Positions 1 to 64,000 of a DNA stretch of 64,000 bases are shown here, piece after piece. The stretch is from Crambe crambe. Its lineage: Eukaryota > Porifera > Demospongiae > Poecilosclerida > Crambeidae. Position 1 is the stretch's first letter. Every line of letters begins with the position of its first letter. The DNA lies in assembly GCA_963924555.1 (NCBI GenBank), contig OZ004594.1, positions 5,363,563 through 5,427,562 of the forward strand. The letters run 5' to 3'. The notes under the pieces were generated by a model that had not been told where the DNA came from, ran no database searches, and worked only from the letters and a program-made list of their open reading frames with translations. The translations under genes were made by a program, and so were the position numbers.

Positions 1-938
1 GCAGACGATGAAGTTTTTCTTCTGGGAGTCTCAACTCTTGCTTGATTGTATCGATCTCAATACTTAGAGCGGTATTTGGGCCGTCTTGCTTTTCGGGCGC
101 TAGGGGAACGCCCAGTGTATCACATGTTTTTGCCAGGATATCTAGAGACCTCTGACATATTGGTGAGTCCGGGGGGCCGATTACCGCGAAGTCATCCAGG
201 TAATGATAGATATGGTCCACTCCCTCCTTGGCCACTACCCATTCCAGGGCATCTGAAAGTGCACCAAAGATTTTGGGTGCAGATCTGAGGCCAAAGGGCA
301 ACATGCCATCCACATAGACTCGATCTTTCCATTTCATGCCCAGCCACGGTCTGTCATAAGGTGAGACTGGCACCAGCCTGTATGCCGCTTTTATATCGAT
401 TTTGGCAATCAACGCCCCTTTGCCTAGAGAGAGGGCCGTATCCGCCACATTGCGCACTGATATGTAGGACATAGAGCAGGCTTGACTGTCAATAGAATCA
501 TTCACGCTACTTCCTTCTGGGAATGACAGGTCGGTTATCAACCTCCATTTTCCCGGTTGGTGTCTTTTGGGTATAACCCCAAAGCGGTTGATATGCACTG
601 CTGGTATCGTGCTTGGTGCAAATGGGCCCAGAATGTTGCCTTTTGCCACCTCCTTCTGCAGGTAATCCTCTATGATCTCTGGGTTTTGGGCTGATGACTG
701 CATGTTCCGCTTTGCGGAAGTGAAATTCAGTGCTCTATTCACACCGATCTGGAAGCCATGTTCAATGCCAGCCAGAATATACTGCACAAAATCCTGATCT
801 GGGTGGCGTTGTAATTTTTCCTTCCAGGCAGCTAGCTTCAGGGGCGTCGTTATATTGGCAATGCGATGATCTACTGGTCCCTTTTGTGAGTTGGAGCTTA
901 GCTTCATCAGGTCTTGAGTATATGCGTAGGAGTCACCT
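1..938 (-). mobile_element. Reverse transcriptase of a DIRS-like retroelement (partial)
   Basis: Read on the minus strand this stretch is open and encodes the fingers and palm of a reverse transcriptase. In order I can read GNILGPFAPSTIPAVHINRF, FGVIPKRHQPGKWRLITDLS, KIDIKAAYRLVPV, MLPFGLRSAPKIF and the catalytic box HYLDDFAVIGPP near 180-200. The YLDD motif and the FGVIPK..PGKWRLI block resemble DIRS/Ngaro-type (tyrosine-recombinase) retroelements more than LINEs; this is from family knowledge, not a search. The 5' edge (about 938) follows an AG-ending stretch, so the start may be a splice acceptor. The ORF runs off base 1, so RNase H, methyltransferase and recombinase domains would lie outside the window. 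It lies downstream of the Gag-like ORF on the same strand. Confidence 0.85.
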
Positions 939-1207
939 GATTTTAAGCAAACTCAGTGAACTAATAATTATGACCCAACCCCTTATGTATTACGTCAATC
1001 AAATTAGTGACAAACAAAATTTACAGCACATATGTACACCTATATATTAAAGGGGGGGTGGCATAGCTAATTACGGCCAGTGGCCTCTGAAGCCTCATCC
1101 AGAGGATGGGCAGTCACGCCATACGGCGGAGGTTTACAAAATCAAGAGAATAACGGGGGGAGGGGCTAACTATTGGGATATTGTCCGTGGTCCTTGTGGT
1201 TGCCAAC

Positions 1208-2210
1208 TTATTTCTTTGAATTGTAGGGAGGAGATCTTGATCTTGGCCTCTTTGTTAGAGGCGACTTATATTTACGGCAGTAGGCAGCAGGGTGATTTCC
1301 CCGGCAATCTGCGCAGAGGTGCTGAAATTTGCAAGGATTGAAGTTGCATCTACTACCATTCTTTCCATTATACAATTGACAGATGGGGGCTAGCATCCTG
1401 GCAGCACGTGTGGAAGTGCGAGGGAGCGTATCCACCCTTGAGTCGGGCGCATAAGTGCACTCGTGAGATGGGTGATGCTCACTGAGACAGTGACAGCAGC
1501 GTGGAATCGATTTGGCACGACCTGTAAAGGTCTCATTATATAACGTGAAGTCCACGACCCCCCAGTCAAGTGATTTTAGTACCGCAGCTTTCCTTCGGTA
1601 GCAGGTGTCGTATGTTATCCACCCCTCCCCTGTGAATGCCCGGTGGGCTTTAATAATGGTCTGCTGATAGGCCATGAAATGTGGAGTTTTTCCTTCAAAG
1701 CGCGAGGACAGAATTGTGACCATTGAGGAGAAGCATTCGACCCAGAGCAAAATGTCAGTAACGGGACCTCTCCGTTGTACACGGCGTTGGTGACAGCATT
1801 TTTGCTCCTCCTCCTGAGACCTCCATGAGTCAGGGAGCAATTCACTCATGTCCACAAATTCCAGGTCCAATATCTTTTTTACTAGTTTTGGGGGGAGGGA
1901 CAGTGTCTGCGAGGTGTTCCAGGATGGTTGAGGCAGGGGGGAGACTTGGGTTGATGCCATGGTGGGAGTCACGGATGTCATTATAGCTGTTGTGCTGCCG
2001 GTGATAGTTGGAACCCCAGCCAATGATAGAGCTGGGGGGATGGCACCCAGTCCTGCAGAGGAAGGGGTGGTAAGCTGCCGTATTATGCTGCGGAGGTGGT
2101 AACCCTCATTACTGAGCAACGCACCCTCACTTAATAACAGCCTTGTAGAAGGACCACCCGGCCTGGGCAACGCACCCAATTGGAGCCATTCTACGAGGCC
2201 ACGTAGGGTC
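1208..2210 (-). CDS. Gag-like zinc-knuckle protein of the DIRS-like element
   Basis: This is an open frame of about 330 codons. The N-terminal half is Ser/Thr/Pro-rich and low complexity. A middle block (about residues 95-190) contains QTLSLPPKLVKKILDLEFVD and looks like a retroelement capsid region. The C-terminal third has two Cys/His clusters (CCHCLSEHHPSHEC and CNFNPCKFQHLCADCRGNHP), then a basic serine-rich end (KRPRSRSPP), as expected for RNA-binding nucleocapsid. No convincing ATG opens the frame; it is bounded upstream by a TAG near 2211, so it is probably entered by splicing or is 5'-damaged. Its position just upstream of the reverse transcriptase on the same strand supports a gag-pol order. 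Confidence 0.75.
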
Positions 2211-2720
2211 TAATTTAAGCATCCCTATTCGGGGCTGCTTAAGGGGACACACCCTTTACAATGCTGAGCCTGTTTCAGGGGTCATGATTATATGCATAGG
2301 GCAACGCACCCTATTTGATGCTATTGATTCAGGTCATAGTACCAAGCAGGGGTGTCTGATGCTCGTTCAAGGGTTGATGGCCATTGCGTTGCTACACACA
2401 GGGTAGCACACCCCCTTTTAGGGGACAGGCAGTGTGCCCTGTAAGATGCTATGCATGGGCAACACACCCGTCTGGTGTTGAAAATGCAGTAGAGGGCAAC
2501 ACACCCATCTGGCGCTGAAAATGCAGTAGAGGGCAACACGCCCATCTGGCGTTGAAATGCAGTAGAGGGCAACACGCCCTACCCGCTATTCCCTTAGTCC
2601 CTGTGTATAGGGTAACCCATCCGTTTGGTGAGGTAGTCGTGCCGGGCAATGGAATATCTGATGGGCACCATGCTGCGTACTGGATAACATTATGTCTCAG
2701 AGGGCAACACACCCTCTTCG
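2100..2720. repeat. Interspersed GGGCAAC(A/G)C(A/G)CCC repeats
   Basis: The core GGGCAACACACCC or GGGCAACGCACCC recurs at least eight times (about 2107, 2167, 2301, 2459, 2494, 2533, 2571, 2702). Three consecutive units near 2460-2580 are about 36 bases long and also share 'ctggcgttgaaaatgcagta'. This is a degenerate minisatellite between the two Gag-like ORFs of the retroelement. The core is an imperfect palindrome (GGGTG..GTTGCCC on the other strand). Confidence 0.75.
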
Positions 2721-3017
2721 GTACTGCAGACCTGGTATGCCAGTCAGCTAGGCCACTGACACATTACGGAGTTAGTTATTCAGGTGGCATATCTTACTGT
2801 GAAAAATATGGCATGGGCCCAATTGTAACCTGTTCATTAACAGGCCATGTTTTGGTATACGTGCCTACTGAGCCACAAGGTGTCTATTTTTATTACCTTT
2901 GCGTTTGGTATAGCTGACAGGCTATTGAAACTTTAAGATGGCTCAGGGGCTGCTTGGTTAGGATTACTGATGGGTTAGCTAGCTAGTTTAGACCCCCCGC
3001 TTCCTCTAGAGCCATCG

Positions 3018-3248
3018 TCAAACTAGACTACGCAATATTGTTTGCTTACCAGTAGTGCTGCTGTGTGTGACGGTAGTGGCAGTAGTGCCTATGGTAGAAG
3101 AACTGGATATGGCCGTCCCAGTGCTGCCGTGTGTGGACGGACCCGAGGAATTGCCGATCTTGGTGGCTATCAGGCGCTCTATCCATTCTTGTTGGGCGGC
3201 GGTAAAGGTAGAGGGAATTGATTCATCTTCTTCTCTGTGCTCGTCCAT
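3018..3248 (-). CDS. Probable N-terminal exon/ORF of the retroelement Gag
   Basis: A 76-codon minus-strand ORF begins with ATG and reads MDEHREEDESIPSTFTAAQQ, followed by WIERLIATK and a Ser/Thr-rich stretch. The acidic start and the 'FTAAQQEWIERLI' helix recall N-termini of retroelement Gag proteins. The sequence ACTACTG-GTAAGC near 3055 looks like a 5' splice site, so this could be exon 1 joined to the downstream Gag-like ORF. However, the simplest join I tried (to the AG at about 2211) gives the wrong frame. Membership of the element is inferred from strand and proximity. Confidence 0.5.
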   Translation of the reverse strand: MDEHREEDESIPSTFTAAQQEWIERLIATKIGNSSGPSTHGSTGTAISSSSTIGTTATTVTHSSTTGKQTILRSLV

Positions 3249-3584
3249 CTTTCTCAGTGACTTTCACAAAAACTACTGCGGTGAGGCAAATTATACTGTT
3301 AGCTATATCTTTACAATTGCTTCCCATGTGCTCGGCTGCTCTAAAGCACATGCGCATTCTACAATAGGTGACTGGCCCGGCCCCTCCCTCCATTAACTCC
3401 GTATAATGTTAAGCATTAATCATCATTAAAAATTATCACAATTATAAGAAACATTCCAAAAATGACTCCAATGAGAATTTTCTCTGTCCTGGTCAATCCT
3501 TTTTCATCTGAACAGACAGTTTAAGCAATGACATGTTTGGGACATGCATTCATTGAAACGGACATTTTATGTCATTTACGTATG

Positions 3585-3850
3585 TAATATTTCAGGGGGA
3601 GTCACATATTGAGGGGTTCTTCTAAACATCTTATCTCAGGGAGAGTCACATTATGAGGGGTCCTTCTGAAAGTCTTATTTCAGGAGGGAGTCAAATATTG
3701 AGGGTTCCTTTAATTTAGGAGGAGTCACATTATGAGGGGTCCTTCTGAAAGTCTTTTTCAAGGGGAGTCTTATATTGAGGGTCTTATTTTAGGGGGAGTC
3801 ATGTTGAGGGGACCTTCTGAAAATCATTTTTCAGGGGGTTCACAGTAGGG
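3585..3850. repeat. Degenerate tandem repeat, GGGGGAGTCACATTATGAGGGGT type
   Basis: Six or so imperfect units of about 40-60 bases are visible. Each contains a block like 'ggagtcacattatgagggg' followed by 'tccttctgaaagtct'. Units differ in length by small deletions. The array sits between the retroelement and the FN3 exon and has no coding sense. Confidence 0.75.
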
Positions 3851-3873
3851 GTTTCGTATGAGTATTACAGCAC

Positions 3874-4167
3874 CTTGCATCAGTGTGATGGAGAGAGGTG
3901 ATGTTGGCTTGCTTGGCAGTTGATTGGATAGTGTTATCATTACAATCTGGTAGGTGTGTCCCGTCTCTAATTTCCTCAGCATATATTCACTTCTTCTCTT
4001 TTCAATGGGAAACTCATGATCGCAGTCACTATTGTTGCTACAGTTCTTGTCATGCAGGAAGATCTTGAAACCAGTGGCATCGGTAATGAAGCTGTCGGCA
4101 TTCCAAGTCACTCGAATGCTTGTACTGTTGATTTGTTTGAAATTCACAAATTGTGGCATTTGGATTC
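3874..4167 (-). CDS. Fibronectin type III domain exon of an Ig/FN3 surface protein
   Basis: This 294-base exon encodes one FN3 domain: PQFVNFKQINSTSIRVTWN (A/B strands with the conserved Trp), GFKIFLHDK, YMLRKLETGHTYQIVMITL (with the core Leu and Tyr) and SKPTSPLSITL at the end. The acceptor ATCATAG at 4168 and the donor G-GTGCTG at 3873 give phase 1 at both ends, the classical symmetric module exon. Its phase matches the Ig exon at 4910-5221 upstream, and the joined codon reads GGA. The module probably acts extracellularly in adhesion or ligand binding. Later exons (more domains, TM, cytoplasmic part) are not recognised below 3870; the retroelement and repeats follow there. Confidence 0.8.
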
Positions 4168-4323
4168 CTATGATATTGTAATAACAGTCTGTGATATTGT
4201 AGCAGGATTATTTGTGGAGTAAAAATCTTCACAACACAAGCAAAACATAATTACTTCACATTGTGTCCTCGTTATTTCTTCAATTGTATGCATTAGGGAA
4301 GAAGGCCTAATGTGTTTATGATC

Positions 4324-4661
4324 TAGCCTCGGCCCACGGCACTCTTTTGTGACCTGTCTAAAGCGAGCCTGGTATCAGTTGTTCATGTTTGCCTCGGAAT
4401 TCTGAGGCTTCCGTATATTCTTTGTACACTCTTAGTAAATGGATGTTTATTCATTGAAAAAATAATCTGAGCACCAAGCAATAAAACCAGCCTAAAGACA
4501 GTCTTGTTGTAGTAAGAAAAAACTGGATAAAGAAAAGGAGAAAGGAACCTCACTCAGTAAACTTTCCAGTTATTGTCCGTATATTACACCCATGCGCAAA
4601 TAATTGATACCAGGCTCTATTTTCATTCAATAGAGCCTGGGGGCGAGGCTGGTTTATAATC
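4324..4661. mobile_element. Possible small TIR element
   Basis: TAGCCTCGGCCCA near 4325 is matched in inverted orientation by GGGGGCGAGGCT near 4646, with internal inverted matches (CCAGGCTCTATT / AATAGAGCCTGG at 4613-4640). No coding capacity is seen. It lies in the intron between the FN3 and Ig exons. Confidence 0.4.
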
Positions 4662-4909
4662 ATATTTATGTTACCCCCTCTTAAGGAGAAAGCCTCTTCT
4701 TTAGGGCCCAGAAAGATGGAAGTGCCAGCTAGGAGATCAGCCTTGAGTCAGGCTAAATCCCCCAACCCCTACGTAGGTTCATGGTTTATTTAATGGTTAT
4801 ATCCTAAGCTGATGTTTCCATTTCTGATGGTCCATCCGTTGTCTATAGCTGGTTAGTTAAATGGCTGCCCCTTGCCTCTGTATCATTAATTACCTACGTA
4901 AGTACGTAC

Positions 4910-5221
4910 CGTGTACTTGTATTGCAGATAGTACCAAAGCTGCTTGATTGAAGTCACTGTTACAAGGCTGTATATTCCTATTGGTTGCAAAGCAGCCATA
5001 GGTCCCAGGAGCATTCTCATTCACTACCAGTTCACTTCTGTATGTAGCTGTAACTCTGTCCTGAAGGTCTTTATGTGTGGTGTGGTTAAGTGTGAGATCT
5101 CTGTCATCTTTCTTCCAGAATACGTTGGTTGCTGGTCCATTGGAAGTTGTACATGTGAATCGGAATGAGATTGGATGGTCACGTAACAGTTCAAACTCTA
5201 TTTTATGTCCAACTAGTAATC
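4910..5221 (-). CDS. Immunoglobulin-like domain exon (second Ig) of the same protein
   Basis: A 312-base exon, phase 1 to phase 1, with acceptor TTCTTGCAG at 5222 and donor G-GTACGT at 4909. The translation has the Ig signature: FRFTCTTSNGPATNVFWKKD (B-strand Cys, C-strand Trp), then YRSELVVNENAPGTYGCFAT, the Y-x-C of the F strand. It precedes the FN3 exon and follows the other Ig exon at 7712-8065 in compatible phase. Ig-Ig-FN3 order suits a receptor or cell-adhesion ectodomain; the receptor class (kinase, phosphatase or adhesion) cannot be told from this window. Confidence 0.8.
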
Positions 5222-5328
5222 CTGCAAGAAAATGATTAAAAAGTGTGGATCATAAATTCTTGTGCGATTCAAAATTATAAATCCATGGAATTAGTTACTT
5301 CCACATAATTTTTTACACTTGAAAATTA

Positions 5329-5870
5329 TCAGTAGGGATGGCAGGTCAAAGATCATAAGACTATATAAACTAAAAACTCTTCTTTCTCTTCTATCCTTAC
5401 TCTACAGGTTTTCAGAAGGCTATAGTGGATTACTACATCTACACAGAAGAGGGAAGAATGTTTCATTCGCTAACATAAGAAAGAAAAACCGGTTTCTAAA
5501 AATCTCCACCATTTTGAAGCCAGTGCATGTGTGCTGGAGGGGGCCCGCATATGGACGGATACACACCTGCTTGCGCATATGTGGCTACAGAGCTAACTAG
5601 CTCTTCTCTTCAGTTTAGCTAGCTAAGCTAACATAAGCTCTTCACATCTTACAAAGAAAAAGGATGGAAACAAGTGAGCGCAAAACATTTCTTAAGGTTA
5701 AGTAGGGATGGCCTAAAATCTAGTTGGGCTGTGCTGCAGCCACGTATGAAAACAATCCCTACACCATTAGCTAGCTAAAGATAGTGGATGTAAATGTAGG
5801 GATTGATTTCATATGAGGCTGCAGTACATTTATATGGCCCAACTAGATTTTAGGCCATCCCTACTTAATG
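5329..5870 (+). mobile_element. TCAGAGAG-family element copy 1, terminal hairpin lost
   Basis: It begins at A-TCAGTAGGGATGGCAGGTC, continuing like the element at 39389 (block 'ctgtataaactaaaaactct', then 'ctacatctacacagaaga'), but lacks the AGAGAGTGC hairpin. The 3' part has fold-back arms: 5699-5762 (AAGTAGGGATGGCCTAAAAT) pairs with 5796-5867 (ATTTTAGGCCATCCCTACTT). 'gaaacaagtgagcgcaaaa' precedes the left arm, as in the 39389 copy. Confidence 0.65.
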
Positions 5871-6299
5871 AAGTTTAATCGTAAATTCAAATGTGGTTAA
5901 TGGGAGGAGTGTTGGGGCAGGGCCAGTGTATCAACTAGAGAGCATACACAAGAGAGCGAGTATATCAAATAAATAGGTACAAAAAATAGTAGAGCCAAAA
6001 AGTTTCCACAGCTGGAATTGACAGTTCCCAAGTCTCTTGATCACCTCAAGGAAGAATTCACTATTTTCCAAGAGGTAGAGAAGCCATGTTGGTGATCTTT
6101 AGATGGTGAGCCACAGTTTGCTCTACTGTTCAAGCTCATGGCAGGGCTGTTATTTATCCCTTCCTTGTGATTGTGAAAGGATTCATATTGATCAGAGATC
6201 TAACCTAATGTCCTTGCAGCTTTGACCAAATCAAAGAAAGCTACACACCAATCATTACATCACTCATAAAATTATGATATTCATGAACATAAGGGGTGT

Positions 6300-7150
6300 G
6301 GCCCCTCCCCCAAATTTAAAATAAAATACAATAACAATTTGGGGACTTTCCCAGGGATTCTCCCAGAAACTTCCCCAGAAATTTTGGGCCAATAAATAGT
6401 TTATACAGAAAGGAAGTTAACATTCTGATTCAGACGTCGGGTTAGGTTGGCTGGGTTCTTAATTCGATGTGTAGACTTGAAATTAACAAGCTATGCGACC
6501 ATGGAAACACAGCAAGCAGTGCCTTTTCGTAGGGTGTAAGTATTATTACTACTAGCATTGTAACTAAGTTGATAACAACTTCATTCCCTGCAGGCACTGC
6601 TTTGGGCTGAAGCTTCAGCCCACTCAACGGGGTGCCTTCAAGCCTCCTCCCCGTAATAAATTTGAGGCTTTCAACGATGATCCAGACCCCCCCAATTAGT
6701 CTGGGTCAAGTCTTGAACAAAGTACTTGACTATTTTAATAATTTTAAAAAATATTAATATGCGCTCAGCTAATACAATACTGAATACTAGATAAATGAAT
6801 GACTTTGTGGCTCTGTGTCCAGTAAGACTATTGCATGTTGCCTAATAGTGCACACAGAGGTAGTTCATATCATTTAATAAGTTGGAGAGAGAGATAACTG
6901 TGTCAGATGCATGCAGGCATGCATGTGCAGAGTCAGCATCAATGGACCTAGCTACACAGCTGCTACTCCACTCTTCTTGTTCACCCAAAACTTTAACAAG
7001 TTTGTCTTTTAAAAGACTTAATGCCTCAGCACATAAATTATTATCATTTGGGGTCACCTTGTCTTCCAGGTGTATGTAGTACTTGTGACTTTGTAGCTTC
7101 TCTGTTCTAGCTAAGGCTTTCTTGTAGGCTCTCTTGCTGCTGATCATAAA
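6300..7150 (+). repeat. Dispersed repeat, copy A
   Basis: Matches 13565-14345 in the opposite orientation with many small differences. Shared blocks include 'aggcactgctttgggctgaa', 'gaggctttcaacgatgatcc', 'aagttggagagagagataa' and 'tatcatttggggtcacctt'. On the minus strand 6842-7147 is an open frame (101 codons, MISSKRAYKKALARTEKLQS...). It is broken in copy B, so it is probably a transposon remnant rather than a host gene. No terminal inverted repeat was identified. Confidence 0.7.
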
Positions 7151-7364
7151 TCTCGAGCTTTGTACCCTCTGCTCTTGCTGTTTATGGTTTTCATGTTGGT
7201 TTTCTTTGTCCCAGTACGATCATTCCAGCATTTTTTGTGCAAAGTCAGAAAACAGTTTGCTGAGAGTTTTCACCCAATTGCCCCACCCCCTTTTGTTGGC
7301 GGGGGCAGTCTCAAGTCCATGTGTTTGCGTTGTTGCCATTATCTTTATTCCGTAATTTGACGTG

Positions 7365-7592
7365 ACTTCGGGTCATGGCCAGTAAGACCAATTGGGTCCA
7401 GTAGGACAGGGCCCCAATATACCCCCAAACAATATAGGGAAAGATAGGTGATCCAGATAACCATGCAGGGATAAAGGTAATAATAAATTAAGTAATAAAG
7501 CTAGGCAGCAATTCACAAAAATTTGGATCCGCCAACAAAATAGCAAACGAGTCATCTGTAGCATTTGGGGTGCACTGGCCACGACCCTATGC
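7365..7592. mobile_element. Small element with about 14-bp TIRs
   Basis: GGGTCATGGCCAGT near 7371 and ACTGGCCACGACCC near 7573 are inverted matches with one mismatch. The 200 bases between have no coding capacity. Likely a MITE remnant in the Ig-gene intron. Confidence 0.45.
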
Positions 7593-7711
7593 CAAAATGT
7601 AACCACATTGGGCTAACCACATTTACCAAAAAAAGGGGTGGGCTAGGACAAACCATTAAATATTTTTTAAAGCTTTTAAACCTTCTCACACTACATTATT
7701 ATCATACATAC

Positions 7712-8065
7712 CATTAGTATGAGGGTATATGCCAGCATAGTAATACCCAATGGAGCCATTTTCAGGTATTACACATTGATATATCCCTCCTGGAGGTGTG
7801 TTGGCATTAGCAATGGCTGATCTTCTGTAGTACAGCCTGAATTCTCTGCTTTCTGGTGTGAGGTAGAGAGAGTGACCTACATCCATGCTTCCTAACCTGG
7901 TCCCATTCGGGTAGAACCAGCCAAAGTTGGTCTCACTTTCTGAGCAGCAGTCGGGGTCGGAAGTTGTACAGGAGAGAGTTGAGGTTTTGTTCTCTCCCAG
8001 ATCATCAAGAAAGACTAGAGTGTTGTTCCTTAGAGAATTCTGATTGTGGAATAACCCAATGCTAT
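7712..8065 (-). CDS. Immunoglobulin-like domain exon (first Ig) of the same protein
   Basis: A 354-base exon, acceptor TTCTTCTCTGTAG at 8066, donor G-GTATGT at 7711, phase 1 at both ends. The translation contains STLSCTTSDPDCCSESETNF, GWFYPNGTRLG, FRLYYRRSAI and PGGIYQCVIPENG, i.e. B-strand Cys, C-strand Trp and Y-x-C of an Ig fold, with two extra cysteines (DCC) in the B-C region. The intron to the next exon (5222-7711) is unusually long here because it is filled with repeats. No signal-peptide exon was found upstream of 8065; a TIR element (8152-8592) starts 87 bases away. Confidence 0.8.
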
Positions 8066-8151
8066 CTACAGAGAAGAATTACGTACATGGAGGCTTAATT
8101 GTGTTGACAGTACATATGTACCTTACCTCCATAATGCAGTAAAGTGGTAGT

Positions 8152-8592
8152 TACCGTAATCGTATAAATTTTCAATGGGGTTTTATTTTCGTTTTTTTCG
8201 TAGTCGATCAGAATCCTCGAAAATAATAAACGAAGTCTTAGTACTATGACGTCATATATGACGACGATGCGCATGCGTGTGTGATATCGATAGCAGCTGG
8301 AAAACAGATAGTCGAGAGTATCATGCTTCATTACCGCCGTTACCTGTCTCTCTTGCTTCTACAACGAAGCGTCTCGCCTTCCATAGCAGTCTAGATTTTA
8401 GTTTGGCCGTCGCCAGCCCAGCTTTTCTTGCATGTCACTCGGCCCCAGCAGCAGGCAATGATATAGCTATTAATATACGCGCATGTGCTTGCTACGTACG
8501 TACGAAAATTAGACCTGCGGAAATTTTTTATTATAGGAACAATCCGGAAATCACGAAATTTTAAACCTCCGAAAATTTATACGATTACGGTA
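8152..8592. mobile_element. MITE with 22-bp perfect TIRs
   Basis: The first 22 bases (TACCGTAATCGTATAAATTT...) are the exact reverse complement of the last 22 (...AAATTTATACGATTACGGTA). The outermost bases are TA on each side, so a TA target duplication (Tc1/mariner or similar) is possible. The 441-base interior has no transposase ORF. The terminal TACCGTA also ends the larger element at 14960-15472. Confidence 0.85.
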
Positions 8593-9082
8593 TGGTGATA
8601 CACAGTATTGTGGTCATTAGATTCCAGACCATAGCTGTTAACTAAAGCTCTATGAGCTAACAAAAGCCTATTAGTAAATCTCTAGCCAGTGTGTTAACTT
8701 GATACTTTTCCATATGCACATAATTATGCAGGGTATAATAACTATGGTTACAAAACCATGAATATCGATATATCAGTGTGAGGCTCTATTTGGAATTCAT
8801 AGTGCATTAGTGCATTGTAAAATTCATTGAATTCCTGTTAGTAGGGAATGTACTTGCCCTGTTAGTAGGGAATTTTCTGTCCATATACCCAAATAAACAT
8901 GATTTGTGTGATGCTGTGTGTAAATTCTTGCCATGATAATGCTGTGCATTAATTTGTATTTTCTGTTTCAGTGATGTTATTAACTAATCGTTTGAATATA
9001 AGATTGAAAAATCAGAAATACTCATGCACTCCAGCAAGGAAGGACAGGACTTTTGATTGTGTGGCCTTTCCTTTTGCTGCAG

Positions 9083-12000
9083 GACCATCATTAAGTTTCG
9101 GCGAGGCCATGAATATCGGATGATGCGACGTCCCGCTCGCAAGGAGGACTTCTTGGCTGCCATCAGATATGAGCTGCACCTGGATCTTCTTCGTAAACGC
9201 CGCAAAAAGGTAACCACCATGCACACATTATGTGTATCAGTATCGTGAGCTAGTAACTATGTCAATTTCCGGGGGGGGGGGGGGGGGGGGGGGGGGGCGA
9301 AAGAAACCCTGACCATGTAATTTCCATTTTATTCAGAGATTTGGAGTTATGGGAACTAAGCAGGATGCTGACTATGGCATACAGAACAGGATACATGGAC
9401 TCCATCGTGTACGTTGGACTGTTGTATTCAGAGTTAATTATAATCCTAATGAGATCGTCCAAGAATAAGTTATAATTGTTAATAAACAGGGTTATGGTAT
9501 TCACTTGTTTTGTGAATAATTCATGAGTTAATGGCCATTTTATCTAAGCAAAGTGAGCCACTAAGGGGTTGAATGAGAGGGTACTAGTGAGCCACTAAGG
9601 GGTTGAATGAGATGGTACTAGTGAGCCACTAAGGGGTTGAATGAGATGGTACTAGTGAGCCACTAAGGGGTTGAATGAGAGGGTACTAGTGAGCCACTAA
9701 GGGGTTGAATGAGATGGTACTAGTGAGCCACTAAGGGGTTGAATGAGAGGGTACTAGTGAGCCACTAAGGGATTGAATGAGATGGTACTAGTGAGCCACT
9801 AAGGGGTTGAATGAGAGGGTACTAGTGAGCCACTAAGGGGTTGAATGAGATGGTACTAGTGAGCCACTAAGGGGTTGAATGAGAGGGTACTAGTGAGCCA
9901 CTAAGGGGTTGAATGAGATGGTACTAGTGAGCCACTAAGGGGTTGAATGAGATGGTACTAGTGAGCCACTAAGGGATTGAATGAGAGGGTACTAGTGAGC
10001 CACTAAGGGGTTGAATGAGATGGTACTAATAGGGAACATATATCGTTATGCGTACGTTCTTTCAGTTCTGTCCTTTGCAATAATATGGTGACATCATTGA
10101 TTATGCCACAATGCTTTGCATTTCCTTATAGTAGTGGTGGTGATAGGATAGGGAGGGAAGGTAGGAAAGGTTTGAACCTAAGTACCTCAAAATGGAGAAC
10201 TATCTGCCACTTTAATTGATTGATTGACAGATTTGTTTAATTTTATTTTATTTCAGCGTATTTTGAAGAAGTTCAAAGGTGACTTGAAGCTATGGCTGCA
10301 GTACATCGAATTTGCCAAAGCAAGCAACCATAAACTCTCCCTCAGTAAAATCTTTGGCAAGGCCTTAGCCATCCACCCTAATTCCACAAGTACGGACATA
10401 CAAGCAGTGTAGCTTAGCTTACTTGCTGACCCTTTACCAATCCTGGTTGTTTGGTGACTATTTTCAAGTATTATATGCGGGGGAAATATGAAAAACAAGT
10501 CTGTCCAATGAAGATGCCCCATGAAAGTGTTGTTTTTTTTTATATTGTGCTGTAATGCACAGGTTCAGGTATTTAGGAAAGTTTTAAGTGCAGCAACCAT
10601 ATCATTGTGTTGGTAAAGGGTCAGCAAGTAAGAGTGTCTACATCCACAATGCATGAGTAGTATAGCGACTTCTCTTAGAAATAATTATTGTTAGTTGACA
10701 TTAAGATGGGTTTATCCATGAGGAGCATTTCATAATTATGTAGTTATGCTATCAGAAGGCAAAGGGCAGAATGTTTGAAGTTGTGCATTATGGAAGCAAT
10801 CTAGTCCCTGTAGGTAAAAACACTTCCAACAGACAGCTCTTTTAATTGAGATTTATTAGCCTTGCCATTTTTTGGTGAATTTAGCACCCTTCCCATGATA
10901 CCTGTAGTAGGTCAAAACAACCAGACCATTAGCAGATTAGTACAAGAATACTATAAGAACAAGTGTTAGATTACATTACCTTCAGTTGGCTATACTTTCA
11001 GGTCTGTGGGTGATGGCAGCTAAGTTTCAATTTGAAGAGATGAAGGACGTGGCCTCGTCTCGATCTCTACTCCAACAGAGTCTCCGTGCCAACAGCACTT
11101 CCAAACACCTCTGGATGGAGGTTAGTGGAACATTGATTTGTCATGATGAGTCATGTGATTAATTCCTTTCATGCAGTACTTCAGAATGGAGCTGATGCAT
11201 ACTGATAAGGTACAGTATCAGCATGCAATAATGTAGCTTTTTTCATATGTGGGGGATGTAATCTAAACCTACACTACAGCCAATTTTAGCATACACATCA
11301 TTCACTCATACAATTTGGCTACCAGTGCAAAACTAGCTACTTAAATCTATTTTTACTAGTTAATTTGAAACTTTTATGTAAGTACTAAGATGGCAAAAAT
11401 AAAGCAGATTTATTTATGTAATAAGAAAGTCCCCACTAGCATGTGATGGGGTTAAGTTTTGTATATATGTGTGTGTGTGTGATTGTCAAGGTGCGTAAGA
11501 GAAGGGAAGTGCTTGGGCTAGAAGAGGAAGAGGAGGAGAGTAAACTTTCAGATGACTTCCTCTCCTACAAAGTTCCTTTGATTGTTTTCAACCAGGCCAT
11601 CAAGGCTATACCACGTAAGTCACATACAGTACATGGTTATGTTTTTACTCTATGAGTTCACATAAATAATAATTGGAATGTGTCAATAGAGACAGGTAGG
11701 CATACTCTGGCCTCTTTCAGACCAACTTTTGTACCCAATCAGGGTTTCTTACAGGAATTTTGGATTTGGATAGAGGGGGGACTATGCATATTGGCGTGCT
11801 TGTGTGAGAAAAAAGTTACCACACCAACTTTAATGACTGTCATGTGCACTTAAAATTCAGAGCAAAGTTGTGACTGTATTATAAATCCCACTGTGGAAGG
11901 GAAGATGTTTTCCTTTTCTATTCTTAAGACACATTCAGTAATTGGTTTGGGAGGATTTCAATCAGAAGAGGAATCTCCCCCTTTCCCCCTCTGCAGTATA

Positions 12001-12592
12001 AAACCCTGCCTATTGCTTTCCACTTCCTCACTAATGAGATGACCTCTCCTTTCAGAGCTTTCAACCAGGACATCAAGGCTTTGCCAAATGCATATCATAC
12101 TCACACACAAAATAAGACCACTATGTCTTCATTTCTGTCCCCTTTGCTACTGTCTTACCTCTTTTTGTCACATGCCTTATTTGAAGTAAGGTATTACAGG
12201 GTTCTCCCCAAAGGGTGTTAGAGAGGTGCAGCACCACTCTGATGGGGCCCATTTTTCTTTCATGTGGTTAAAACAATGTATTTAAAATCTTTAATGTGGT
12301 ATTCAAGCACCACTCTGATCAGTTTCACTGGGGAGAACCCTGGCTATATAGTCAGACTGCTAATCTCAGGGAAACAATATTGGGACCCCTCACAGTGATC
12401 ATAGTCTCATACAAAGGCCCAATTTCCACTCATGGATGCAACATATTCATGTACATAAGCTGCTTGCTATGTATTTTCACTCTGCATGATGCTATCCTTC
12501 ACTGTAGAGGATGTTGAATTCAGACTCTCTCTCCTGCCAGTATGCAGTCTGTTCCCAGACACTCAGTCTCTTCAGGATGAGATTTATGAAAG
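9083..12592 (+). CDS. UTP6: UTP6, small-subunit processome component (partial gene, 7 exons)
   Basis: Exons: 9083-9209, 9337-9408, 10257-10389, 11002-11120, 11177-11209, 11491-11614 and 12508-12592. All have GT-AG borders and matching phases. The spliced product reads TIIKFRRGHEYRMMRRPARK, EDFLAAIRYELHLDLLRKRR, ADYGIQNRIHGLHR, LKLWLQYIEFAKASNHKLSL, LWVMAAKFQFEEMKDVASSR, HLWMEYFRMELMHTDK, NQAIKAIP and EFRLSLLPVCSLFPDTQSLQ. This matches the order and HAT-repeat character of eukaryotic UTP6, a nucleolar protein needed for early 18S pre-rRNA processing. Only about the N-terminal 40 percent is present. I could not find the initiator exon upstream or the C-terminal HAT repeats in the next 4 kb, so the gene is either split by very long introns or truncated. 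Intron 2 carries a poly-G run and a 14-unit minisatellite. Confidence 0.88.
9271..9297 (+). repeat. Poly-G tract of 27
   Basis: An uninterrupted run of 27 G in the UTP6 intron 2, 40 bases before the 9337 acceptor. Such a tract could form a quadruplex in the transcript; its length in the genome is uncertain because assemblies slip on homopolymers. Confidence 0.9.
9553..10028 (+). repeat. 34-bp minisatellite, 14 copies
   Basis: The unit GTGAGCCACTAAGGGGTTGA + ATGAGAKGGTACTA is repeated exactly 14 times without any indel (476 = 14 x 34). Units differ at one main site (GAGAGGG versus GAGATGG); the order of types is G,T,T,G,T,G,T,G,T,G,T,T,G,T, largely alternating, so the array probably grew as 68-bp dimers. 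Units 7 and 13 also carry AAGGGATTG. Lies within UTP6 intron 2. Confidence 0.97.
12027..12093 (+). pseudogene. Decayed duplicate of the UTP6 11491-11614 exon end
   Basis: 'tttcaaccaggacatcaagg' with flanking 'gatgacctctcc' resembles 'tttcaaccaggccatcaagg' and 'gatgacttcctctcc' of the real exon at 11545-11610. The reading frame and donor are not preserved, and the real exon joins 12508 in the correct phase without it. It looks like a local exon duplication decaying in the intron. Confidence 0.6.
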
Positions 12593-13060
12593 GTTTGTCT
12601 AGTCTGCTATGCATTAAACTAATTTAACCCTTTGTCTAATTCTACTATTTCATGTAGTACAGTACATTAAACTAATTAATTTAACCCTTTGTGTCTGCAG
12701 TACATATTTAATTAACCCTTTCCTTGCATGTGTCCATCCACTATAAGATTAGTGTTAGGTGCTTAATCCTTGCTTGCATTATAGCACTATACATTACTTT
12801 AAGTTGACTTACATGCCTGTGGTTAATAGTACAGTAGTGTCTGGAAATGTACTTACTTACTTTCTGCGCATGCGTATTGGGCATGATCGTGCATGTGCCC
12901 AGGACAAAAACACCTTATGGTACATGCTTCTTGTAATATAGACTCAAAAGGTGAGTTGCCATGTTTTTTTGCCATGGCACAGTGCTGGAAGCAAATATGA
13001 TTTTTGGTACGTACATCTTATCACAAATAGTAATATGCATGCATGCACATGACTTTGACC
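12593..13060. other. No gene seen
   Basis: AT-rich sequence after the last UTP6 exon. I searched for the UTP6 continuation expected after '...DEIYER' and saw none. Confidence 0.5.
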
Positions 13061-13505
13061 TTACAGCTCAAGCTCGGCCAGCAGCTAAAAAGTAGCTAAG
13101 TAGCAAGAGCAGACAAGCTTGCAATCATCTGAGAAAGCACTGCACATGAGCAACAAGAAAGCCATAAACAGCGAGAGCAGTGGGTACAGAGCTCAAGATT
13201 TTATGATTGTCTGAAACTTGAAGCAGCAGCAAGAGAGACTACAAGAAAGCCTTAAATAGCAGGAACCGAAGACAGTAGGCAAGTTAACAGTCATAAGAAA
13301 CCAGAAAGAGAGCTGAGAGCAGAGGCATTAGGTAAGGTAAGTTAGCAATCATACTGGGAGCAAGAATACCAACATGAAAATCATAAACAGGGTACAAAGC
13401 TCAAGATTTATGATCAGCAGCAAGAGAACAGAAAAGCTACAAAGTCACAAGTAGTCTTGAGAAAGCAGAAAGAGAGCCATCAAGCAAACAGTCTATACTG
13501 CTAAA
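13060..13505. repeat. Degenerate 'agcaagagag/acaagaaagcc' repeats next to repeat copy B
   Basis: Loosely repeated blocks such as 'agcagcaagagagactacaag', 'aagccttaaatagcaggaac' and 'gggtacaaagctcaagattt' recur about every 100-130 bases. Part is homologous (inverted) to 7130-7200 beside repeat copy A. No stable ORF. Confidence 0.6.
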
Positions 13506-13564
13506 CATATAAAGTTATTGGTGTAATCAATCATAGAACAATATTGACATGCATGCATGCAAAT

Positions 13565-14345
13565 TCAGTCTTCTATACATACACCTTCAAGACAAGGTAA
13601 CCCCAAATGATAATGCAAGTGTACTACATGCCGCTAGGTCCATCGATGTTGACTCTACACATGCATGCATGCATTATCTCTCTCTCCAACTTATTCAGTG
13701 GATAGCTTATTAAATATAAGTCACAAACATGAACTACCTCTATGTGTAGCTCTAGTACTATTAGGTAAGTTGATCCCAACATGCAATAATCACAGAGCCA
13801 TATCATGCACAAAGCCAAGCATCTGTCTTATATTCAGTATAGTACGCGCTGAGCATTTATTAATAATTTATTTAAGTGAAATGATGAAGAGTTCATTTCA
13901 TTTTAATCCCTAAAGACTAGTTGGAGGGTCTGGATCATTGTTGAAAGCCTCAAATTTATCACGGGGCAGAGGCTTGAAGGCACCCCGTCGAGTGGGCTGA
14001 AGCCCAAAGCAGTGCCTGCAGGGAATGATGAAGTTGTTACCAACTTAGTTATAATGCTAGTAATAATACTTACACTTTACCAAAAGACACTACTTGCTGC
14101 ATTGCCATGGTCGCATAGCTTGTAAATTTCCAAGACTATACATCGAATCAAGAATACAGCCAACCTAACCCGACAGTAAATTGATTGTATACGGTGAATG
14201 AAGAACACTGCCACCAGCCACCTAACCCAATAATGGTAGTAGTAGCTGTATAAAAATTGTTGAACACTTGGTAAATGTTTTATAGGCCCAAATTGCTAGG
14301 GAAAGTTCCTGGGAAAGTCCCTGGGAAAATCCAGTAACTTGGCAC
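13565..14345 (-). repeat. Dispersed repeat, copy B (inverted relative to copy A)
   Basis: Reverse-complement match of 6300-7150, including 'ggtccatcgatgttgactct', 'ggatcattgttgaaagcctc' and 'ttcagcccactcgacggggt' read on the appropriate strand. The two copies bracket a 6.4-kb interval containing the distal Ig exon and all visible UTP6 exons. Confidence 0.7.
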
Positions 14346-14959
14346 TTTTATCCCACATAGATTTTATCCAGCACTTTAGCCACATTATTATTGTAAGGTT
14401 ATCTGATAGTTTTAACCCTTTCATAGTTTTATCCCTCCATAACTCATAGGGTGCTACAGAGCAACATATATTGGATCCCGCCTTTTATTGTTTGTTTGTT
14501 TGTTTGTTATGGTGCTAGTAGAGCCACTACTTGTTGCATTGCTTAGCCAAGACTATACAAGAGTGCGGCCAACCTAACCCAAGTGTCTGTTGTATGGCTT
14601 CCCTTGGTTGGCTAAAATTTCTTGGAAAGTCCCTGATAAAATACCAGTATCTCAGCCACAAGTTATTTTAGGCCATCACTGTTAGTTTAGTACCTACCCA
14701 TTTTTCGACCAAAAACCAAATTTAATTTGAGCATGCCCAGTACTTTATTTGGAAAATCGGTTCTCTGTAGACTGGCTTAGTATATTAAATTGTGCATCCA
14801 CTAAAGAAGTAATTACTTGTGGATAATTTCTTGAAAAGCAGCAAAGCGCTTCTGATAAGCATGCATGCACCTGCAAGGGCTGTTGAGTATTAGTTAGACA
14901 GTGAAAAGAGGTTTCCTAGTCCTATAGCATACACTGTGTTACACACTGAGAATTTAGAC
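14346..14959. other. No gene seen; (TTTG)n tract
   Basis: Contains a short TTTG microsatellite near 14488-14508 and further weak similarity to repeat B ('gccaacctaacccaa' near 14568). No coding signal. Confidence 0.5.
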
Positions 14960-15472
14960 TACCGTAGGGCAGGTTAATTTCGTTAGGAAAAATTCCGTCA
15001 TATCCGGAATCATTATACTAATGAAAAAATTGAACGAATAAATCTTCACACATGCGCATTGAAGACAAAAATTTTCCCCCACCCTGTTTCTGTTGAAGCA
15101 CAAAGGCAGCGCAGGTGGTCTAGCTATTTCGAGAGAGACACTTGCGTTTGTGGCTATCACAAATACAAAGCTATTTGGACTGCTGCTGTAGGAGAGGAGC
15201 CGGAGTGTAGGCGAGAATCAACTAACCTCGTTGGACATCTTAATGTATGGACCTCTCTTTTTAATCTGAGACTCTTCCTGCATCTCTTCAACTGCACAGC
15301 ACTGTTAGCCGCTTCTATAGCCTTGATGGTGTCAAAGTGGACAATGGTCCATCAGGATTGCGTCCAAAACTTTTTGACAGTAAAAATTATGACGAATAAA
15401 ATTTCAACTCTTTATACCAACGGTGAAATAGACGAATTTTTTTCCCTAACAAAATTAACCCGCCGTACGGTA
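14960..15472. mobile_element. TIR element of 513 bp
   Basis: The left end TACCGTAGGGCAGGTTAATT and the right end AATTAACCCGCCGTACGGTA are inverted matches over about 36 bases with a few mismatches, continuing through 'cgttaggaaaaattc' / 'gaatttttttccctaac'. The 140-codon plus-strand ORF inside (15059-15481) crosses the right end and resembles nothing I know, so I do not call it a gene. The terminal TACCGTA is shared with the 8152-8592 MITE. Confidence 0.8.
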
Positions 15473-15621
15473 TGTACTTAGCTATTGTGCCTTATGTACG
15501 CACTGAGGGTAGCACTTTATAGTGTGATTTGCTATTACAGAGTGATGCCAGACTTTGTTTGTATTGAAAGTTTTTTTAATAATGTGATTAACAACATAAT
15601 ATCTTGTTAATTAGCATTATA

Positions 15622-16756
15622 TTATGCAGTGATGGATTTGGTTGTAGCTCTTTTTTCTATTGGAATCTCATATCCATTTTCATCCACTTTCCCCACAGTG
15701 GGGTTGTCCCCTCCCCTCTCCACATGGTCAATGACCTCATAGGCAGAGGATGCTTGCTGCAGAGGTGTGGGAACTGGCAACACATCTTGAGGTCCAAGGA
15801 AGCTGTACTGAACTGAGGGACCTTGTTTTGAGTCAGGAGAGTAAGTGGGATTGTCAAGCAGCATCTCCGTGGTGGTGCTGTATTGATGGAGGATATTATT
15901 TGGAGTGTGTGTTATGGAAGCTACGTAACTCTCACCCTTCATGAAGAGTGGGACTCTCCCTTCTCGATCTGTTATGGCATGACCACACCCATCCTGTGAC
16001 TACACCCACTAGCCCTAGAGCTAATATAATACTCAGTGCTCCTAAACCTCCTCCAAGTGCTGCAGCATTTCCAGCAGTTGCTTCTCCTTGATTGCCACTG
16101 AGCATTGCCTGACTGCAGTTCACTGGGTATGAGTGTGTGTATGGTATTGCTGTGTTACTGCTGGTGGTGGCACTTCCATTCACTATAACATGGTGATTTA
16201 TTATGCTATAGCTATTATTATTTTGCTGCTTACTGCATAGGAGTCCTACTTCTTCTTGACCATTCCTGCGACATCCATCAAGTGTATCAAAATCACAGTC
16301 TGTTAGTTTTCTTTCCTCTCCTCTGCATGTGATGTCATTGACTCCCTGAGGTAGGGGACTTCTGCCAAAACAGGAATCTGTACAGTACTTTGCCCCTTGA
16401 CATAATATGAAATATCAAAATGCATTCATTCATAAGAACAAGCTCATACCTTCATCAGAAAAGCCTAACTGTCTGCAAGCCACTCTGGCCTCACTTTCAC
16501 CCCATCCAGAAGCACACACCTCCTTCCACTCCCTGTCATCACATATCTGTACACGACCAGCACCATTCTGATCAAACTCCCACTTTAATCTGATGTCACC
16601 TGATTCACACTCAGAACTGGACTCTATAGAGTTTAGATTCAGTGAACTGCAATAACGTCATAACTTATCTATTTTAGTAAATACAATAAAGTATGCACTA
16701 ATAATGTACTTACTCGTACTTTCTAATAGCAGCCACAGCATAGCCCAGATTTTCAT
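15622..16756 (-). CDS. SRCR-domain type I receptor with tyrosine-motif tail (copy S1, intact)
   Basis: Five exons (minus strand): 16714-16756, 16450-16623, 16234-16395, 15936-16182, 15622-15877. Phases fit at every junction; the product is 293 aa. Exon 1 gives the signal start MKIWAMLWLLLES. Exons 2-3 encode one SRCR domain: CESGDIRLKW, GRVQICDDREWKEVC, ARVACRQLGFSDEG, then YCTDSCFG, DITCRGEERKLTDC and EVGLLC. Exon 4 is a Ser/Thr stalk and TM segment (LGALSIILALGLVGVVTGWV) with a basic stop-transfer (CHNRSRR). Exon 5 is the cytoplasmic tail with DNPTYSP (NPxY), SVQYSFL and SAYEVI (both fit the ITIM consensus [SIVL]xYxx[ILV]) and NGYEIP. SRCR receptors bind microbial or self ligands; the tail motifs suggest phosphotyrosine signalling or endocytosis, which is inference. 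A transporter fragment lies 750 bp away on the other strand. Confidence 0.85.
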
Positions 16757-17405
16757 GGGAGCATACAATTCTATGGCAAAGTACACAATACATCACTACC
16801 AACAAGTTAGCTGTGTGTGTGATAGATCAGTAAACTGACTATATTTTCTCTTGTCAATAGCTCAAGTATGAAACTGCAAGCAAACTATGAGTCATGCTTT
16901 CCATTGTCTACATGAAGAGAGCTATTCTATGAAACATTTTCCCCTACTACCTAGCAGCTATACAATATTATAATGAAATACCCCTAGTCTGTTCATTAAG
17001 GTATCGTGTCTTACCCATCAATGATGTGGATGCTCTATATGCACACTATAGCCAGTATAGCCACAGCACAACCAAAGAGCAGTCGTCAATTCTATTTCTG
17101 AATAGCTTATGTGGTTTATATGCATGACATTCTTTTGTGTAATTATTGAAAGATTATTTTGAAAGCTAATTATGTATATGTACCATACATACAGTGGACT
17201 ATTGTATTAGCCAGGTGTGGTTATTGTTTGGGTGCGGTTATGCAGTTGAATATATATTTTGTCTACTACTAATATTATATAACCAGCTCCTAAAAGAGTC
17301 TCTAACTATTACATGTCATGATGTATGATGTTTATGGCAAGCTATCCACCTGCAGCTGCTCTAGGTTTCTACTGATCAGCTGATAATTATGTAAATATGC
17401 ATTAA
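16757..17405. other. Upstream region of receptor S1
   Basis: AT-rich. Its first 120 bases resemble the sequence upstream of S3 (23106-23230), so S1 and S3 share a promoter-side block. No ORF of note. Confidence 0.5.
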
Positions 17406-17508
17406 TCAGAGAGTGCGCTAGCACTCTCTAAGTAGGGATGGCGGGTCAAAGGTCATAGGACTGTATAAACTAAAAACTCTTCTTTCTCTTCTACCCTTAC
17501 TCTATAGG
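17406..17508 (+). mobile_element. TCAGAGAG-family element copy 2, 3'-truncated
   Basis: Starts at A-TCAGAGAGTGCGCTAGCACTCTCT (perfect hairpin), then AAGTAGGGATGGCGGGTCAA as in the 39389 copy. It stops abruptly at the junction with transporter sequence at about 17509, so the element and the truncated transporter were joined by a deletion or recombination. Confidence 0.75.
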
Positions 17509-18216
17509 TTCATGCCTTTATATATCCTCTTCATTCATCCATGTATTCCAAGATGGATGCCACGAATCCTCTACCGTTTGACCATTGGTATTTTCCTGAT
17601 GTTTCTATTTGTTGCAGCTATGTTTATCATTCAAGTGGTGGCTAATTACAATGCCATCTATAAACAGGACAGAAATATCACCTGCATGTTTCTATCAGAC
17701 ATTTGTAATGAAAATGAGGTGCCATCAATGCTGAATTTTAATATACCGGTTCTTATCCTTCCCAACCTGCTGTGTGGCATTGCCTTCCCTCTGGTCTACG
17801 TCACAATACTAGAATTCGTATCTGCTCAAAGTCCACATTCCATGAAGGGACTCCTCCTTGGGATCTTCTATGCCTTCAGGGGGTTCTTCACACTAATAGG
17901 ATGTGTCCTTATTTTTCCATTTGCACAGGAAAAGTACTGGAAAGATACAGCACACGTGACAGATTGTGGATTCTACTATTACTTGCTGAGTACTGTCATG
18001 GGTTTGGTCGGTGTTGCTGCAATACCAGCTGCTACCAAGTGGTACCAATACAGAGTGAGAGAAGACCGACCTTATGGACCTTTTTATGTGGAGGAATATT
18101 ATTCTCGCTATTTGAGAGGTATGAATGCACAAGCTATCAGCCCTGTGTTGGAAGGAAGAGAGTGTGATCATCACCATGATGATAGAATGTCCACTTATGG
18201 AACAATCAATAACTAG
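17509..18216 (+). pseudogene. POT-like transporter, 5'-truncated copy (T0)
   Basis: Open for 234 codons, beginning within TM8 (MPLYILFIHPCIPRWMPRIL) and continuing through TM9-TM12 to the conserved tail GRECDHHHDD and TYGTINN. The first about 380 codons, including the POT signature and the DQ motif, are missing and replaced by element sequence. The retained part is uninterrupted and over 90 percent like the full copies. It could at most make a 5-TM fragment; no promoter block of the family precedes it, so I treat it as a pseudogene. Confidence 0.85.
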
Positions 18217-18604
18217 ACTAGGAATCGCTTTTAAAGCGTTGTTGGGCGAGCGAAGCAATGTTGATAATGTGAAGTTATGTCCTCATGCACATACATGCAG
18301 TTTACACAATTTTTTTGTAAATTATTGGGTGTGACATGCAGTGGGAGGGGCACATGCGTCCAGCCTAGTTCTCATCTCTTTCTCTGTCTCCTTTTTTCTC
18401 TTTTTAGCCTTTGGTGGCTCCATACTATAGTAGCTAATCATCAAATTCACAAGATTAGTTTTTGCTAATCAATATTAAAATGAGTCTTTGTTGTCGCTTA
18501 GCAATTAGTTCAGCGCATGCGCAATGATATTTTTTTGACGTACGTATATATATATCTCGAGCTCCCGTTGACATGACCAGAGAGTGGCTTGCTTCTCTCG
18601 CCAA
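18217..18604 (+). mobile_element. Insertion in the 3' region of T0 with GGCGAGCGAAGC-type ends
   Basis: In the other units the stop codon is followed directly by 'catcagaattcata'; here 388 extra bases intervene. The insert starts with 'gggcgagcgaagcaatg' near 18245 and ends with 'gcttctctcgccaatt', so it has short inverted ends (GGCGAGCGAAGC / GCTTCTCTCGCC). The same end motif borders the insertions at 25806, 49280, 54974 and 58480. Confidence 0.65.
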
Positions 18605-19238
18605 TTAGCATCAGAATTCATATGCTTTCTAGAGTTCTGTCCATGTTTATTTTCTTAGTACAAACTGTTTAGAATTGGGACTAGAAATGTATAGGTGTGT
18701 CAACTTCCTAAATGTATAATATTGTCACTTAGGAATAACAAGTGTCAAACGTGTGTGTGAAACTGGCAGCAGTGCAGCCTTACATACCTTTGAGAAGAGT
18801 GCTTGCTATGACACATTTTGGGTGTTGCTATTACACGAAAAAATTTGGGTTTGATGTAGCAATTACAATTCTGACTACCTATCTTCCTCATAGCTGGTAG
18901 CTGTATTACTCCATGTATTTATCATGGATATTTGAAGTCACGTTATGATATCCAAGTTAGTTCCTACTGATCAGTGATAGGGCTTGTTATGAATATTATG
19001 GTATTGTTGCAGTGTTTTCAATAATAGTAATAATCACGAGTGCAAAATTTCTTTAAAGTTCATGTATAAGGATGTCCCTACCTCTGGCTGAGCTGTATCA
19101 TGACAAACTGAAAGTTTTTCCAAGTACTACACGTCAGAATAACAAGAACTTAATTATAACTAACGAGTGAGAATAATTGATAAACAACAATAATAAAGGT
19201 CTTTATGTACTTTCATTGCAACATTATGTTGAACAGCT
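18605..19238. other. Conserved 3' flank of transporter units
   Basis: Begins 'catcagaattcatat...ttctgtccatgtttatt' and is recognisable after every transporter copy (25377, 29024, 32725, 38993, 48844, 54441, 58043, 62509). It probably includes the 3' UTR. No ORF. Confidence 0.6.
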
Positions 19239-20509
19239 TCACTGATACTGCAGTCTTGAGTATTCTTGTGTTGTGGGAGTGGTTATAGCCCTCAGTTCAG
19301 TGGAGACCTCTTGTCTATCTCCATCCACTGCCAACACAGTGGGATCTTCCCCTCCCCTCTCTGTTGGTTGCTCAATGACCTCATAGATGGAAGACCCTTG
19401 CTGAGGTGGTGGCACATCTAGAGGTCCAAGGGAACTGTACTGGACTGAGGGACCTTGTCCTGTAGCATTAGCTGAATTAGGAGAGTAATTGGGATTGTCA
19501 AGCAGCATCTCTGTGGTAGTACTGAATGTAGAGAATATGCTATGTGACTATACAGTGTGATTATTTCATTTGAATACCTTTCATGGAGCTCTCTTCTCTT
19601 ATGGCATGACCACACCCAACCTATCACCACACCCACTAGCCCTAAGGCTAATACAATACTCAACATCCCTAAACCAGCACCTACTGCTGCAGTATTCCCG
19701 GCAGCTGCTTTTTGTTTTCCACCAACTGTTGGCTGACAGTTCACTGGGCATGTATTAGTGGATAATGCAGCTGTTGTTTGTGGTGGTGGTGTTGTAGTGC
19801 TTCTGCTCTCATTCACTGTAAGTTAATACATGATGTATAAGGATGTAGCAACAAGCTAATATGAGGTGGATCTAAAGGCACACATATGCACTCTTCAGGT
19901 GGACACCATTGAAAGAGAGTTATGTGATTTGAACCAAATGTGCTTATGATGTACACTAGATCCACCTCTATTTTTTTCATTACTACATATGACTCCTGCT
20001 TCTCCACCCCAATGTGCACACCCATATTCGTAAATGGCAATCAGTTGGCAGTCCACAAGTCTTTCTTCACTTCCTTCACAACGATAAGCAACTCCCCAGT
20101 ATATATCACTGTTGCCTAAGCAGGAATGCCAGCAATACTCGACCCCTTAATGCCATGAAGATAAATTAGTCAATACATTATTATGTGCATGTCTTACTAT
20201 ACCTGCATCAGAGAAACCCAACTGCCTGCACACCACTTTGGCACTGTTTTCATCCCAATGTGACTCCCCACACACTTCCCTCAACCATCTACCATCACTG
20301 TTACATATCTGTATGCGACCCACAGCAGGATTCCGCCCAGTTCTGCTTTGGAGTCTGATGTTACCTGGCTCACATTGGGAAATGGACTCTGCAAGATAGA
20401 TTATACAATGAATATAATCCCAGTGTAGGGCTTGTGCAATTAAAAATGACAATCCCAGCTTACTCGGTGGATGCTGTAACAGTAGCCACACCACAACCCA
20501 GATCTTCAT
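19239..20509 (-). CDS. SRCR-domain type I receptor (copy S2, intact)
   Basis: Exons: 20464-20509, 20203-20388, 19984-20145, 19578-19815, 19239-19521; all phases agree, 304 aa. Signal start MKIWVVVWLLLQHPP; SRCR halves CEPGNIRLQS, GRIQICNSDGRWLREVC, AKVVCRQLGFSDAG and YCWHSCLGNSDIYWGVAYRC, RLVDCQLIAIYEYGC, EAGVIC. Stalk with INNER Thr-rich run, TM LGMLSIVLALGLVGVVIGWV, then CHKRREL. Tail: DNPNYSP, SVQYSSL and SIYEVI (two ITIM-like sites about 25 residues apart), PPPQQ, and EYSRLQ at the end. Intron sizes (57-180 bases) and boundaries match S1 exactly, though sequence has diverged. This is subfamily b with S5 and S6; S1 and S3 form subfamily a. Confidence 0.87.
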
Positions 20510-20990
20510 AGCTGTTGATAGAATGCTGACAGAGTTCTCTCTATTGTTAATATGACTCTAAGAACTTCCCCTGTATATTAGTCAACTTGCTATCGTGAGA
20601 ATGTTTTCGAGTTCTTGGTAAGAGACCAGACCGACAAAAGCTAGCTTCATTACATAATGTTTATAGCACACAATATAGTGGAGAAAGTAAACATACACCC
20701 TCTGCATGTTTATATAAACAATGTTTATCATAAACATTGCTGTAGTAATAATGGTCAATGAACCATGCAAAGCCCTCATTCATTGTACCATGCATAGTAA
20801 TATCTATACTGCACATGCACAAACAGTTAAAGTGCATGGCTAAATAAAGAGGAGTTGTGATGAACAATCATGTAATAATATAATCATTATTTCTGAAGTT
20901 TTTATCACTCAGTAACCATGTACAATGATAAGTATAAGAAAATACTATAGCAGCTAAAGTAGTATAATTATTGAAAGCATGATTGTATCA
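20510..20990. other. Upstream region shared by S2, S5 and S6
   Basis: 'gagaatgttttcgagttctt' and 'acaaaagctagcttcattac' recur upstream of S5 (35215-35290) and S6 (42640-42690). Likely receptor promoter and 5' flank; no ORF. Confidence 0.5.
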
Positions 20991-20999
20991 TTTCCCTGT

Positions 21000-21245
21000 A
21001 TTACAGGGAGAGTGGGTTCAGGGGGTGCGTTGACTTGCTTGCCCTGAGGGGTGTGGCATCATGAGGGATATTGCAGTGTAGCTGGGGTTCTGCTCCATCT
21101 TCAAGTCTCTAAATGAAGACTATATTTGCAGTGCTCACTTCTCTTGAGCAGTGACTGTTTCAAGACTGTGCTGTCCTGAGGGGCATGTCCTCAAGAAGGA
21201 AACAGTAGTAGTGTAGTTAGGGTTCTCATTCGTCTTCATTCATTG
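21000..21245 (-). CDS. Tail exons of an unidentified NPxY protein, copy R1 (putative)
   Basis: Two minus-strand exons are inferred by comparing three copies. The upstream exon (about 21150-21245) reads NENPNYTTTVSFL and RTCPSGQHSLETVTAQE before a GTGAGC donor. The downstream exon (about 21025-21110) continues LKMEQNPSYTAISLMMPHPS and ends with a stop. Both carry an NP(S/N)Y motif, so this looks like a cytoplasmic tail. The tail differs from that of the SRCR receptors, and the ectodomain exons that should precede it were not found. Frame, motif and splice donor are kept in the copies near 35.7 and 43.1 kb, which is the main support. Confidence 0.45.
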
Positions 21246-21250
21246 GTTTC

Positions 21251-22319
21251 ACTATCAGCTCTGTGTACACCAGCATACATACATAGATAGATTATAATAG
21301 ACTATGTACCTGCATAGGAAAAATTTTCAAGATTGAATGCTACACTGAATATAAACAGTGTACTTTGACCAAAAAAACTACAAGTTAGTACCAGATGCAG
21401 TAACCTCATTCCCAGGGCTTCCTCTCTTACTGGTATAGTCTCTCACAAAGAAAAAGGTAAAATACCGTGAGAAGAGATAGAAGAAGGCCCAGTAAAACTT
21501 ATCTCATGAGGGTAGAAAGGACTTAATTGGAGCGTGGGCAGTGGTGTGTTTGGTTTACAGAGAAATTCACTCGCGATGTACATTTTTGCAGTGTCAGCAA
21601 AATTGAGATCAAGGGTCAAATTTTGGCTCTAAGTGTTGTGCTCACCTTGGCTGCCAAGTCGCTTCAAATTGAGCTGCTATAGAGCCTTGGACCCCTTATT
21701 TGCAAGCAGGTGAGTTATCTTGGAGAGAACAATCAGCTGTGCTAGATGGGGGTCCATGAGAGGGCAATCCCTCAATGTTTGGTTGTTTGGGGCTTGGTCC
21801 AAGATATGTAATGATGAAATCTGAATGAGCCCAAGGGGTCCTTTGCCATCTGGGCAGTTGGTGTGTATGTAGAAACCTTGCATTTACCTATGAAAAAAGA
21901 ATTAAGTCTCAGACATAGCTTGCGAAACTTCTATTGATTAATACGAGAGTGTTTCATGTACAAACTTTAATTCTAGGATTAAGGAAATTTTCAGCTGGCT
22001 ATGCCTCTCAAATAACCTCTATAATAAACACTCCAACAAGATTATACACCTCATACAGTGTGTTAATTGGAATTTGTAATCAGAGGCCATGGTCTACATG
22101 GCTGCTGTGCTTCCCCCACCTATGGGTGTCTGTGACCACATATACTACAACAAAACAGACCACCGAAACATGTAGTCTCATTCCCAGGCCTTCCTCTCTC
22201 ACTGTTATAGTCAGAACAGCAGCCCTAATACATTAAGTTTTCCTATGGAGCTACATCCATCCATGCGAGTCTGGATAAGTCAGAAATTACAATGGATGTT
22301 CTTTGACTCATAACCTAGT
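21251..22319. other. No firm gene; repeat-like blocks
   Basis: Contains the block 'gagaggaagccctgggaatg' (21411-21440, minus strand), again near 22180 and near 36020 and 43410; it may be an exon or a dispersed repeat. Otherwise nothing recognised. Confidence 0.4.
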
Positions 22320-23110
22320 GTTATGGCATGACCACCACACAGATCCTGTGACTACACCCACAAGCCCTAGGGCTAATATAATACTCGGTGCTCCTAAACC
22401 TCCTCCAAGTGCTGCAGCATTTCCAGCAGCTGCTTGACTTGATTGCCACTGACCATAGCCTGACTGCAGTTCACTGGATATGAGTATGTATAATATGGTG
22501 TTGCTGTGCTGGTGGTGGCACTTTCATTATGGTGATTTATATGCTAGCTATTATTATTTTGCTGCTTACTACATAAGAGTCCTACTTCTCCTTGATTATT
22601 GCTGCGACATCCACCAAGTCTTTCAAATTCACAGTCTGTTAGTTTTCTTTCATTTCCTGTACATATGAAGTGATTGACTCCCTGAGGTAGGGGACTTCTG
22701 CCAAAACAGGAATCTGTACAGTACTTTGCCCCTTGATATAATAAATATCAACATGTAGCTAGCTATTCATTCATAAGAACAAGCTCATACCTTTATCAGA
22801 AAGCCTAACTGTCTGCAAGCCACTCTGGCCTCACTCTTATCCCATCCTGGACTACACACCTCCTTCCACTCCTGTCATCACATATCTGCACCATTCTGAT
22901 CAATTTCACACTCTAGTCTGATGTCACCTGGTTCACATTCAGGACTAGACTCTATAGAGTTTAAGTTCAGTGAACGCAAGTCCCTAATTATGGCTACTGT
23001 AGCATGGGAAAAAATACATGTGATTGGTGGCTATGTGTGGCTATGAGAATTAAAATATACACTTGAGGTCCTATCAACAGCCACAGCATAGCCCAGATCT
23101 TAATAGGAAC
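22320..23110 (-). pseudogene. SRCR receptor pseudogene (copy S3)
   Basis: Closest to S1. The remnants are: TM/stalk exon about 22330-22530, SRCR second half about 22590-22730, SRCR first half about 22800-22960, signal exon about 23070-23100. The initiator corresponds to ATT instead of ATG. The first SRCR half has lost about ten bases ('cttccactcctgtcatcaca...ctgcaccattctg'), and the tail exon is absent. It lies head to head with transporter T1, about 400 bases apart. Confidence 0.8.
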
Positions 23111-23513
23111 ATATAATTCTATGGCAAAAATACAATTTATCACAATAGGTTAGTTCTGTGTGGCTCGTGTGTACAGTAAGCTGACTATACTTTAAGCTCG
23201 AGTGTAATTATTCTCGATTGTAATAAGCTACAAGTTGCAACTTCCATGCATTGTCTACATAAAGAGCTCTTTACACAAAATACATCATAAGTTAAGGAAA
23301 CCGAGATTCAATTTGTTTAACACATTCAATTTAGTATCTGAACCATTGAAAAGTACTTGTTTATTTTCATATTTGATTTCCCTAACTACACTGTCCATTA
23401 TAAGTATCACAAACTTTCACACTAGAGTTTCAGAAAAACCTTTCAAGGGATAGTTTTATCAGCTATAGCAGTGCTAGGTAGCTACATATGTCCATGTGAA
23501 TGAAAAGAGGGCG

Positions 23514-25376
23514 ATGAGCAGCAGTAATCAGAGACTTATCTCAGCAGCAACTGATCCTGTCACAACTCCTACTCCCACTTCTTTCCAACGAATCTTCTTC
23601 ATTTGCTCATGGTCCAAAAAATGCCACATTTTTTCCTGTTCCAAGGGCATTCTGATGATCTTGCTCTTGACTATCATTGTGGGATATGTATATGTTGCAG
23701 TGGTGTATGGTTCTCAAGCACTAATTCTGCAGCATCGCATCTCCATTGAAGATGAAAAGGTCCCTTTTCATACAGTCATTTCCATGGTAGCAGGAGCTGT
23801 TGGAATATTTGCACTTCTACAAATGCTGTTCTATCCTGTGGGAGGCTTGATAGCTGATATTTGCTGTGGCCGTTACAGAATCATCATTTCAAGTGTCTTC
23901 AGTATCTGGTGTGGGTTGTTACTTTGTTGCATTGCATGCATTATTAAAATAAGTATCAGAGAGGATAAAACATTCAGGATCATTTATGACATGCTTCTAT
24001 CTATAGTAGCACTTTTATCAATGATAGGATTTACTGGATTTCAATCTAATGCTGTGCAATTCGGTCTTGATCAGCTGTTATATGCTTCCAGCCAAGAACT
24101 TAGTTTGTTCCTCCATTGGTTCATATGGGCAGATCATTTCGGCCAGTTAATTTTACGCTTAGTGGGAGCGGCATATCTTTGTCATCAAGTATTTATTCGG
24201 GAAAAAATTGTGCTATCTTGTACTGTATTTATTTTTGGCATTATCATCACTGTTGTGATGATTCTGAGCTGCTGGAAGCGTCACTGGTTCCACAGTGAGC
24301 CACACACTCATAACCCTTATGGAACAGTGTATCGGGTGCTCAAGTTCGCAGCTAAGCATGACAAGCCCCTTCGAAGAAGTGCCTTGACTTACTGTGATGA
24401 TGAAAGATCTACAAGAATTGAGTTTGCTAAGCAGAAATATGGAGGTCCCTTCACCACAGAAATGGTGGAAGATGTAAAGACATTCTTTAGAATTCTCATC
24501 ATGCTTTTTGTCATGTCACCCATCTTCACTCTACAGGTAGCAGTCGATTACATGTTTCCTTTATATGGCATACATATGGGAAATTCCTCTACCTTTAATA
24601 CCACTGAATGCTCCGCTGAGTGGCTGCTTCTTCAGTCAGGAAACTTATCGTATTTGGTCACAGTTGTATTCATGCCTTTATATATCCTCCTCATTCATCC
24701 ATGTATTCCAAGATGGATGCCACGAATCCTCTACCGTTTGACCATTGGGATCTTCCTGATATTCCTATTTGTTGCAGCTATGTTTATCATTCAAGTGGTG
24801 GCTAATTACAATGCCATCTATAAACAGGACAGAAACATCACCTGCATGTTCCTATCTGACATTCGTAACAAAAATGAAGTGCCATCGATGCTGAATTTCA
24901 ATATACCGGTTCTTGTCCTTCCCAACCTGCTGGGTGGCATAGCCTTCCCTCTGGTCTACGTCACAATACTGGAATTCATATCCGCTCAAAGTCCACATTC
25001 CATGAAGGGACTCCTCCTGGGGGTCTTCTATGCCTTCAGGGGATTCTTCACACTTATAGGATGTGTCCTGATTTTTCCATTTGCACAGGAAAAGTACTGG
25101 AAAGATACAGCACACGTGACAGATTGTGGATTCTACTATTACTTGCTGAATACTGTCATGGGTTTGGTCGGTGTTGTTGCAATACCAGCTGCTACCAAGT
25201 GGTACCAATACAGAGTGAGAGAAGACCGACCTTATGGACCTTTTTATGTGGAGGAATATTATTCTCGCTATTTGGGAGGTATGAATGCACAAGCTATCAG
25301 TCCTGTGTTGGAAGGAAGAGAGTGTGATCATCACCATGATGATAGAATGTCCACTTATGGAACAATCAATAATTAG
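23514..25376 (+). CDS. POT-like 12-TM transporter (T1)
   Basis: Intronless, 620 codons from the first in-frame ATG (MSSSNQRLISAATDP); the MAM start used by other copies is AGGGCGATG here. TM order is as in T3. Shows GGLIADICCGRYRIIISSVF (PTR-family signature region), FTGFQSNAVQFGLDQL (equivalent of the POT DQ motif) and EFISAQSPHSMKGLLLGVFY (POT TM10-11 region). Copy-specific changes: YASSQEL instead of HASSQEL, FNTTEC after GNSST, LLIHPCIP, GGMNAQ. Between TM5 and TM6 it has the 'VFIREKIVLSCTVFIFG' cassette shared with T4 and T5. The last 60 residues follow the family (ECDHHHDD, TYGTINN). A divergent S3 pseudogene lies upstream. Confidence 0.88.
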   Translation: MSSSNQRLISAATDPVTTPTPTSFQRIFFICSWSKKCHIFSCSKGILMILLLTIIVGYVYVAVVYGSQALILQHRISIEDEKVPFHTVISMVAGAVGIFALLQMLFYPVGGLIADICCGRYRIIISSVFSIWCGLLLCCIACIIKISIREDKTFRIIYDMLLSIVALLSMIGFTGFQSNAVQFGLDQLLYASSQELSLFLHWFIWADHFGQLILRLVGAAYLCHQVFIREKIVLSCTVFIFGIIITVVMILSCWKRHWFHSEPHTHNPYGTVYRVLKFAAKHDKPLRRSALTYCDDERSTRIEFAKQKYGGPFTTEMVEDVKTFFRILIMLFVMSPIFTLQVAVDYMFPLYGIHMGNSSTFNTTECSAEWLLLQSGNLSYLVTVVFMPLYILLIHPCIPRWMPRILYRLTIGIFLIFLFVAAMFIIQVVANYNAIYKQDRNITCMFLSDIRNKNEVPSMLNFNIPVLVLPNLLGGIAFPLVYVTILEFISAQSPHSMKGLLLGVFYAFRGFFTLIGCVLIFPFAQEKYWKDTAHVTDCGFYYYLLNTVMGLVGVVAIPAATKWYQYRVREDRPYGPFYVEEYYSRYLGGMNAQAISPVLEGRECDHHHDDRMSTYGTINN

Positions 25377-25805
25377 CATCAGAATTCATATACTTGCTAG
25401 AGTTCTGTCCATGTTTATTAGTTTCCATTTAGAATTATAACTAGAAGTATATAGATGTAGTGATTATTTACAGTGATAAGCATGCAAATAGTTACTAGCT
25501 GATTACAGTTTCCTCTTACCTAGTAGCTATATTACTCCATGTTTATTTACTATTTTAAGTCACATACCAGTAAATTATGTCATACTTCCTACTGATCAGT
25601 GATAGGGCTTATGGTATCGTTGTAGTGTTTTCAATAATAGTAATGATCCTGAGTGCAAAAAAAAATTTCTTCAAAGTTCATGTATTGGGATGTCCCAAAT
25701 TCTGTATATATTCTGTACATTTACATTATTAACAATCCCTACATACATAGCCAATCCTGACCTAGCTGCCACAGTATTGTGCTTATCATTAGTTATGCAT
25801 GGAAG

Positions 25806-26318
25806 GGTGAGCGAAGCAATACAGCTTGCTTTTGCGAATTAATACTTTAAATGTTGCATTATGATATTTTGTAGTTGCATGCCCTCTTCTCGTAGAGTCT
25901 ATAAGCCCTTGATATTAGCTACTAACCTAGCTTCTCTTTGTTCAGCAGACTTTGAATCTAATCTCTGCCTTTTTTGTCCAGCCTTATTTCCCTGTCACTT
26001 TCTGACTCTGCTCTTCTTTTTTCTCTATCTCTTTCATTTCTTCTGGACTTGGCATCCTCAGACTCTGCTTGTTGTTTTCTTTTTTCTCTATGAGCTTCTT
26101 CTGGCTCTATCCTTTGCATTCCTTCGGTCTAACCTTTTTTTTTTTCTGCTCAGTTTTGGAGCAGTGTTCATTTGCTTCACTTTCCATCTAGCTATTTTGC
26201 ACATGTGCAGTATTTCTCCCTCAGGGCTTGACGTACGTACATATGAAATATATATAATTATATTGCCACTATCCAGTTTGTACACCATAGAAAGGGGCTC
26301 GCTTCGCTCGCCAATTAA
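25806..26318 (-). mobile_element. Arg/Glu-rich transposon remnant, copy 1
   Basis: Bounded by 'gggtgagcgaagcaatacag' and 'ggggctcgcttcgctcgcc'. Read on the minus strand the interior encodes a charged stretch (EDAKSRRNERDREKRRAESE, SDREIRLDKK) with stops between. Similar Arg/Glu-rich segments occur in transposon-encoded proteins; I cannot name the superfamily. Homologous copies follow T5, T6 and T7 at 49260, 54960 and 58470. The long plus-strand ORF here (25861-26391) is a shadow. Confidence 0.6.
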
Positions 26319-26419
26319 GTCTTGCTGTCTAAAGTGCAGCATTAATTATAGGATACTGAAGGTCTGCCCAAATACGTTTTGTTGTCTGTAACATGACAAA
26401 CTGAAAGTTTTTCCAAGTA

Positions 26420-26690
26420 CTGCACGTCACCTCTTTTATTTTTTACTGCATATGACTCCTGCTTCTCCACCCCATAATTTGGACACCCATCTCGCAAACT
26501 GTAGATCAGTTGGCAATCCACAAGTCTCTCTTCAGTTCCTTTACAGGCATAAGCTACTCCTGAGTATGTACTGCTGCCTAAGCAACCCCTTGATGCATGC
26601 ATGAAGAAAAACTCGTTAATATCTGCATGTTTATAGTATCTTACTATACCTGCATCAGAAAAACCCAACTACCTACACATCACTTTGGCA
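26420..26690 (-). pseudogene. SRCR exon fragment (S4)
   Basis: The second SRCR half reads CLGSSTYSGVAYACKGTEER, LVDCQLIYSLRDGC, then a one-base deletion turns the expected GGGEAGVIC into another frame. Just upstream QLGFSDAG of the first half ends in degenerate sequence. No signal, TM or tail exon nearby. Confidence 0.75.
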
Positions 26691-27210
26691 TGCACTGTTT
26701 CCATCCCCCCAAAAAGTTACCACACACTTTCATTCGAAATCCACCTGTGCATTTATGTTGGTGGCTGACCACAATTCACTCACATGGTGGTGGTGATGAT
26801 GTTATCACAATATCTCCTATGTTGTGATGACATATTGAATTCGACACTTATTGCAATCATAAGAGTCTTAACTATCGTTGTTATAATTATATCCATTAAG
26901 TTTGTCAACCATAGTCTATCTATGTTTCATTTTCTGTACGTGTGATTTCGTGTAAAGACCTTGCCAAAGCACAATAGCTATTCAGTTCCTTCACAGAATA
27001 AGAAGTTATCACAGAATTCATCAGATGTTAGATAACTACAGGTAGTCTCAATCGATTCAGTTTTATATATTAACACTATTCAACTCGGTATACTGAATAT
27101 ACTTGTTTATTTTCATATTTGTACACTGTCCATTATAACTATCACAAACTAACCTTTTCAAGGGATAGTTTTATCAGCTATAGCAGTGCTAGGTAGCTAC
27201 ATATGTCCAT
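26691..27210. other. Upstream block of transporter units (type 'gttgtgatgacat')
   Basis: Contains 'gttgtgatgacatattgaat', 'gttataattatatccattaa' and 'ctgtccattataactatcac', found upstream of T6, T7 and T8 as well. It provides the empty-site sequence for element insertions at 51361 and 59501. Confidence 0.55.
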
Positions 27211-27222
27211 GTGAATGAAAAG

Positions 27223-29023
27223 ATGGCAATGAGCAGCAGTAGTCAGAAACTTATCTCAGAAGCAACTGATCCTGTCACAACTCCCACTTCTTTCCAACGA
27301 ATCTTCTCCATTTGCTTGTGCTCCAAAAAATGCCACATTTTTTCCCACTCGAAAAGCATTCTGATGATCTTTCTCTTGGCTATCATCGTGGGATATATTT
27401 ATGCTGCAGTGGTGTATGGTTCTAATTCTACAGTATCGTATCTCCTTTGAAGATGAAAAAATCCCTTTTCATACAGTCATTTCCATGATAGCAGGAGCTG
27501 GTGGAATATATGCGTTGCTATAAATGCTGTTCTATCCTGTGGGAGGCTTGATAGCTGACATTTGCTGTGGCTGTTACAGAATCATCATTTCAAGTGTCTT
27601 CAGTAGCTATCTGGTGTGGTTTGCTGCTTTATAATATTATTAAAATTAGTATCAGAGAGGATAAAACATTCAAGATAATTTATGACGTGCTTAAATTCAT
27701 ATCAGCACTTTTTTCTATGATAGGATTTACTGGGTTTCAAGTTGTATATAATAGCAAACTATTTGTTTGAATGAATTGATGACATAAATTTGCCACTCCC
27801 AGTATGCGTAGGATTAACTGGCCAAAATTATCTGCCCATATGAACCAATGGAGGAACAAACTAAGTTCTTGGCTGGAAGCATGTAACAGCTGATCAAGAC
27901 CAAATTGCACAGCATTTGCTATTATCTTTGTCATAATCATCACTGTTGTGATGATTCTGAGCTGTTGGAAGCATCAGTGGTTCTACAATGAGCCACACAC
28001 TCATAATCCTTATGGAACAGTGTATCGGGTGCTCAAGTTTGCAGCTAAGCATGATAAGCCCCTTCGAAGAAGTGCCTCGACTTACTGTGACGATGAAAGA
28101 CCTACAAGGATTGAGTTTGCTAAATAGAAATATGGAGGTCCCTTCACCACAGAAATGGTGGAAGATGTAATAAAATTCTCATCATGCTTTTTGTCATGTC
28201 CAGTTTTCACTCTACAGGTAGCAGTCGATTACATGTTTCCTTTATATGGCATACATATGGGAAATTCCCCTATCATTAATACCACTGAATGCTCTGCTGA
28301 GTGGCTGCTTCTTCAGTCAGGAAACTTATCGTATTTGGTCACAGTTGCATTCATGCCTTTATATATCCTCTTCATTCATCCATGTATTCCAAGATGGATG
28401 CCACGAATCCTCTACCGTTTGACCATTGGGATCTTCCTGATGTTTTATTGCAGCTATGTTTATCATTCAAGTGGTGGCTAATTACAATGCCATCTATAAA
28501 CAGGACTGCATGTTCCTATCAGATATTCGTAAAGAAAATGAAGTGTCATCGATGCTGAATTTTAATATACCGGTTCTTACCAACCTGCTGGATGGCATAG
28601 CCTTCCCTCTGGTCTACGTCACAATACTGGAATTCATATCTGCTCGAAGTCTATATTCCATGAAGGGACTCTTCCTGGGGGTCTTCTATGCCTTCAGGGG
28701 GTTCTTCACACTGATAGGATGTGTCCTTATTTTCCCGTTTACACAGGAAAAATACTGGAAAGATACAGCACACGTGACAGATTGTGGATTCTACTATTAC
28801 TTGCTGAGTACTGTCATGGGTTTGGTCGGTGTTGCTGCAATACCAGCTGCTACCAAGTGGTACCAATACAGAGTGAGAGAAGACCGACCTTATGGACCTT
28901 TTTATGTGGAGGAATATTATTCTCGCTATGAATGCACAAGCTATCAGTCCTGTGTTGGAAGGAAGAGAGTGTGATCATCACCATGATGATAGAAAGTCCA
29001 CTTATGGAACAATCAATAATTAA
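27223..29023 (+). pseudogene. POT-like transporter pseudogene with internal inversion (T2)
   Basis: Starts like the intact copies (MAMSSSSQKLISEATDPVTT) but has an early frame break near 27420 (deletion in the GSQALIL region), TAA for CAA near 27522 (context 'gctataaatgctg' for 'gctacaaatgctg') and TAG for CAG near 28125. A segment of about 180 bases (27741-27919, TM4-TM6 region) lies in reverse orientation. Small deletions follow around 28165, 28440 and 28930, the last shifting the C-terminal tail. The 3' end at 29021-29023 corresponds to the normal stop. Confidence 0.92.
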
Positions 29024-30790
29024 CATCAGAATTCATATAGCTACTTGCTAGAGTTCTGTCCGTTTATTAGTTTCCATTTTCTTAGTACAAACTGTTTAGA
29101 ATTTGGACTAGAAATGTATAGGTGTGTCAACCTCCTGAATGAATAACTATTGTCACTTAGGAATAACGAGTGTCAAAAGGTGTGTGAAAATGGCAGCAGT
29201 GCAGCCTTACATACCTTTGAGAAGAGTACTTGCTATGGCACATTTTGGGTGTTGCTATTGCACGAAATAATTTGGTTGTGATGTAGCAATTACGATTCTT
29301 ACTACCTATCTTCCTCATAGCTGGTAGCTGTGTTACTCCATGTATTCATCATGGATATTTGAAGTCACATACCTGGCCAGTATGATAGTTCCTACTGATA
29401 GGGCTTGTTATGGTATATCATGAGTGCAGTGCATGTGTAAGGATGTCCCTACATCTGTATATTCTGCACATTGCATCCCTGCATAGTTTTACATAGCCTA
29501 TGCTATTGCTGTCATCCCTTCATAGAGAGAGCCATAATGCATTAATTGTAGTAATATGATAAACTGAAAGTTTTTCCCAAGTATACGCCCGCCCGTTTCC
29601 TATCCCTGTTACATAGTATAGAATATCTCAATGCACTTGTAGCAATGTTCCCATGCACTCCATCCCTGTCTCTCTCACTGCTGGGTTAGTGTCATCCAAT
29701 TCCTGCATTAATATTATTGAAAGTCGAGTATCCATCGTATTGATACTAGAATCACTGGTCATTTTCTGACCATTGCGGCCCAAAAATTGATTGTCACATG
29801 TGCGTTATGTTGAGCAAAATTAAGGAAACCAGTAAATAATGGCCCTAGCTGAAGTTCTAGATATTTCTAAGTTGGAGAAAAGTACTCTTATCACCGAAAA
29901 TGTACTAGATAGTACTTAAGATTTTGATGATACTTAGTGAAGGTAAGGAAGGAATCATATTAACTAGCTATGTAGCTATCTTAGTATTATTAAACAGAGA
30001 AGGATAACGAACATAAAACTGCCATTGATGAATTAATTAAACAGGACATTACATAATGTTTATACTCAAAAAGTAAGGAAACAAGGGTAAGGATGAAGTA
30101 TGAAATTGGGATCAATCTTTGTTTTGTATATCCGGCCAATCCCTACATATACGTCAGGTAGCTTCAGTTAATATTTAATATCATAGTATCTCAGAAACAT
30201 GACATGCTGATATACACTATAATTCTATGAAGGAACAAAAGTTAATATTATACAAATACCTGCATAACTTAATTGATAAGTAAGACTCTTGTGACTGTAA
30301 TAAGTATCTAATCCAACATGTCATCACTACATACTATAGTGATAGGTGATAAGGGTCAAGAACTAACTAAAAGTGCCTGAAAATGATGCCAGAAGTAATC
30401 TTTCTTCGACACCTACATACAATGCATAATGACAGCTGGTCTTTGCTTTCCTCCTTTATCTCTTTTTAATAAATACACCAGTAAAAGGTGAGCATGGTTC
30501 GATCAAGCTTCTTTCCTTGAGCAAGTTTTATATGGAGACTTGTGTGCACTAAGCGCATGCACTCTTGATAGTTCAATGGCCTTCTCTCCATCAGCAGCAT
30601 GATTGTATATCCAAGTTGATGTTATTACAGAATATATCTTAAGTTAAGAAAACCAGAGATTTAGGTTTGTATATTAACACTATTCAACTCAGTATCTGAA
30701 CAGTGCTTGTTTATTTCCACATTTGATTTCCCTAACTTCAGTTGGTACACTGTCCATTATAAGTATCACAAACTTTTCACACTAGAGTTT
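29024..30790. other. Intergenic region without receptor remnant
   Basis: First 450 bases are the conserved transporter 3' flank. From 30110 to 30850 it is the upstream block of T3, like 36590-37120. Around 30120-30170 it holds a fragment of the fold-back sequence ('gggatcaatctttgttttgt'). No SRCR sequence was found here, unlike in most other units. Confidence 0.5.
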
Positions 30791-30807
30791 TAGAAAAACC
30801 TTTTCAA

Positions 30808-30877
30808 AAGATAGTTTATCAGCTATAGCAGTGCTAGGTAGCTACATATGTCCATGTGAATGAAAAGATGGCAATGA
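30808..30877 (+). promoter_or_regulatory. Conserved 5' block with two overlapping uORFs before T3
   Basis: 'ttatcagctatagcagtgct aggtagctacatatg' precedes all full transporter copies (23458, 27172, 37092, 46935, 52540, 56131; partial at 60608). Directly before the start it contains uORF1 ATG-TCC-ATG-TGA (30848-30859) and uORF2 ATG-AAA-AGA-TGG-CAA-TGA (30860-30877), which overlaps the main ATG at 30868. The upstream ATGs have poor context (C or T at -3), whereas the main start is AAAAGATGG, a strong Kozak match. This predicts leaky scanning. Confidence 0.6.
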
Positions 30878-32724
30878 GCAGCAGTAATCAGAAACTGATC
30901 GCAACAGCAACTGATCCTGTCACAACTCCTACTCCCACTTCTTTCCAACGAATCTTCTCCGTTTGCTCGTGCTCCAAAAAATGCCACATTTTTTCCCACT
31001 CAAAAGGCATTCTGATGATCTTGCTCTTGGCTATCATTGTTGGATATATTTATGTTGCAGTGGTGTATGGTTCTCAAGCACTAATTCTACAGTATCGTAT
31101 CTCCATTGAAGATGAAAAACTCCCTTTTCATACAGTCATTTCCATGATAGCAGGAGCTGGAGGAATATTTGCGTTGCTACAAATGCTGTTCTATCCTGTG
31201 GGAGGCTTGATAGCTGACATTTGCTGTGGCCGTTACAGAATCATCATTTCAAGTGTCTTCAGTATCTGGTGTGGTTTGCTGCTTTATTGCATTGTATATA
31301 TTATTAAAATGAGTATCAGAGAGGATAAAACATTCAGGATAATTTATGACGTGCTTGTCTATATAGCAGCACTTTTATCAATGATAGGATTTACTGGGTT
31401 TCAAGCAAATGCTGTGCAATTCGGTCTTGATCAGCTGTTACATGCTTCCAGCCAAGAACTTAGTTTATTCCTCCATTGGTTCATATGGGCAGATCATTTC
31501 GGCCAGTTAATTTTACGCATAGTGGGAGTGGCACATCTTTGTCGTCAATTTGTTCGGACAAATAGTTTGCTATCATATACAACAATTATTTTCGGCATAA
31601 TCATCACTGTTGTGATGATTCTGAGCTGTTGGAAGCGTCAGTGGTTCCACAGTGAGCCACACACTCATAATCCTTATGGAACATTGTATCGGGTGCTCAA
31701 ATTTGCAGCTAAACATGACAAGCCCCTTCAAAGAAGTGCCTTGACTTACTGTGACGATGAAAGACCTACAAGAATTGAGTTTGCTAAACAGAAATATGGA
31801 GGTCCCTTCACCACAGAAATGGTAGAAGATGTAAAGACATTCTTTAGAATTCTCATCATGCTTTTTGTCATGTCACCAGTTTTCACTCTACAGGTAGCAG
31901 TCGCTTATATGTTTCCTTTATATGGCATACATATGGGAAATTCCCCTATCATTAATACCACTGAATGCTCTGCTGAGTGGCTGCTTCTTCAGTCAGGGAA
32001 CTTATCGTATTTGGTCACAGTTGTATTCATGCCTTTATATATCCTCTTCATTCATCCATGTATTCCAAGATGGATGCCACGAATCCTCTACCGTTTGACC
32101 ATTGGTATTTTCCTGATGTTTCTATTTGTTGCAGCTATGTTTATCATCCAAGTGGTGGCTAATTACAATGCCATCTATAAACAGGACAGAAACATCACCT
32201 GCATGTTCCTATCAGACGTTCGTAACGAAAATGAAGTGCCATTGATGCTGAATTTCGATATAGCAGTTCTTGTCCTTCCCAACCTGCTGGGTGGCATAGC
32301 CTTCCCTCTGGTCTACGTCACAATACTGGAATTCATATCTGCTCAAAGTCCATATTCTATGAAGGGACTCCTCCTGGGGGTCTTCTATGCCTTCAGGGGG
32401 TTCTTCACACTAATAGGATGTGTCCTTATTTTTCCGTTTGCACAGGAAAAGTACTGGAAAGATACAGCACACGTGACAGATTGCGGAGTCTACTATTACT
32501 TGCTGAGTACTGTCATGGGTTTGGTCGGCATTGCTGCAATACCAGCTGCTACCAAGTGGTACCAATACAGAGTGAGAGAAGACCGACCTTATGGACCTTT
32601 TTATGTGGAGGAATATTATTCTCGCTATTTGAATGCACAAGCTATCAGTCCTGTGTTGGAAGGAAGAGAGTGTGATCATCACCATGATGATAGAAAGTCC
32701 ACTTATGGGACAATCAATAATTAA
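30868..32724 (+). CDS. POT-like 12-TM transporter (T3)
   Basis: Intronless, 618 aa from MAMSSSNQKLIATATDP. An N-terminal cytosolic Ser/Thr/Cys-rich segment (1-46) is followed by TM1 47-77, TM2 86-110, TM3 122-147, TM4 158-178, TM5 198-222, TM6 236-256, a cytosolic loop 257-322, TM7 323-345, TM8 375-397, TM9 405-432, TM10 463-490, TM11 497-522 and TM12 540-565. Family evidence: GGLIADICCGRYR at 112-124 (PTR signature), GFQANAVQFGLDQ at 177-189 (POT FGxDQ), EFISAQSPYSMKG at 488-500. The ExxE[RK] motif of TM1 that couples protons in peptide transporters is absent, so substrate and coupling may differ. NxS/T sites at INTTEC, GNLS and RNITC fall in outer loops. Tail ECDHHHDD and TYGTINN. Likely a plasma- or endosomal-membrane solute carrier; substrate unknown. 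Confidence 0.9.
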   Translation: MAMSSSNQKLIATATDPVTTPTPTSFQRIFSVCSCSKKCHIFSHSKGILMILLLAIIVGYIYVAVVYGSQALILQYRISIEDEKLPFHTVISMIAGAGGIFALLQMLFYPVGGLIADICCGRYRIIISSVFSIWCGLLLYCIVYIIKMSIREDKTFRIIYDVLVYIAALLSMIGFTGFQANAVQFGLDQLLHASSQELSLFLHWFIWADHFGQLILRIVGVAHLCRQFVRTNSLLSYTTIIFGIIITVVMILSCWKRQWFHSEPHTHNPYGTLYRVLKFAAKHDKPLQRSALTYCDDERPTRIEFAKQKYGGPFTTEMVEDVKTFFRILIMLFVMSPVFTLQVAVAYMFPLYGIHMGNSPIINTTECSAEWLLLQSGNLSYLVTVVFMPLYILFIHPCIPRWMPRILYRLTIGIFLMFLFVAAMFIIQVVANYNAIYKQDRNITCMFLSDVRNENEVPLMLNFDIAVLVLPNLLGGIAFPLVYVTILEFISAQSPYSMKGLLLGVFYAFRGFFTLIGCVLIFPFAQEKYWKDTAHVTDCGVYYYLLSTVMGLVGIAAIPAATKWYQYRVREDRPYGPFYVEEYYSRYLNAQAISPVLEGRECDHHHDDRKSTYGTINN

Positions 32725-33077
32725 CATCAGAATTCATATACTTGCTAGAATTCTGTCCATGTTTATTAGTTTCCATTTTCTTAGTACAAACTGTTTAGAA
32801 TTAGGACTAGAAATGTATAGGTGTGTCAACTTCCTGAATGAATAATTATTGTCATTTGGGAATAACGAGTGTCAAAAGGTGTGTATAAATGGCACCAGTG
32901 TAGCCTTACGCACCTGTGAGAAGAGGGTGTTGCAAATTATTAGGATCTGATGTAGCAATTACAATTCTGACTACCTCATAGCTGGTAGCTGTATTACTCC
33001 ATGTATTTACCATGGATATGGATATTTGAAGTCACATACCAGGCCAGTATGTTAGTTCTTGTTAGTAATAGTTATAT

Positions 33078-33483
33078 TGTGTCTGCCCAGTCCGAAGATC
33101 AAAGAAGGCGGCACGCAAAACACCTGCTCGCTGTTGACCAGCTAGAATGTTCTGTCTTTTATACTAGCCACTCCCAGAAAAGCTTGTTGGGTTTGAAACG
33201 TCGAATTTTAATAGACCACGGTGCATGTTTATAATGATATTCATTGACCACATTCCACGTTCAAACCCAGCAAGCTTTTCAGATTGTAGCCAGCATAAAA
33301 GGCAGAACTTCCAAGCTGTCTCACAGCGCAGGCTGGTGTTTTGCATGCCAGTTTGCTCCTAGCTGCCCTGCTAGGTCACCGCCCAACTAGGGCACTGTGC
33401 CTCTGCCCTGCATGGGTGGGTTGTAGTACATGTGATTTAAAGTTCAAGAGGCTTCTTTGATCTTCAGGCTGGGCATGACACTT
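33078..33483. mobile_element. Element with about 30-bp TIRs in the T3 3' flank
   Basis: GTGTCTGCCCAGTCCGAAGA (33080) and TCTTCAGGCTGGGCATGACAC (end near 33482) are inverted matches extended by 'tcaaagaagg' / 'cttctttga'. A second nested inverted pair ('cagaaaagcttgttgggttt' / 'aaacccagcaagctttt') lies inside. In the other units the flanking sequence ('gttttcaataatagtaataa') is not interrupted here. Confidence 0.75.
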
Positions 33484-33914
33484 GCAATGTTTTCAATAAT
33501 AGTAATAATCACAAGCGCAAAATTTCTTCAAAGTTCATGTATAAGGATGTCCCTACCTCTGGCTGAACTGTATATTCTGCACATTATATCCCAACAATCC
33601 CTACATGTGCTATTTACCTGACCTAGCTGTCATCCCTTCATATGGAGAGCCATAATGCATTGATTGTAGCAGTACAATATTGTGCTTATTATTAAGGGCA
33701 AGTCTTGCAGTCTAAAGTTCAGCATTAATTATAGGATACTGGAGGTCTGCCCAAATAAGTTCTGTTGTCCAGTAACATGACAAACTGAGAGTTTTTCCAA
33801 GTACTGCATGTCATCTATCTAGTGTATAAGAATAACAACTTAATTATAACCAACAAGTGATAAACAGCAATAATAAAGGTCTGTACTTTCATTGCAACAT
33901 TATGTTGAGCAGCT

Positions 33915-35129
33915 TCACTGATGCTGCAGTCTCGAGTATTCTTGTGTTGTGGAAGTGGTTATAGCCCCCATTTCAGTGGAGACCTCTTGTCTATCTCCAT
34001 CCACTGCTCCCACAGTGGGATTTTCCCCTCTCCTCTCTGTCGGTTGCTCAATGACCTCATAGGCAGAAGACCCTTGCTGAGGTGGTGGTACATCTAGAGA
34101 TCCAAGGACTGAGGGACCTTGTCCAGTAACATTAGCTGAATTAGGAGAGTAATTGGGGTTGTCAAGCAGCATCTCTGTGGTAGTACTAGATGCAGAGAAT
34201 ATGCTATGTGACTAGTATGATTTGAATTGAATACCTTTCATGGAGAGTTGTCAGCTCTCTTCTCTTATGGCATGACCACACCCAACCTATCACCACACCC
34301 ACTAGCCCTAAGCCTAATACAATACTCAATATGCCTAAACCAGCACCTACTGCTACAGTATTCCCAGCAGCTTCTTTTTGTTTTCCACCAACTATTGGCA
34401 GTGGTGTTGTGCTTCTGCTCTCATTCACTGTAAGTTAATACATGATGTATAAGGATGTAGCAACAAGCTAATATGAGGTGGATCTAAAGGCACACATATG
34501 CACTCTTCTTGTGGACACCATTGAAAGAGAGTTATGTGATTTGAACCAAATGTGCTTATGATGTACACTAGATCCACCTCTTTTATTTTTCATTACTACA
34601 TATGACTCCTGCTTCTCCACCCCAATGTGCACACCCATATTCGTAAATGGCAATCAGTCGGCAGTCCACAAGTCTTTCTTCACTTCCTTCACAACTGTAA
34701 GCAGCTCCCCAGTATATATCACTGCTGCCTAAGCAGGAATGCCTGCAATACTCAACCCCTTAATACCATGAAGAGAAATTAGTTAATACATTATTATGTG
34801 TGTCTTACTATACCTGCATCAGAGAAACCTAACTGCCTGCACACCACTTTGGCACTGTTTTCATCCCAATGTGAGTCCCCACACACTTCCCTCAACCATC
34901 TACCATCAGTGTTACATATCTGTATACGACCCACAGCAGGATTCTGCCCAGTTCTGCTTCGGAGTCTGATGTCCCCTGGCTCACATTGGGAAATGGGCTC
35001 TGCAAGATAGATTATAGCTGCTTATGCAAGTAATTCCAGTGTAGGGCTTGTGCAATTAAAAATGACAATCCCATGCAGCTTACTCAGTGGATGTTGTAGC
35101 AGTAGCCACAGCACAACCCAGATCTTCAT
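33915..35129 (-). CDS. SRCR-domain type I receptor (copy S5, intact)
   Basis: Exons: 35084-35129, 34814-34999, 34597-34758, 34235-34427, 33915-34185; phases agree, 285 aa. Signal start MKIWVVLWLLLQHPL. SRCR: CEPGDIRLRS, GRIQICNTDGRWLREVC, AKVVCRQLGFSDAG, YCRHSCLGSSDIYWGAAYSC, RLVDCRLIAIYEYGC, EAGVIC. The stalk is about 15 residues shorter than in S2. TM LGILSIVLGLGLVGVVIGWV, then CHKRREL. The tail keeps DNPNYSP, SAYEVI (ITIM-like) and EYSRLQ, but has lost the VQYSSL site (GPSVLGSLD), so it has only one ITIM-like motif. Transporter T4 lies 2 kb away, divergently oriented. Confidence 0.87.
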
Positions 35130-35634
35130 AGCTGTTGGCAGAATGCTGGCAGAGTTCTCTCTATTGTTATTATGACTCTAAGGACTTCCCCTCTGGTTAG
35201 TCAACTTGCTATCGCGAGAATGTTCTCGAGTTCTTGATAAAATAGTAGAGACTAGACCGACAAAAGCTAGCTTCATTACATAATGTTAATGGCTAAGAGA
35301 AAGGTTATGTAAACATACACCCTCTACATGTTTATATAAAACAATGTTTATCATAAACATTGCTGTAGTAATAATTATCAGTGAACATGTCAAGCCCCTC
35401 ATTTATTGTATCATGCATAGTAATTCCTACTGCACATACACAAACAGTTAGAGTGCATGGCTAAATAAAGAGGTCTGGAGTTGTGATGAGCAATTATGTT
35501 ATAATTATAATCATTGTTTCTGAAGTTTTTATCATTCAGTAACCATACAATGATAAAATGGCATAGCAGTTATAGTAGTGTAATATTGAAAGCATGATTG
35601 TATCATTTATTTATTTCCCTGTATTACAAGGAGA
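35130..35634. other. S5 upstream region
   Basis: Homologous to the S2 and S6 upstream sequences (short blocks 'gaaagcatgattgtatcatt', 'atgtttatcataaacattgc'; the latter is a small palindrome). No gene seen. Confidence 0.5.
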
Positions 35635-35639
35635 GTGGG

Positions 35640-35870
35640 TTCAGGGGGTGTGTTCTTGGACTTGACCTGCCTGCCTTGAGGGGTGTGGCGATATTGCAAT
35701 GTAGCTGGAGTTCTGCTCCATTTTCAAGTCTCTATTGAATATATTTCAAAGGAAGGCTCACCTTTCTTGAGCAGTGACTGTGTCTTTTGTTCCAAGACTG
35801 TGCTGTCCTGAGGGGCATGTCCTCAAGAAGGAAGCAGTTGTAGTAGTAGTATAGCTAGGGTTCTCATTCA
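35640..35870 (-). CDS. Tail exons of the NPxY protein, copy R2 (putative)
   Basis: The upstream exon (about 35775-35870) reads MNENPSYTTTTTASFL and RTCPSGQHSLGTKDTVTAQE before G-GTGAGC. The downstream exon (about 35660-35733) reads DLKMEQNSSYIAISPHPSRQ and ends at a stop. The first NPSY is kept; the second is NSSY. An in-frame start ATG at the exon beginning may be fortuitous. Confidence 0.45.
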
Positions 35871-35880
35871 TCTTTGTTTC

Positions 35881-37080
35881 ACTATCAGCTCTGTGTACAC
35901 CAACATACATAGATTATGTACCTGCATAGGAAAAACTTCCATATGCTTCAAGCTACACTGAATAAGAATAGTGTACTTTGACCAAGAAACTACCAGATGC
36001 ACACGTCTTGTAGCCTCGTTCCCAGTCCTTCCTCTCTCACTGGTATGGTCTCTCACAAAGCAAAAGGTAAAATACCGCGTGGGAGGAAAAGAAGAAGAAA
36101 AATATGACCTGATAAAACTTATCACATGAGGGTAGAAAGGACTTAATGGGATGTGCAGTGTTGACGTAAATGCTCATGCTACACGTCTGGCAATACACAC
36201 TTCAGAGCAATACCATGTCCAGTCCAGTCTGGTTGGGGGTGAAAGACAAGATCATCTGCATTTATACACTAGTAACTTGATCAGGAAATCAAGTAGACCT
36301 ATAGCTAGCTATACTTTAATCTTCCTTAAGTACAGCGCTACTGCTCTATATGCCAAACTGCAGACTTGTTACATAGGCTGAACAAGCCATGGTCGTCCCT
36401 ACATTTTTTATTTCACGGAAATGTCTTTTCCCCTTACTTGTGTAAGTGTAACCTGTGGTTAGACAATATCTACTGTAGTAAGCTCTACCAGGACTGGACT
36501 TGTAGCAGAAATTGCAGTCTCTAGACTCTGCCAGGAGATTGATCTGACTGTGTATTGTAGTTGATGACAAGAAACAAGGGTAGGGATGAAGGATGAAAGG
36601 ATGGAATTGGGATCAATCTTTAAGACTCTCATGATTGTTAATCCAACATGTTATCACAACATACAATAGTGATAGGTGATATGGGTTAAGCACTAATTGA
36701 TGCCACATTTTCAAGTAGTGATCTCTTCGACACCTAAAATTATTCCATACAATGCATATTTCTTCTAATGACAGCCGGTTTTTGCTTTCCTCCTTTATCT
36801 CTTTTTAATAAGCACACCAGTAAAAAGGTAAGCATGGTTCAATCAAGGTTCTTTCCTTACATGGAGACTTGTGTGCACTAGGCACATGCACTCTTGATAG
36901 TTGTGTGAAGTGCAATGGCCTTCTTCCATGATTGTATATCCAAGATGAAGTTATTACAGAACACTATTCAACTCAGTATCTGAACAGTACTTGTTTATTT
37001 TCACATTTGACTTCAGTTAGTACACTGTCCATTATAAGTATCACAAACTTTCACACTAGAGTTTTAGAAAAATCTTTCAA
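35881..37080. other. T4 upstream region
   Basis: Holds the 'gagaggaaggactgggaacg' block near 36020 (minus), a fold-back fragment ('gggatcaatctttaagactc') near 36605, and the empty target site 'tttttaataagcacacc' at 36805 for the element inserted at 45567. No gene seen. Confidence 0.5.
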
Positions 37081-37132
37081 GGGATAGTTTTATCAGCTAT
37101 AGCAGTGCTCATATGTCCATGTGAATGAAAAG

Positions 37133-38992
37133 ATGGCAATGAGCAGCAGTAATCAGAGACTTATCTCAGCAGCAACTGATCCTGTCACAACTCCTACTCC
37201 CACTTCTTTCCTCTCTACTTCCTCATGGTTAAAAAAGTGCCACTTTTTTTCCTGCTCCAAGGGCATACTGATGATCTTGCTCTGGACAATCTTTGTGGGA
37301 TGCGTTTATGTTGCAGTGGTGTATGGTTCTCTAGCGGAAATTCTACAGTATCGTATCTCCATTGAAAATGAAAAAGTCCCTTTTCATACAGTCATTTCCA
37401 TGATAGCAGGAGCTGGAGGAACATTTGCACTGCTACAAATGCTGTTCTATCCTGTCGGAGGCTTGATAGCTGACATTTGCTGTGGCCGTTACAGAATCAT
37501 CATTTCAAGTGTCTTCAGTATCTGGTGTGGTTTGCTGCTTTATTGTATTGCATGCATTATTAACATAAGTATCAGAGAGAATAAAACATTCAGGATCGTT
37601 TATGACATGATTCTATTAATAGTAGCACTTTTATTCATTATTGGATTTACTGGATTTCAAGCGAATGCTGTGCAATTTGGTCTTGATCAGCTGTTACATG
37701 TTTCCAGCCAAGAACTTAGTTTGTTCCTCCATTGGTTCATATGGGCAGATAATTTTGGACAGTTAATTTTACGCATAGTGGGAGTGGCATGTCTTTGTCA
37801 TCGATTATTTATTCCGGCAAAAATTGTGCTATCTTGTACAGCATTTATTTTTGGTATTATCATCACTGTTGTGATGATTCTGAGCTGTTGGAAGCGTCAG
37901 TGGTTCCACAGTGAGCCACACACTCATAACCCTTATGGTACGGTGTATCGGGTGCTCAAGTTCGCAGCTAAGCATGACAAGCCCCTTCGAAGAAGTGCCT
38001 TGACTTACTGTGATGATGAAAGACCTACAAGAATTGAGTTTGCTAAACAGAAATATGGAGGTCCCTTCACCACAGAAATGGTGGAAGACGTAAAGACATT
38101 CTTTAGAATTCTCATCATGCTTTTTGTCATGTCACCCATCTTCACTCTACAGGTAGCAGTCGATTACATGTTTCCTTTATATGGCATACATATGGGAAAT
38201 TCCCCTATCATTAATGCCACTGAATGCTCTGCTGAGTGGCTGCTTCTTCAGTCAGGAAACTTATCGTATTTGATCACAGTTGTATTCATGCCTTTATATA
38301 TCCTCTTCATTCATCCATATATTCCAAGATGGATGCCACGAATCCTCTACCGTTTGACCATTGGGATCTTCCTGATGTTTCTATATATTGCAGCTATGTT
38401 TATCATTCAAGTAGTGGCTAATTACAACGCCATCTATAAACAGGACAGAAATATCACTTGCATGTTCCTATCAGACATTCGTAACAAAAATGAAGTGCTA
38501 TCGATGCTGAATTTCGATATACCGGTTCTTGTCCTTCCCAACCTGCTGGGTGGCATAGCCTTCCCTCTGGTCTACGTCACAATATTGGAATTCATATCTG
38601 CTCAAAGTCCACATTCCATGAAGGGACTCCTCCTGGGGGTCTTCTATGCCTTCAGGGGGTTCTTCACCCTAATAGGATGTGTTTTGATTTTCCCGTTTGC
38701 ACAGGAAAAGTACTGGAAAGATACAGCACACGTGACAGATTGTGGATTCTACTATTACTTGCTGAGTACTGTCATGGGTTTGGTCGGTGTTGCTGCAATA
38801 CCAGCTGCTACCAAGTGGTACCAATACAGAGTGAGAGAAGACCGACCTTATGGACCTTTTTATGTGGAGGAATATTATTCTCGCTATTTGAGAGGTATGA
38901 ATGCACAAGCTATCAGTCCTGTGTTGGAAGGAAGAGAGTGTGATCATCACCATGATGATGGAATGTCCACTTATGGAGCAATCAATAATTAG
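37133..38992 (+). CDS. POT-like 12-TM transporter (T4)
   Basis: Intronless, 619 aa. Same fold and motifs as T3. Its N-terminus shares a small deletion with T5 (TPTSFLSTSSWLKKCHFF in place of SFQRIFSVCSCSKKCHIF) and the TM5-6 cassette 'FIPAKIVLSCTAFIFG'. Copy-specific residues: WTIFVGCVYV in TM1, SLAEILQY with a Glu at the end of TM1, INISIRENKTFRIVYD between TM3 and TM4, HVSSQEL, FIHPYIP, LYIAAMF, tail HHHDDGMSTYGAINN. The upstream block lacks 'aggtagctac', but both uORFs are present. Confidence 0.9.
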   Translation: MAMSSSNQRLISAATDPVTTPTPTSFLSTSSWLKKCHFFSCSKGILMILLWTIFVGCVYVAVVYGSLAEILQYRISIENEKVPFHTVISMIAGAGGTFALLQMLFYPVGGLIADICCGRYRIIISSVFSIWCGLLLYCIACIINISIRENKTFRIVYDMILLIVALLFIIGFTGFQANAVQFGLDQLLHVSSQELSLFLHWFIWADNFGQLILRIVGVACLCHRLFIPAKIVLSCTAFIFGIIITVVMILSCWKRQWFHSEPHTHNPYGTVYRVLKFAAKHDKPLRRSALTYCDDERPTRIEFAKQKYGGPFTTEMVEDVKTFFRILIMLFVMSPIFTLQVAVDYMFPLYGIHMGNSPIINATECSAEWLLLQSGNLSYLITVVFMPLYILFIHPYIPRWMPRILYRLTIGIFLMFLYIAAMFIIQVVANYNAIYKQDRNITCMFLSDIRNKNEVLSMLNFDIPVLVLPNLLGGIAFPLVYVTILEFISAQSPHSMKGLLLGVFYAFRGFFTLIGCVLIFPFAQEKYWKDTAHVTDCGFYYYLLSTVMGLVGVAAIPAATKWYQYRVREDRPYGPFYVEEYYSRYLRGMNAQAISPVLEGRECDHHHDDGMSTYGAINN

Positions 38993-39388
38993 CATCAGAA
39001 TTCATACACTTGCTAGAGTTCTGTCCATGTTTATTATTTTCCATTTTCTTAATACAAACTGTTTAGAATTAGTACTATAAATGTATAGGTGTGTCAACTT
39101 TCTAAATGAAGAATCATTGTGTAAAAATGGCAGCAGTGCAGCCTTACGTATCTTTGAGAAGAGTGCTTGCTATGACACATTTTGGATGTTGCTATTACAT
39201 GAAATAATTTGGGTTTGATGTAGCTATTACAATTCTGACTCCCTATCTTCCTCATAGCTGGTGGCTGTATTACTCCATGTATTTACCATGGATATTTGAA
39301 GTCGTGTTATGATATCCAAGTTAGTTCCTACTGATCAGTGATAGGGCTTGTTGTGAATATTATGGTATTGTTGCAGTGTTTTCTATAA

Positions 39389-40738
39389 TCAGAGAGTACA
39401 CTAGCACTCTCTAAGTAGGGATGGTAGGTCAAAGGTCATAGGACTGTATAAACTAAAAACTCTTCTTTCTCTTCTACCCTTACTCTACAGATTCTCACGG
39501 CCCTATCCCTACATCTACACAGAAGACAGGACAATGTTCAATAATCTAAAATTCATTCTATAACATTTCAAAAAAACGATTTCAAAAATTGACTTTTGTT
39601 CTATTATTCAACATAATAATAAATAAGATCGACGCCCTGACTTACTGGCTATAGTTGTCAAAATTCTGTTCGGGCCATCCGTTAGAGCGGCACCTAGAGG
39701 CTGATCTTTTGCCATTAGTTTTGACATACAGTTCGATTTCACAATTCAGTGATATGGGCAGCACTCAGAACACTAGCTACGCCATTTTTTTGAAGGGGCG
39801 GGGCCACGTAGAAGTCGAGCCTACTAGAGTTTAGTTAGCTATTTATTCTGGTCAGATGGTGTTTTAGTCATGATTCTTCACCATGCCAGTGCCTCCAACC
39901 TGTCAGATGGTGTTCCAGCCTCTCCTCAGTATAGATGCTCATCCTACATTGCTGTATGTAGTCTGCTCACTTCACCATGCCAGTGTGTGTGCCTCCAACC
40001 TGATTTCAGCCCATCTTAATACCATGTATATTTTGTTAGTAGCTAATGCTATTAAGTTTACCTAAATTTCAATAAAAATATTGAGGAATCAGTATGGTTG
40101 TAGCCTGGCTAGCCTCTGCCATGCACATGTTATTTATCTACATTGCTGTTGCTATAAAGTGAATAATACACGAACTTTATTATAAATAACTAATACTTGA
40201 TCACCAGTTCTACGTACCTACAAAAGAAGAAGATAGATTAAAAAGGTTGTTGTGAATTTCTACATCTAATTACAAAGAAAAAGAATGGAAACAAGTGAGC
40301 GCAAAAAATTTCTTCTAAATAAAAAGTGAAGTAGGGATAGCAATAAAATTTAGCTGCATTAGCTATTACTATTCCTATCACTCCTAGCCCTCCTAATTTC
40401 AATAGCTAACCACACCTACTTCTCTCACCCTAAGTGAGTCAAGTAACCCCTTACCCATACCCACAGCAATATTATAAAATTACTATTCCTACTTCACTCC
40501 TAGGCCTCCTAAATGGGTGTGGTGATAGGTCTAGAAGTGAAGTAGGAATAGTAATTTTATAATATTGCTGTGGGTATGGGTAAGGGGTTACTTGACTCAC
40601 TTAGGGTGAGAGAAGTAGGTGTGGTTAGCTATTGAAATTAGGAGGGCTAGGAGTGATAGGAATAGTAATAGCTAATGCAGCTAAATTTTATTGCTATCCC
40701 TACTTCACTTTTTATTTAGAAGAAATTTTTTGCGCTCA
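39389..40738 (+). mobile_element. TCAGAGAG-family element copy 3, full length (1350 bp)
   Basis: 5' end A-TCAGAGAGTACACTAGCACTCTCT, 3' end ...TTTTTTGCGCTCA-T. The flanks join to 'gttttctataA^TAGTAATAATCACG', which is uninterrupted in the T0 and T3 units (19016, 33490). So the insertion lies between A and T with no evident duplication. The 3' portion is a giant fold-back: 40296-40498 and 40536-40738 are 203-bp arms that I read as exact reverse complements, separated by 37 bases. No transposase or helicase ORF was seen, so it is non-autonomous. Confidence 0.85.
40296..40738. repeat. 203-bp inverted repeat with 37-bp spacer
   Basis: The arms start TGAGCGCAAAAAATTTCTTC and end GAAGAAATTTTTTGCGCTCA; I compared them over their whole length and found no mismatch. 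A transcript through it would form a very long double-stranded hairpin. Confidence 0.93.
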
Positions 40739-41320
40739 TAGTAATAATCACGAGTGCAAAATTTCTTCAAACTTCAAAGTTATGTATAAAGATGTCCCTA
40801 CCTCTGGCTGAACTGTAGCTATATTCTGCACATTATATTCCAACAATCTTTGCATGCATAGCCTGTGCTATTTACCTGACCTAGATTTTAGGCTAGCTAT
40901 CCTTTTTATTTAGGAGAAATTTTTTGCGCTCACTTGTAGTAGTAATAATCTTGAGCGCATAAAGTTCATGTACAAGGATATCCCTACCCCTTTATGAGCC
41001 GTATGTTCCAACAATCACTCTGTGCTATTCACCTGACCTAGCTGTTATCCCTTCATAGGGAGAGCCATAATGCATTGATTGTAGCAGTACAGTATTGTGC
41101 TTATTATTCAGGGTAAGTCTTGCAGTCTAAAGTTCAGCATTAATTATAGGATACTGGAGGTCTGCCAAATAAGCTCTGTTGTCGTGTAACATGACAAACT
41201 GAAAGTTTTTCCAAGTACTACACATAATCTATCTTGTGTATAAAAATAACAAGAACTTGATTATAACCAACGAGTGAGAATAACAAACGTACTTTCATTG
41301 CAACATTATGCTGAGCAGCT
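40739..41320. other. Transporter/receptor intergenic region with an element remnant
   Basis: At 40880-40937 a solo remnant of the fold-back end ('tttttatttaggagaaattttttgcgctca') occurs. The rest is the conserved flank between transporter and receptor copies. Confidence 0.5.
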
Positions 41321-42575
41321 TCACTGATGCTGCAGTCTCGAGTATTCTTGTGTTGTGGGAGTAGTTATAGCCCTCATTTCAGTGGAGACCTCTTGTCTAT
41401 CTCCATCCACTGCCAACACAGTGGGATTTCCCCCTCCCTTCTCTGTTGGTTGCTCAATGACCTCATAGGTGGAAGACCCTTGCTGAGGTGGTGGCACATC
41501 TAGAGGTCCAAGGGAACTGTACTGGACTGAAGGACCTTGTCTTATAGCATGAGCTGAATTAGGAGAGTAATAGCGATTGTCAAGCAGCATCTCTGTGGTA
41601 GTACTGAATGCAGAGAATATACTATGTGACTATACAGTGTGATTTGAATTGAATACCTTTCATGGAGAGTTGTTAGCTCTCTTCTCTTATGACATGACCA
41701 CACCCAACTTATCACCATACCCACTAGCCCTAAGGCTAATACGATACTCAATATCCCTAAACCAGCACCTACTGCTACAGTAGTCCCGGCAGCTGCTTTA
41801 CCAACTGTTTGCTGACAGTTCGCTGGGCATATGTTAGTGGATAATGGCACTACAACACCACCACCACCAATACCGCAAACAACAGCCCCTTCACTATAAG
41901 TTAATACATGATGTATAAGGATGTAGCAACATGCTAATATTATATATATGAGGTGGATCTAAAGGTACACATATGCACCCTTCTTATGGACACCATTGAA
42001 AGAGAGTTGTGTGATTTGAACCAAGTATGTGTACCCTCTTTTATTTTCATTACTTACTACATATGACTCCTGCTTCTCCATCCCAATGTGAACACCCACA
42101 ATCAGTCGGCAGTCCACAAGTCTTTCTTCGCTTCCTTTACAACTGTAAGCAGCTCCCCAGTATAAGTCACTGCTTCCTAAACAGGAATTCCAGCAATACT
42201 CGACCCCTTAATACCATGAAGAGAAATTAGTTAATACATTATTATGTGCATGTCTTACTATACCTGCATCAGAGAAACCCAACTGCCTGCACACCACTTT
42301 GGCACTGTTTCCATCCCAATGTGAGTCCCCACACACTTCCCTCCACCATCTACCATCACTGTTACATATCTGTATGCGACCCACAGCAGGATTCTGCCCA
42401 GTTCTGCTTTGGAATCTGATGTCCCCTGGCTCACATTGGGAAATGGACTCTGCAAGATAAATTATAGCTACTTATGCAATTCCAATGTAGGGCTTGTGCA
42501 ATTAAAAAGGACAATCCCATGCAGCTTACTCAGTGGATGTTGTAGCAGTAGCAACAGCACAACCCAGATCTTCAT
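41321..42575 (-). pseudogene. SRCR receptor pseudogene (copy S6)
   Basis: All five exon positions are retained: 42530-42575, 42264-42449, 42058-42206, 41657-41893, 41321-41603. The third exon has lost 13 bases relative to S2 and S5 ('cacccacaatcagtcgg' versus '...catattcgtaaatggcaatcagtcgg'), shifting the second SRCR half. The stalk exon starts with an out-of-character sequence giving a TAG after about 14 codons. The tail exon itself is intact (SVQYSSL, STYEVI). It is recent: signal and first SRCR exons are open (MKIWVVLLLLLQHPL). Confidence 0.8.
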
Positions 42576-43010
42576 AGCTGTTGGCAGAATGCTGGCAGAG
42601 TTCTCTCTATTGTTAATATGACTCTACTGCTATTGTGAGAATGTTCTTGAGTTCTTGGTAAAATAGAGACAAAAGCTAGCTTCATTACATAATATTTATG
42701 GCTAAGAGAAAGGTTATGTAAACATACACCCTCTGCCTGTTTATATAAAACAATGTTTGTCATACACATTGCTGCAGTAAGGACATGCCAAGCCCTCATT
42801 CATTGTACCTCCATAGTAATTCCTACTGCACATACACAAACAGTTAGAGTGCATGGCTAAATAAAGAGGTCTGGAGTTATGATGAGCAATCATTGTTTCT
42901 GAAGTTTTTATCACTCAGTAACCATGTACAATGATAAGTATAAGAAAATAGTATAGCAGTTATAGTAGTGTAATATTGAAAGCATGATTGTATTATTTCC
43001 CTGTATCACA
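42576..43010. other. S6 upstream region
   Basis: Matches 20510-20990 and 35130-35634 with small indels. No gene. Confidence 0.5.
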
Positions 43011-43014
43011 GGGA

Positions 43015-43245
43015 GAATGGGTTCAGGGGGTGCGTTCTTGGACTTAACCTGCCTTCCCTGAGGGTGTGGCATTATGAGGGATATTGCAATGTAGCTGGGG
43101 TTCTGCTCCATCTTCAAGTCTCCATCAAAGGAAGACTATTTGCAGTTCTCACCTTTCTTGCTGTGTCTTTCATTCCAAGACTGTGCAGCATGTCCTCAAG
43201 AAGGAAACAGTAGTAGTGTAGCTAGGGTTCTCATTCATTTTGGTT
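43015..43245 (-). CDS. Tail exons of the NPxY protein, copy R3 (putative)
   Basis: The upstream exon (about 43160-43245) reads NENPSYTTTVSFLRTC but then runs to a stop after a deletion of the CPSGQHSLGT segment. The downstream exon (about 43015-43125) reads LKMEQNPSYIAISLIMPHPQ, GRQVKSKNAPPEP, and stays open further than in R1 and R2. Both NPSY motifs are present; the upstream part is probably damaged. Confidence 0.4.
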
Positions 43246-43249
43246 TCAC

Positions 43250-44280
43250 TATCAGCTCTGTGTACGCCAGCATACATATATAGATTATAATAGACTATAT
43301 ATGTACCTGCATAGGAAAAACTTCCATATACTTCAAGATTGAATGCTACACTGAATAAGAACAGTGTACTTTGACCAAGAAACTACCAGATGCACACATC
43401 TTGTAGCCTCATTCCCAGTCCTTCCTCTCTCACTGGTATGGTCTCTCACAAAGCAAAACGTAAATACCACATGGGAGGAAAAGAAGAAGAAAAAATATGA
43501 CCTGATAAAACTTATCATGTGAGGATTTAATGGGATGTGCAGTGTCGACATAAATGCTCATGCTACACATCTGCATGAGCCTGGCAATACACACTTCAGA
43601 GCAATACCATGTCCAGTCCAGTCTGGTTGGAGGTGAAAGACAAGATCATCTGCATGTATTGACTAGTAAATATGAGCTTGATCAGGAAAAATCAAGTAGG
43701 CCTATAACTAGCTATACTTTCAGTGCTCACAATAACAGTCAGTCACAGGACATTTTCCAGTCAATTTCTTCATTTTATCCGGTCGTTTTCTGCCTTTGTC
43801 TGACTAATTTTTCTATTATAGCTATACTCTTAAAATTGCTATTAGATAAAATCATGTCCGACAATACTAGAGTGTTACTGTGAGCCCTGAGCTTTCCTTA
43901 AGTACAGTGCTACTGCTCTATATGCAAACTGTAGACTTGTTACATAGGCTGAGCCAAAAAGGGAGGAGCGAACAATGGTCATCCCTACATTTTTTATTTC
44001 ACAGAAATATCTTTTCCCCTTACTTGTGTAAGTGTAACCTATGGTTAGGCAATATCTGCAGTAACTGCCTGTAGTAAGGTCTACTAGCAGGAATTGCAGT
44101 CTCTAGACTGCCAGGAGATTGATCTGACTGTGTAGTAGTTGATGACAAGAAATAAGAGTACGGATGAAGGATGGAAATGCAATCAATCTTTGTTCTGTGT
44201 ATCCAGCCAACGATCCCTACATATACATCGGGTAGCTTCATATAATGTTATAATAGTATCTCAGAAACATGATAATATAC
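43250..44280. other. No firm gene
   Basis: Contains the 'gagaggaaggactgggaatg' block (minus, about 43410) and a region like 36140-36600. No supported gene. Confidence 0.4.
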
Positions 44281-44439
44281 ACCTACATTTTTTTTTTCAT
44301 TTCACAAAATGCTTTTTCCCTTATTGTATGTTGTGATGACATGTTGGATTAACAATCATAAGAGTCTTACTTATCATTGTTAACTTATCAACCAATCTCA
44401 TTTCACTTCCTGTAACAACCTTACCAAAGCAGGTATTTG

Positions 44440-45418
44440 TACAATACTCTGGAATAATAGTGGATGAGCACTGCTCAATAAAGTAAGGAAACAAGAAATG
44501 GGATCAATCTTTGTTCTGTATACTCAACCAACAATCCCTACATTATTGCACTATAATCTGAAGCTACCTGACGTATATGTAGGGATTGTGGACTAGATGT
44601 ACAGAACAAAGATTGATCCCATTTCTTGTTTCCTTACAGTGGTCATCCCTACATCTTTTTTCATTTTACGAAATGCTTTTTCCCTTGTTCCTGGTCTTTT
44701 TTCCTCTCTTTTATGGTTTTAGCTATGTATAGAGTTCATTCTTCTATGTGTATGCAGAGACAGATGAAAGAAGAATAGTTCTCCAATAGCATAGCCACAA
44801 GTCAAGGTGTTATGTTATTGTTGAGCTATACTTGGAGGTTGAAGATGCTGGAATAGAGTCTAACGGTAGATGGATTGGTGAATCTAAAATCCCCGAGTTG
44901 ATACAGTAGTCTATGATCAATATCTAGCGCTAGCTAGAGGTAGCTGAGTAATATCAAATGCATGCGCATGCGTATTATAGAAAAGATGGCTTCCAATAAT
45001 TAAATTAGTCGAGTGCTGTGCTCCGTAGTGTCTCCTTTTTTTATCGACTCTTTTGAGGATCAATAAGTAGAAAAGATTGTAGTGGGTAGAATTTGGAGTG
45101 GATCTATCCAGAAATCATAGCTATAGCTTGAGTGATTCGAGAGATATGGTTATCTAAGAATAATAATAATAATAATAATAGAGAAGAAGAAGAATCCAGC
45201 GATTTACCTGCTTGCCGTATTTCTGAAACGGTAAGCTCTCTGGTCCTGAAACTTGGTCTGCACATTGTAGTAGGCTCTAGTAGGCTGGATAATCATTCAC
45301 AGTAGCTTTTGTTAAGTCTAAGTGGTGGAACTAGAATTTCACTTTTGTATTTGTCTATAGGCGGCGCGTGCAGGCGTCCACGTCATCCCTACATGGAGAG
45401 AGCTACTGCTCTCTCTGA
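44440..45418 (-). mobile_element. TCAGAGAG-family element copy 4, 3' end rearranged
   Basis: The hairpin end is at 45400-45418 (GAGAGAGCTACTGCTCTCTCTGA-T; flank TAGTGATAGG, empty in T4 at 36664). Fold-back arms: 44484-44545 and 44575-44636 ('ggaaacaagaaatgggatca' / 'tgatcccatttcttgtttcc'). The outermost 'gggaaaaagcatttcgtg' block is missing at the left. It occurs instead, reversed, at 44295-44326 ('tttcacaaaatgctttttcc'), so the left boundary has been inverted. Contains (AAT)n at about 45159. Confidence 0.7.
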
Positions 45419-45566
45419 TAGTGATAGGTGATAAGGGTCAAGCACTAACTGATGCCACATTTTCAAGAAGTGCATGATCTTTCTTCGACACCTAAAATTA
45501 TTCTACACAATGCATATTTCTTCTAATAACAGCTGGTCTTTGCTTTCCTCCTTTATCTCTTTTTAA

Positions 45567-46381
45567 TAAGGGAAAAAGCATTTCGTGAAATGAAAAAAAG
45601 ATGTAGGGATGACCACTGCTCAAAAAAGTAAGGAAATAAGAAGGATGGAAATGGGATCAATCTTTGTTCTGTATATCCAGCCAACAATCCCTACATATAC
45701 ATACATTACTACACTATAATCTGAAGTTACCTGACGTATATGTAGGGATTGTTGGCTGGATATACAGAACAAAGATTGATCCCATTTCCATCCTTCTTGT
45801 TTCCTTACTTTTTTGAGCAGTGGTCATCCCTACATCTTTTTTTCATTTCACGAAATGCTTTTTCCCTTACTTGTTCCTGGTCTTTTTTCCTCTCTTTTAT
45901 GGTTTTAGCTATGATTAGAGTTCATTCTTCTATGTGTATGCAGGGACAGATGAAAGAAGTTCTCCAATAGTTCTCCAATAGCATACCAGCCCAATCATTA
46001 TCGAGTCAAGGTGTTGTGTTGTTGAGCCATACTTGGAGGTCGAAGATGCTGAAATAGAGTCTACCGTGGTGAATCTAAATCCCTGAATCGATACAGTAGT
46101 CTATCATCATCATTATCCAGAGCTAGAGCTAGCTAGCTAGAGACAGCTGAGTAATATTATGATTTCGAATAATTGGATATTCAAATACATGCGCATGCGT
46201 ATTATAGAAAAGATGGCTTCCTAATTGAATTAGTCGAGTGCTGTGCTCCATAGTGTCTCCTTTTTCATCGACTCTTTCGAGGATCAACGAGTAGAAAAGA
46301 TCGTAGTTCGTAGAATTTGGAGTGGATTTGTCCAGAAATCATGGCTGTAGCTTGAGTGGTTCGAGAGATATGGTTGTCTAA

Positions 46382-46419
<38 letters not shown>

Positions 46420-46657
46420 GAGAAGAAGAAGAATATAGCGATTTACCTGCTTGCCGTATTTCTGAAACGGTAAGCTCCCTGGTCCTGAAACTTGGTCTGC
46501 ACATTGTAGTAGGCTCTAGTAGGCTGGATAATCATTCACAGTAGCTTTTGTTAGGTCTAAGTGGGAGAACTAGAATTTCACTTTAGTATTAGTCTATAGG
46601 CGGCGCGCACGGCCGTCCGAGTCATCCCTACATAGAGAGTGCTACCGCACTCTCTGA
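45567..46657 (-). mobile_element. TCAGAGAG-family element copy 5, full length (1091 bp)
   Basis: Plus-strand borders are ttttaA-TAAGGGAAAAAGC and GCACTCTCTGA-TAAGCACACC. The empty site 'ttttaataagcacacc' is at 36805. Fold-back arms are about 45570-45690 and 45735-45868. (AAT)n at 46383-46420 and a hairpin GAGAGTGCTACCGCACTCTC at the right end. Nearly identical over its right half to copies 4 and 6. Confidence 0.85.
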
Positions 46658-46986
46658 TAAGCACACCAGTAAAAGGTGAGCATGGTTCAATCAAGGTTCT
46701 AGGCACATGCACTCTTAATAGTTGTGCAAAGTCCAATGGCCTTCTTCCCCTCAGCAGAAATGATTGTATATCCAAGATGAAGAATACATCTTAAGTTAAG
46801 TAAACCGAAATTCAGGTTTGTATATTAAAACTATTCAACTTAGTATCTGAACAGTACTCGTTTATTTTCACATTTGACTTCAGTTAGTACACTGTCCATT
46901 ATAATAGACAAGGTTTTAGTTTCAAGTAATAGTTTTATCAGCTATAGCAGTGCTAGGTAGCTACATATGTCCATGTGAATGAAAAG

Positions 46987-48843
46987 ATGGCAATGAGCAG
47001 CAGTAATCAGAGACTTATCTCAGCAGCAACTGATCCTGTCACAACTCCTACTCCCACTTCTTTCCTCTCTATTTCCTCATGGTTGAAAAAATGCCACTTT
47101 TTTTCCTACTCCAAGGGCATTCTGATGATCTTGCTCTGGACAATCTTTGTGGGATACGTTTATGTTGCAGTGGTGTATGGTTCTCTAGCACTAATTCTAC
47201 AGTATCGCATCTCCATTGAAGATGAAAAAATCCCTTTTCATACAGTCATTTCCATGATAGCAGGAGCTGGAGGAACATTTGCACTTCTACAAATGCTGTT
47301 CTATCCTGTGGGAGGCTTGATAGCTGACATTTGCTGTGGCCGTTACAGAATCATCATTTCAAGTGTCTTCAGTATCTGGAGTGGGTTGTTACTTTGTTGC
47401 ATTGTATGCATTATTAAAATAAGTATCAGAGTGGATAAAACATTCAAGATCATTAATGGCATGCTTCTCTCTATAGCAGCACTTTTATCAATGATAGGAT
47501 TTACTGGATTTCAAGCTAATGCTGTGCAATTTGGTCTTGATCAGCTGTTACATGCTTCCAGCCAAGAACTTAGTTCGTTCCTCCATTGGTTCATATGGGC
47601 AGATCATTTCGGCCAGTTAACTTTACGCATAGTGGGAGTGGCATGTCTTTGTCATCAAGTATTTATTCGGGCAAAAATTGTGCTATCTTGTACAGTATTT
47701 ATTTTTGGCATTATCATCACTGTTGTGATGATTCTGAGCTGTTGGAAGCGTCAGTGGTTCCACAGTGAGCCACACACTCATAACCCTTATGGAACAGTGT
47801 ATCGGGTGCTCAAGTTCGCAGCTAAACATGACAAGCCCCTTCGACGGAGTGCCTTGACTTATTGTGATGATGAAAGACCTACAAGAATTGAGTTTGCTAA
47901 ACAGAAATATGGAGGTCCCTTCACCACAGAAATGGTGGAAGATGTAAAGACATTCTTGAGAATTCTCATCATGCTTTTTGTCATGTCACCCATCTTCACT
48001 CTACAGGTAGCAGTCGATTACATGTTTCCTTTATATGGCATACATATGGGAAATTCCCCTATCATTAATACCACTGAATGCTCTGCATGGCTGCTTCTTC
48101 AGTCAGGAAACTTATCGTATTTGGTCACAGTTGTATTCATGCCTTTATATATCCTCTTCATTCATCCATATATTCCAAGATGGATGCCACGAATCCTCTA
48201 CCGTTTGACCATTGGGATCTTCCTGATGTTTCTATCTGTTGCAGCTATGTTTATCATTCAAGTGGTGGCTAATTACAACGCCATCTATAAACAGGACAGA
48301 AACATCACCTGCATGTTCCTATCAGACATTCGTAACAAAAATGAGGTGCCATCAATGCTGAATTTCAATATACCGATTCTTATTTTTCCCAACCTGCTTG
48401 GTGGTATAGCCTTCCCTCTGGTGTATGTCACAATATTGGAATTCATATCTGCTCAAAGTCCACATTCCATGAAGGGACTCCTCCTGGGGGTCTTCTATGC
48501 CTTCAGGGGATTCTTCACACTTATAGGATGTGTCCTGATTTTTCCATTTGCCCAGGAAAAGTACTGGAAAGATACAGCACACGTGACAGATTGTGGATTC
48601 TACTATTACTTGCTGAGTACTGTCATGGGTTTGGTCGGTGTTGCTGCAATACCAGCTGCTACCAAGTGGTACCAATACAGAGTGAGAGAAGACCGACCTT
48701 ATGGACCTTTTTATGTGGAGGAATATTATTCTCGCTATTTGAGAGGTATGAATGCACAAGCTATCAGTCCTGTGTTGGAAGGAAGAGAGTGTGATCATCA
48801 CCATGATGATAGAATGTCCACTTATGGAACAATCAATAATTAG
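46987..48843 (+). CDS. POT-like 12-TM transporter (T5)
   Basis: Intronless, 618 aa. N-terminus and TM5-6 cassette are of the T1/T4 type (SFLSISSWLKKCHFFS; VFIRAKIVLSCTVFIFG). Changes: WSGLLLCCIV in TM3, KISIRVDKTFKIINGMLL, ELSSFLHWF, GQLTLRIVG, a one-residue deletion in the outer loop (ECSAWLLL for ECSAEWLLL), LSVAAMF in TM9, ILIFPNLLGG in TM10. Signature, DQ region and C-terminal tail are intact. Flanked by element copies 5 and 6 in opposite orientation. Confidence 0.9.
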   Translation: MAMSSSNQRLISAATDPVTTPTPTSFLSISSWLKKCHFFSYSKGILMILLWTIFVGYVYVAVVYGSLALILQYRISIEDEKIPFHTVISMIAGAGGTFALLQMLFYPVGGLIADICCGRYRIIISSVFSIWSGLLLCCIVCIIKISIRVDKTFKIINGMLLSIAALLSMIGFTGFQANAVQFGLDQLLHASSQELSSFLHWFIWADHFGQLTLRIVGVACLCHQVFIRAKIVLSCTVFIFGIIITVVMILSCWKRQWFHSEPHTHNPYGTVYRVLKFAAKHDKPLRRSALTYCDDERPTRIEFAKQKYGGPFTTEMVEDVKTFLRILIMLFVMSPIFTLQVAVDYMFPLYGIHMGNSPIINTTECSAWLLLQSGNLSYLVTVVFMPLYILFIHPYIPRWMPRILYRLTIGIFLMFLSVAAMFIIQVVANYNAIYKQDRNITCMFLSDIRNKNEVPSMLNFNIPILIFPNLLGGIAFPLVYVTILEFISAQSPHSMKGLLLGVFYAFRGFFTLIGCVLIFPFAQEKYWKDTAHVTDCGFYYYLLSTVMGLVGVAAIPAATKWYQYRVREDRPYGPFYVEEYYSRYLRGMNAQAISPVLEGRECDHHHDDRMSTYGTINN

Positions 48844-49259
48844 CATCAGAATTCATATACTTGCTAGAGTTCTGTCCATGTTTATTAGTTTCCATTTAGA
48901 ATTATAACTAGATGTATATAGATGTAGTGATTATTTACAGTGATAAGCATGCAAATAGTTACAATCTGACTACCTAGCTGATTACAGTTTCCTCTTACCT
49001 AGTAGCTGTATTACTCCATGTTTATTTACTGTTTGAAGTCACATACCAGCAAATTATGTCATACTTCCTACTGATCAGTGATAGGGCTTGTTATGAATAT
49101 TATGGTATCGTTGTAGTATTTTCAATAATAATAATGATGAGTGCAAAAAATTCATTCAAAGTTTATGTATTAGGATGTCCCTAACTCTGTACATTATTAA
49201 TAATCCCTACATACATAGCCTATGTTTACCTTGCTGCCACAGTATTGTGCTTACCACTA
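48844..49259. other. T5 3' flank
   Basis: Conserved 'catcagaattcatatacttg' flank; nothing else. Confidence 0.5.
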
Positions 49260-49770
49260 GTTATGTTCTCGTAGCATAAAAGGGTGAGCAAAGCAATACA
49301 GCGAATTAAAACTTTAAATGTTGCTTATGATAGTTTGGAGTTGCATGCCCTCTTCTCGTAGAGTCTACCTTGATATTAGCTACTAACCTAGCTTCTCTAA
49401 GTTCAATAGACTTTGAATCTATTCTCTGCCTTTTTTTTTTGTCCAGCCTTATTTCCCTGTCTGACTCTGCTCTTCTTTTTTCTCTATCTCTTTCATTTCT
49501 TCTGGACTTGGCATCCTCAGACTCAGCTTGTCATTCTTTCTCTATCCCTTTTTCAGAGCTTCTTCTGGCTCTATCATTCACATTCCTTCGGTCTAACCTT
49601 TTTGTTTTCTGCTCAGTTTTGGAGCAGTGTTCATTTGCTTCATTTTCCATCTAGCTATTAAGCACATGCACAGTATTTTTCCCTCAGAGCTTGACGTACA
49701 TACATACGAGATATATTATTGCCACTATCCAGTTCGTACACCATAGAGTGGGGTTCACTTCGTTCGCCAA
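49260..49770 (-). mobile_element. Arg/Glu-rich transposon remnant, copy 2
   Basis: Same structure as 25806-26318, with 'gggtgagcaaagcaatacag' at one end and 'ggggttcacttcgttcgcc' at the other; the charged frame is broken by homopolymer changes. Confidence 0.55.
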
Positions 49771-49869
49771 TTAAGTCTTGCTGTCTAAAGTACAGCATTA
49801 ATTATAGGATACTGAAGGTCTACCCAAATAACAAACTGAAAGTTTTCCCAAGTACTCTTCTTTATTATT

Positions 49870-50110
49870 ATTTTTTCTGCATATGACTCCTGCTTCTCCA
49901 CCCCCATAACTTGGACACCCATATCACAAACTGTAGATCAGTCGGCAATCCACAAGTCTCTCTTCAGTTCCTTTACAGGCATGCTGCCTAAGCAGGAATA
50001 TGCCTGCAATGCTCAACCCCTTGATACATGCATGAAGAGAAACTAGCTAATATCTGTATATTTATAGTATCTTACTATACCTGCATCAGAGAAACCCAAC
50101 TGCCTACACA
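49870..50110 (-). pseudogene. SRCR exon fragment (S7)
   Basis: The second SRCR half carries an extra AT in 'gcaggcatattcctgc' (others 'gcaggcattcctgc'), which shifts the frame to a stop. Downstream GCPSYGGGEAGVIC is still readable in its own frame. The first half is reduced to QLGFSDAG and debris. Confidence 0.75.
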
Positions 50111-50232
50111 TCACTTTGGCATGTACTGTTTCCATCCCCCCCAAAAGGTTACCACACACTTCCTCTACCTGTGCATTTATATAGGTGGCTGACCACAATT
50201 CACTCACATGGTACCAGGTGGTGATGATGTTA

Positions 50233-51295
50233 TCAGAGAGTGCAGTAGCACTCTCTATGTAGGGATGACTCGGACGGCCACGCGCACCGCCTATAGACTA
50301 ATACAAAAGTGAAATTCTAGTTCCCCCACTTAAACCTAACAAAAGCTACTATGAATGATTATCCAGCCTACTAGAGCCTACTACAATGTGCAGACCAAGT
50401 TTCAGGACCAGGGAGCTTACCGTTTCAGAAATACAGCAAGCAGGTAAATCGCTGGATTCTTCTTATTATTATTATTATTCTTAGATAACCATATCTCTCG
50501 AACCACTCAAGCTACAGCTATGATTTCTGGATAAATCCACTCCAAATTCTACCAACTACAATCTTTTCTACCTGTTGATCCTCAAAAGAGTCAATGAAAA
50601 AGGAGACACTACGGAGCATAGCACTCGACTAATTCAATTAGTGGAAGCCATCTTTTCTATATACGCATGCGCATATATTTTGATATCTAATTATTCGAAA
50701 TTATAATATTACTCAGCTGTAGAGATCTAGCTACCTAGCTAGCTCTAGATAATGATGATAGACTACTGTATCAACTCGGAGATTTAGATTCACCAATCCA
50801 TCTACCAGTAGACTTATTTCAGCATCTTCGACCTCCAAGTATAGCTCAACAATAACACAACACCTTGACTCGCTGATAAATAATGATTGGGCTGCTGTGC
50901 TATTCTTCTTTCATCTGTCCCTGCATACACATAGAAGAATGAACTCTTATACATAGCTAAAACCATAAAAGAGAGGAAAAAAAGACCAGGAACAAGTAAG
51001 GGAAAAAGCATTTCGTGAAATGAAAAAAGATGTAGGGATGACCACTCCTCAAAAAAGTAAGGAAACAAGAAGGATGGAAATGGGATCAATCTTTATTCTG
51101 TATATCCAGCCAACAATCCCAACATATACGTCGGGTAGTTTCAGATTAGTGCAGTAATGTACGTATATGTAGGGATTGTTGGCTGGATATACAGAACAAA
51201 GATTCCATCCTTCTTGTTTCCTTACTTTTTTGAGCAGTGGTCATCCCTACATCTTTTTTCATTTCACGAGATGCTTTTTCCCTTATCATATGTTG
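50233..51295 (+). mobile_element. TCAGAGAG-family element copy 6, full length (1063 bp)
   Basis: Borders gttA-TCAGAGAGTGCAGTAGCACT and TTTTTCCCTTA-TCATATGTTG; the empty site 'ggtatcatatgttg' is at 59413. The fold-back region is 50998-51290. Opposite in orientation to copy 5, so the two bracket T5 and its flank as a 5-kb inverted pair. Confidence 0.85.
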
Positions 51296-51360
51296 TGATG
51301 ACATGTTGAATTAGATACTTATTACAATCATAAGAGTCTTAATTATCGTTGTTATAATTA

Positions 51361-52266
51361 TCAGAGCGTGCTCTATGTAGGCTTGACACGCAAAACGCCC
51401 ACGCTCATTAATAATAATAATAATAATAATCTTCTTCTTGACAGCCATAACTCCCGACTGCTTCATCCTATATCTACGATCTTGGTACCATATTGAAGCT
51501 CTACACCTGATCTAAGGAATGGTCTTGTTCAAATTGAAGTAAAGCTCAAGTCCTAGCTGTCAATTGCCATCCGAGTGCCTTCATGGACGCTTGACAGCCA
51601 TAACTCCCGACTGCTTCATCCTATATCTACGATCTTGGTACCATCTTGAAGCTCTACACCTCAGGTAAGGAATGATATTGTTCAAATTGAAGTACAGCTC
51701 AAGTCCTAACTGTCAATTGCCGTTCGAATGCCTTCGTGGACGACTCAAATTCTCGAACGCTTCGTAGACGCTACGTAGACAACATTAGAATGCTAGAACG
51801 CTTCATAGACACACTTAGTGCAATATACACTGAGGAAAAAAAACTATCTTGCTGAGTTGCAGTCGCGTAGTAAGCTTATTTGGTAAAGGGTCATTCTTGA
51901 CCTCCTTAGCCACGCCCCTTGAAAAAGTATGCAAACAAGTGAGAGTAAAAACATTTCTTCTAAATGCAAGAGTGATGTAGGCTTGAGTACATGACTATAA
52001 AAAGTACGGAAACAAGGTGCTGGCTATGTACTTCATAAGCTCTACAGAATTGACAAACGCTACAATCGACATAAACCCTACATCGCTGCAAGGTGTAGCC
52101 AAAAGGATAATATGGCAGCAGCGATGTAGAGTTTATGTCAATTGTAGCGTTTGTCAATTTTGTAGAGCTTATGAAGTACATAGCCAGCACCTTGTTCCGT
52201 ACTTTTTATAGTCATGTACTCAAGCCTACATCACTCTTTCATTTAGAAGAAATGTTTTTATTCTCA
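51361..52266 (+). mobile_element. TCAGAGAG-family element copy 7 (906 bp), diverged type
   Basis: Borders ataattA-TCAGAGCGTGCTCTATGTAG and TTTTATTCTCA-TATCCATTGAG; the empty site 'ataattatatccattaag' is at 26885. Interior: (TAA)n at 51410, a 153-bp tandem duplication (51437 and 51590, 'cttgacagccataactcccg'), and fold-back arms about 51960-52105 and 52120-52250. The hairpin loop is collapsed. Confidence 0.8.
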
Positions 52267-52590
52267 TATCCATTGAGTTTGTCAACCATAGTCTCATTTC
52301 CTGTACATGTGATTCCATGTAAAGACCTTGCCAAAGCACAATAGCTATTCAGTCCCTTCACAGAATAAGAAGTTATCACAGAATTCATCAAATGTTAGAT
52401 AACATACAAATAGTCTCAATCGATTCAGTTTTGTATATTAACACTATTCAACTCGGTATACTGGATATACTTGTTTATTCACATTTGTACACTGTCCATT
52501 ATAACTTTCACGAACTAACCTTTTCAAGGGATATAGTTTTATCAGCTATAGCAGTGCTAGGTAGCTACATATGTCCATGTGAATGAAAAG

Positions 52591-54440
52591 ATGGCTATGA
52601 ACAGCAGTAATCAGAAACTTATCTCAGCAGCAACTGATCCTATCACAACTCCTACTCCCACTTCTTTCCAACGAATCTTCTCCATTTGCTCGTGGTCCAA
52701 AAAATGTGGCATTTTTTTCCCACTCGAAAGGCATTCTGATGATCTTGCTCTTGACTATTATTGTGGGATATATTTATGCTGCAGTGGTGTATGGTTATAA
52801 AACATTAATTCTGCAGCGTCACATCTCCATTGAAGATGAAAAAGTCCCTTTTCATACAGTCATTTCCAAGATAGCAGGAGCTGGAGGAATATTCGCGTTG
52901 CTACAAATGCTGTTCTATCCTGTGGGAGGCTTGATAGCTGATATTTGCTGTGGCCGTTACAGAATCATCATTTCAAGTATCTTCAGTATCTGGTGTGGTT
53001 GGTGTGGTTTGCTGCTTTATTGCATTATATATATTATTATCAGAGAGGATGAAACATTCAAGATCATTTATGACATACTTCTCTGTATAGCAGCACTTTT
53101 ATCAATGATAGGATTTACTGGGTTTCAATCTAATGCTGTGCAATTTGGTCTTGATCAGCTGTTACATGCTTCCAGCCAAGAACTTAGTTTGTTCCTCCAT
53201 TGGTTCATATGGGCAGATAATTTTGGCCAGTTAATCATACACATACTGGGAGTGGCACATTTTTATCATCAATTCGTTCAGTTTGCTATCGTATACAACA
53301 ATTATTTTTGCCATTATCATCACTGTTGTGATGATTCTGAGCTGTTGGAAGCATCACTGGTTTCACAGCGAGCCACACACTCATAATCCTTATGGAACAG
53401 TGTATCGAGTGCTCAGGTTCACAGCTAAGCATGACAAGCCCCTTCGACGAAGTGCCTTGACTTACTGTGACGATGAAAGACCTACAAGAATTGAGTTTGC
53501 TAAACAGAAATATGGAGGTCCCTTCACCACAGAAATGGTGGAAGATGTAAAGACATTCCTGAGGATTCTCATCATGCTTTTTGTCATGTCACCAGTTTTC
53601 ACTCTACAGGTAGCAGTTGCTTATATGTTTCCTATATATGGCATACATCTGGGAAATTCCCCTATCATTAATACCACTGAATGCTCTGCTGAGTGGCTGC
53701 TTCTTCAGTCAGGAAATTTATCGTATTTGGTCACAGTTGTATTCATGCCTTTATATATCCTCTTCATTCATCCATGTATTCCAAGATGGATGCCACGAAT
53801 CCTCTACCGTTTGACCATTGGGATCTTCCTGATGTTTCTATTTGTTGCAGCTATGTTTATCATTCAAGTGGTGGCTAATTACAACGCCATCTATAAACAG
53901 GACAGAAACATCACCTGCATGTTCCTATCAGACATTCGTAATGAAAATGAGTTGTTGAATTTTAATATACCGGTTCTTGTCCTTCCCAACCTGCTGGGTG
54001 GCATAGCCTCCCCTCTGGTGTATGTCACAATACTGGAATTCATATCCGCTCAAAGTCCACATTCCATGAAGGGACTCCTCCTTGGGGTCTTCTATGCCTT
54101 CAGGGGATTCTTCACCCTAATAGGATGTGTCCTTATTTTTCCGTTTACACAGGAAAAATACTGGAAAGATACAGCACACGTGACAGATTGTGGATTCTAC
54201 TATTACTTGCTGAGTACTGTCATGGGTTTGGTCGGTGTTGCTGCAATACCAGCTGCTACCAAGTGGTACCAATACAGAGTGAGAGAAGACCGACCTTATG
54301 GACCTTTTTATGTGGAGGAATATTATTCTCGCTATTTGAGAGGTATGAATGCACAAGTTATCAGTCCTGTGTTGGAAGGAAGAGAGTGTGATCATCACCA
54401 TGATGATAGAATGTCCACTTATGGGACAATCAATAATTAA
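52591..54440 (+). pseudogene. POT-like transporter with two frameshifts (T6)
   Basis: Starts normally (MAMNSSNQKLISAATDP), but an extra T in the run after 'tgtggcat' (52706-52720) shifts frame +1. Loss of eight bases near 53278 ('cgttcagtttgc' for 'cattcaaacaaatagtttgc') shifts it again. An in-frame 9-base duplication (tggtgtggt, about 52990) and a 9-base deletion in 'attattatcagag' are neutral. The C-terminal 385 codons are open and almost identical to T7, so inactivation is recent. A sequencing error could explain the T-run, but not the eight-base loss. Confidence 0.85.
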
Positions 54441-54959
54441 CATCAGAATTCATATACTTGCTAGAGTTCTGTCCATGTTTATTAGTTTCCATTTTCTTAG
54501 TACAAACTGTTTAGAATTAGTACTAGAAATGTATAGGTGTGTCAACTTTCTGAATGAAGAATCATTGTCACTTAGTGTGAAAATAGCACCAGTGCAGCCT
54601 TAGGAAGACTGCTTCCTACGTGTTATTCTGACACAGAAATTTGGTGTAATGTGGCAATTTTCACAGTGATAAGCATGCAAACAACTACAATTCTGACTAC
54701 CTAGCTGATTACAGCTTCCTCTTACTTACCATGAATGTTTGAAGTCACATACCAGCAAATTATGTCATACTTCCTACTGATCAGTGATAGGGCTTGTTAT
54801 TAATATTATGGTATCGTTGTAGTGTTTTCAATCATAGTAATGATCCTGAGTGCAAAAAAAAAATTCCTTCAAAGTTTATGTATTGGGATGTCCCTAACTC
54901 TGTATACATTTACATTATTAATAATCCCTATATACATGGCCTATGTATGGGCTACACAT
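54441..54959. other. T6 3' flank
   Basis: Conserved flank of the transporter units; no gene. Confidence 0.5.
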
Positions 54960-55490
54960 GCTCGTAGCACAGAAGGGTGAGCGAAGCAATACAGCTTGCT
55001 TTTGTGAATTAAAACTTTAAATGTTGCATTATGATATTTTGGAGTTGCATGCCCTCTTCTCGTAGAGTCTATAAGCCCTTGATATTAGCTACTAACCTAG
55101 CTTCTCTTTGTTCAGCAGACTTTGAATCTAATCTCTGCCTTTTTTTGTCCAGCCTTCTTTCCCTGTCACTTTCTGACTCTACTCTTCTTTTTTCTCTATC
55201 TCTTTCATTTCTTCTGGACTTGGCATCCTCAGACTCTGCTTGTCGTTTTCTTCTTTCTTTATCCCTTTCTCAGAGCTTCTTCTGGCTCTATCCTTCGCAT
55301 TCCTTTAATCTAACCTTTTTTTTTTCCTGCTCTGTTTTGGAGCAGTGTTCATTCGCTTCACTTTCCATCTAGCTATTTGCACATGCCTAGTATTTTTCCC
55401 TCAGGGCTTGACGTACGTACGTACGAAATATATATCGCCACTATCCAGTTTGTTCACCATAGAGAGGGGCTCGCTTCACTCGCCAATTAA
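54960..55490 (-). mobile_element. Arg/Glu-rich transposon remnant, copy 3
   Basis: As at 25806-26318; ends 'gggtgagcgaagcaatacag' and 'ggggctcgcttcactcgcc'. Confidence 0.55.
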
Positions 55491-55700
55491 GTCTGTCCAC
55501 AAGTCTCTCTTCAGTTCCTTTACAGGCGTAAGCTACTCCTATACTGCTGCCTAAGCAGGAATATGCCTGCAGTGCTCAACCCCTTGATACATGCATGAAG
55601 AGAGATTCTGCGTGTTTTATAGTATCTTACTATACCTGCATCAGAGAAACCCAACTACCTTTGGCATGCACTGAAGTTAACACACACTTCCGTTGACCAT
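55491..55700 (-). pseudogene. SRCR exon fragment (S8)
   Basis: Shortest fragment: part of the second half with the same 'gcaggcatattcctgc' insertion as S7 and S9, then QLGFSDAG debris. The receptor-side sequence before 'gtctgtccac' is deleted. Confidence 0.7.
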
Positions 55701-56185
55701 CTACCTGTGCATGTATATTGGTGGCTGACCACAATTCACTCACATGGTGGTGGTGATGATGTTATCATAATATATCCTATCACTATACTATGTTGTGATG
55801 ACATGTTGAATTAGACACTTATCGAGTCTTAATTATCGTTGTTATAATTATATCCATTATAGTTTGTCAACCATAGTCTATCTATGTTTCATTTCCTGTA
55901 CTTGTGATTTCGTGTAAAGACCTTGCCAAAGCATAATAGCTATTCAGTCCCTTCACAAAATAAGAAGTTATCACAGAATTCATCAGATGTTAGATAACTA
56001 CAGGTAGTCTCAATCGATTCAGTTTTTGTATATTAACACTATTCAACTCGGTATACTGAATATACTTGTTTATTTTCATATTTGTACACTGTCCATTATA
56101 ACTATCACGAACTAACCTTTTCAAGTGATAGTTTTATCAGCTATAGCAGCGCTAGGTAGCTACATATGTCCATGTGAATGAAAAG

Positions 56186-58042
56186 ATGGCAATGAGCAGC
56201 AGTAATCAGAAACTTATCTCAGCAGCAACTGATCCTGTCACAACTCCTACTCCCACTTCTTTCCAACGAATCTTCTCCATTTGCTCGTGCTCCAAAAAAT
56301 GTGGCATTTTTTCCCACTCGAAAGGCATTCTGATGATCTTGCTCTTGGCTATCATTGTGGGATATACTTATGTTGCAGTGGTGTATGGTTATCAAACAAT
56401 AATTCTACAGAATCGTATCTCCATTGAAGATGAAAAAGTCCCTTTTCATACAGTCATTTCCATGATAGCAGGAGCTGGAGGTATATTCGCGTTGCTACAA
56501 ATGCTGTTCTATCCTGTGGGAGGCTTGATTGCTGACATTTGCTGTGGCCGTTACAGAATCATCATTTCAAGTGTCTTCAGTATCTGGTGTGGTTTGCTGC
56601 TTTATTGCATTATATATATTATTAAAATAAGTATCGAAGAGGATAAAACATTCAAGATCATTTATGACATACTTCTCTTTATAGCAGCACTTTTATCAAT
56701 GATAGGATTTACTGGATTTCAATCTAATGCTGTGCTATTTGGTCTTGATCAGCTGTTACATGCTTCTAGCCAAGAACTTAGTTCGTTCCTCCATTGGTTC
56801 ATATGGGCAGATAATTTTGGCCAGTTAATCATACACATACTGGGAGTGGCACATTTTTGTCATCAATTCATTCAAACAAATAGTTTGCTATCGTATACAA
56901 CAATTATTTTTGCCATTATCATCACTGTTGTGATGATTCTGAGCTGTTGGAAGCATCACTGGTTTCACAGCGAGCCACGCACTCATAATCCTTATGGAAC
57001 AGTGTATCGAGTGCTCAAGTTCACAGCTAAGCATGACAAGCCCCTTCGAAGAAGTGCCTTGACTTACTGTGACGATGAAAGACCTACAAGAATTGAGTTT
57101 GCTAAACAGAAATATGGAGGTCCCTTCACCACAGAAATGGTGGAAGATGTAAAGACATTCCTGAGGATTCTCATCATGCTTTTTGTCATGTCACCAGTTT
57201 TCACTCTACAGGTAGCAGTTGCTTATATGTTTCCTTTATATGGCATACATATGGGAAATTCCCCTATCATTAATACCACTGAATGCTCCGCTGAGTGGCT
57301 GCTTCTTCAGTCAGGAAATTTATCGTATTTGGTCACAGTTGTATTCATGCCTTTATATATCCTCTTCATTCATCCATGTATTCCAAGATGGATGCCACGA
57401 ATCCTCTACCGTTTGACCATTGGCATCTTCCTGATGTTTCTATTTGTTGCAGCTATGTTTATCATTCAAGTGGTGGCTAATTACAACGCCATCTATAAAC
57501 AGGACAGAAACATCACCTGCATGTTCCTATCAGACATTCGTAACGAAAATGAGTTGTTGAATTTTAATATACCGGTTCTTGTCCTTCCCAACCTGCTGGG
57601 TGGCATAGCCTTCCCTCTGGTGTACGTCACAATACTGGAATTCATATCTGCTCAAAGTCCACATTCCATGAAGGGACTCCTCCTTGGGGTCTTCTATGCC
57701 TTCAGGGGGTTCTTCACACTGATAGGATGTGTCCTTATTTTTCCGTTTGCACAGGAAAAGTACTGGAAAGATACAGCACACGTGACAGATTGTGGATTCT
57801 ACTATTACTTGCTGAGTACTGTCATGGGTTTGGTCGGTGTTGCTGCAATACCAGCTGCTACCAAGTGGTACCAATACAGAGTGAGAGAAGACCGACCTTA
57901 TGGACCTTTTTATGTGGAGGAATATTATTCTCGCTATTTGAGAGGTATGAATGCACAAGCTATCAGTCCTGTGTTGGAAGGAAGAGAGTGTGATCATCAC
58001 CATGATGATAGAATGTCCACTTATGGAACAATCAATAATTAA
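56186..58042 (+). CDS. POT-like 12-TM transporter (T7)
   Basis: Intronless, 618 aa, start MAMSSSNQKLISAATDP. Belongs with T6 and T8: SKKCGIFSHSKG before TM1, the TM5-6 cassette 'FIQTNSLLSYTTIIFAII', IIHILGVAHFCHQ in TM5, and a shortened outer loop RNENELLNFNIPV (three residues fewer than T1, T3, T4 and T5). Changes: GYQTIILQNR, KISIEEDKTFKII, AVLFGLDQ (Leu for Gln in the DQ region), SEPRTHNPYG. Signature GGLIADICCGRYR and tail intact. Confidence 0.9.
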   Translation: MAMSSSNQKLISAATDPVTTPTPTSFQRIFSICSCSKKCGIFSHSKGILMILLLAIIVGYTYVAVVYGYQTIILQNRISIEDEKVPFHTVISMIAGAGGIFALLQMLFYPVGGLIADICCGRYRIIISSVFSIWCGLLLYCIIYIIKISIEEDKTFKIIYDILLFIAALLSMIGFTGFQSNAVLFGLDQLLHASSQELSSFLHWFIWADNFGQLIIHILGVAHFCHQFIQTNSLLSYTTIIFAIIITVVMILSCWKHHWFHSEPRTHNPYGTVYRVLKFTAKHDKPLRRSALTYCDDERPTRIEFAKQKYGGPFTTEMVEDVKTFLRILIMLFVMSPVFTLQVAVAYMFPLYGIHMGNSPIINTTECSAEWLLLQSGNLSYLVTVVFMPLYILFIHPCIPRWMPRILYRLTIGIFLMFLFVAAMFIIQVVANYNAIYKQDRNITCMFLSDIRNENELLNFNIPVLVLPNLLGGIAFPLVYVTILEFISAQSPHSMKGLLLGVFYAFRGFFTLIGCVLIFPFAQEKYWKDTAHVTDCGFYYYLLSTVMGLVGVAAIPAATKWYQYRVREDRPYGPFYVEEYYSRYLRGMNAQAISPVLEGRECDHHHDDRMSTYGTINN

Positions 58043-58469
58043 CATCAGAATTCATATACTTGCTAGAGTTCTGTCCATGTTTATTAGTTTCCATTTAGAA
58101 TTATAACTAGAAGTATATAGATGTAGTGATTATTTACAGTGATAAGCATGCAAATAGTTACCTAGCTGATTACAGTTTCCTCTTACCTAGTACGTAGCTG
58201 TATTACTCCATGTTTATTTACTGTTTGAAGTCACATACCAGCAAATTATGTCATACTTCTACTTCCTACTGATCAGTGATAGGGCTTGTTATGAATATTA
58301 TGGTATCGTTGTAGTATTTTCAATAATAGTAATGATGAGTGCAAAAAATTCATTCAAAGTTTATGTATTAGGATGTCCCTAACTCTGTACATTATTAATA
58401 GTCCCTACATACATAGCCTATGTTTACCTTGCTGCCACAGTATTGTGCTTACCACTAGTTATGTTCTTG
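58043..58469. other. T7 3' flank
   Basis: Conserved flank, closest to the T5 flank (48844); no gene. Confidence 0.5.
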
Positions 58470-58975
58470 TAGCACAGAAGGGTGAGCGAAGCAATACAGC
58501 GAATTAAAATTTTAAATGTTACATTATGATAGTTTGGAGTTGCACGCCCTCTTCTCGTAGAGTCTACCTTGATATTAGCTACTAACCTAGCTTCTCTAAG
58601 TTCAATAGACTTTGAATTTAATCTCTGCCTTTTTTTTGTCCAGCCTTATCTCCCTGTCTGACTCTGCTCTTCTTTTTTCTCTATCTCTTTCATTTCTTCT
58701 GGACTTGGCATCCTCAGACTCTGCTTATCATTTTCTTCTTTCTTCATCTCTTTCTAAGAGCTTCTTCTGGCTCTATCCTTCACATTCCTTCAGTCTAACC
58801 TTTTATTTCTGCTCAGTTTTGGAGCAGTGTTCATTTGCTTCACTTTCCATCTAGCTATTTTGCACATGCACAGTATTTTTCCCTCAGGGCTTGACGTACA
58901 TACATACGAGATATATTATCGCCACTATCCAGTTTGTACACCATAGAGAGGGGCTCACTTCATTCGCCAATTAAG
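58470..58975 (-). mobile_element. Arg/Glu-rich transposon remnant, copy 4
   Basis: As the other three copies; ends 'gggtgagcgaagcaatacag' and 'ggggctcacttcattcgcc'. Confidence 0.55.
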
Positions 58976-59074
58976 TCTTGCTGTCTAAAGTGCAGCATTA
59001 ATTATAGGATACTGAAGGTCTACCCAACTAAAAGTTTTCCCAAGTACTGCATGTCACCTCTTTTTTTTTTCTGC

Positions 59075-59320
59075 ATAATTATGACTCCTGCTTCTCCACC
59101 CCCATAACTTGGACACCCATCTCACAAACTGTAGATCAGTTGGCAATCTACAAGTCTCTCTCTCAGTTCCTTTACAGGCATTATGTACTGCTGCCTAAGC
59201 AGGAATATGCCTGCAATGCTCAGCCCCTTGATACATTCATGAAGAGAAATTAGTGAATCTGCATGTTTATAGTATCTTACTATACCTGCATCAAAGAAAC
59301 CTAACTTCCATCCCCCCCCC
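59075..59320 (-). pseudogene. SRCR exon fragment (S9)
   Basis: Second half with the shared AT insertion and an intact-looking end (YGGGEAGVI); the first half begins with LGFFDAG and is cut by a run of C and A (59311-59333). Confidence 0.75.
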
Positions 59321-59500
59321 CCCCCAAAAAAAAAGTTACCACACACTTCCTCTACCTGTGCATTTATATAGGTGGCTGACCACAATTCACTCACATGGTA
59401 CAAGGTGGTGATGATGGTATCATATGTTGTGATGACATGTTGAATTAGACACTTATTGCAATCATAAGGGTCTTAATTATCATTGTTATAATTATATCCA

Positions 59501-60345
59501 TGAAAGGAAAAAAATTTATGCTAAATAAAAAGGCCATGTAGGGTTAGCCTGTACTTTAACAGTTTCTGTCAACAAAAATCAAAATAATGCTGCCTTCAAT
59601 AATAATCCCTACGTCACTGCCTCCCACCAAGCTGCTTTAATTGTTCTTGTCAGTATAAAAGTGTTCTGCTTGGCTTAGGCAGTGATATAGGGATTATTAT
59701 TGAAGGCAGCATTATTTTGATTTTTGTTGACAGAAACTGTTAAAGTACAGGCTAACCCTACATGGCCTTTTTATTTAGCATAAATTTTTTTCCTTTCACT
59801 TGTTTCTTTACTTTTTGTATGACATTTTTCATGTAAAAATTAATTAATAGCTGGTTGGCACGCGCACACGTGATAGTGACAGACGCGCGCGTGACAAATG
59901 ATTCATTTTAAAATGGCTGACATAGTTATAATGATAAGTCGTTCAATATGAGTGATCATTTTGAAGGGAAACTGTGGATATAACGATGGTAAAAGCACAT
60001 TGTGTGGTTATAACTGCACAAGTTGATATGAATTTTGTTGTCGTATGTGAAAGGATCATGGAGTTACAGCCGTCAAAGAATATTTATCATCTGATGATGA
60101 TGATGAACGAATCATAAAAATTTTTAGATATAGGCGGCGGCTGGTGCCGATCGTTGACGCTGTTCTGGAGGAGTTTGAGCAGTCATATCATCATCTTCTG
60201 CATTGTTCTCCAGATGTAAGAAGTTTAGTTGAGCCTGTACCAAGAATGGAAGAGATACAGAGAGTCTAGTTTGTATTGTTCTAATGAGAGAAGCCACGCC
60301 CATTCCGTGCTAACCCTACCTAGAGAGTGCTACCGCACTCTCTGA
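59501..60345 (-). mobile_element. TCAGAGAG-family element copy 8 (845 bp)
   Basis: Plus-strand borders are tatccA-TGAAAGGAAAAAAATTT and GCACTCTCTGA-TTAAGTTTGTC; the empty site 'atatccattaagtttgtc' is at 26891. Fold-back arms about 59503-59627 and 59676-59800. The interior differs from the other copies and carries the possible captured coding segment 60051-60269. Confidence 0.85.
60051..60269 (+). CDS. Unidentified coding-like segment inside element copy 8
   Basis: Open for 72 codons without ATG, ending TAG. It reads ...VKEYLSSDDDDERIIKIFRY, RRRLVPIVDAVLEEFEQSYH, HLLHCSPDVRSLVEPVPRME. The acidic run followed by a basic helix and an amphipathic Leu/Glu-rich stretch looks protein-like, not random. 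An AG just before GATCATGG could be an acceptor. It has no counterpart in the other element copies, so it may be a captured exon or a transposase remnant. Function unknown. Confidence 0.35.
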   Translation, partial: KDHGVTAVKEYLSSDDDDERIIKIFRYRRRLVPIVDAVLEEFEQSYHHLLHCSPDVRSLVEPVPRMEEIQRV

Positions 60346-60651
60346 TTAAGTTTGTCAACCATAGTTTCATTTCCTGTACATGTGATTTCGCGTAAAGACC
60401 TTGCCAAAGCACAATAGCTATTCAGTCCCTTCACAGAATAAGAAGTTATCACAGAATTCATCAGATGTTAGATAACAAACAAGTAGTCTCAATCGATTCA
60501 GTTTTATATATTAACACTATTCAACTCGGTATACTGAATATATTTGTTTATTTTCACATTTGTACACTGTCCATTATAACTTTCACAAGCTAACCTTTTC
60601 AAGGGATAGTTGCAGTGCTGGGTAGCTACATATGTCCATGTGAATGAAAAG

Positions 60652-62508
60652 ATGGCAATGAGCAGCAGTAATCAGAGACTTAACTCAGCAGCAACTGATC
60701 CTGTCACAACTCGTACTCCCACTTCTTTCCAACGAATCTTCTCCATTTGCTCGTGGTCCAAAAAATGTGGCATTTTTTCCCACTCGAAAGGCATTCTGAT
60801 GATTTTGCTCTTGACTATCATTGTGGGATATATTTATGCTGCAGTGGTGTATGGTTATCAAACACTAATTCTGCGGCGTCGCATCTCCATTGAAGATGAA
60901 AAAGTCCCTTTTCATACAGTCATTTGCAAGATAGCAGGAGCTGGAGGAATATTCGCGTTGCTACAAATGCTGTTCTATCCTGTAGGAGGCTTGATAGCTG
61001 ACATTTGCTGTGGCCGTTACAGAATCATCATTTCAAGTGTCTTCAGTATCTGGTGTGGTTTGCTGCTTTATATCATTATATATATTATTAAAATAAGTAT
61101 CAGAGAGGATGAAACATTCGAAATTATTTATGACATACTTCTCTGTATAGCAGCACTTTTATCAATGATAGGATTTACTGGATTTCAATCTAATGCTGTG
61201 CAATTTGGTCTTGATCAGCTGTTACATGCTTCCAGCCAAGAACTTAGTTTGTTCCTCCATTGGTTCATATGGGCAGATAATTTTGGCCAGTTAATCATAC
61301 ACATACTGGGAGTGGCACATTTTTGTCATCAATTCATTCAAACAAATAGTTTGCTATCATATACGACAATTATTTTTGCCATTATCATCACTGTTGTGAT
61401 AATTCTGAGCTGTTGGAAGCATCACTGGTTTCACAGTGAGCCACACACTCATAATCCTTATGGAATAGTGTATCGGGTGCTCAAGTTCGCAGCTAAGCAT
61501 GACAAGCCCCTTCGACGAAGTGCCTTGACTTACTGTGACGATGAAAGACCTACAAGAATTGAGTTTGCTAAACAGAAATATGGAGGTCCCTTCACCACAG
61601 AAATGGTGGAAGATGTAAAGACATTCCTGAGGATTCTCATCATGCTTTTTGTCATGTCACCAGTTTTCACTCTACAGGTAGCAGTTGCTTATATGTTTCC
61701 TATATATGGCATACATATGGGAAATTCCCCTATCATTAATACCACTGAATGCTCTGCTGAGTGGCTGCTTCTTCAGTCAGGAAATTTATCGTATTTGGTC
61801 ACAGTTGTATTCATGCCTTTATATATCCTCTTCATTCATCCATGTATTCCAAGATGGATGCCACGAATCCTCTACCGTTTGACCATTGGTATTTTCCTGA
61901 TGTTCCTATTAGTTGCAGCTATGTTTATCATTCAAGTGGTGGCTAATTACAACGCCATCTATAAACAGGACAGAAACATCACCTGCATGTTCCTATCAGA
62001 CATTCGTAATGAAAATGAGTTGTTGAATTTTAATATACCGGTTCTTGTCCTTCCCAACCTGCTGGGTGGCATAGCCTTCCCTCTGGTGTACGTCACAATA
62101 CTTGAATTCATATCTGCTCAAAGTCCACATTCCATGAAGGGACTCCTCCTGGGGGTCTTTTATGCCTTCAGGGGATTCTTCACACTGATAGGATGTGTCC
62201 TTATTTTTCCATTTGCACAGGAAAAATACTGGAAAGATACAGCACACGTGACAGATTGTGGGTTCTACTATTACTTGCTGAGTACTGTCATGGGTTTGGT
62301 CGGTGTTGCTGCAATACCAGCTGCTACCAAGTGGTACCAATACAGAGTGAGAGAAGACCGACCTTATGGACCTTTTTATGTGGAGGAATATTATTCTCGC
62401 TATTTGAGAGGTATGAATGCACAAGCTATCAGTCCTGTATTGGAAGGAAGAGAATGTAATCATCACCATGATGATAGAAAGTCCACTTATGGAACAATCA
62501 ATAATTAA
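60652..62508 (+). CDS. POT-like 12-TM transporter (T8)
   Basis: Intronless, 618 aa from MAMSSSNQRLNSAATDP; the frame is open 14 codons further upstream without an ATG. T6/T7 subgroup (SKKCGIFSHSKG, FIQTNSLLSYTTIIFAII, RNENELLNFNIPV). Changes: TRTPTSF, LRRRISIEDEK (extra basic residues after TM1), VICKIAGAGGI in TM2, YIIIYIIK in TM3, FLLVAAMF in TM9, tail ECNHHHDDRKSTYG. The preceding conserved block is shortened (the 'ttatcagctatagc' part is deleted). Element copy 8 ends about 300 bases upstream. Confidence 0.9.
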   Translation: MAMSSSNQRLNSAATDPVTTRTPTSFQRIFSICSWSKKCGIFSHSKGILMILLLTIIVGYIYAAVVYGYQTLILRRRISIEDEKVPFHTVICKIAGAGGIFALLQMLFYPVGGLIADICCGRYRIIISSVFSIWCGLLLYIIIYIIKISIREDETFEIIYDILLCIAALLSMIGFTGFQSNAVQFGLDQLLHASSQELSLFLHWFIWADNFGQLIIHILGVAHFCHQFIQTNSLLSYTTIIFAIIITVVIILSCWKHHWFHSEPHTHNPYGIVYRVLKFAAKHDKPLRRSALTYCDDERPTRIEFAKQKYGGPFTTEMVEDVKTFLRILIMLFVMSPVFTLQVAVAYMFPIYGIHMGNSPIINTTECSAEWLLLQSGNLSYLVTVVFMPLYILFIHPCIPRWMPRILYRLTIGIFLMFLLVAAMFIIQVVANYNAIYKQDRNITCMFLSDIRNENELLNFNIPVLVLPNLLGGIAFPLVYVTILEFISAQSPHSMKGLLLGVFYAFRGFFTLIGCVLIFPFAQEKYWKDTAHVTDCGFYYYLLSTVMGLVGVAAIPAATKWYQYRVREDRPYGPFYVEEYYSRYLRGMNAQAISPVLEGRECNHHHDDRKSTYGTINN

Positions 62509-62511
62509 CAT

Positions 62512-63060
62512 CAGAATTCATATACTTGCTAGAGTTCTGTCCATGTTTATTTTCTTAGTACAAACTGTGTAGAATTGGGACTAGGAATGTATGGTCAACT
62601 TCCTGAATGAAGAATTATTGTCACTTAGGAATAACGAGTATCAAAAGTTGTATGAAAATTGCACTGCACACATTTGAGAAGAGTGCTTGCTATGACACAT
62701 TTTGGGTGTTGCTATTACACGAAATAATTTGGGTTTGATGTAGCAATTACAATTCTGACTCCCTATCTACCTCATAGCTGGTAGCTGTATTACTCCATGT
62801 ATTTACTATGGATAATTGGAAGTCACATTATGATATCCAAGTTAGTTCCTACTGATCAGTGATAGGGCTTGTTACAAATATTATAATAATCATGAGTGCA
62901 AAATTTCTTCAAACTTCAAAGTTCATGTATAAGGATGTCCCTACCTCTGGCTGAACTGTATATTCTGCATATTACACTAGCTGTCATCCCTTCATAGGGA
63001 GAGCCATAATGCATTGATTGTATCAGTACAGTATTAGTTTAATGCTTGCATTTTGATAGT
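62512..63060. other. T8 3' flank
   Basis: Conserved flank of the transporter units up to the S10 fragment; no gene. Confidence 0.5.
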
Positions 63061-63066
63061 ATCTTA

Positions 63067-63262
63067 CTATACCTGCATCAGAAAAACCCAACTGCCTACA
63101 TACCGCTTTGGCACTGTTTTCATCCCAATGTAGGCCACACACCTCTGTTGACCATATACCATCATAATTACATATCTGTATGCGACCCACAGCAGGATTC
63201 CTCCCAGTTCTGCTTTGGAGTCTGATGTCCCCTGGCCCACATTGGGATGAGGACTCTGCAAG
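63067..63262 (-). pseudogene. SRCR first-half exon (S10), cut by an insertion
   Basis: Aligns to exon 2 of S2 and S5: 'CRQLGFSDAG' at the donor side (donor GTATAGTAAG kept), GRIQIC and QSRTGRNPAVG. But 'ccacacacctctgttgac' lacks several bases of the CGESHWDEN region, shifting the frame. The intron before it is interrupted at 63271 by an element, and the signal exon is not seen. Confidence 0.75.
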
Positions 63263-63270
63263 ATAGATTA

Positions 63271-64000
63271 TCAGAGAGTACGATAGTACTCTCTAAGTAG
63301 GGATAGCACAGATGCTCCATTGAAGTAGTACTTAATATTTTCTTTCATAACTCCAGAATACTTACTCCTGCAGTCAGCAACTCTTAACTTGAAGACAGAA
63401 CACCTAGGACTCAAGTATGAAGAGCAGAGAACAAAGCAGTATCATTTTATAGCGACTTCCATTTTCATCTGGTCGTTCATCATCATCATCATCAAACAAC
63501 TTATTTCAGAAATGGTTCATTCAAATGCTATAATTCTTATACCAATCTACTCAGAAATGACTGCGCTATAATCCTTTACTTTTAAATTAACATGTTCAAA
63601 AATAGCACGTCATTTTCCAACTTGTTAGCTTTCAACCTACAACGAGGCAGACATTTTATGCCCCACCCCATATACATGATTCTTGGACCTTGACCTCACA
63701 ACTGACTAATCTGTCTCTCTTGATGTTGGTCTCTCAATGCTCAGAGCGTAAACCCTAGGCATTAGTCTGGTAATGAATCGACCCTTGATGCGACAGTATA
63801 TCAGGTACATATCAGTAAAGGCCTTAAAAATTATATACAAAATTAGATCAATGGCAATCTTATTATATTAGATCTTCCAGATCAGGCTCATACAATATTA
63901 TGATGAAATCTCCAATGAACTACATAGCTACAATACATGAACTTTAACTTTTGATAGCATCCAGTTGCCTATAATTAAATAATAGAGCATTACATCAAAA
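63271..64000 (+). mobile_element. TCAGAGAG-family element copy 9 (3' end not located)
   Basis: Starts gattA-TCAGAGAGTACGATAGTACTCTCT, then AAGTAGGGATAGC. The corresponding uninterrupted site is 'gatagattatagctg' in S5 (35004). No fold-back arm or A-T return to receptor sequence was found before the window ends, so 64000 is only the window edge. Nothing coding was recognised. Confidence 0.6.

Follow-up and report, generated by a model that had tools for sequence, protein, structure and literature searches.

Interleaved POT-like carrier and SRCR receptor genes in the sponge Crambe crambe form a tandem array probably built by ordinary co-duplication of neighbours

Introduction

Why should a sponge chromosome carry a membrane carrier and a surface receptor side by side, in copy after copy? 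The window analysed here, a stretch of 64,000 nucleotides from Crambe crambe, contains such a locus. A sequence-only reading of it proposed a recognition module coupling receptor and solute carrier, or else a locus under symbiont or allorecognition selection. We asked what the two gene families are, how they were copied, and whether they keep company elsewhere in the genome.

Results

Array layout and duplication of the unit

Between positions 15,616 and 63,271 the window holds nine transporter places on the plus strand and ten copies or remnants of a single-SRCR receptor on the minus strand, in the order R1 T1 R2 R3 T2 R4 T3 T4 R5 T5 R6 T6 R7 T7 R8 T8 R9 T9 R10. The alternation described in the sequence-only reading is thus real, strict everywhere except at R2/R3 and T3/T4. 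Its observation that both families contain intact and broken members also holds: the open frame is complete in six of the nine transporters (T2, T4, T5, T6, T8 and T9; 618–620 aa), and all exons are open in two of the ten receptors (R2 and R5, from exon models made by hand).

15616..16756, minus: R1, plausible but diverged SRCR receptor (40% in SRCR; tail shortened; NPTY present)
17422..18216, plus: T1, C-terminal transporter fragment (264-aa open frame; 93% to T4 residues 387-618)
19242..20509, minus: R2, SRCR receptor, every exon open (hand exon model: SP 20509-20462; SRCR exon 1 from 20389; SRCR exon 2 20146-19979; TM about 19822-19577; tail 19511-19242)
22311..23104, minus: R3, SRCR receptor, R1 type, broken
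23514..25376, plus: T2, complete single-exon transporter, 620 aa (open frame)
26428..26707, minus: R4, SRCR remnant
27223..29020, plus: T3, broken transporter (indels; inverted 180-bp piece inside, about 27741-27920)
30868..32724, plus: T4, complete single-exon transporter, 618 aa (phmmer SLC15A4 4.3e-21; predicted fold nearest SLC15A4)
33918..35129, minus: R5, SRCR receptor, every exon open (hand-spliced model, Pfam SRCR 1.8e-15: SP 35129-35082; SRCR exon 1 35000-34815; SRCR exon 2 34759-34592; TM 34425-34234; tail 34175-33918)
37133..38992, plus: T5, complete single-exon transporter, 619 aa (open frame)
41324..42575, minus: R6, SRCR receptor, frameshifted in SRCR exon 2, NPxY altered
46987..48843, plus: T6, complete single-exon transporter, 618 aa (open frame)
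49860..50138, minus: R7, SRCR remnant
52591..54440, plus: T7, transporter with a frameshift (read as two open frames that overlap)
55495..55705, minus: R8, SRCR remnant
56186..58042, plus: T8, complete single-exon transporter, 618 aa (Pfam PTR2 3.3e-12)
59055..59309, minus: R9, SRCR remnant
60652..62508, plus: T9, complete single-exon transporter, 618 aa (Pfam PTR2 5.6e-12)
63059..63271, minus: R10, remnant with SRCR exon 1 but no TM or tail exon (5' part beyond the window end)

Within the duplicated unit, transporter and receptor lie tail-to-tail. The units are collinear through genes and flanks, with 68–94% DNA identity between them, far beyond chance, which confirms the proposal that the pair was copied as a unit with homologous flanks. 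Divergence from unit to unit is similar for the two partners: dS is 0.07–0.19 among the six complete window transporters and 0–0.15 in 20 pairwise comparisons of the short receptor exons, with 16 values at 0.05–0.15. A shared bidirectional promoter is unsupported, the distance between a receptor start and the start of the transporter that follows being 2.0 kb at R5-T5, 4.4 kb at R6-T6 and 2.8 kb at R10-T10. Scans of the window with Rfam (gathering threshold) and for tRNAs gave no match.

The array does not end where the extent first given for the locus, 15622..63262, does: it continues to the right of the window, with seven more transporter places and further receptors, and occupies C17:5379-5501 kb. 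On its far side a transporter-only part is followed by a receptor-only part. Numbered on the scale of the window, 77–97 kb holds five transporter places, and a search there for receptor remnants found none; 97–137 kb holds about ten receptors and no transporter. This receptor-only stretch is the more diverged.

The carrier: a POT-fold relative under constraint

Against Pfam PTR2 (curated cut-off 27 bits), T8 scored 46.5 bits, T9 45.7, and the loci L001, L002 and L006 75, 62.7 and 56; among the seven carriers scanned, T4 and L030 had no match, perhaps because they are too divergent or were lost in HMMER filters. An NCBIfam scan of T4 and T2 was likewise negative. In a phmmer search of a PDB set all nine matches were SLC15A3 or SLC15A4, the best at about 4e-21 (T4 with SLC15A4). 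The predicted T4 model (mean pLDDT 69.6, pTM 0.74) returned SLC15A4, SLC15A3 or PepT2 as its top 14 Foldseek matches, SLC15A4 first, with TM up to 0.65 (query) and 0.80 (target); SLC15A4 entries with TASL were among them. The carrier is a divergent, single-exon POT/PTR2 (SLC15) relative with the MFS/POT fold, in agreement with the POT-like label of the first reading of the sequence, and by phmmer and Foldseek ranking, rather than by a tree, it appears nearer to SLC15A3/A4 than to SLC15A1/A2.

The residues associated with proton coupling are largely missing. None of 19 carrier open frames (one of which, L014, begins inside TM1) has the TM1 ExxER motif, searched as E..E[RK] within residues 1–170. 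All 16 carriers compared have Q or T at the TM4 position that aligns with the Lys of 'VKAN' in SLC15A4, which we take to be the lysine that forms a salt bridge with the TM10 Glu; 15 of the 16 retain that Glu (LEF). Judged by these residues, the carrier is a POT-fold relative and no canonical proton-coupled POT, and because the TM1 motif and the TM4 Lys are absent, proton coupling has probably been lost. Some POT relatives without ExxER still use protons, according to the available text of PMC6288477.

The carriers are clearly under selective constraint. Across 11 copies pN/pS is 0.48 in the N-half and 0.19 in the C-half, and in 40-codon windows it never exceeds 1 (maximum 0.71). Separately, codons 561–600, near the C-terminus, have a low synonymous rate (pS 0.012); local gene conversion is as likely here as a conserved element, because synonymous differences do occur in this segment in the sister gene at C17:4.563 Mb.

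An E[ED]YYS C-terminal tail is present in all 11 array copies and in 8 of 9 paralogs outside the array. An N-terminal acidic dileucine, similar to the lysosomal signal of SLC15A4, occurs in 5 of the 9 outside paralogs and in none of the array copies; because it is absent, the array carriers may reside on another membrane than their dileucine-bearing paralogs. At least 50 further long, single-frame SLC15A4-like genes lie elsewhere in the 143-Mb genome. Our literature search found no report of SLC15/POT expansion in sponges, the available portions of PMC10280926 and PMC7385117 included.

The uniform loss of ExxER and TM4 Lys, the conserved tail and a nearest fold that is SLC15A4, TASL-containing entries included, would also suit transceptors or scaffolds, as SLC15A4 is for TASL, in which function would rest with the cytoplasmic EEYYS tail and the coupling residues have been lost. 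We keep this reading in mind but think it unlikely, as the retained TM10 Glu and the strong constraint on the C-half are what a working carrier would show.

The receptor: tail motifs and weaker constraint

The receptor has the architecture SP-SRCR-TM plus tail in five exons, its single SRCR domain split by an intron, and the hand-spliced R5 model reaches 57.5 bits against PF00530 (cut-off 26.1). By pattern match, NPxY is found in 16 of 19 tails read (3 of 4 in the window, 1 of 1 for R12, 8 of 9 in the receptor-only stretch and 4 of 5 on C16), and an xY[ED]xI-type, ITIM-like motif recurs in the tail exon; the earlier description of SRCR receptors bearing ITIM and NPxY motifs is borne out at this level. 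Because both motifs are retained, the tail would fit an endocytic or phagocytic receptor.

Receptor constraint is weaker than that on the carriers, with pN/pS by exon of 0.70, 0.63, 0.42 and 0.69 (two to five copies, few changes). The selection check, made with pN/pS, thus upholds constraint firmly for the transporters and less so for the receptors. A diversifying immune, symbiont or allorecognition locus, its copy number and sequence driven by selection for variety, could account for growth in copy number with birth and death, for the higher pN/pS of the carrier N-half and for the 0.70 of SRCR exon 1. It is nevertheless improbable, given that no 40-codon window among the 11 carriers rises above 0.71 and that the majority of window receptors are broken; no feature pointing specifically to allorecognition or to selection by symbionts was found.

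Linkage of the two families across the genome

Overlap with a listed SRCR cluster is seen at one of 37 transporter clusters, against 0.39 expected (P 0.34), in lists for which 150 of 2833 and 142 of 1437 SRCR candidates and 105 of 208 and 71 of 319 carrier candidates were scored. Similarly, a search with the TM/tail exons (106 of 106 candidates scored) gave seven clusters of this type of receptor, one of them overlapping transporters. At a 20-kb cut-off, three of the 37 transporter clusters lie near an SRCR cluster against 0.76 expected, with a P of 0.036 that is uncorrected and belongs to one of five cut-offs. In 20 kb taken from the transporter cluster on C14 there are four carriers and no SRCR, and in 20 kb from the receptor cluster on C16 five receptors and no carrier. 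Elsewhere in the genome the families expand separately, and their listed clusters overlap no more than by chance. One further adjacency exists: the sister cluster of carriers at C17:4563-4569 kb has as its neighbour an SRCR-TM-tyrosine kinase locus, which is on the opposite strand and has an SRCR exon 6.4 kb away, so that two of the four clusters of the array's carrier branch adjoin SRCR genes.

These counts bear on the module of the sequence-only reading, in which the SRCR receptor would capture bacteria or debris and the adjacent carrier export or sense the freed peptides, the pair being amplified as a unit. It is favoured by duplication as a unit, by a single pair of neighbours that are both intact (T4-R5), by the further adjacency seen at C17:4.56 Mb, and by the SLC15A4 similarity of the carrier and the endocytic-type tail of the receptor. 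Against it stand the chance-level overlap of listed clusters, the one-family stretches inside the array, the weak receptor constraint, and the state of the receptors beside the complete window transporters, which are remnants at four of six (T2, T6, T8 and T9) and frameshifted at a fifth. We consider it quite improbable, and the linkage count, the one-family stretches and receptor decay led us to drop the functional pair as the leading reading. Tandem arrays are difficult to assemble, but an assembly artefact or uncollapsed haplotypes are very improbable where 11 full carrier copies differ pairwise by 3–9% of their DNA and form two interleaved groups, and where spacing differs from unit to unit.

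Discussion

Because the units are collinear, the two families have diverged to a similar degree, the array includes one-family stretches, and listed clusters do not overlap beyond the array, it is likely that two unrelated neighbouring gene families were tandemly co-duplicated and need not act together. Co-copying would then reflect side-by-side position rather than joint function, with unequal exchange the probable route. The receptors may already have formed a tandem array at the start, as the receptor-only part is the more diverged; a carrier gene would next have landed beside it, and later unit duplications would have copied the adjacent receptors too, the majority of them decaying afterwards. 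On this co-duplication account, the carrier could be a POT-fold facilitator, probably not proton-driven, that mediates downhill movement of small peptides or related solutes, and the receptor could bind its ligand with its one SRCR domain and internalise it or signal through the NPxY and ITIM-like motifs, by analogy with engulfment receptors.

While the pairing is probably ordinary tandem duplication, the locus stands out for how large its carrier family is and for the form that this family takes, with many further long frames and no ExxER in any of the 19 members examined. A broader and doubtful conjecture is that in a sponge lineage an SLC15A4-type endolysosomal carrier became a large tandem single-exon family without proton-coupling residues, a family that serves bacteria-eating cells as passive exporters or sensors of peptides and one branch of which came twice to lie beside SRCR genes, the NPxY receptor here and the SRCR receptor tyrosine kinase at C17:4.56 Mb, and cooperates with them. 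If the carriers are indeed such exporters or sensors, they are relevant to the way a bacteria-eating animal deals with the peptides of digested prey or of symbionts, and to the origin of the immune role of SLC15A4 in vertebrates. The receptor arrays, with their conserved tyrosine-motif tail, are concrete candidate engulfment receptors.

Comparison with known systems

The closest known relatives of the carrier are SLC15A4/PHT1 and SLC15A3, which give the best sequence matches (4e-21) and the best fold matches. The segments FGxDQ...WFxW, GGPFTxExVEDVK and LEFxxxxxPxSM are common to SLC15A4 and the array carrier, and five of the nine outside-array paralogs have an acidic dileucine like that of SLC15A4. 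In contrast, identity to SLC15A4 entries is 15–19% over the fold, and the carriers here lack the TM1 ExxER and TM4 Lys, are encoded by a single exon, number dozens of copies and have the conserved EEYYS tail, those of the array also lacking the acidic dileucine.

Plant NPF2a/NAXT proteins, as described in the available text of PMC6288477, are POT relatives without ExxER, AtNPF2.1-2.7 lying in one cluster, and its authors regard NPFs without chargeable ExxER residues as passive or efflux transporters, with exceptions. They resemble the array carriers as clustered POT-fold proteins devoid of any chargeable ExxER residue, and differ in being plant and nitrate-related; ExxER was presumably lost independently in the two groups.

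For the receptor, the SRCR superfamily of Amphimedon queenslandica, with 296 genes of which 158 are in tandem arrays (PMC10855680, as far as its available text goes), shows the same massive tandem clustering, whereas here a single intron-split SRCR is joined to a TM and a tyrosine-motif tail and interleaved with carriers. The engulfment receptors CED-1 and MEGF10, in the available part of PMC1762421, are likewise single-pass proteins with NPxY in the tail, plus YxxL in CED-1; their ectodomain is of EGF type, unlike the SRCR domain here, and we draw the parallel without claiming homology.

Architecture of the carrier–receptor array

In the 143-Mb source assembly (119 contigs), the window covers C17:5363563–5427562. 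The abundance of SRCR genes and the presence of an SRCR receptor kinase are compatible with a sponge, which is what the sequence-only reading took it to be. Window positions 15616 to 63271 contain nine transporter (carrier) places on the + strand, T1–T9, and, on the − strand, ten places of SRCR receptors, R1–R10. The repeating units consist of a transporter followed by a receptor, arranged tail to tail, and are collinear in alignment with one another. The sequence-only reading of a co-amplified carrier/SRCR locus is confirmed and was well located; the alternation it described holds as the overall order, with two exceptions, and both families contain intact and broken members as it stated. Complete single-exon open frames of 618–620 aa are present in six of the nine transporters (T2, T4, T5, T6, T8 and T9), and all exons are open in two of the ten receptors (R2 and R5, hand-made models). 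In these two, the exons encode a signal peptide, the two parts of a single SRCR domain, a TM segment and a tail, and the SRCR domain of hand-spliced R5 was verified by Pfam (1.8e-15).

Examination of 200 kb of neighbouring sequence places the full array at C17:5379–5501 kb, with 16 transporter places, 11 of them verified as full open frames. The 40 kb to the left of it holds no match to either the transporter or the receptor gene. To the right, on a scale counted from the window start, five transporter places without receptors occupy 80–96 kb, and two of the receptor genes, used as DNA queries (E 1e-3), found no receptor remnants at 77–97 kb. About ten receptors without transporters follow at 97–137 kb; these match R5 at 47–63% (SRCR exon 1 or whole-domain matches) and are more diverged than the receptors between transporters. 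Such transporter-only and receptor-only stretches indicate that neither family depends on the other, even within the array. Just past the receptor-only stretch is a 686-aa single-exon open frame (L020:3907–5964, − strand) with, by eye, a RING-type N-terminus.

Other elements in the window are as follows.

1208–2209, − strand: 333-aa open frame that seems to belong to a mobile element (102 matches across the genome, self included; no Pfam match)
9552–10028: 34-bp tandem repeat, 14 copies, 96% matches
40296–40738: near-perfect palindromic (foldback) element in the T5–R6 gap, 212-bp arms 99% complementary, with copies on many contigs (at least 101 matches listed, best 40 of 1027 candidates scored)
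51437–51742: 153-bp tandem duplication, two copies, 92% matches

Divergence and selection

Synonymous divergence is similar in the two families, with dS of 0.07–0.19 among six window transporters and 0–0.15 over 20 receptor exon pairs (0.05–0.15 in 16 of these), as expected if both were duplicated together. The simplest account of the array is unit duplication of neighbouring genes, in which carriers would have been retained while receptors mostly decayed. The six window carriers have dN/dS of 0.26–0.38; pooled receptor pN/pS, from few changes, is 0.70 for SRCR exon 1 (five copies), 0.63 for SRCR exon 2 (two copies), 0.42 for the TM exon (four copies) and 0.69 for the tail (three copies). Across 11 array copies, the N-half of the carrier has a pN/pS of 0.48 against 0.19 for the C-half, and the highest 40-codon windows reach about 0.7. 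At carrier codons 561–600, pS is 0.012 (11 copies) compared with about 0.09–0.2 in most other 40-codon windows, a near-absence of synonymous change that may reflect gene conversion or hidden constraint.

Linkage of the two families elsewhere

The sequence-only reading had proposed a recognition module joining receptor and carrier, which is possible but not favoured. Linkage was counted between listed transporter places (best 105 of 208 and 71 of 319 candidates scored) and listed SRCR places (best 150 of 2833 and 142 of 1437) together with receptor TM/tail exons (all 106 scored), giving 37 transporter and 42 SRCR clusters. With lists thinned inside clusters and sizes estimated for 11 of 18 contigs, one of the 37 listed transporter clusters, the window array itself, overlaps an SRCR cluster, against 0.39 expected by random placement (P 0.34). 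Three of 37 lie within 20 kb of one against 0.76 expected (P 0.036 without correction, at one of the five cut-offs used); for the same listed places P is 0.11 at 10 kb, 0.13 at 50 kb and 0.15 at 100 kb. Clusters of the window receptor type overlap transporters in one of seven cases. One of these seven, C17:3279–3350 kb, was matched via the TM exon only, among the matches seen; 27 relatives of that exon are listed there as an array. Direct reading agrees with the overlap count: 20 kb of a C14 transporter cluster (L029, L030) holds four carriers and no SRCR match, and 20 kb of a C16 receptor cluster holds five receptors and no carrier match. The region C14:4548–4914 kb is carrier-rich, with about 28 distinct places among those listed.

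The best lead left for a module, which runs against a reading by unit duplication only, is a second adjacency at C17:4.56 Mb. There, a sister carrier cluster (C17:4563–4569 kb, 64% identical) has SRCR exons 6.4 kb away on the opposite strand. Stretch L033 (C17:4554000–4563999) carries at 1455–7782, on the strand opposite these carriers, a receptor locus with SRCR domains, a TM-like segment and the domain of a tyrosine kinase, whose 3′-end-like frames (by eye) extend to 7782. A carrier fragment begins roughly 0.5 kb away, at 8290. The carrier branch of the window array comprises four clusters (C17:5.4, C17:4.56, C10:7.9 and C11:0.14 Mb), two of which adjoin SRCR receptor genes. Since the receptor types differ and both adjacencies are on C17, we read them as chance or local history.

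The carrier family

The part worth pursuing is the carrier family. Sequence search against solved structures returned SLC15A3/A4 only (best 4.3e-21), and Pfam PTR2 scored above cut-off in T8, T9 and the carrier frames L001, L002 and L006; it was not found in T4 or L030. A predicted T4 model (16 input sequences; mean pLDDT 69.6, pTM 0.74) ranked SLC15A4 first in a fold search, and 12 of 13 SLC15A4 rows shown have TM scores of 0.57–0.65 of query and 0.71–0.80 of target at 15–19% identity. An N-terminal [DE]xxxL[LI] occurs in five of nine paralogs outside the array and none of 11 inside; SLC15A4 itself has a lysosomal dileucine. The tail motif E[ED]YYS is found in 19 of 20 carriers (8/9 outside, 11/11 inside) and is a conserved cytoplasmic C-terminal motif at T4 residues 581–585. 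ExxER is absent from all 19 carrier open frames examined, the TM4 Lys is missing in 16 of 16 carriers and the TM10 Glu is retained in 15 of 16. In SLC15, ExxER is the proton/peptide motif, and the Lys and Glu pair in a salt bridge. For plant POT relatives that lack ExxER, passive transport or efflux is described, though some are exceptions (PMC6288477). The family search, biased toward long uninterrupted matches, listed 73 matches, 52 of them outside the window array; 50 of the 52 have open frames of at least 538 aa (in a few, a stop interrupts the match), which makes the family, as far as it is listed, essentially single-exon. Shorter PTR2 matches, such as C9:5565–5573 kb, may come from members that contain introns or are broken.

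Receptor tails

NPxY is present in 16 of 19 receptor tails read (window 3/4, array receptor R12 beyond it 1/1, receptor-only stretch 8/9, C16 4/5), a count that may be biased upward as tails were in part picked as motif-bearing open frames downstream of each TM exon. The motif is lost in R6. Other recurrent motifs are xY[ED]xI and, in some receptors, a YSxLQH(Q) end, and the sequence flanking the motifs also looks homologous. CED-6/GULP is bound via the NPxY of CED-1 and MEGF10 (PMC1762421). The NPxY tails read here resemble theirs, a likeness that we offer as analogy rather than membership.
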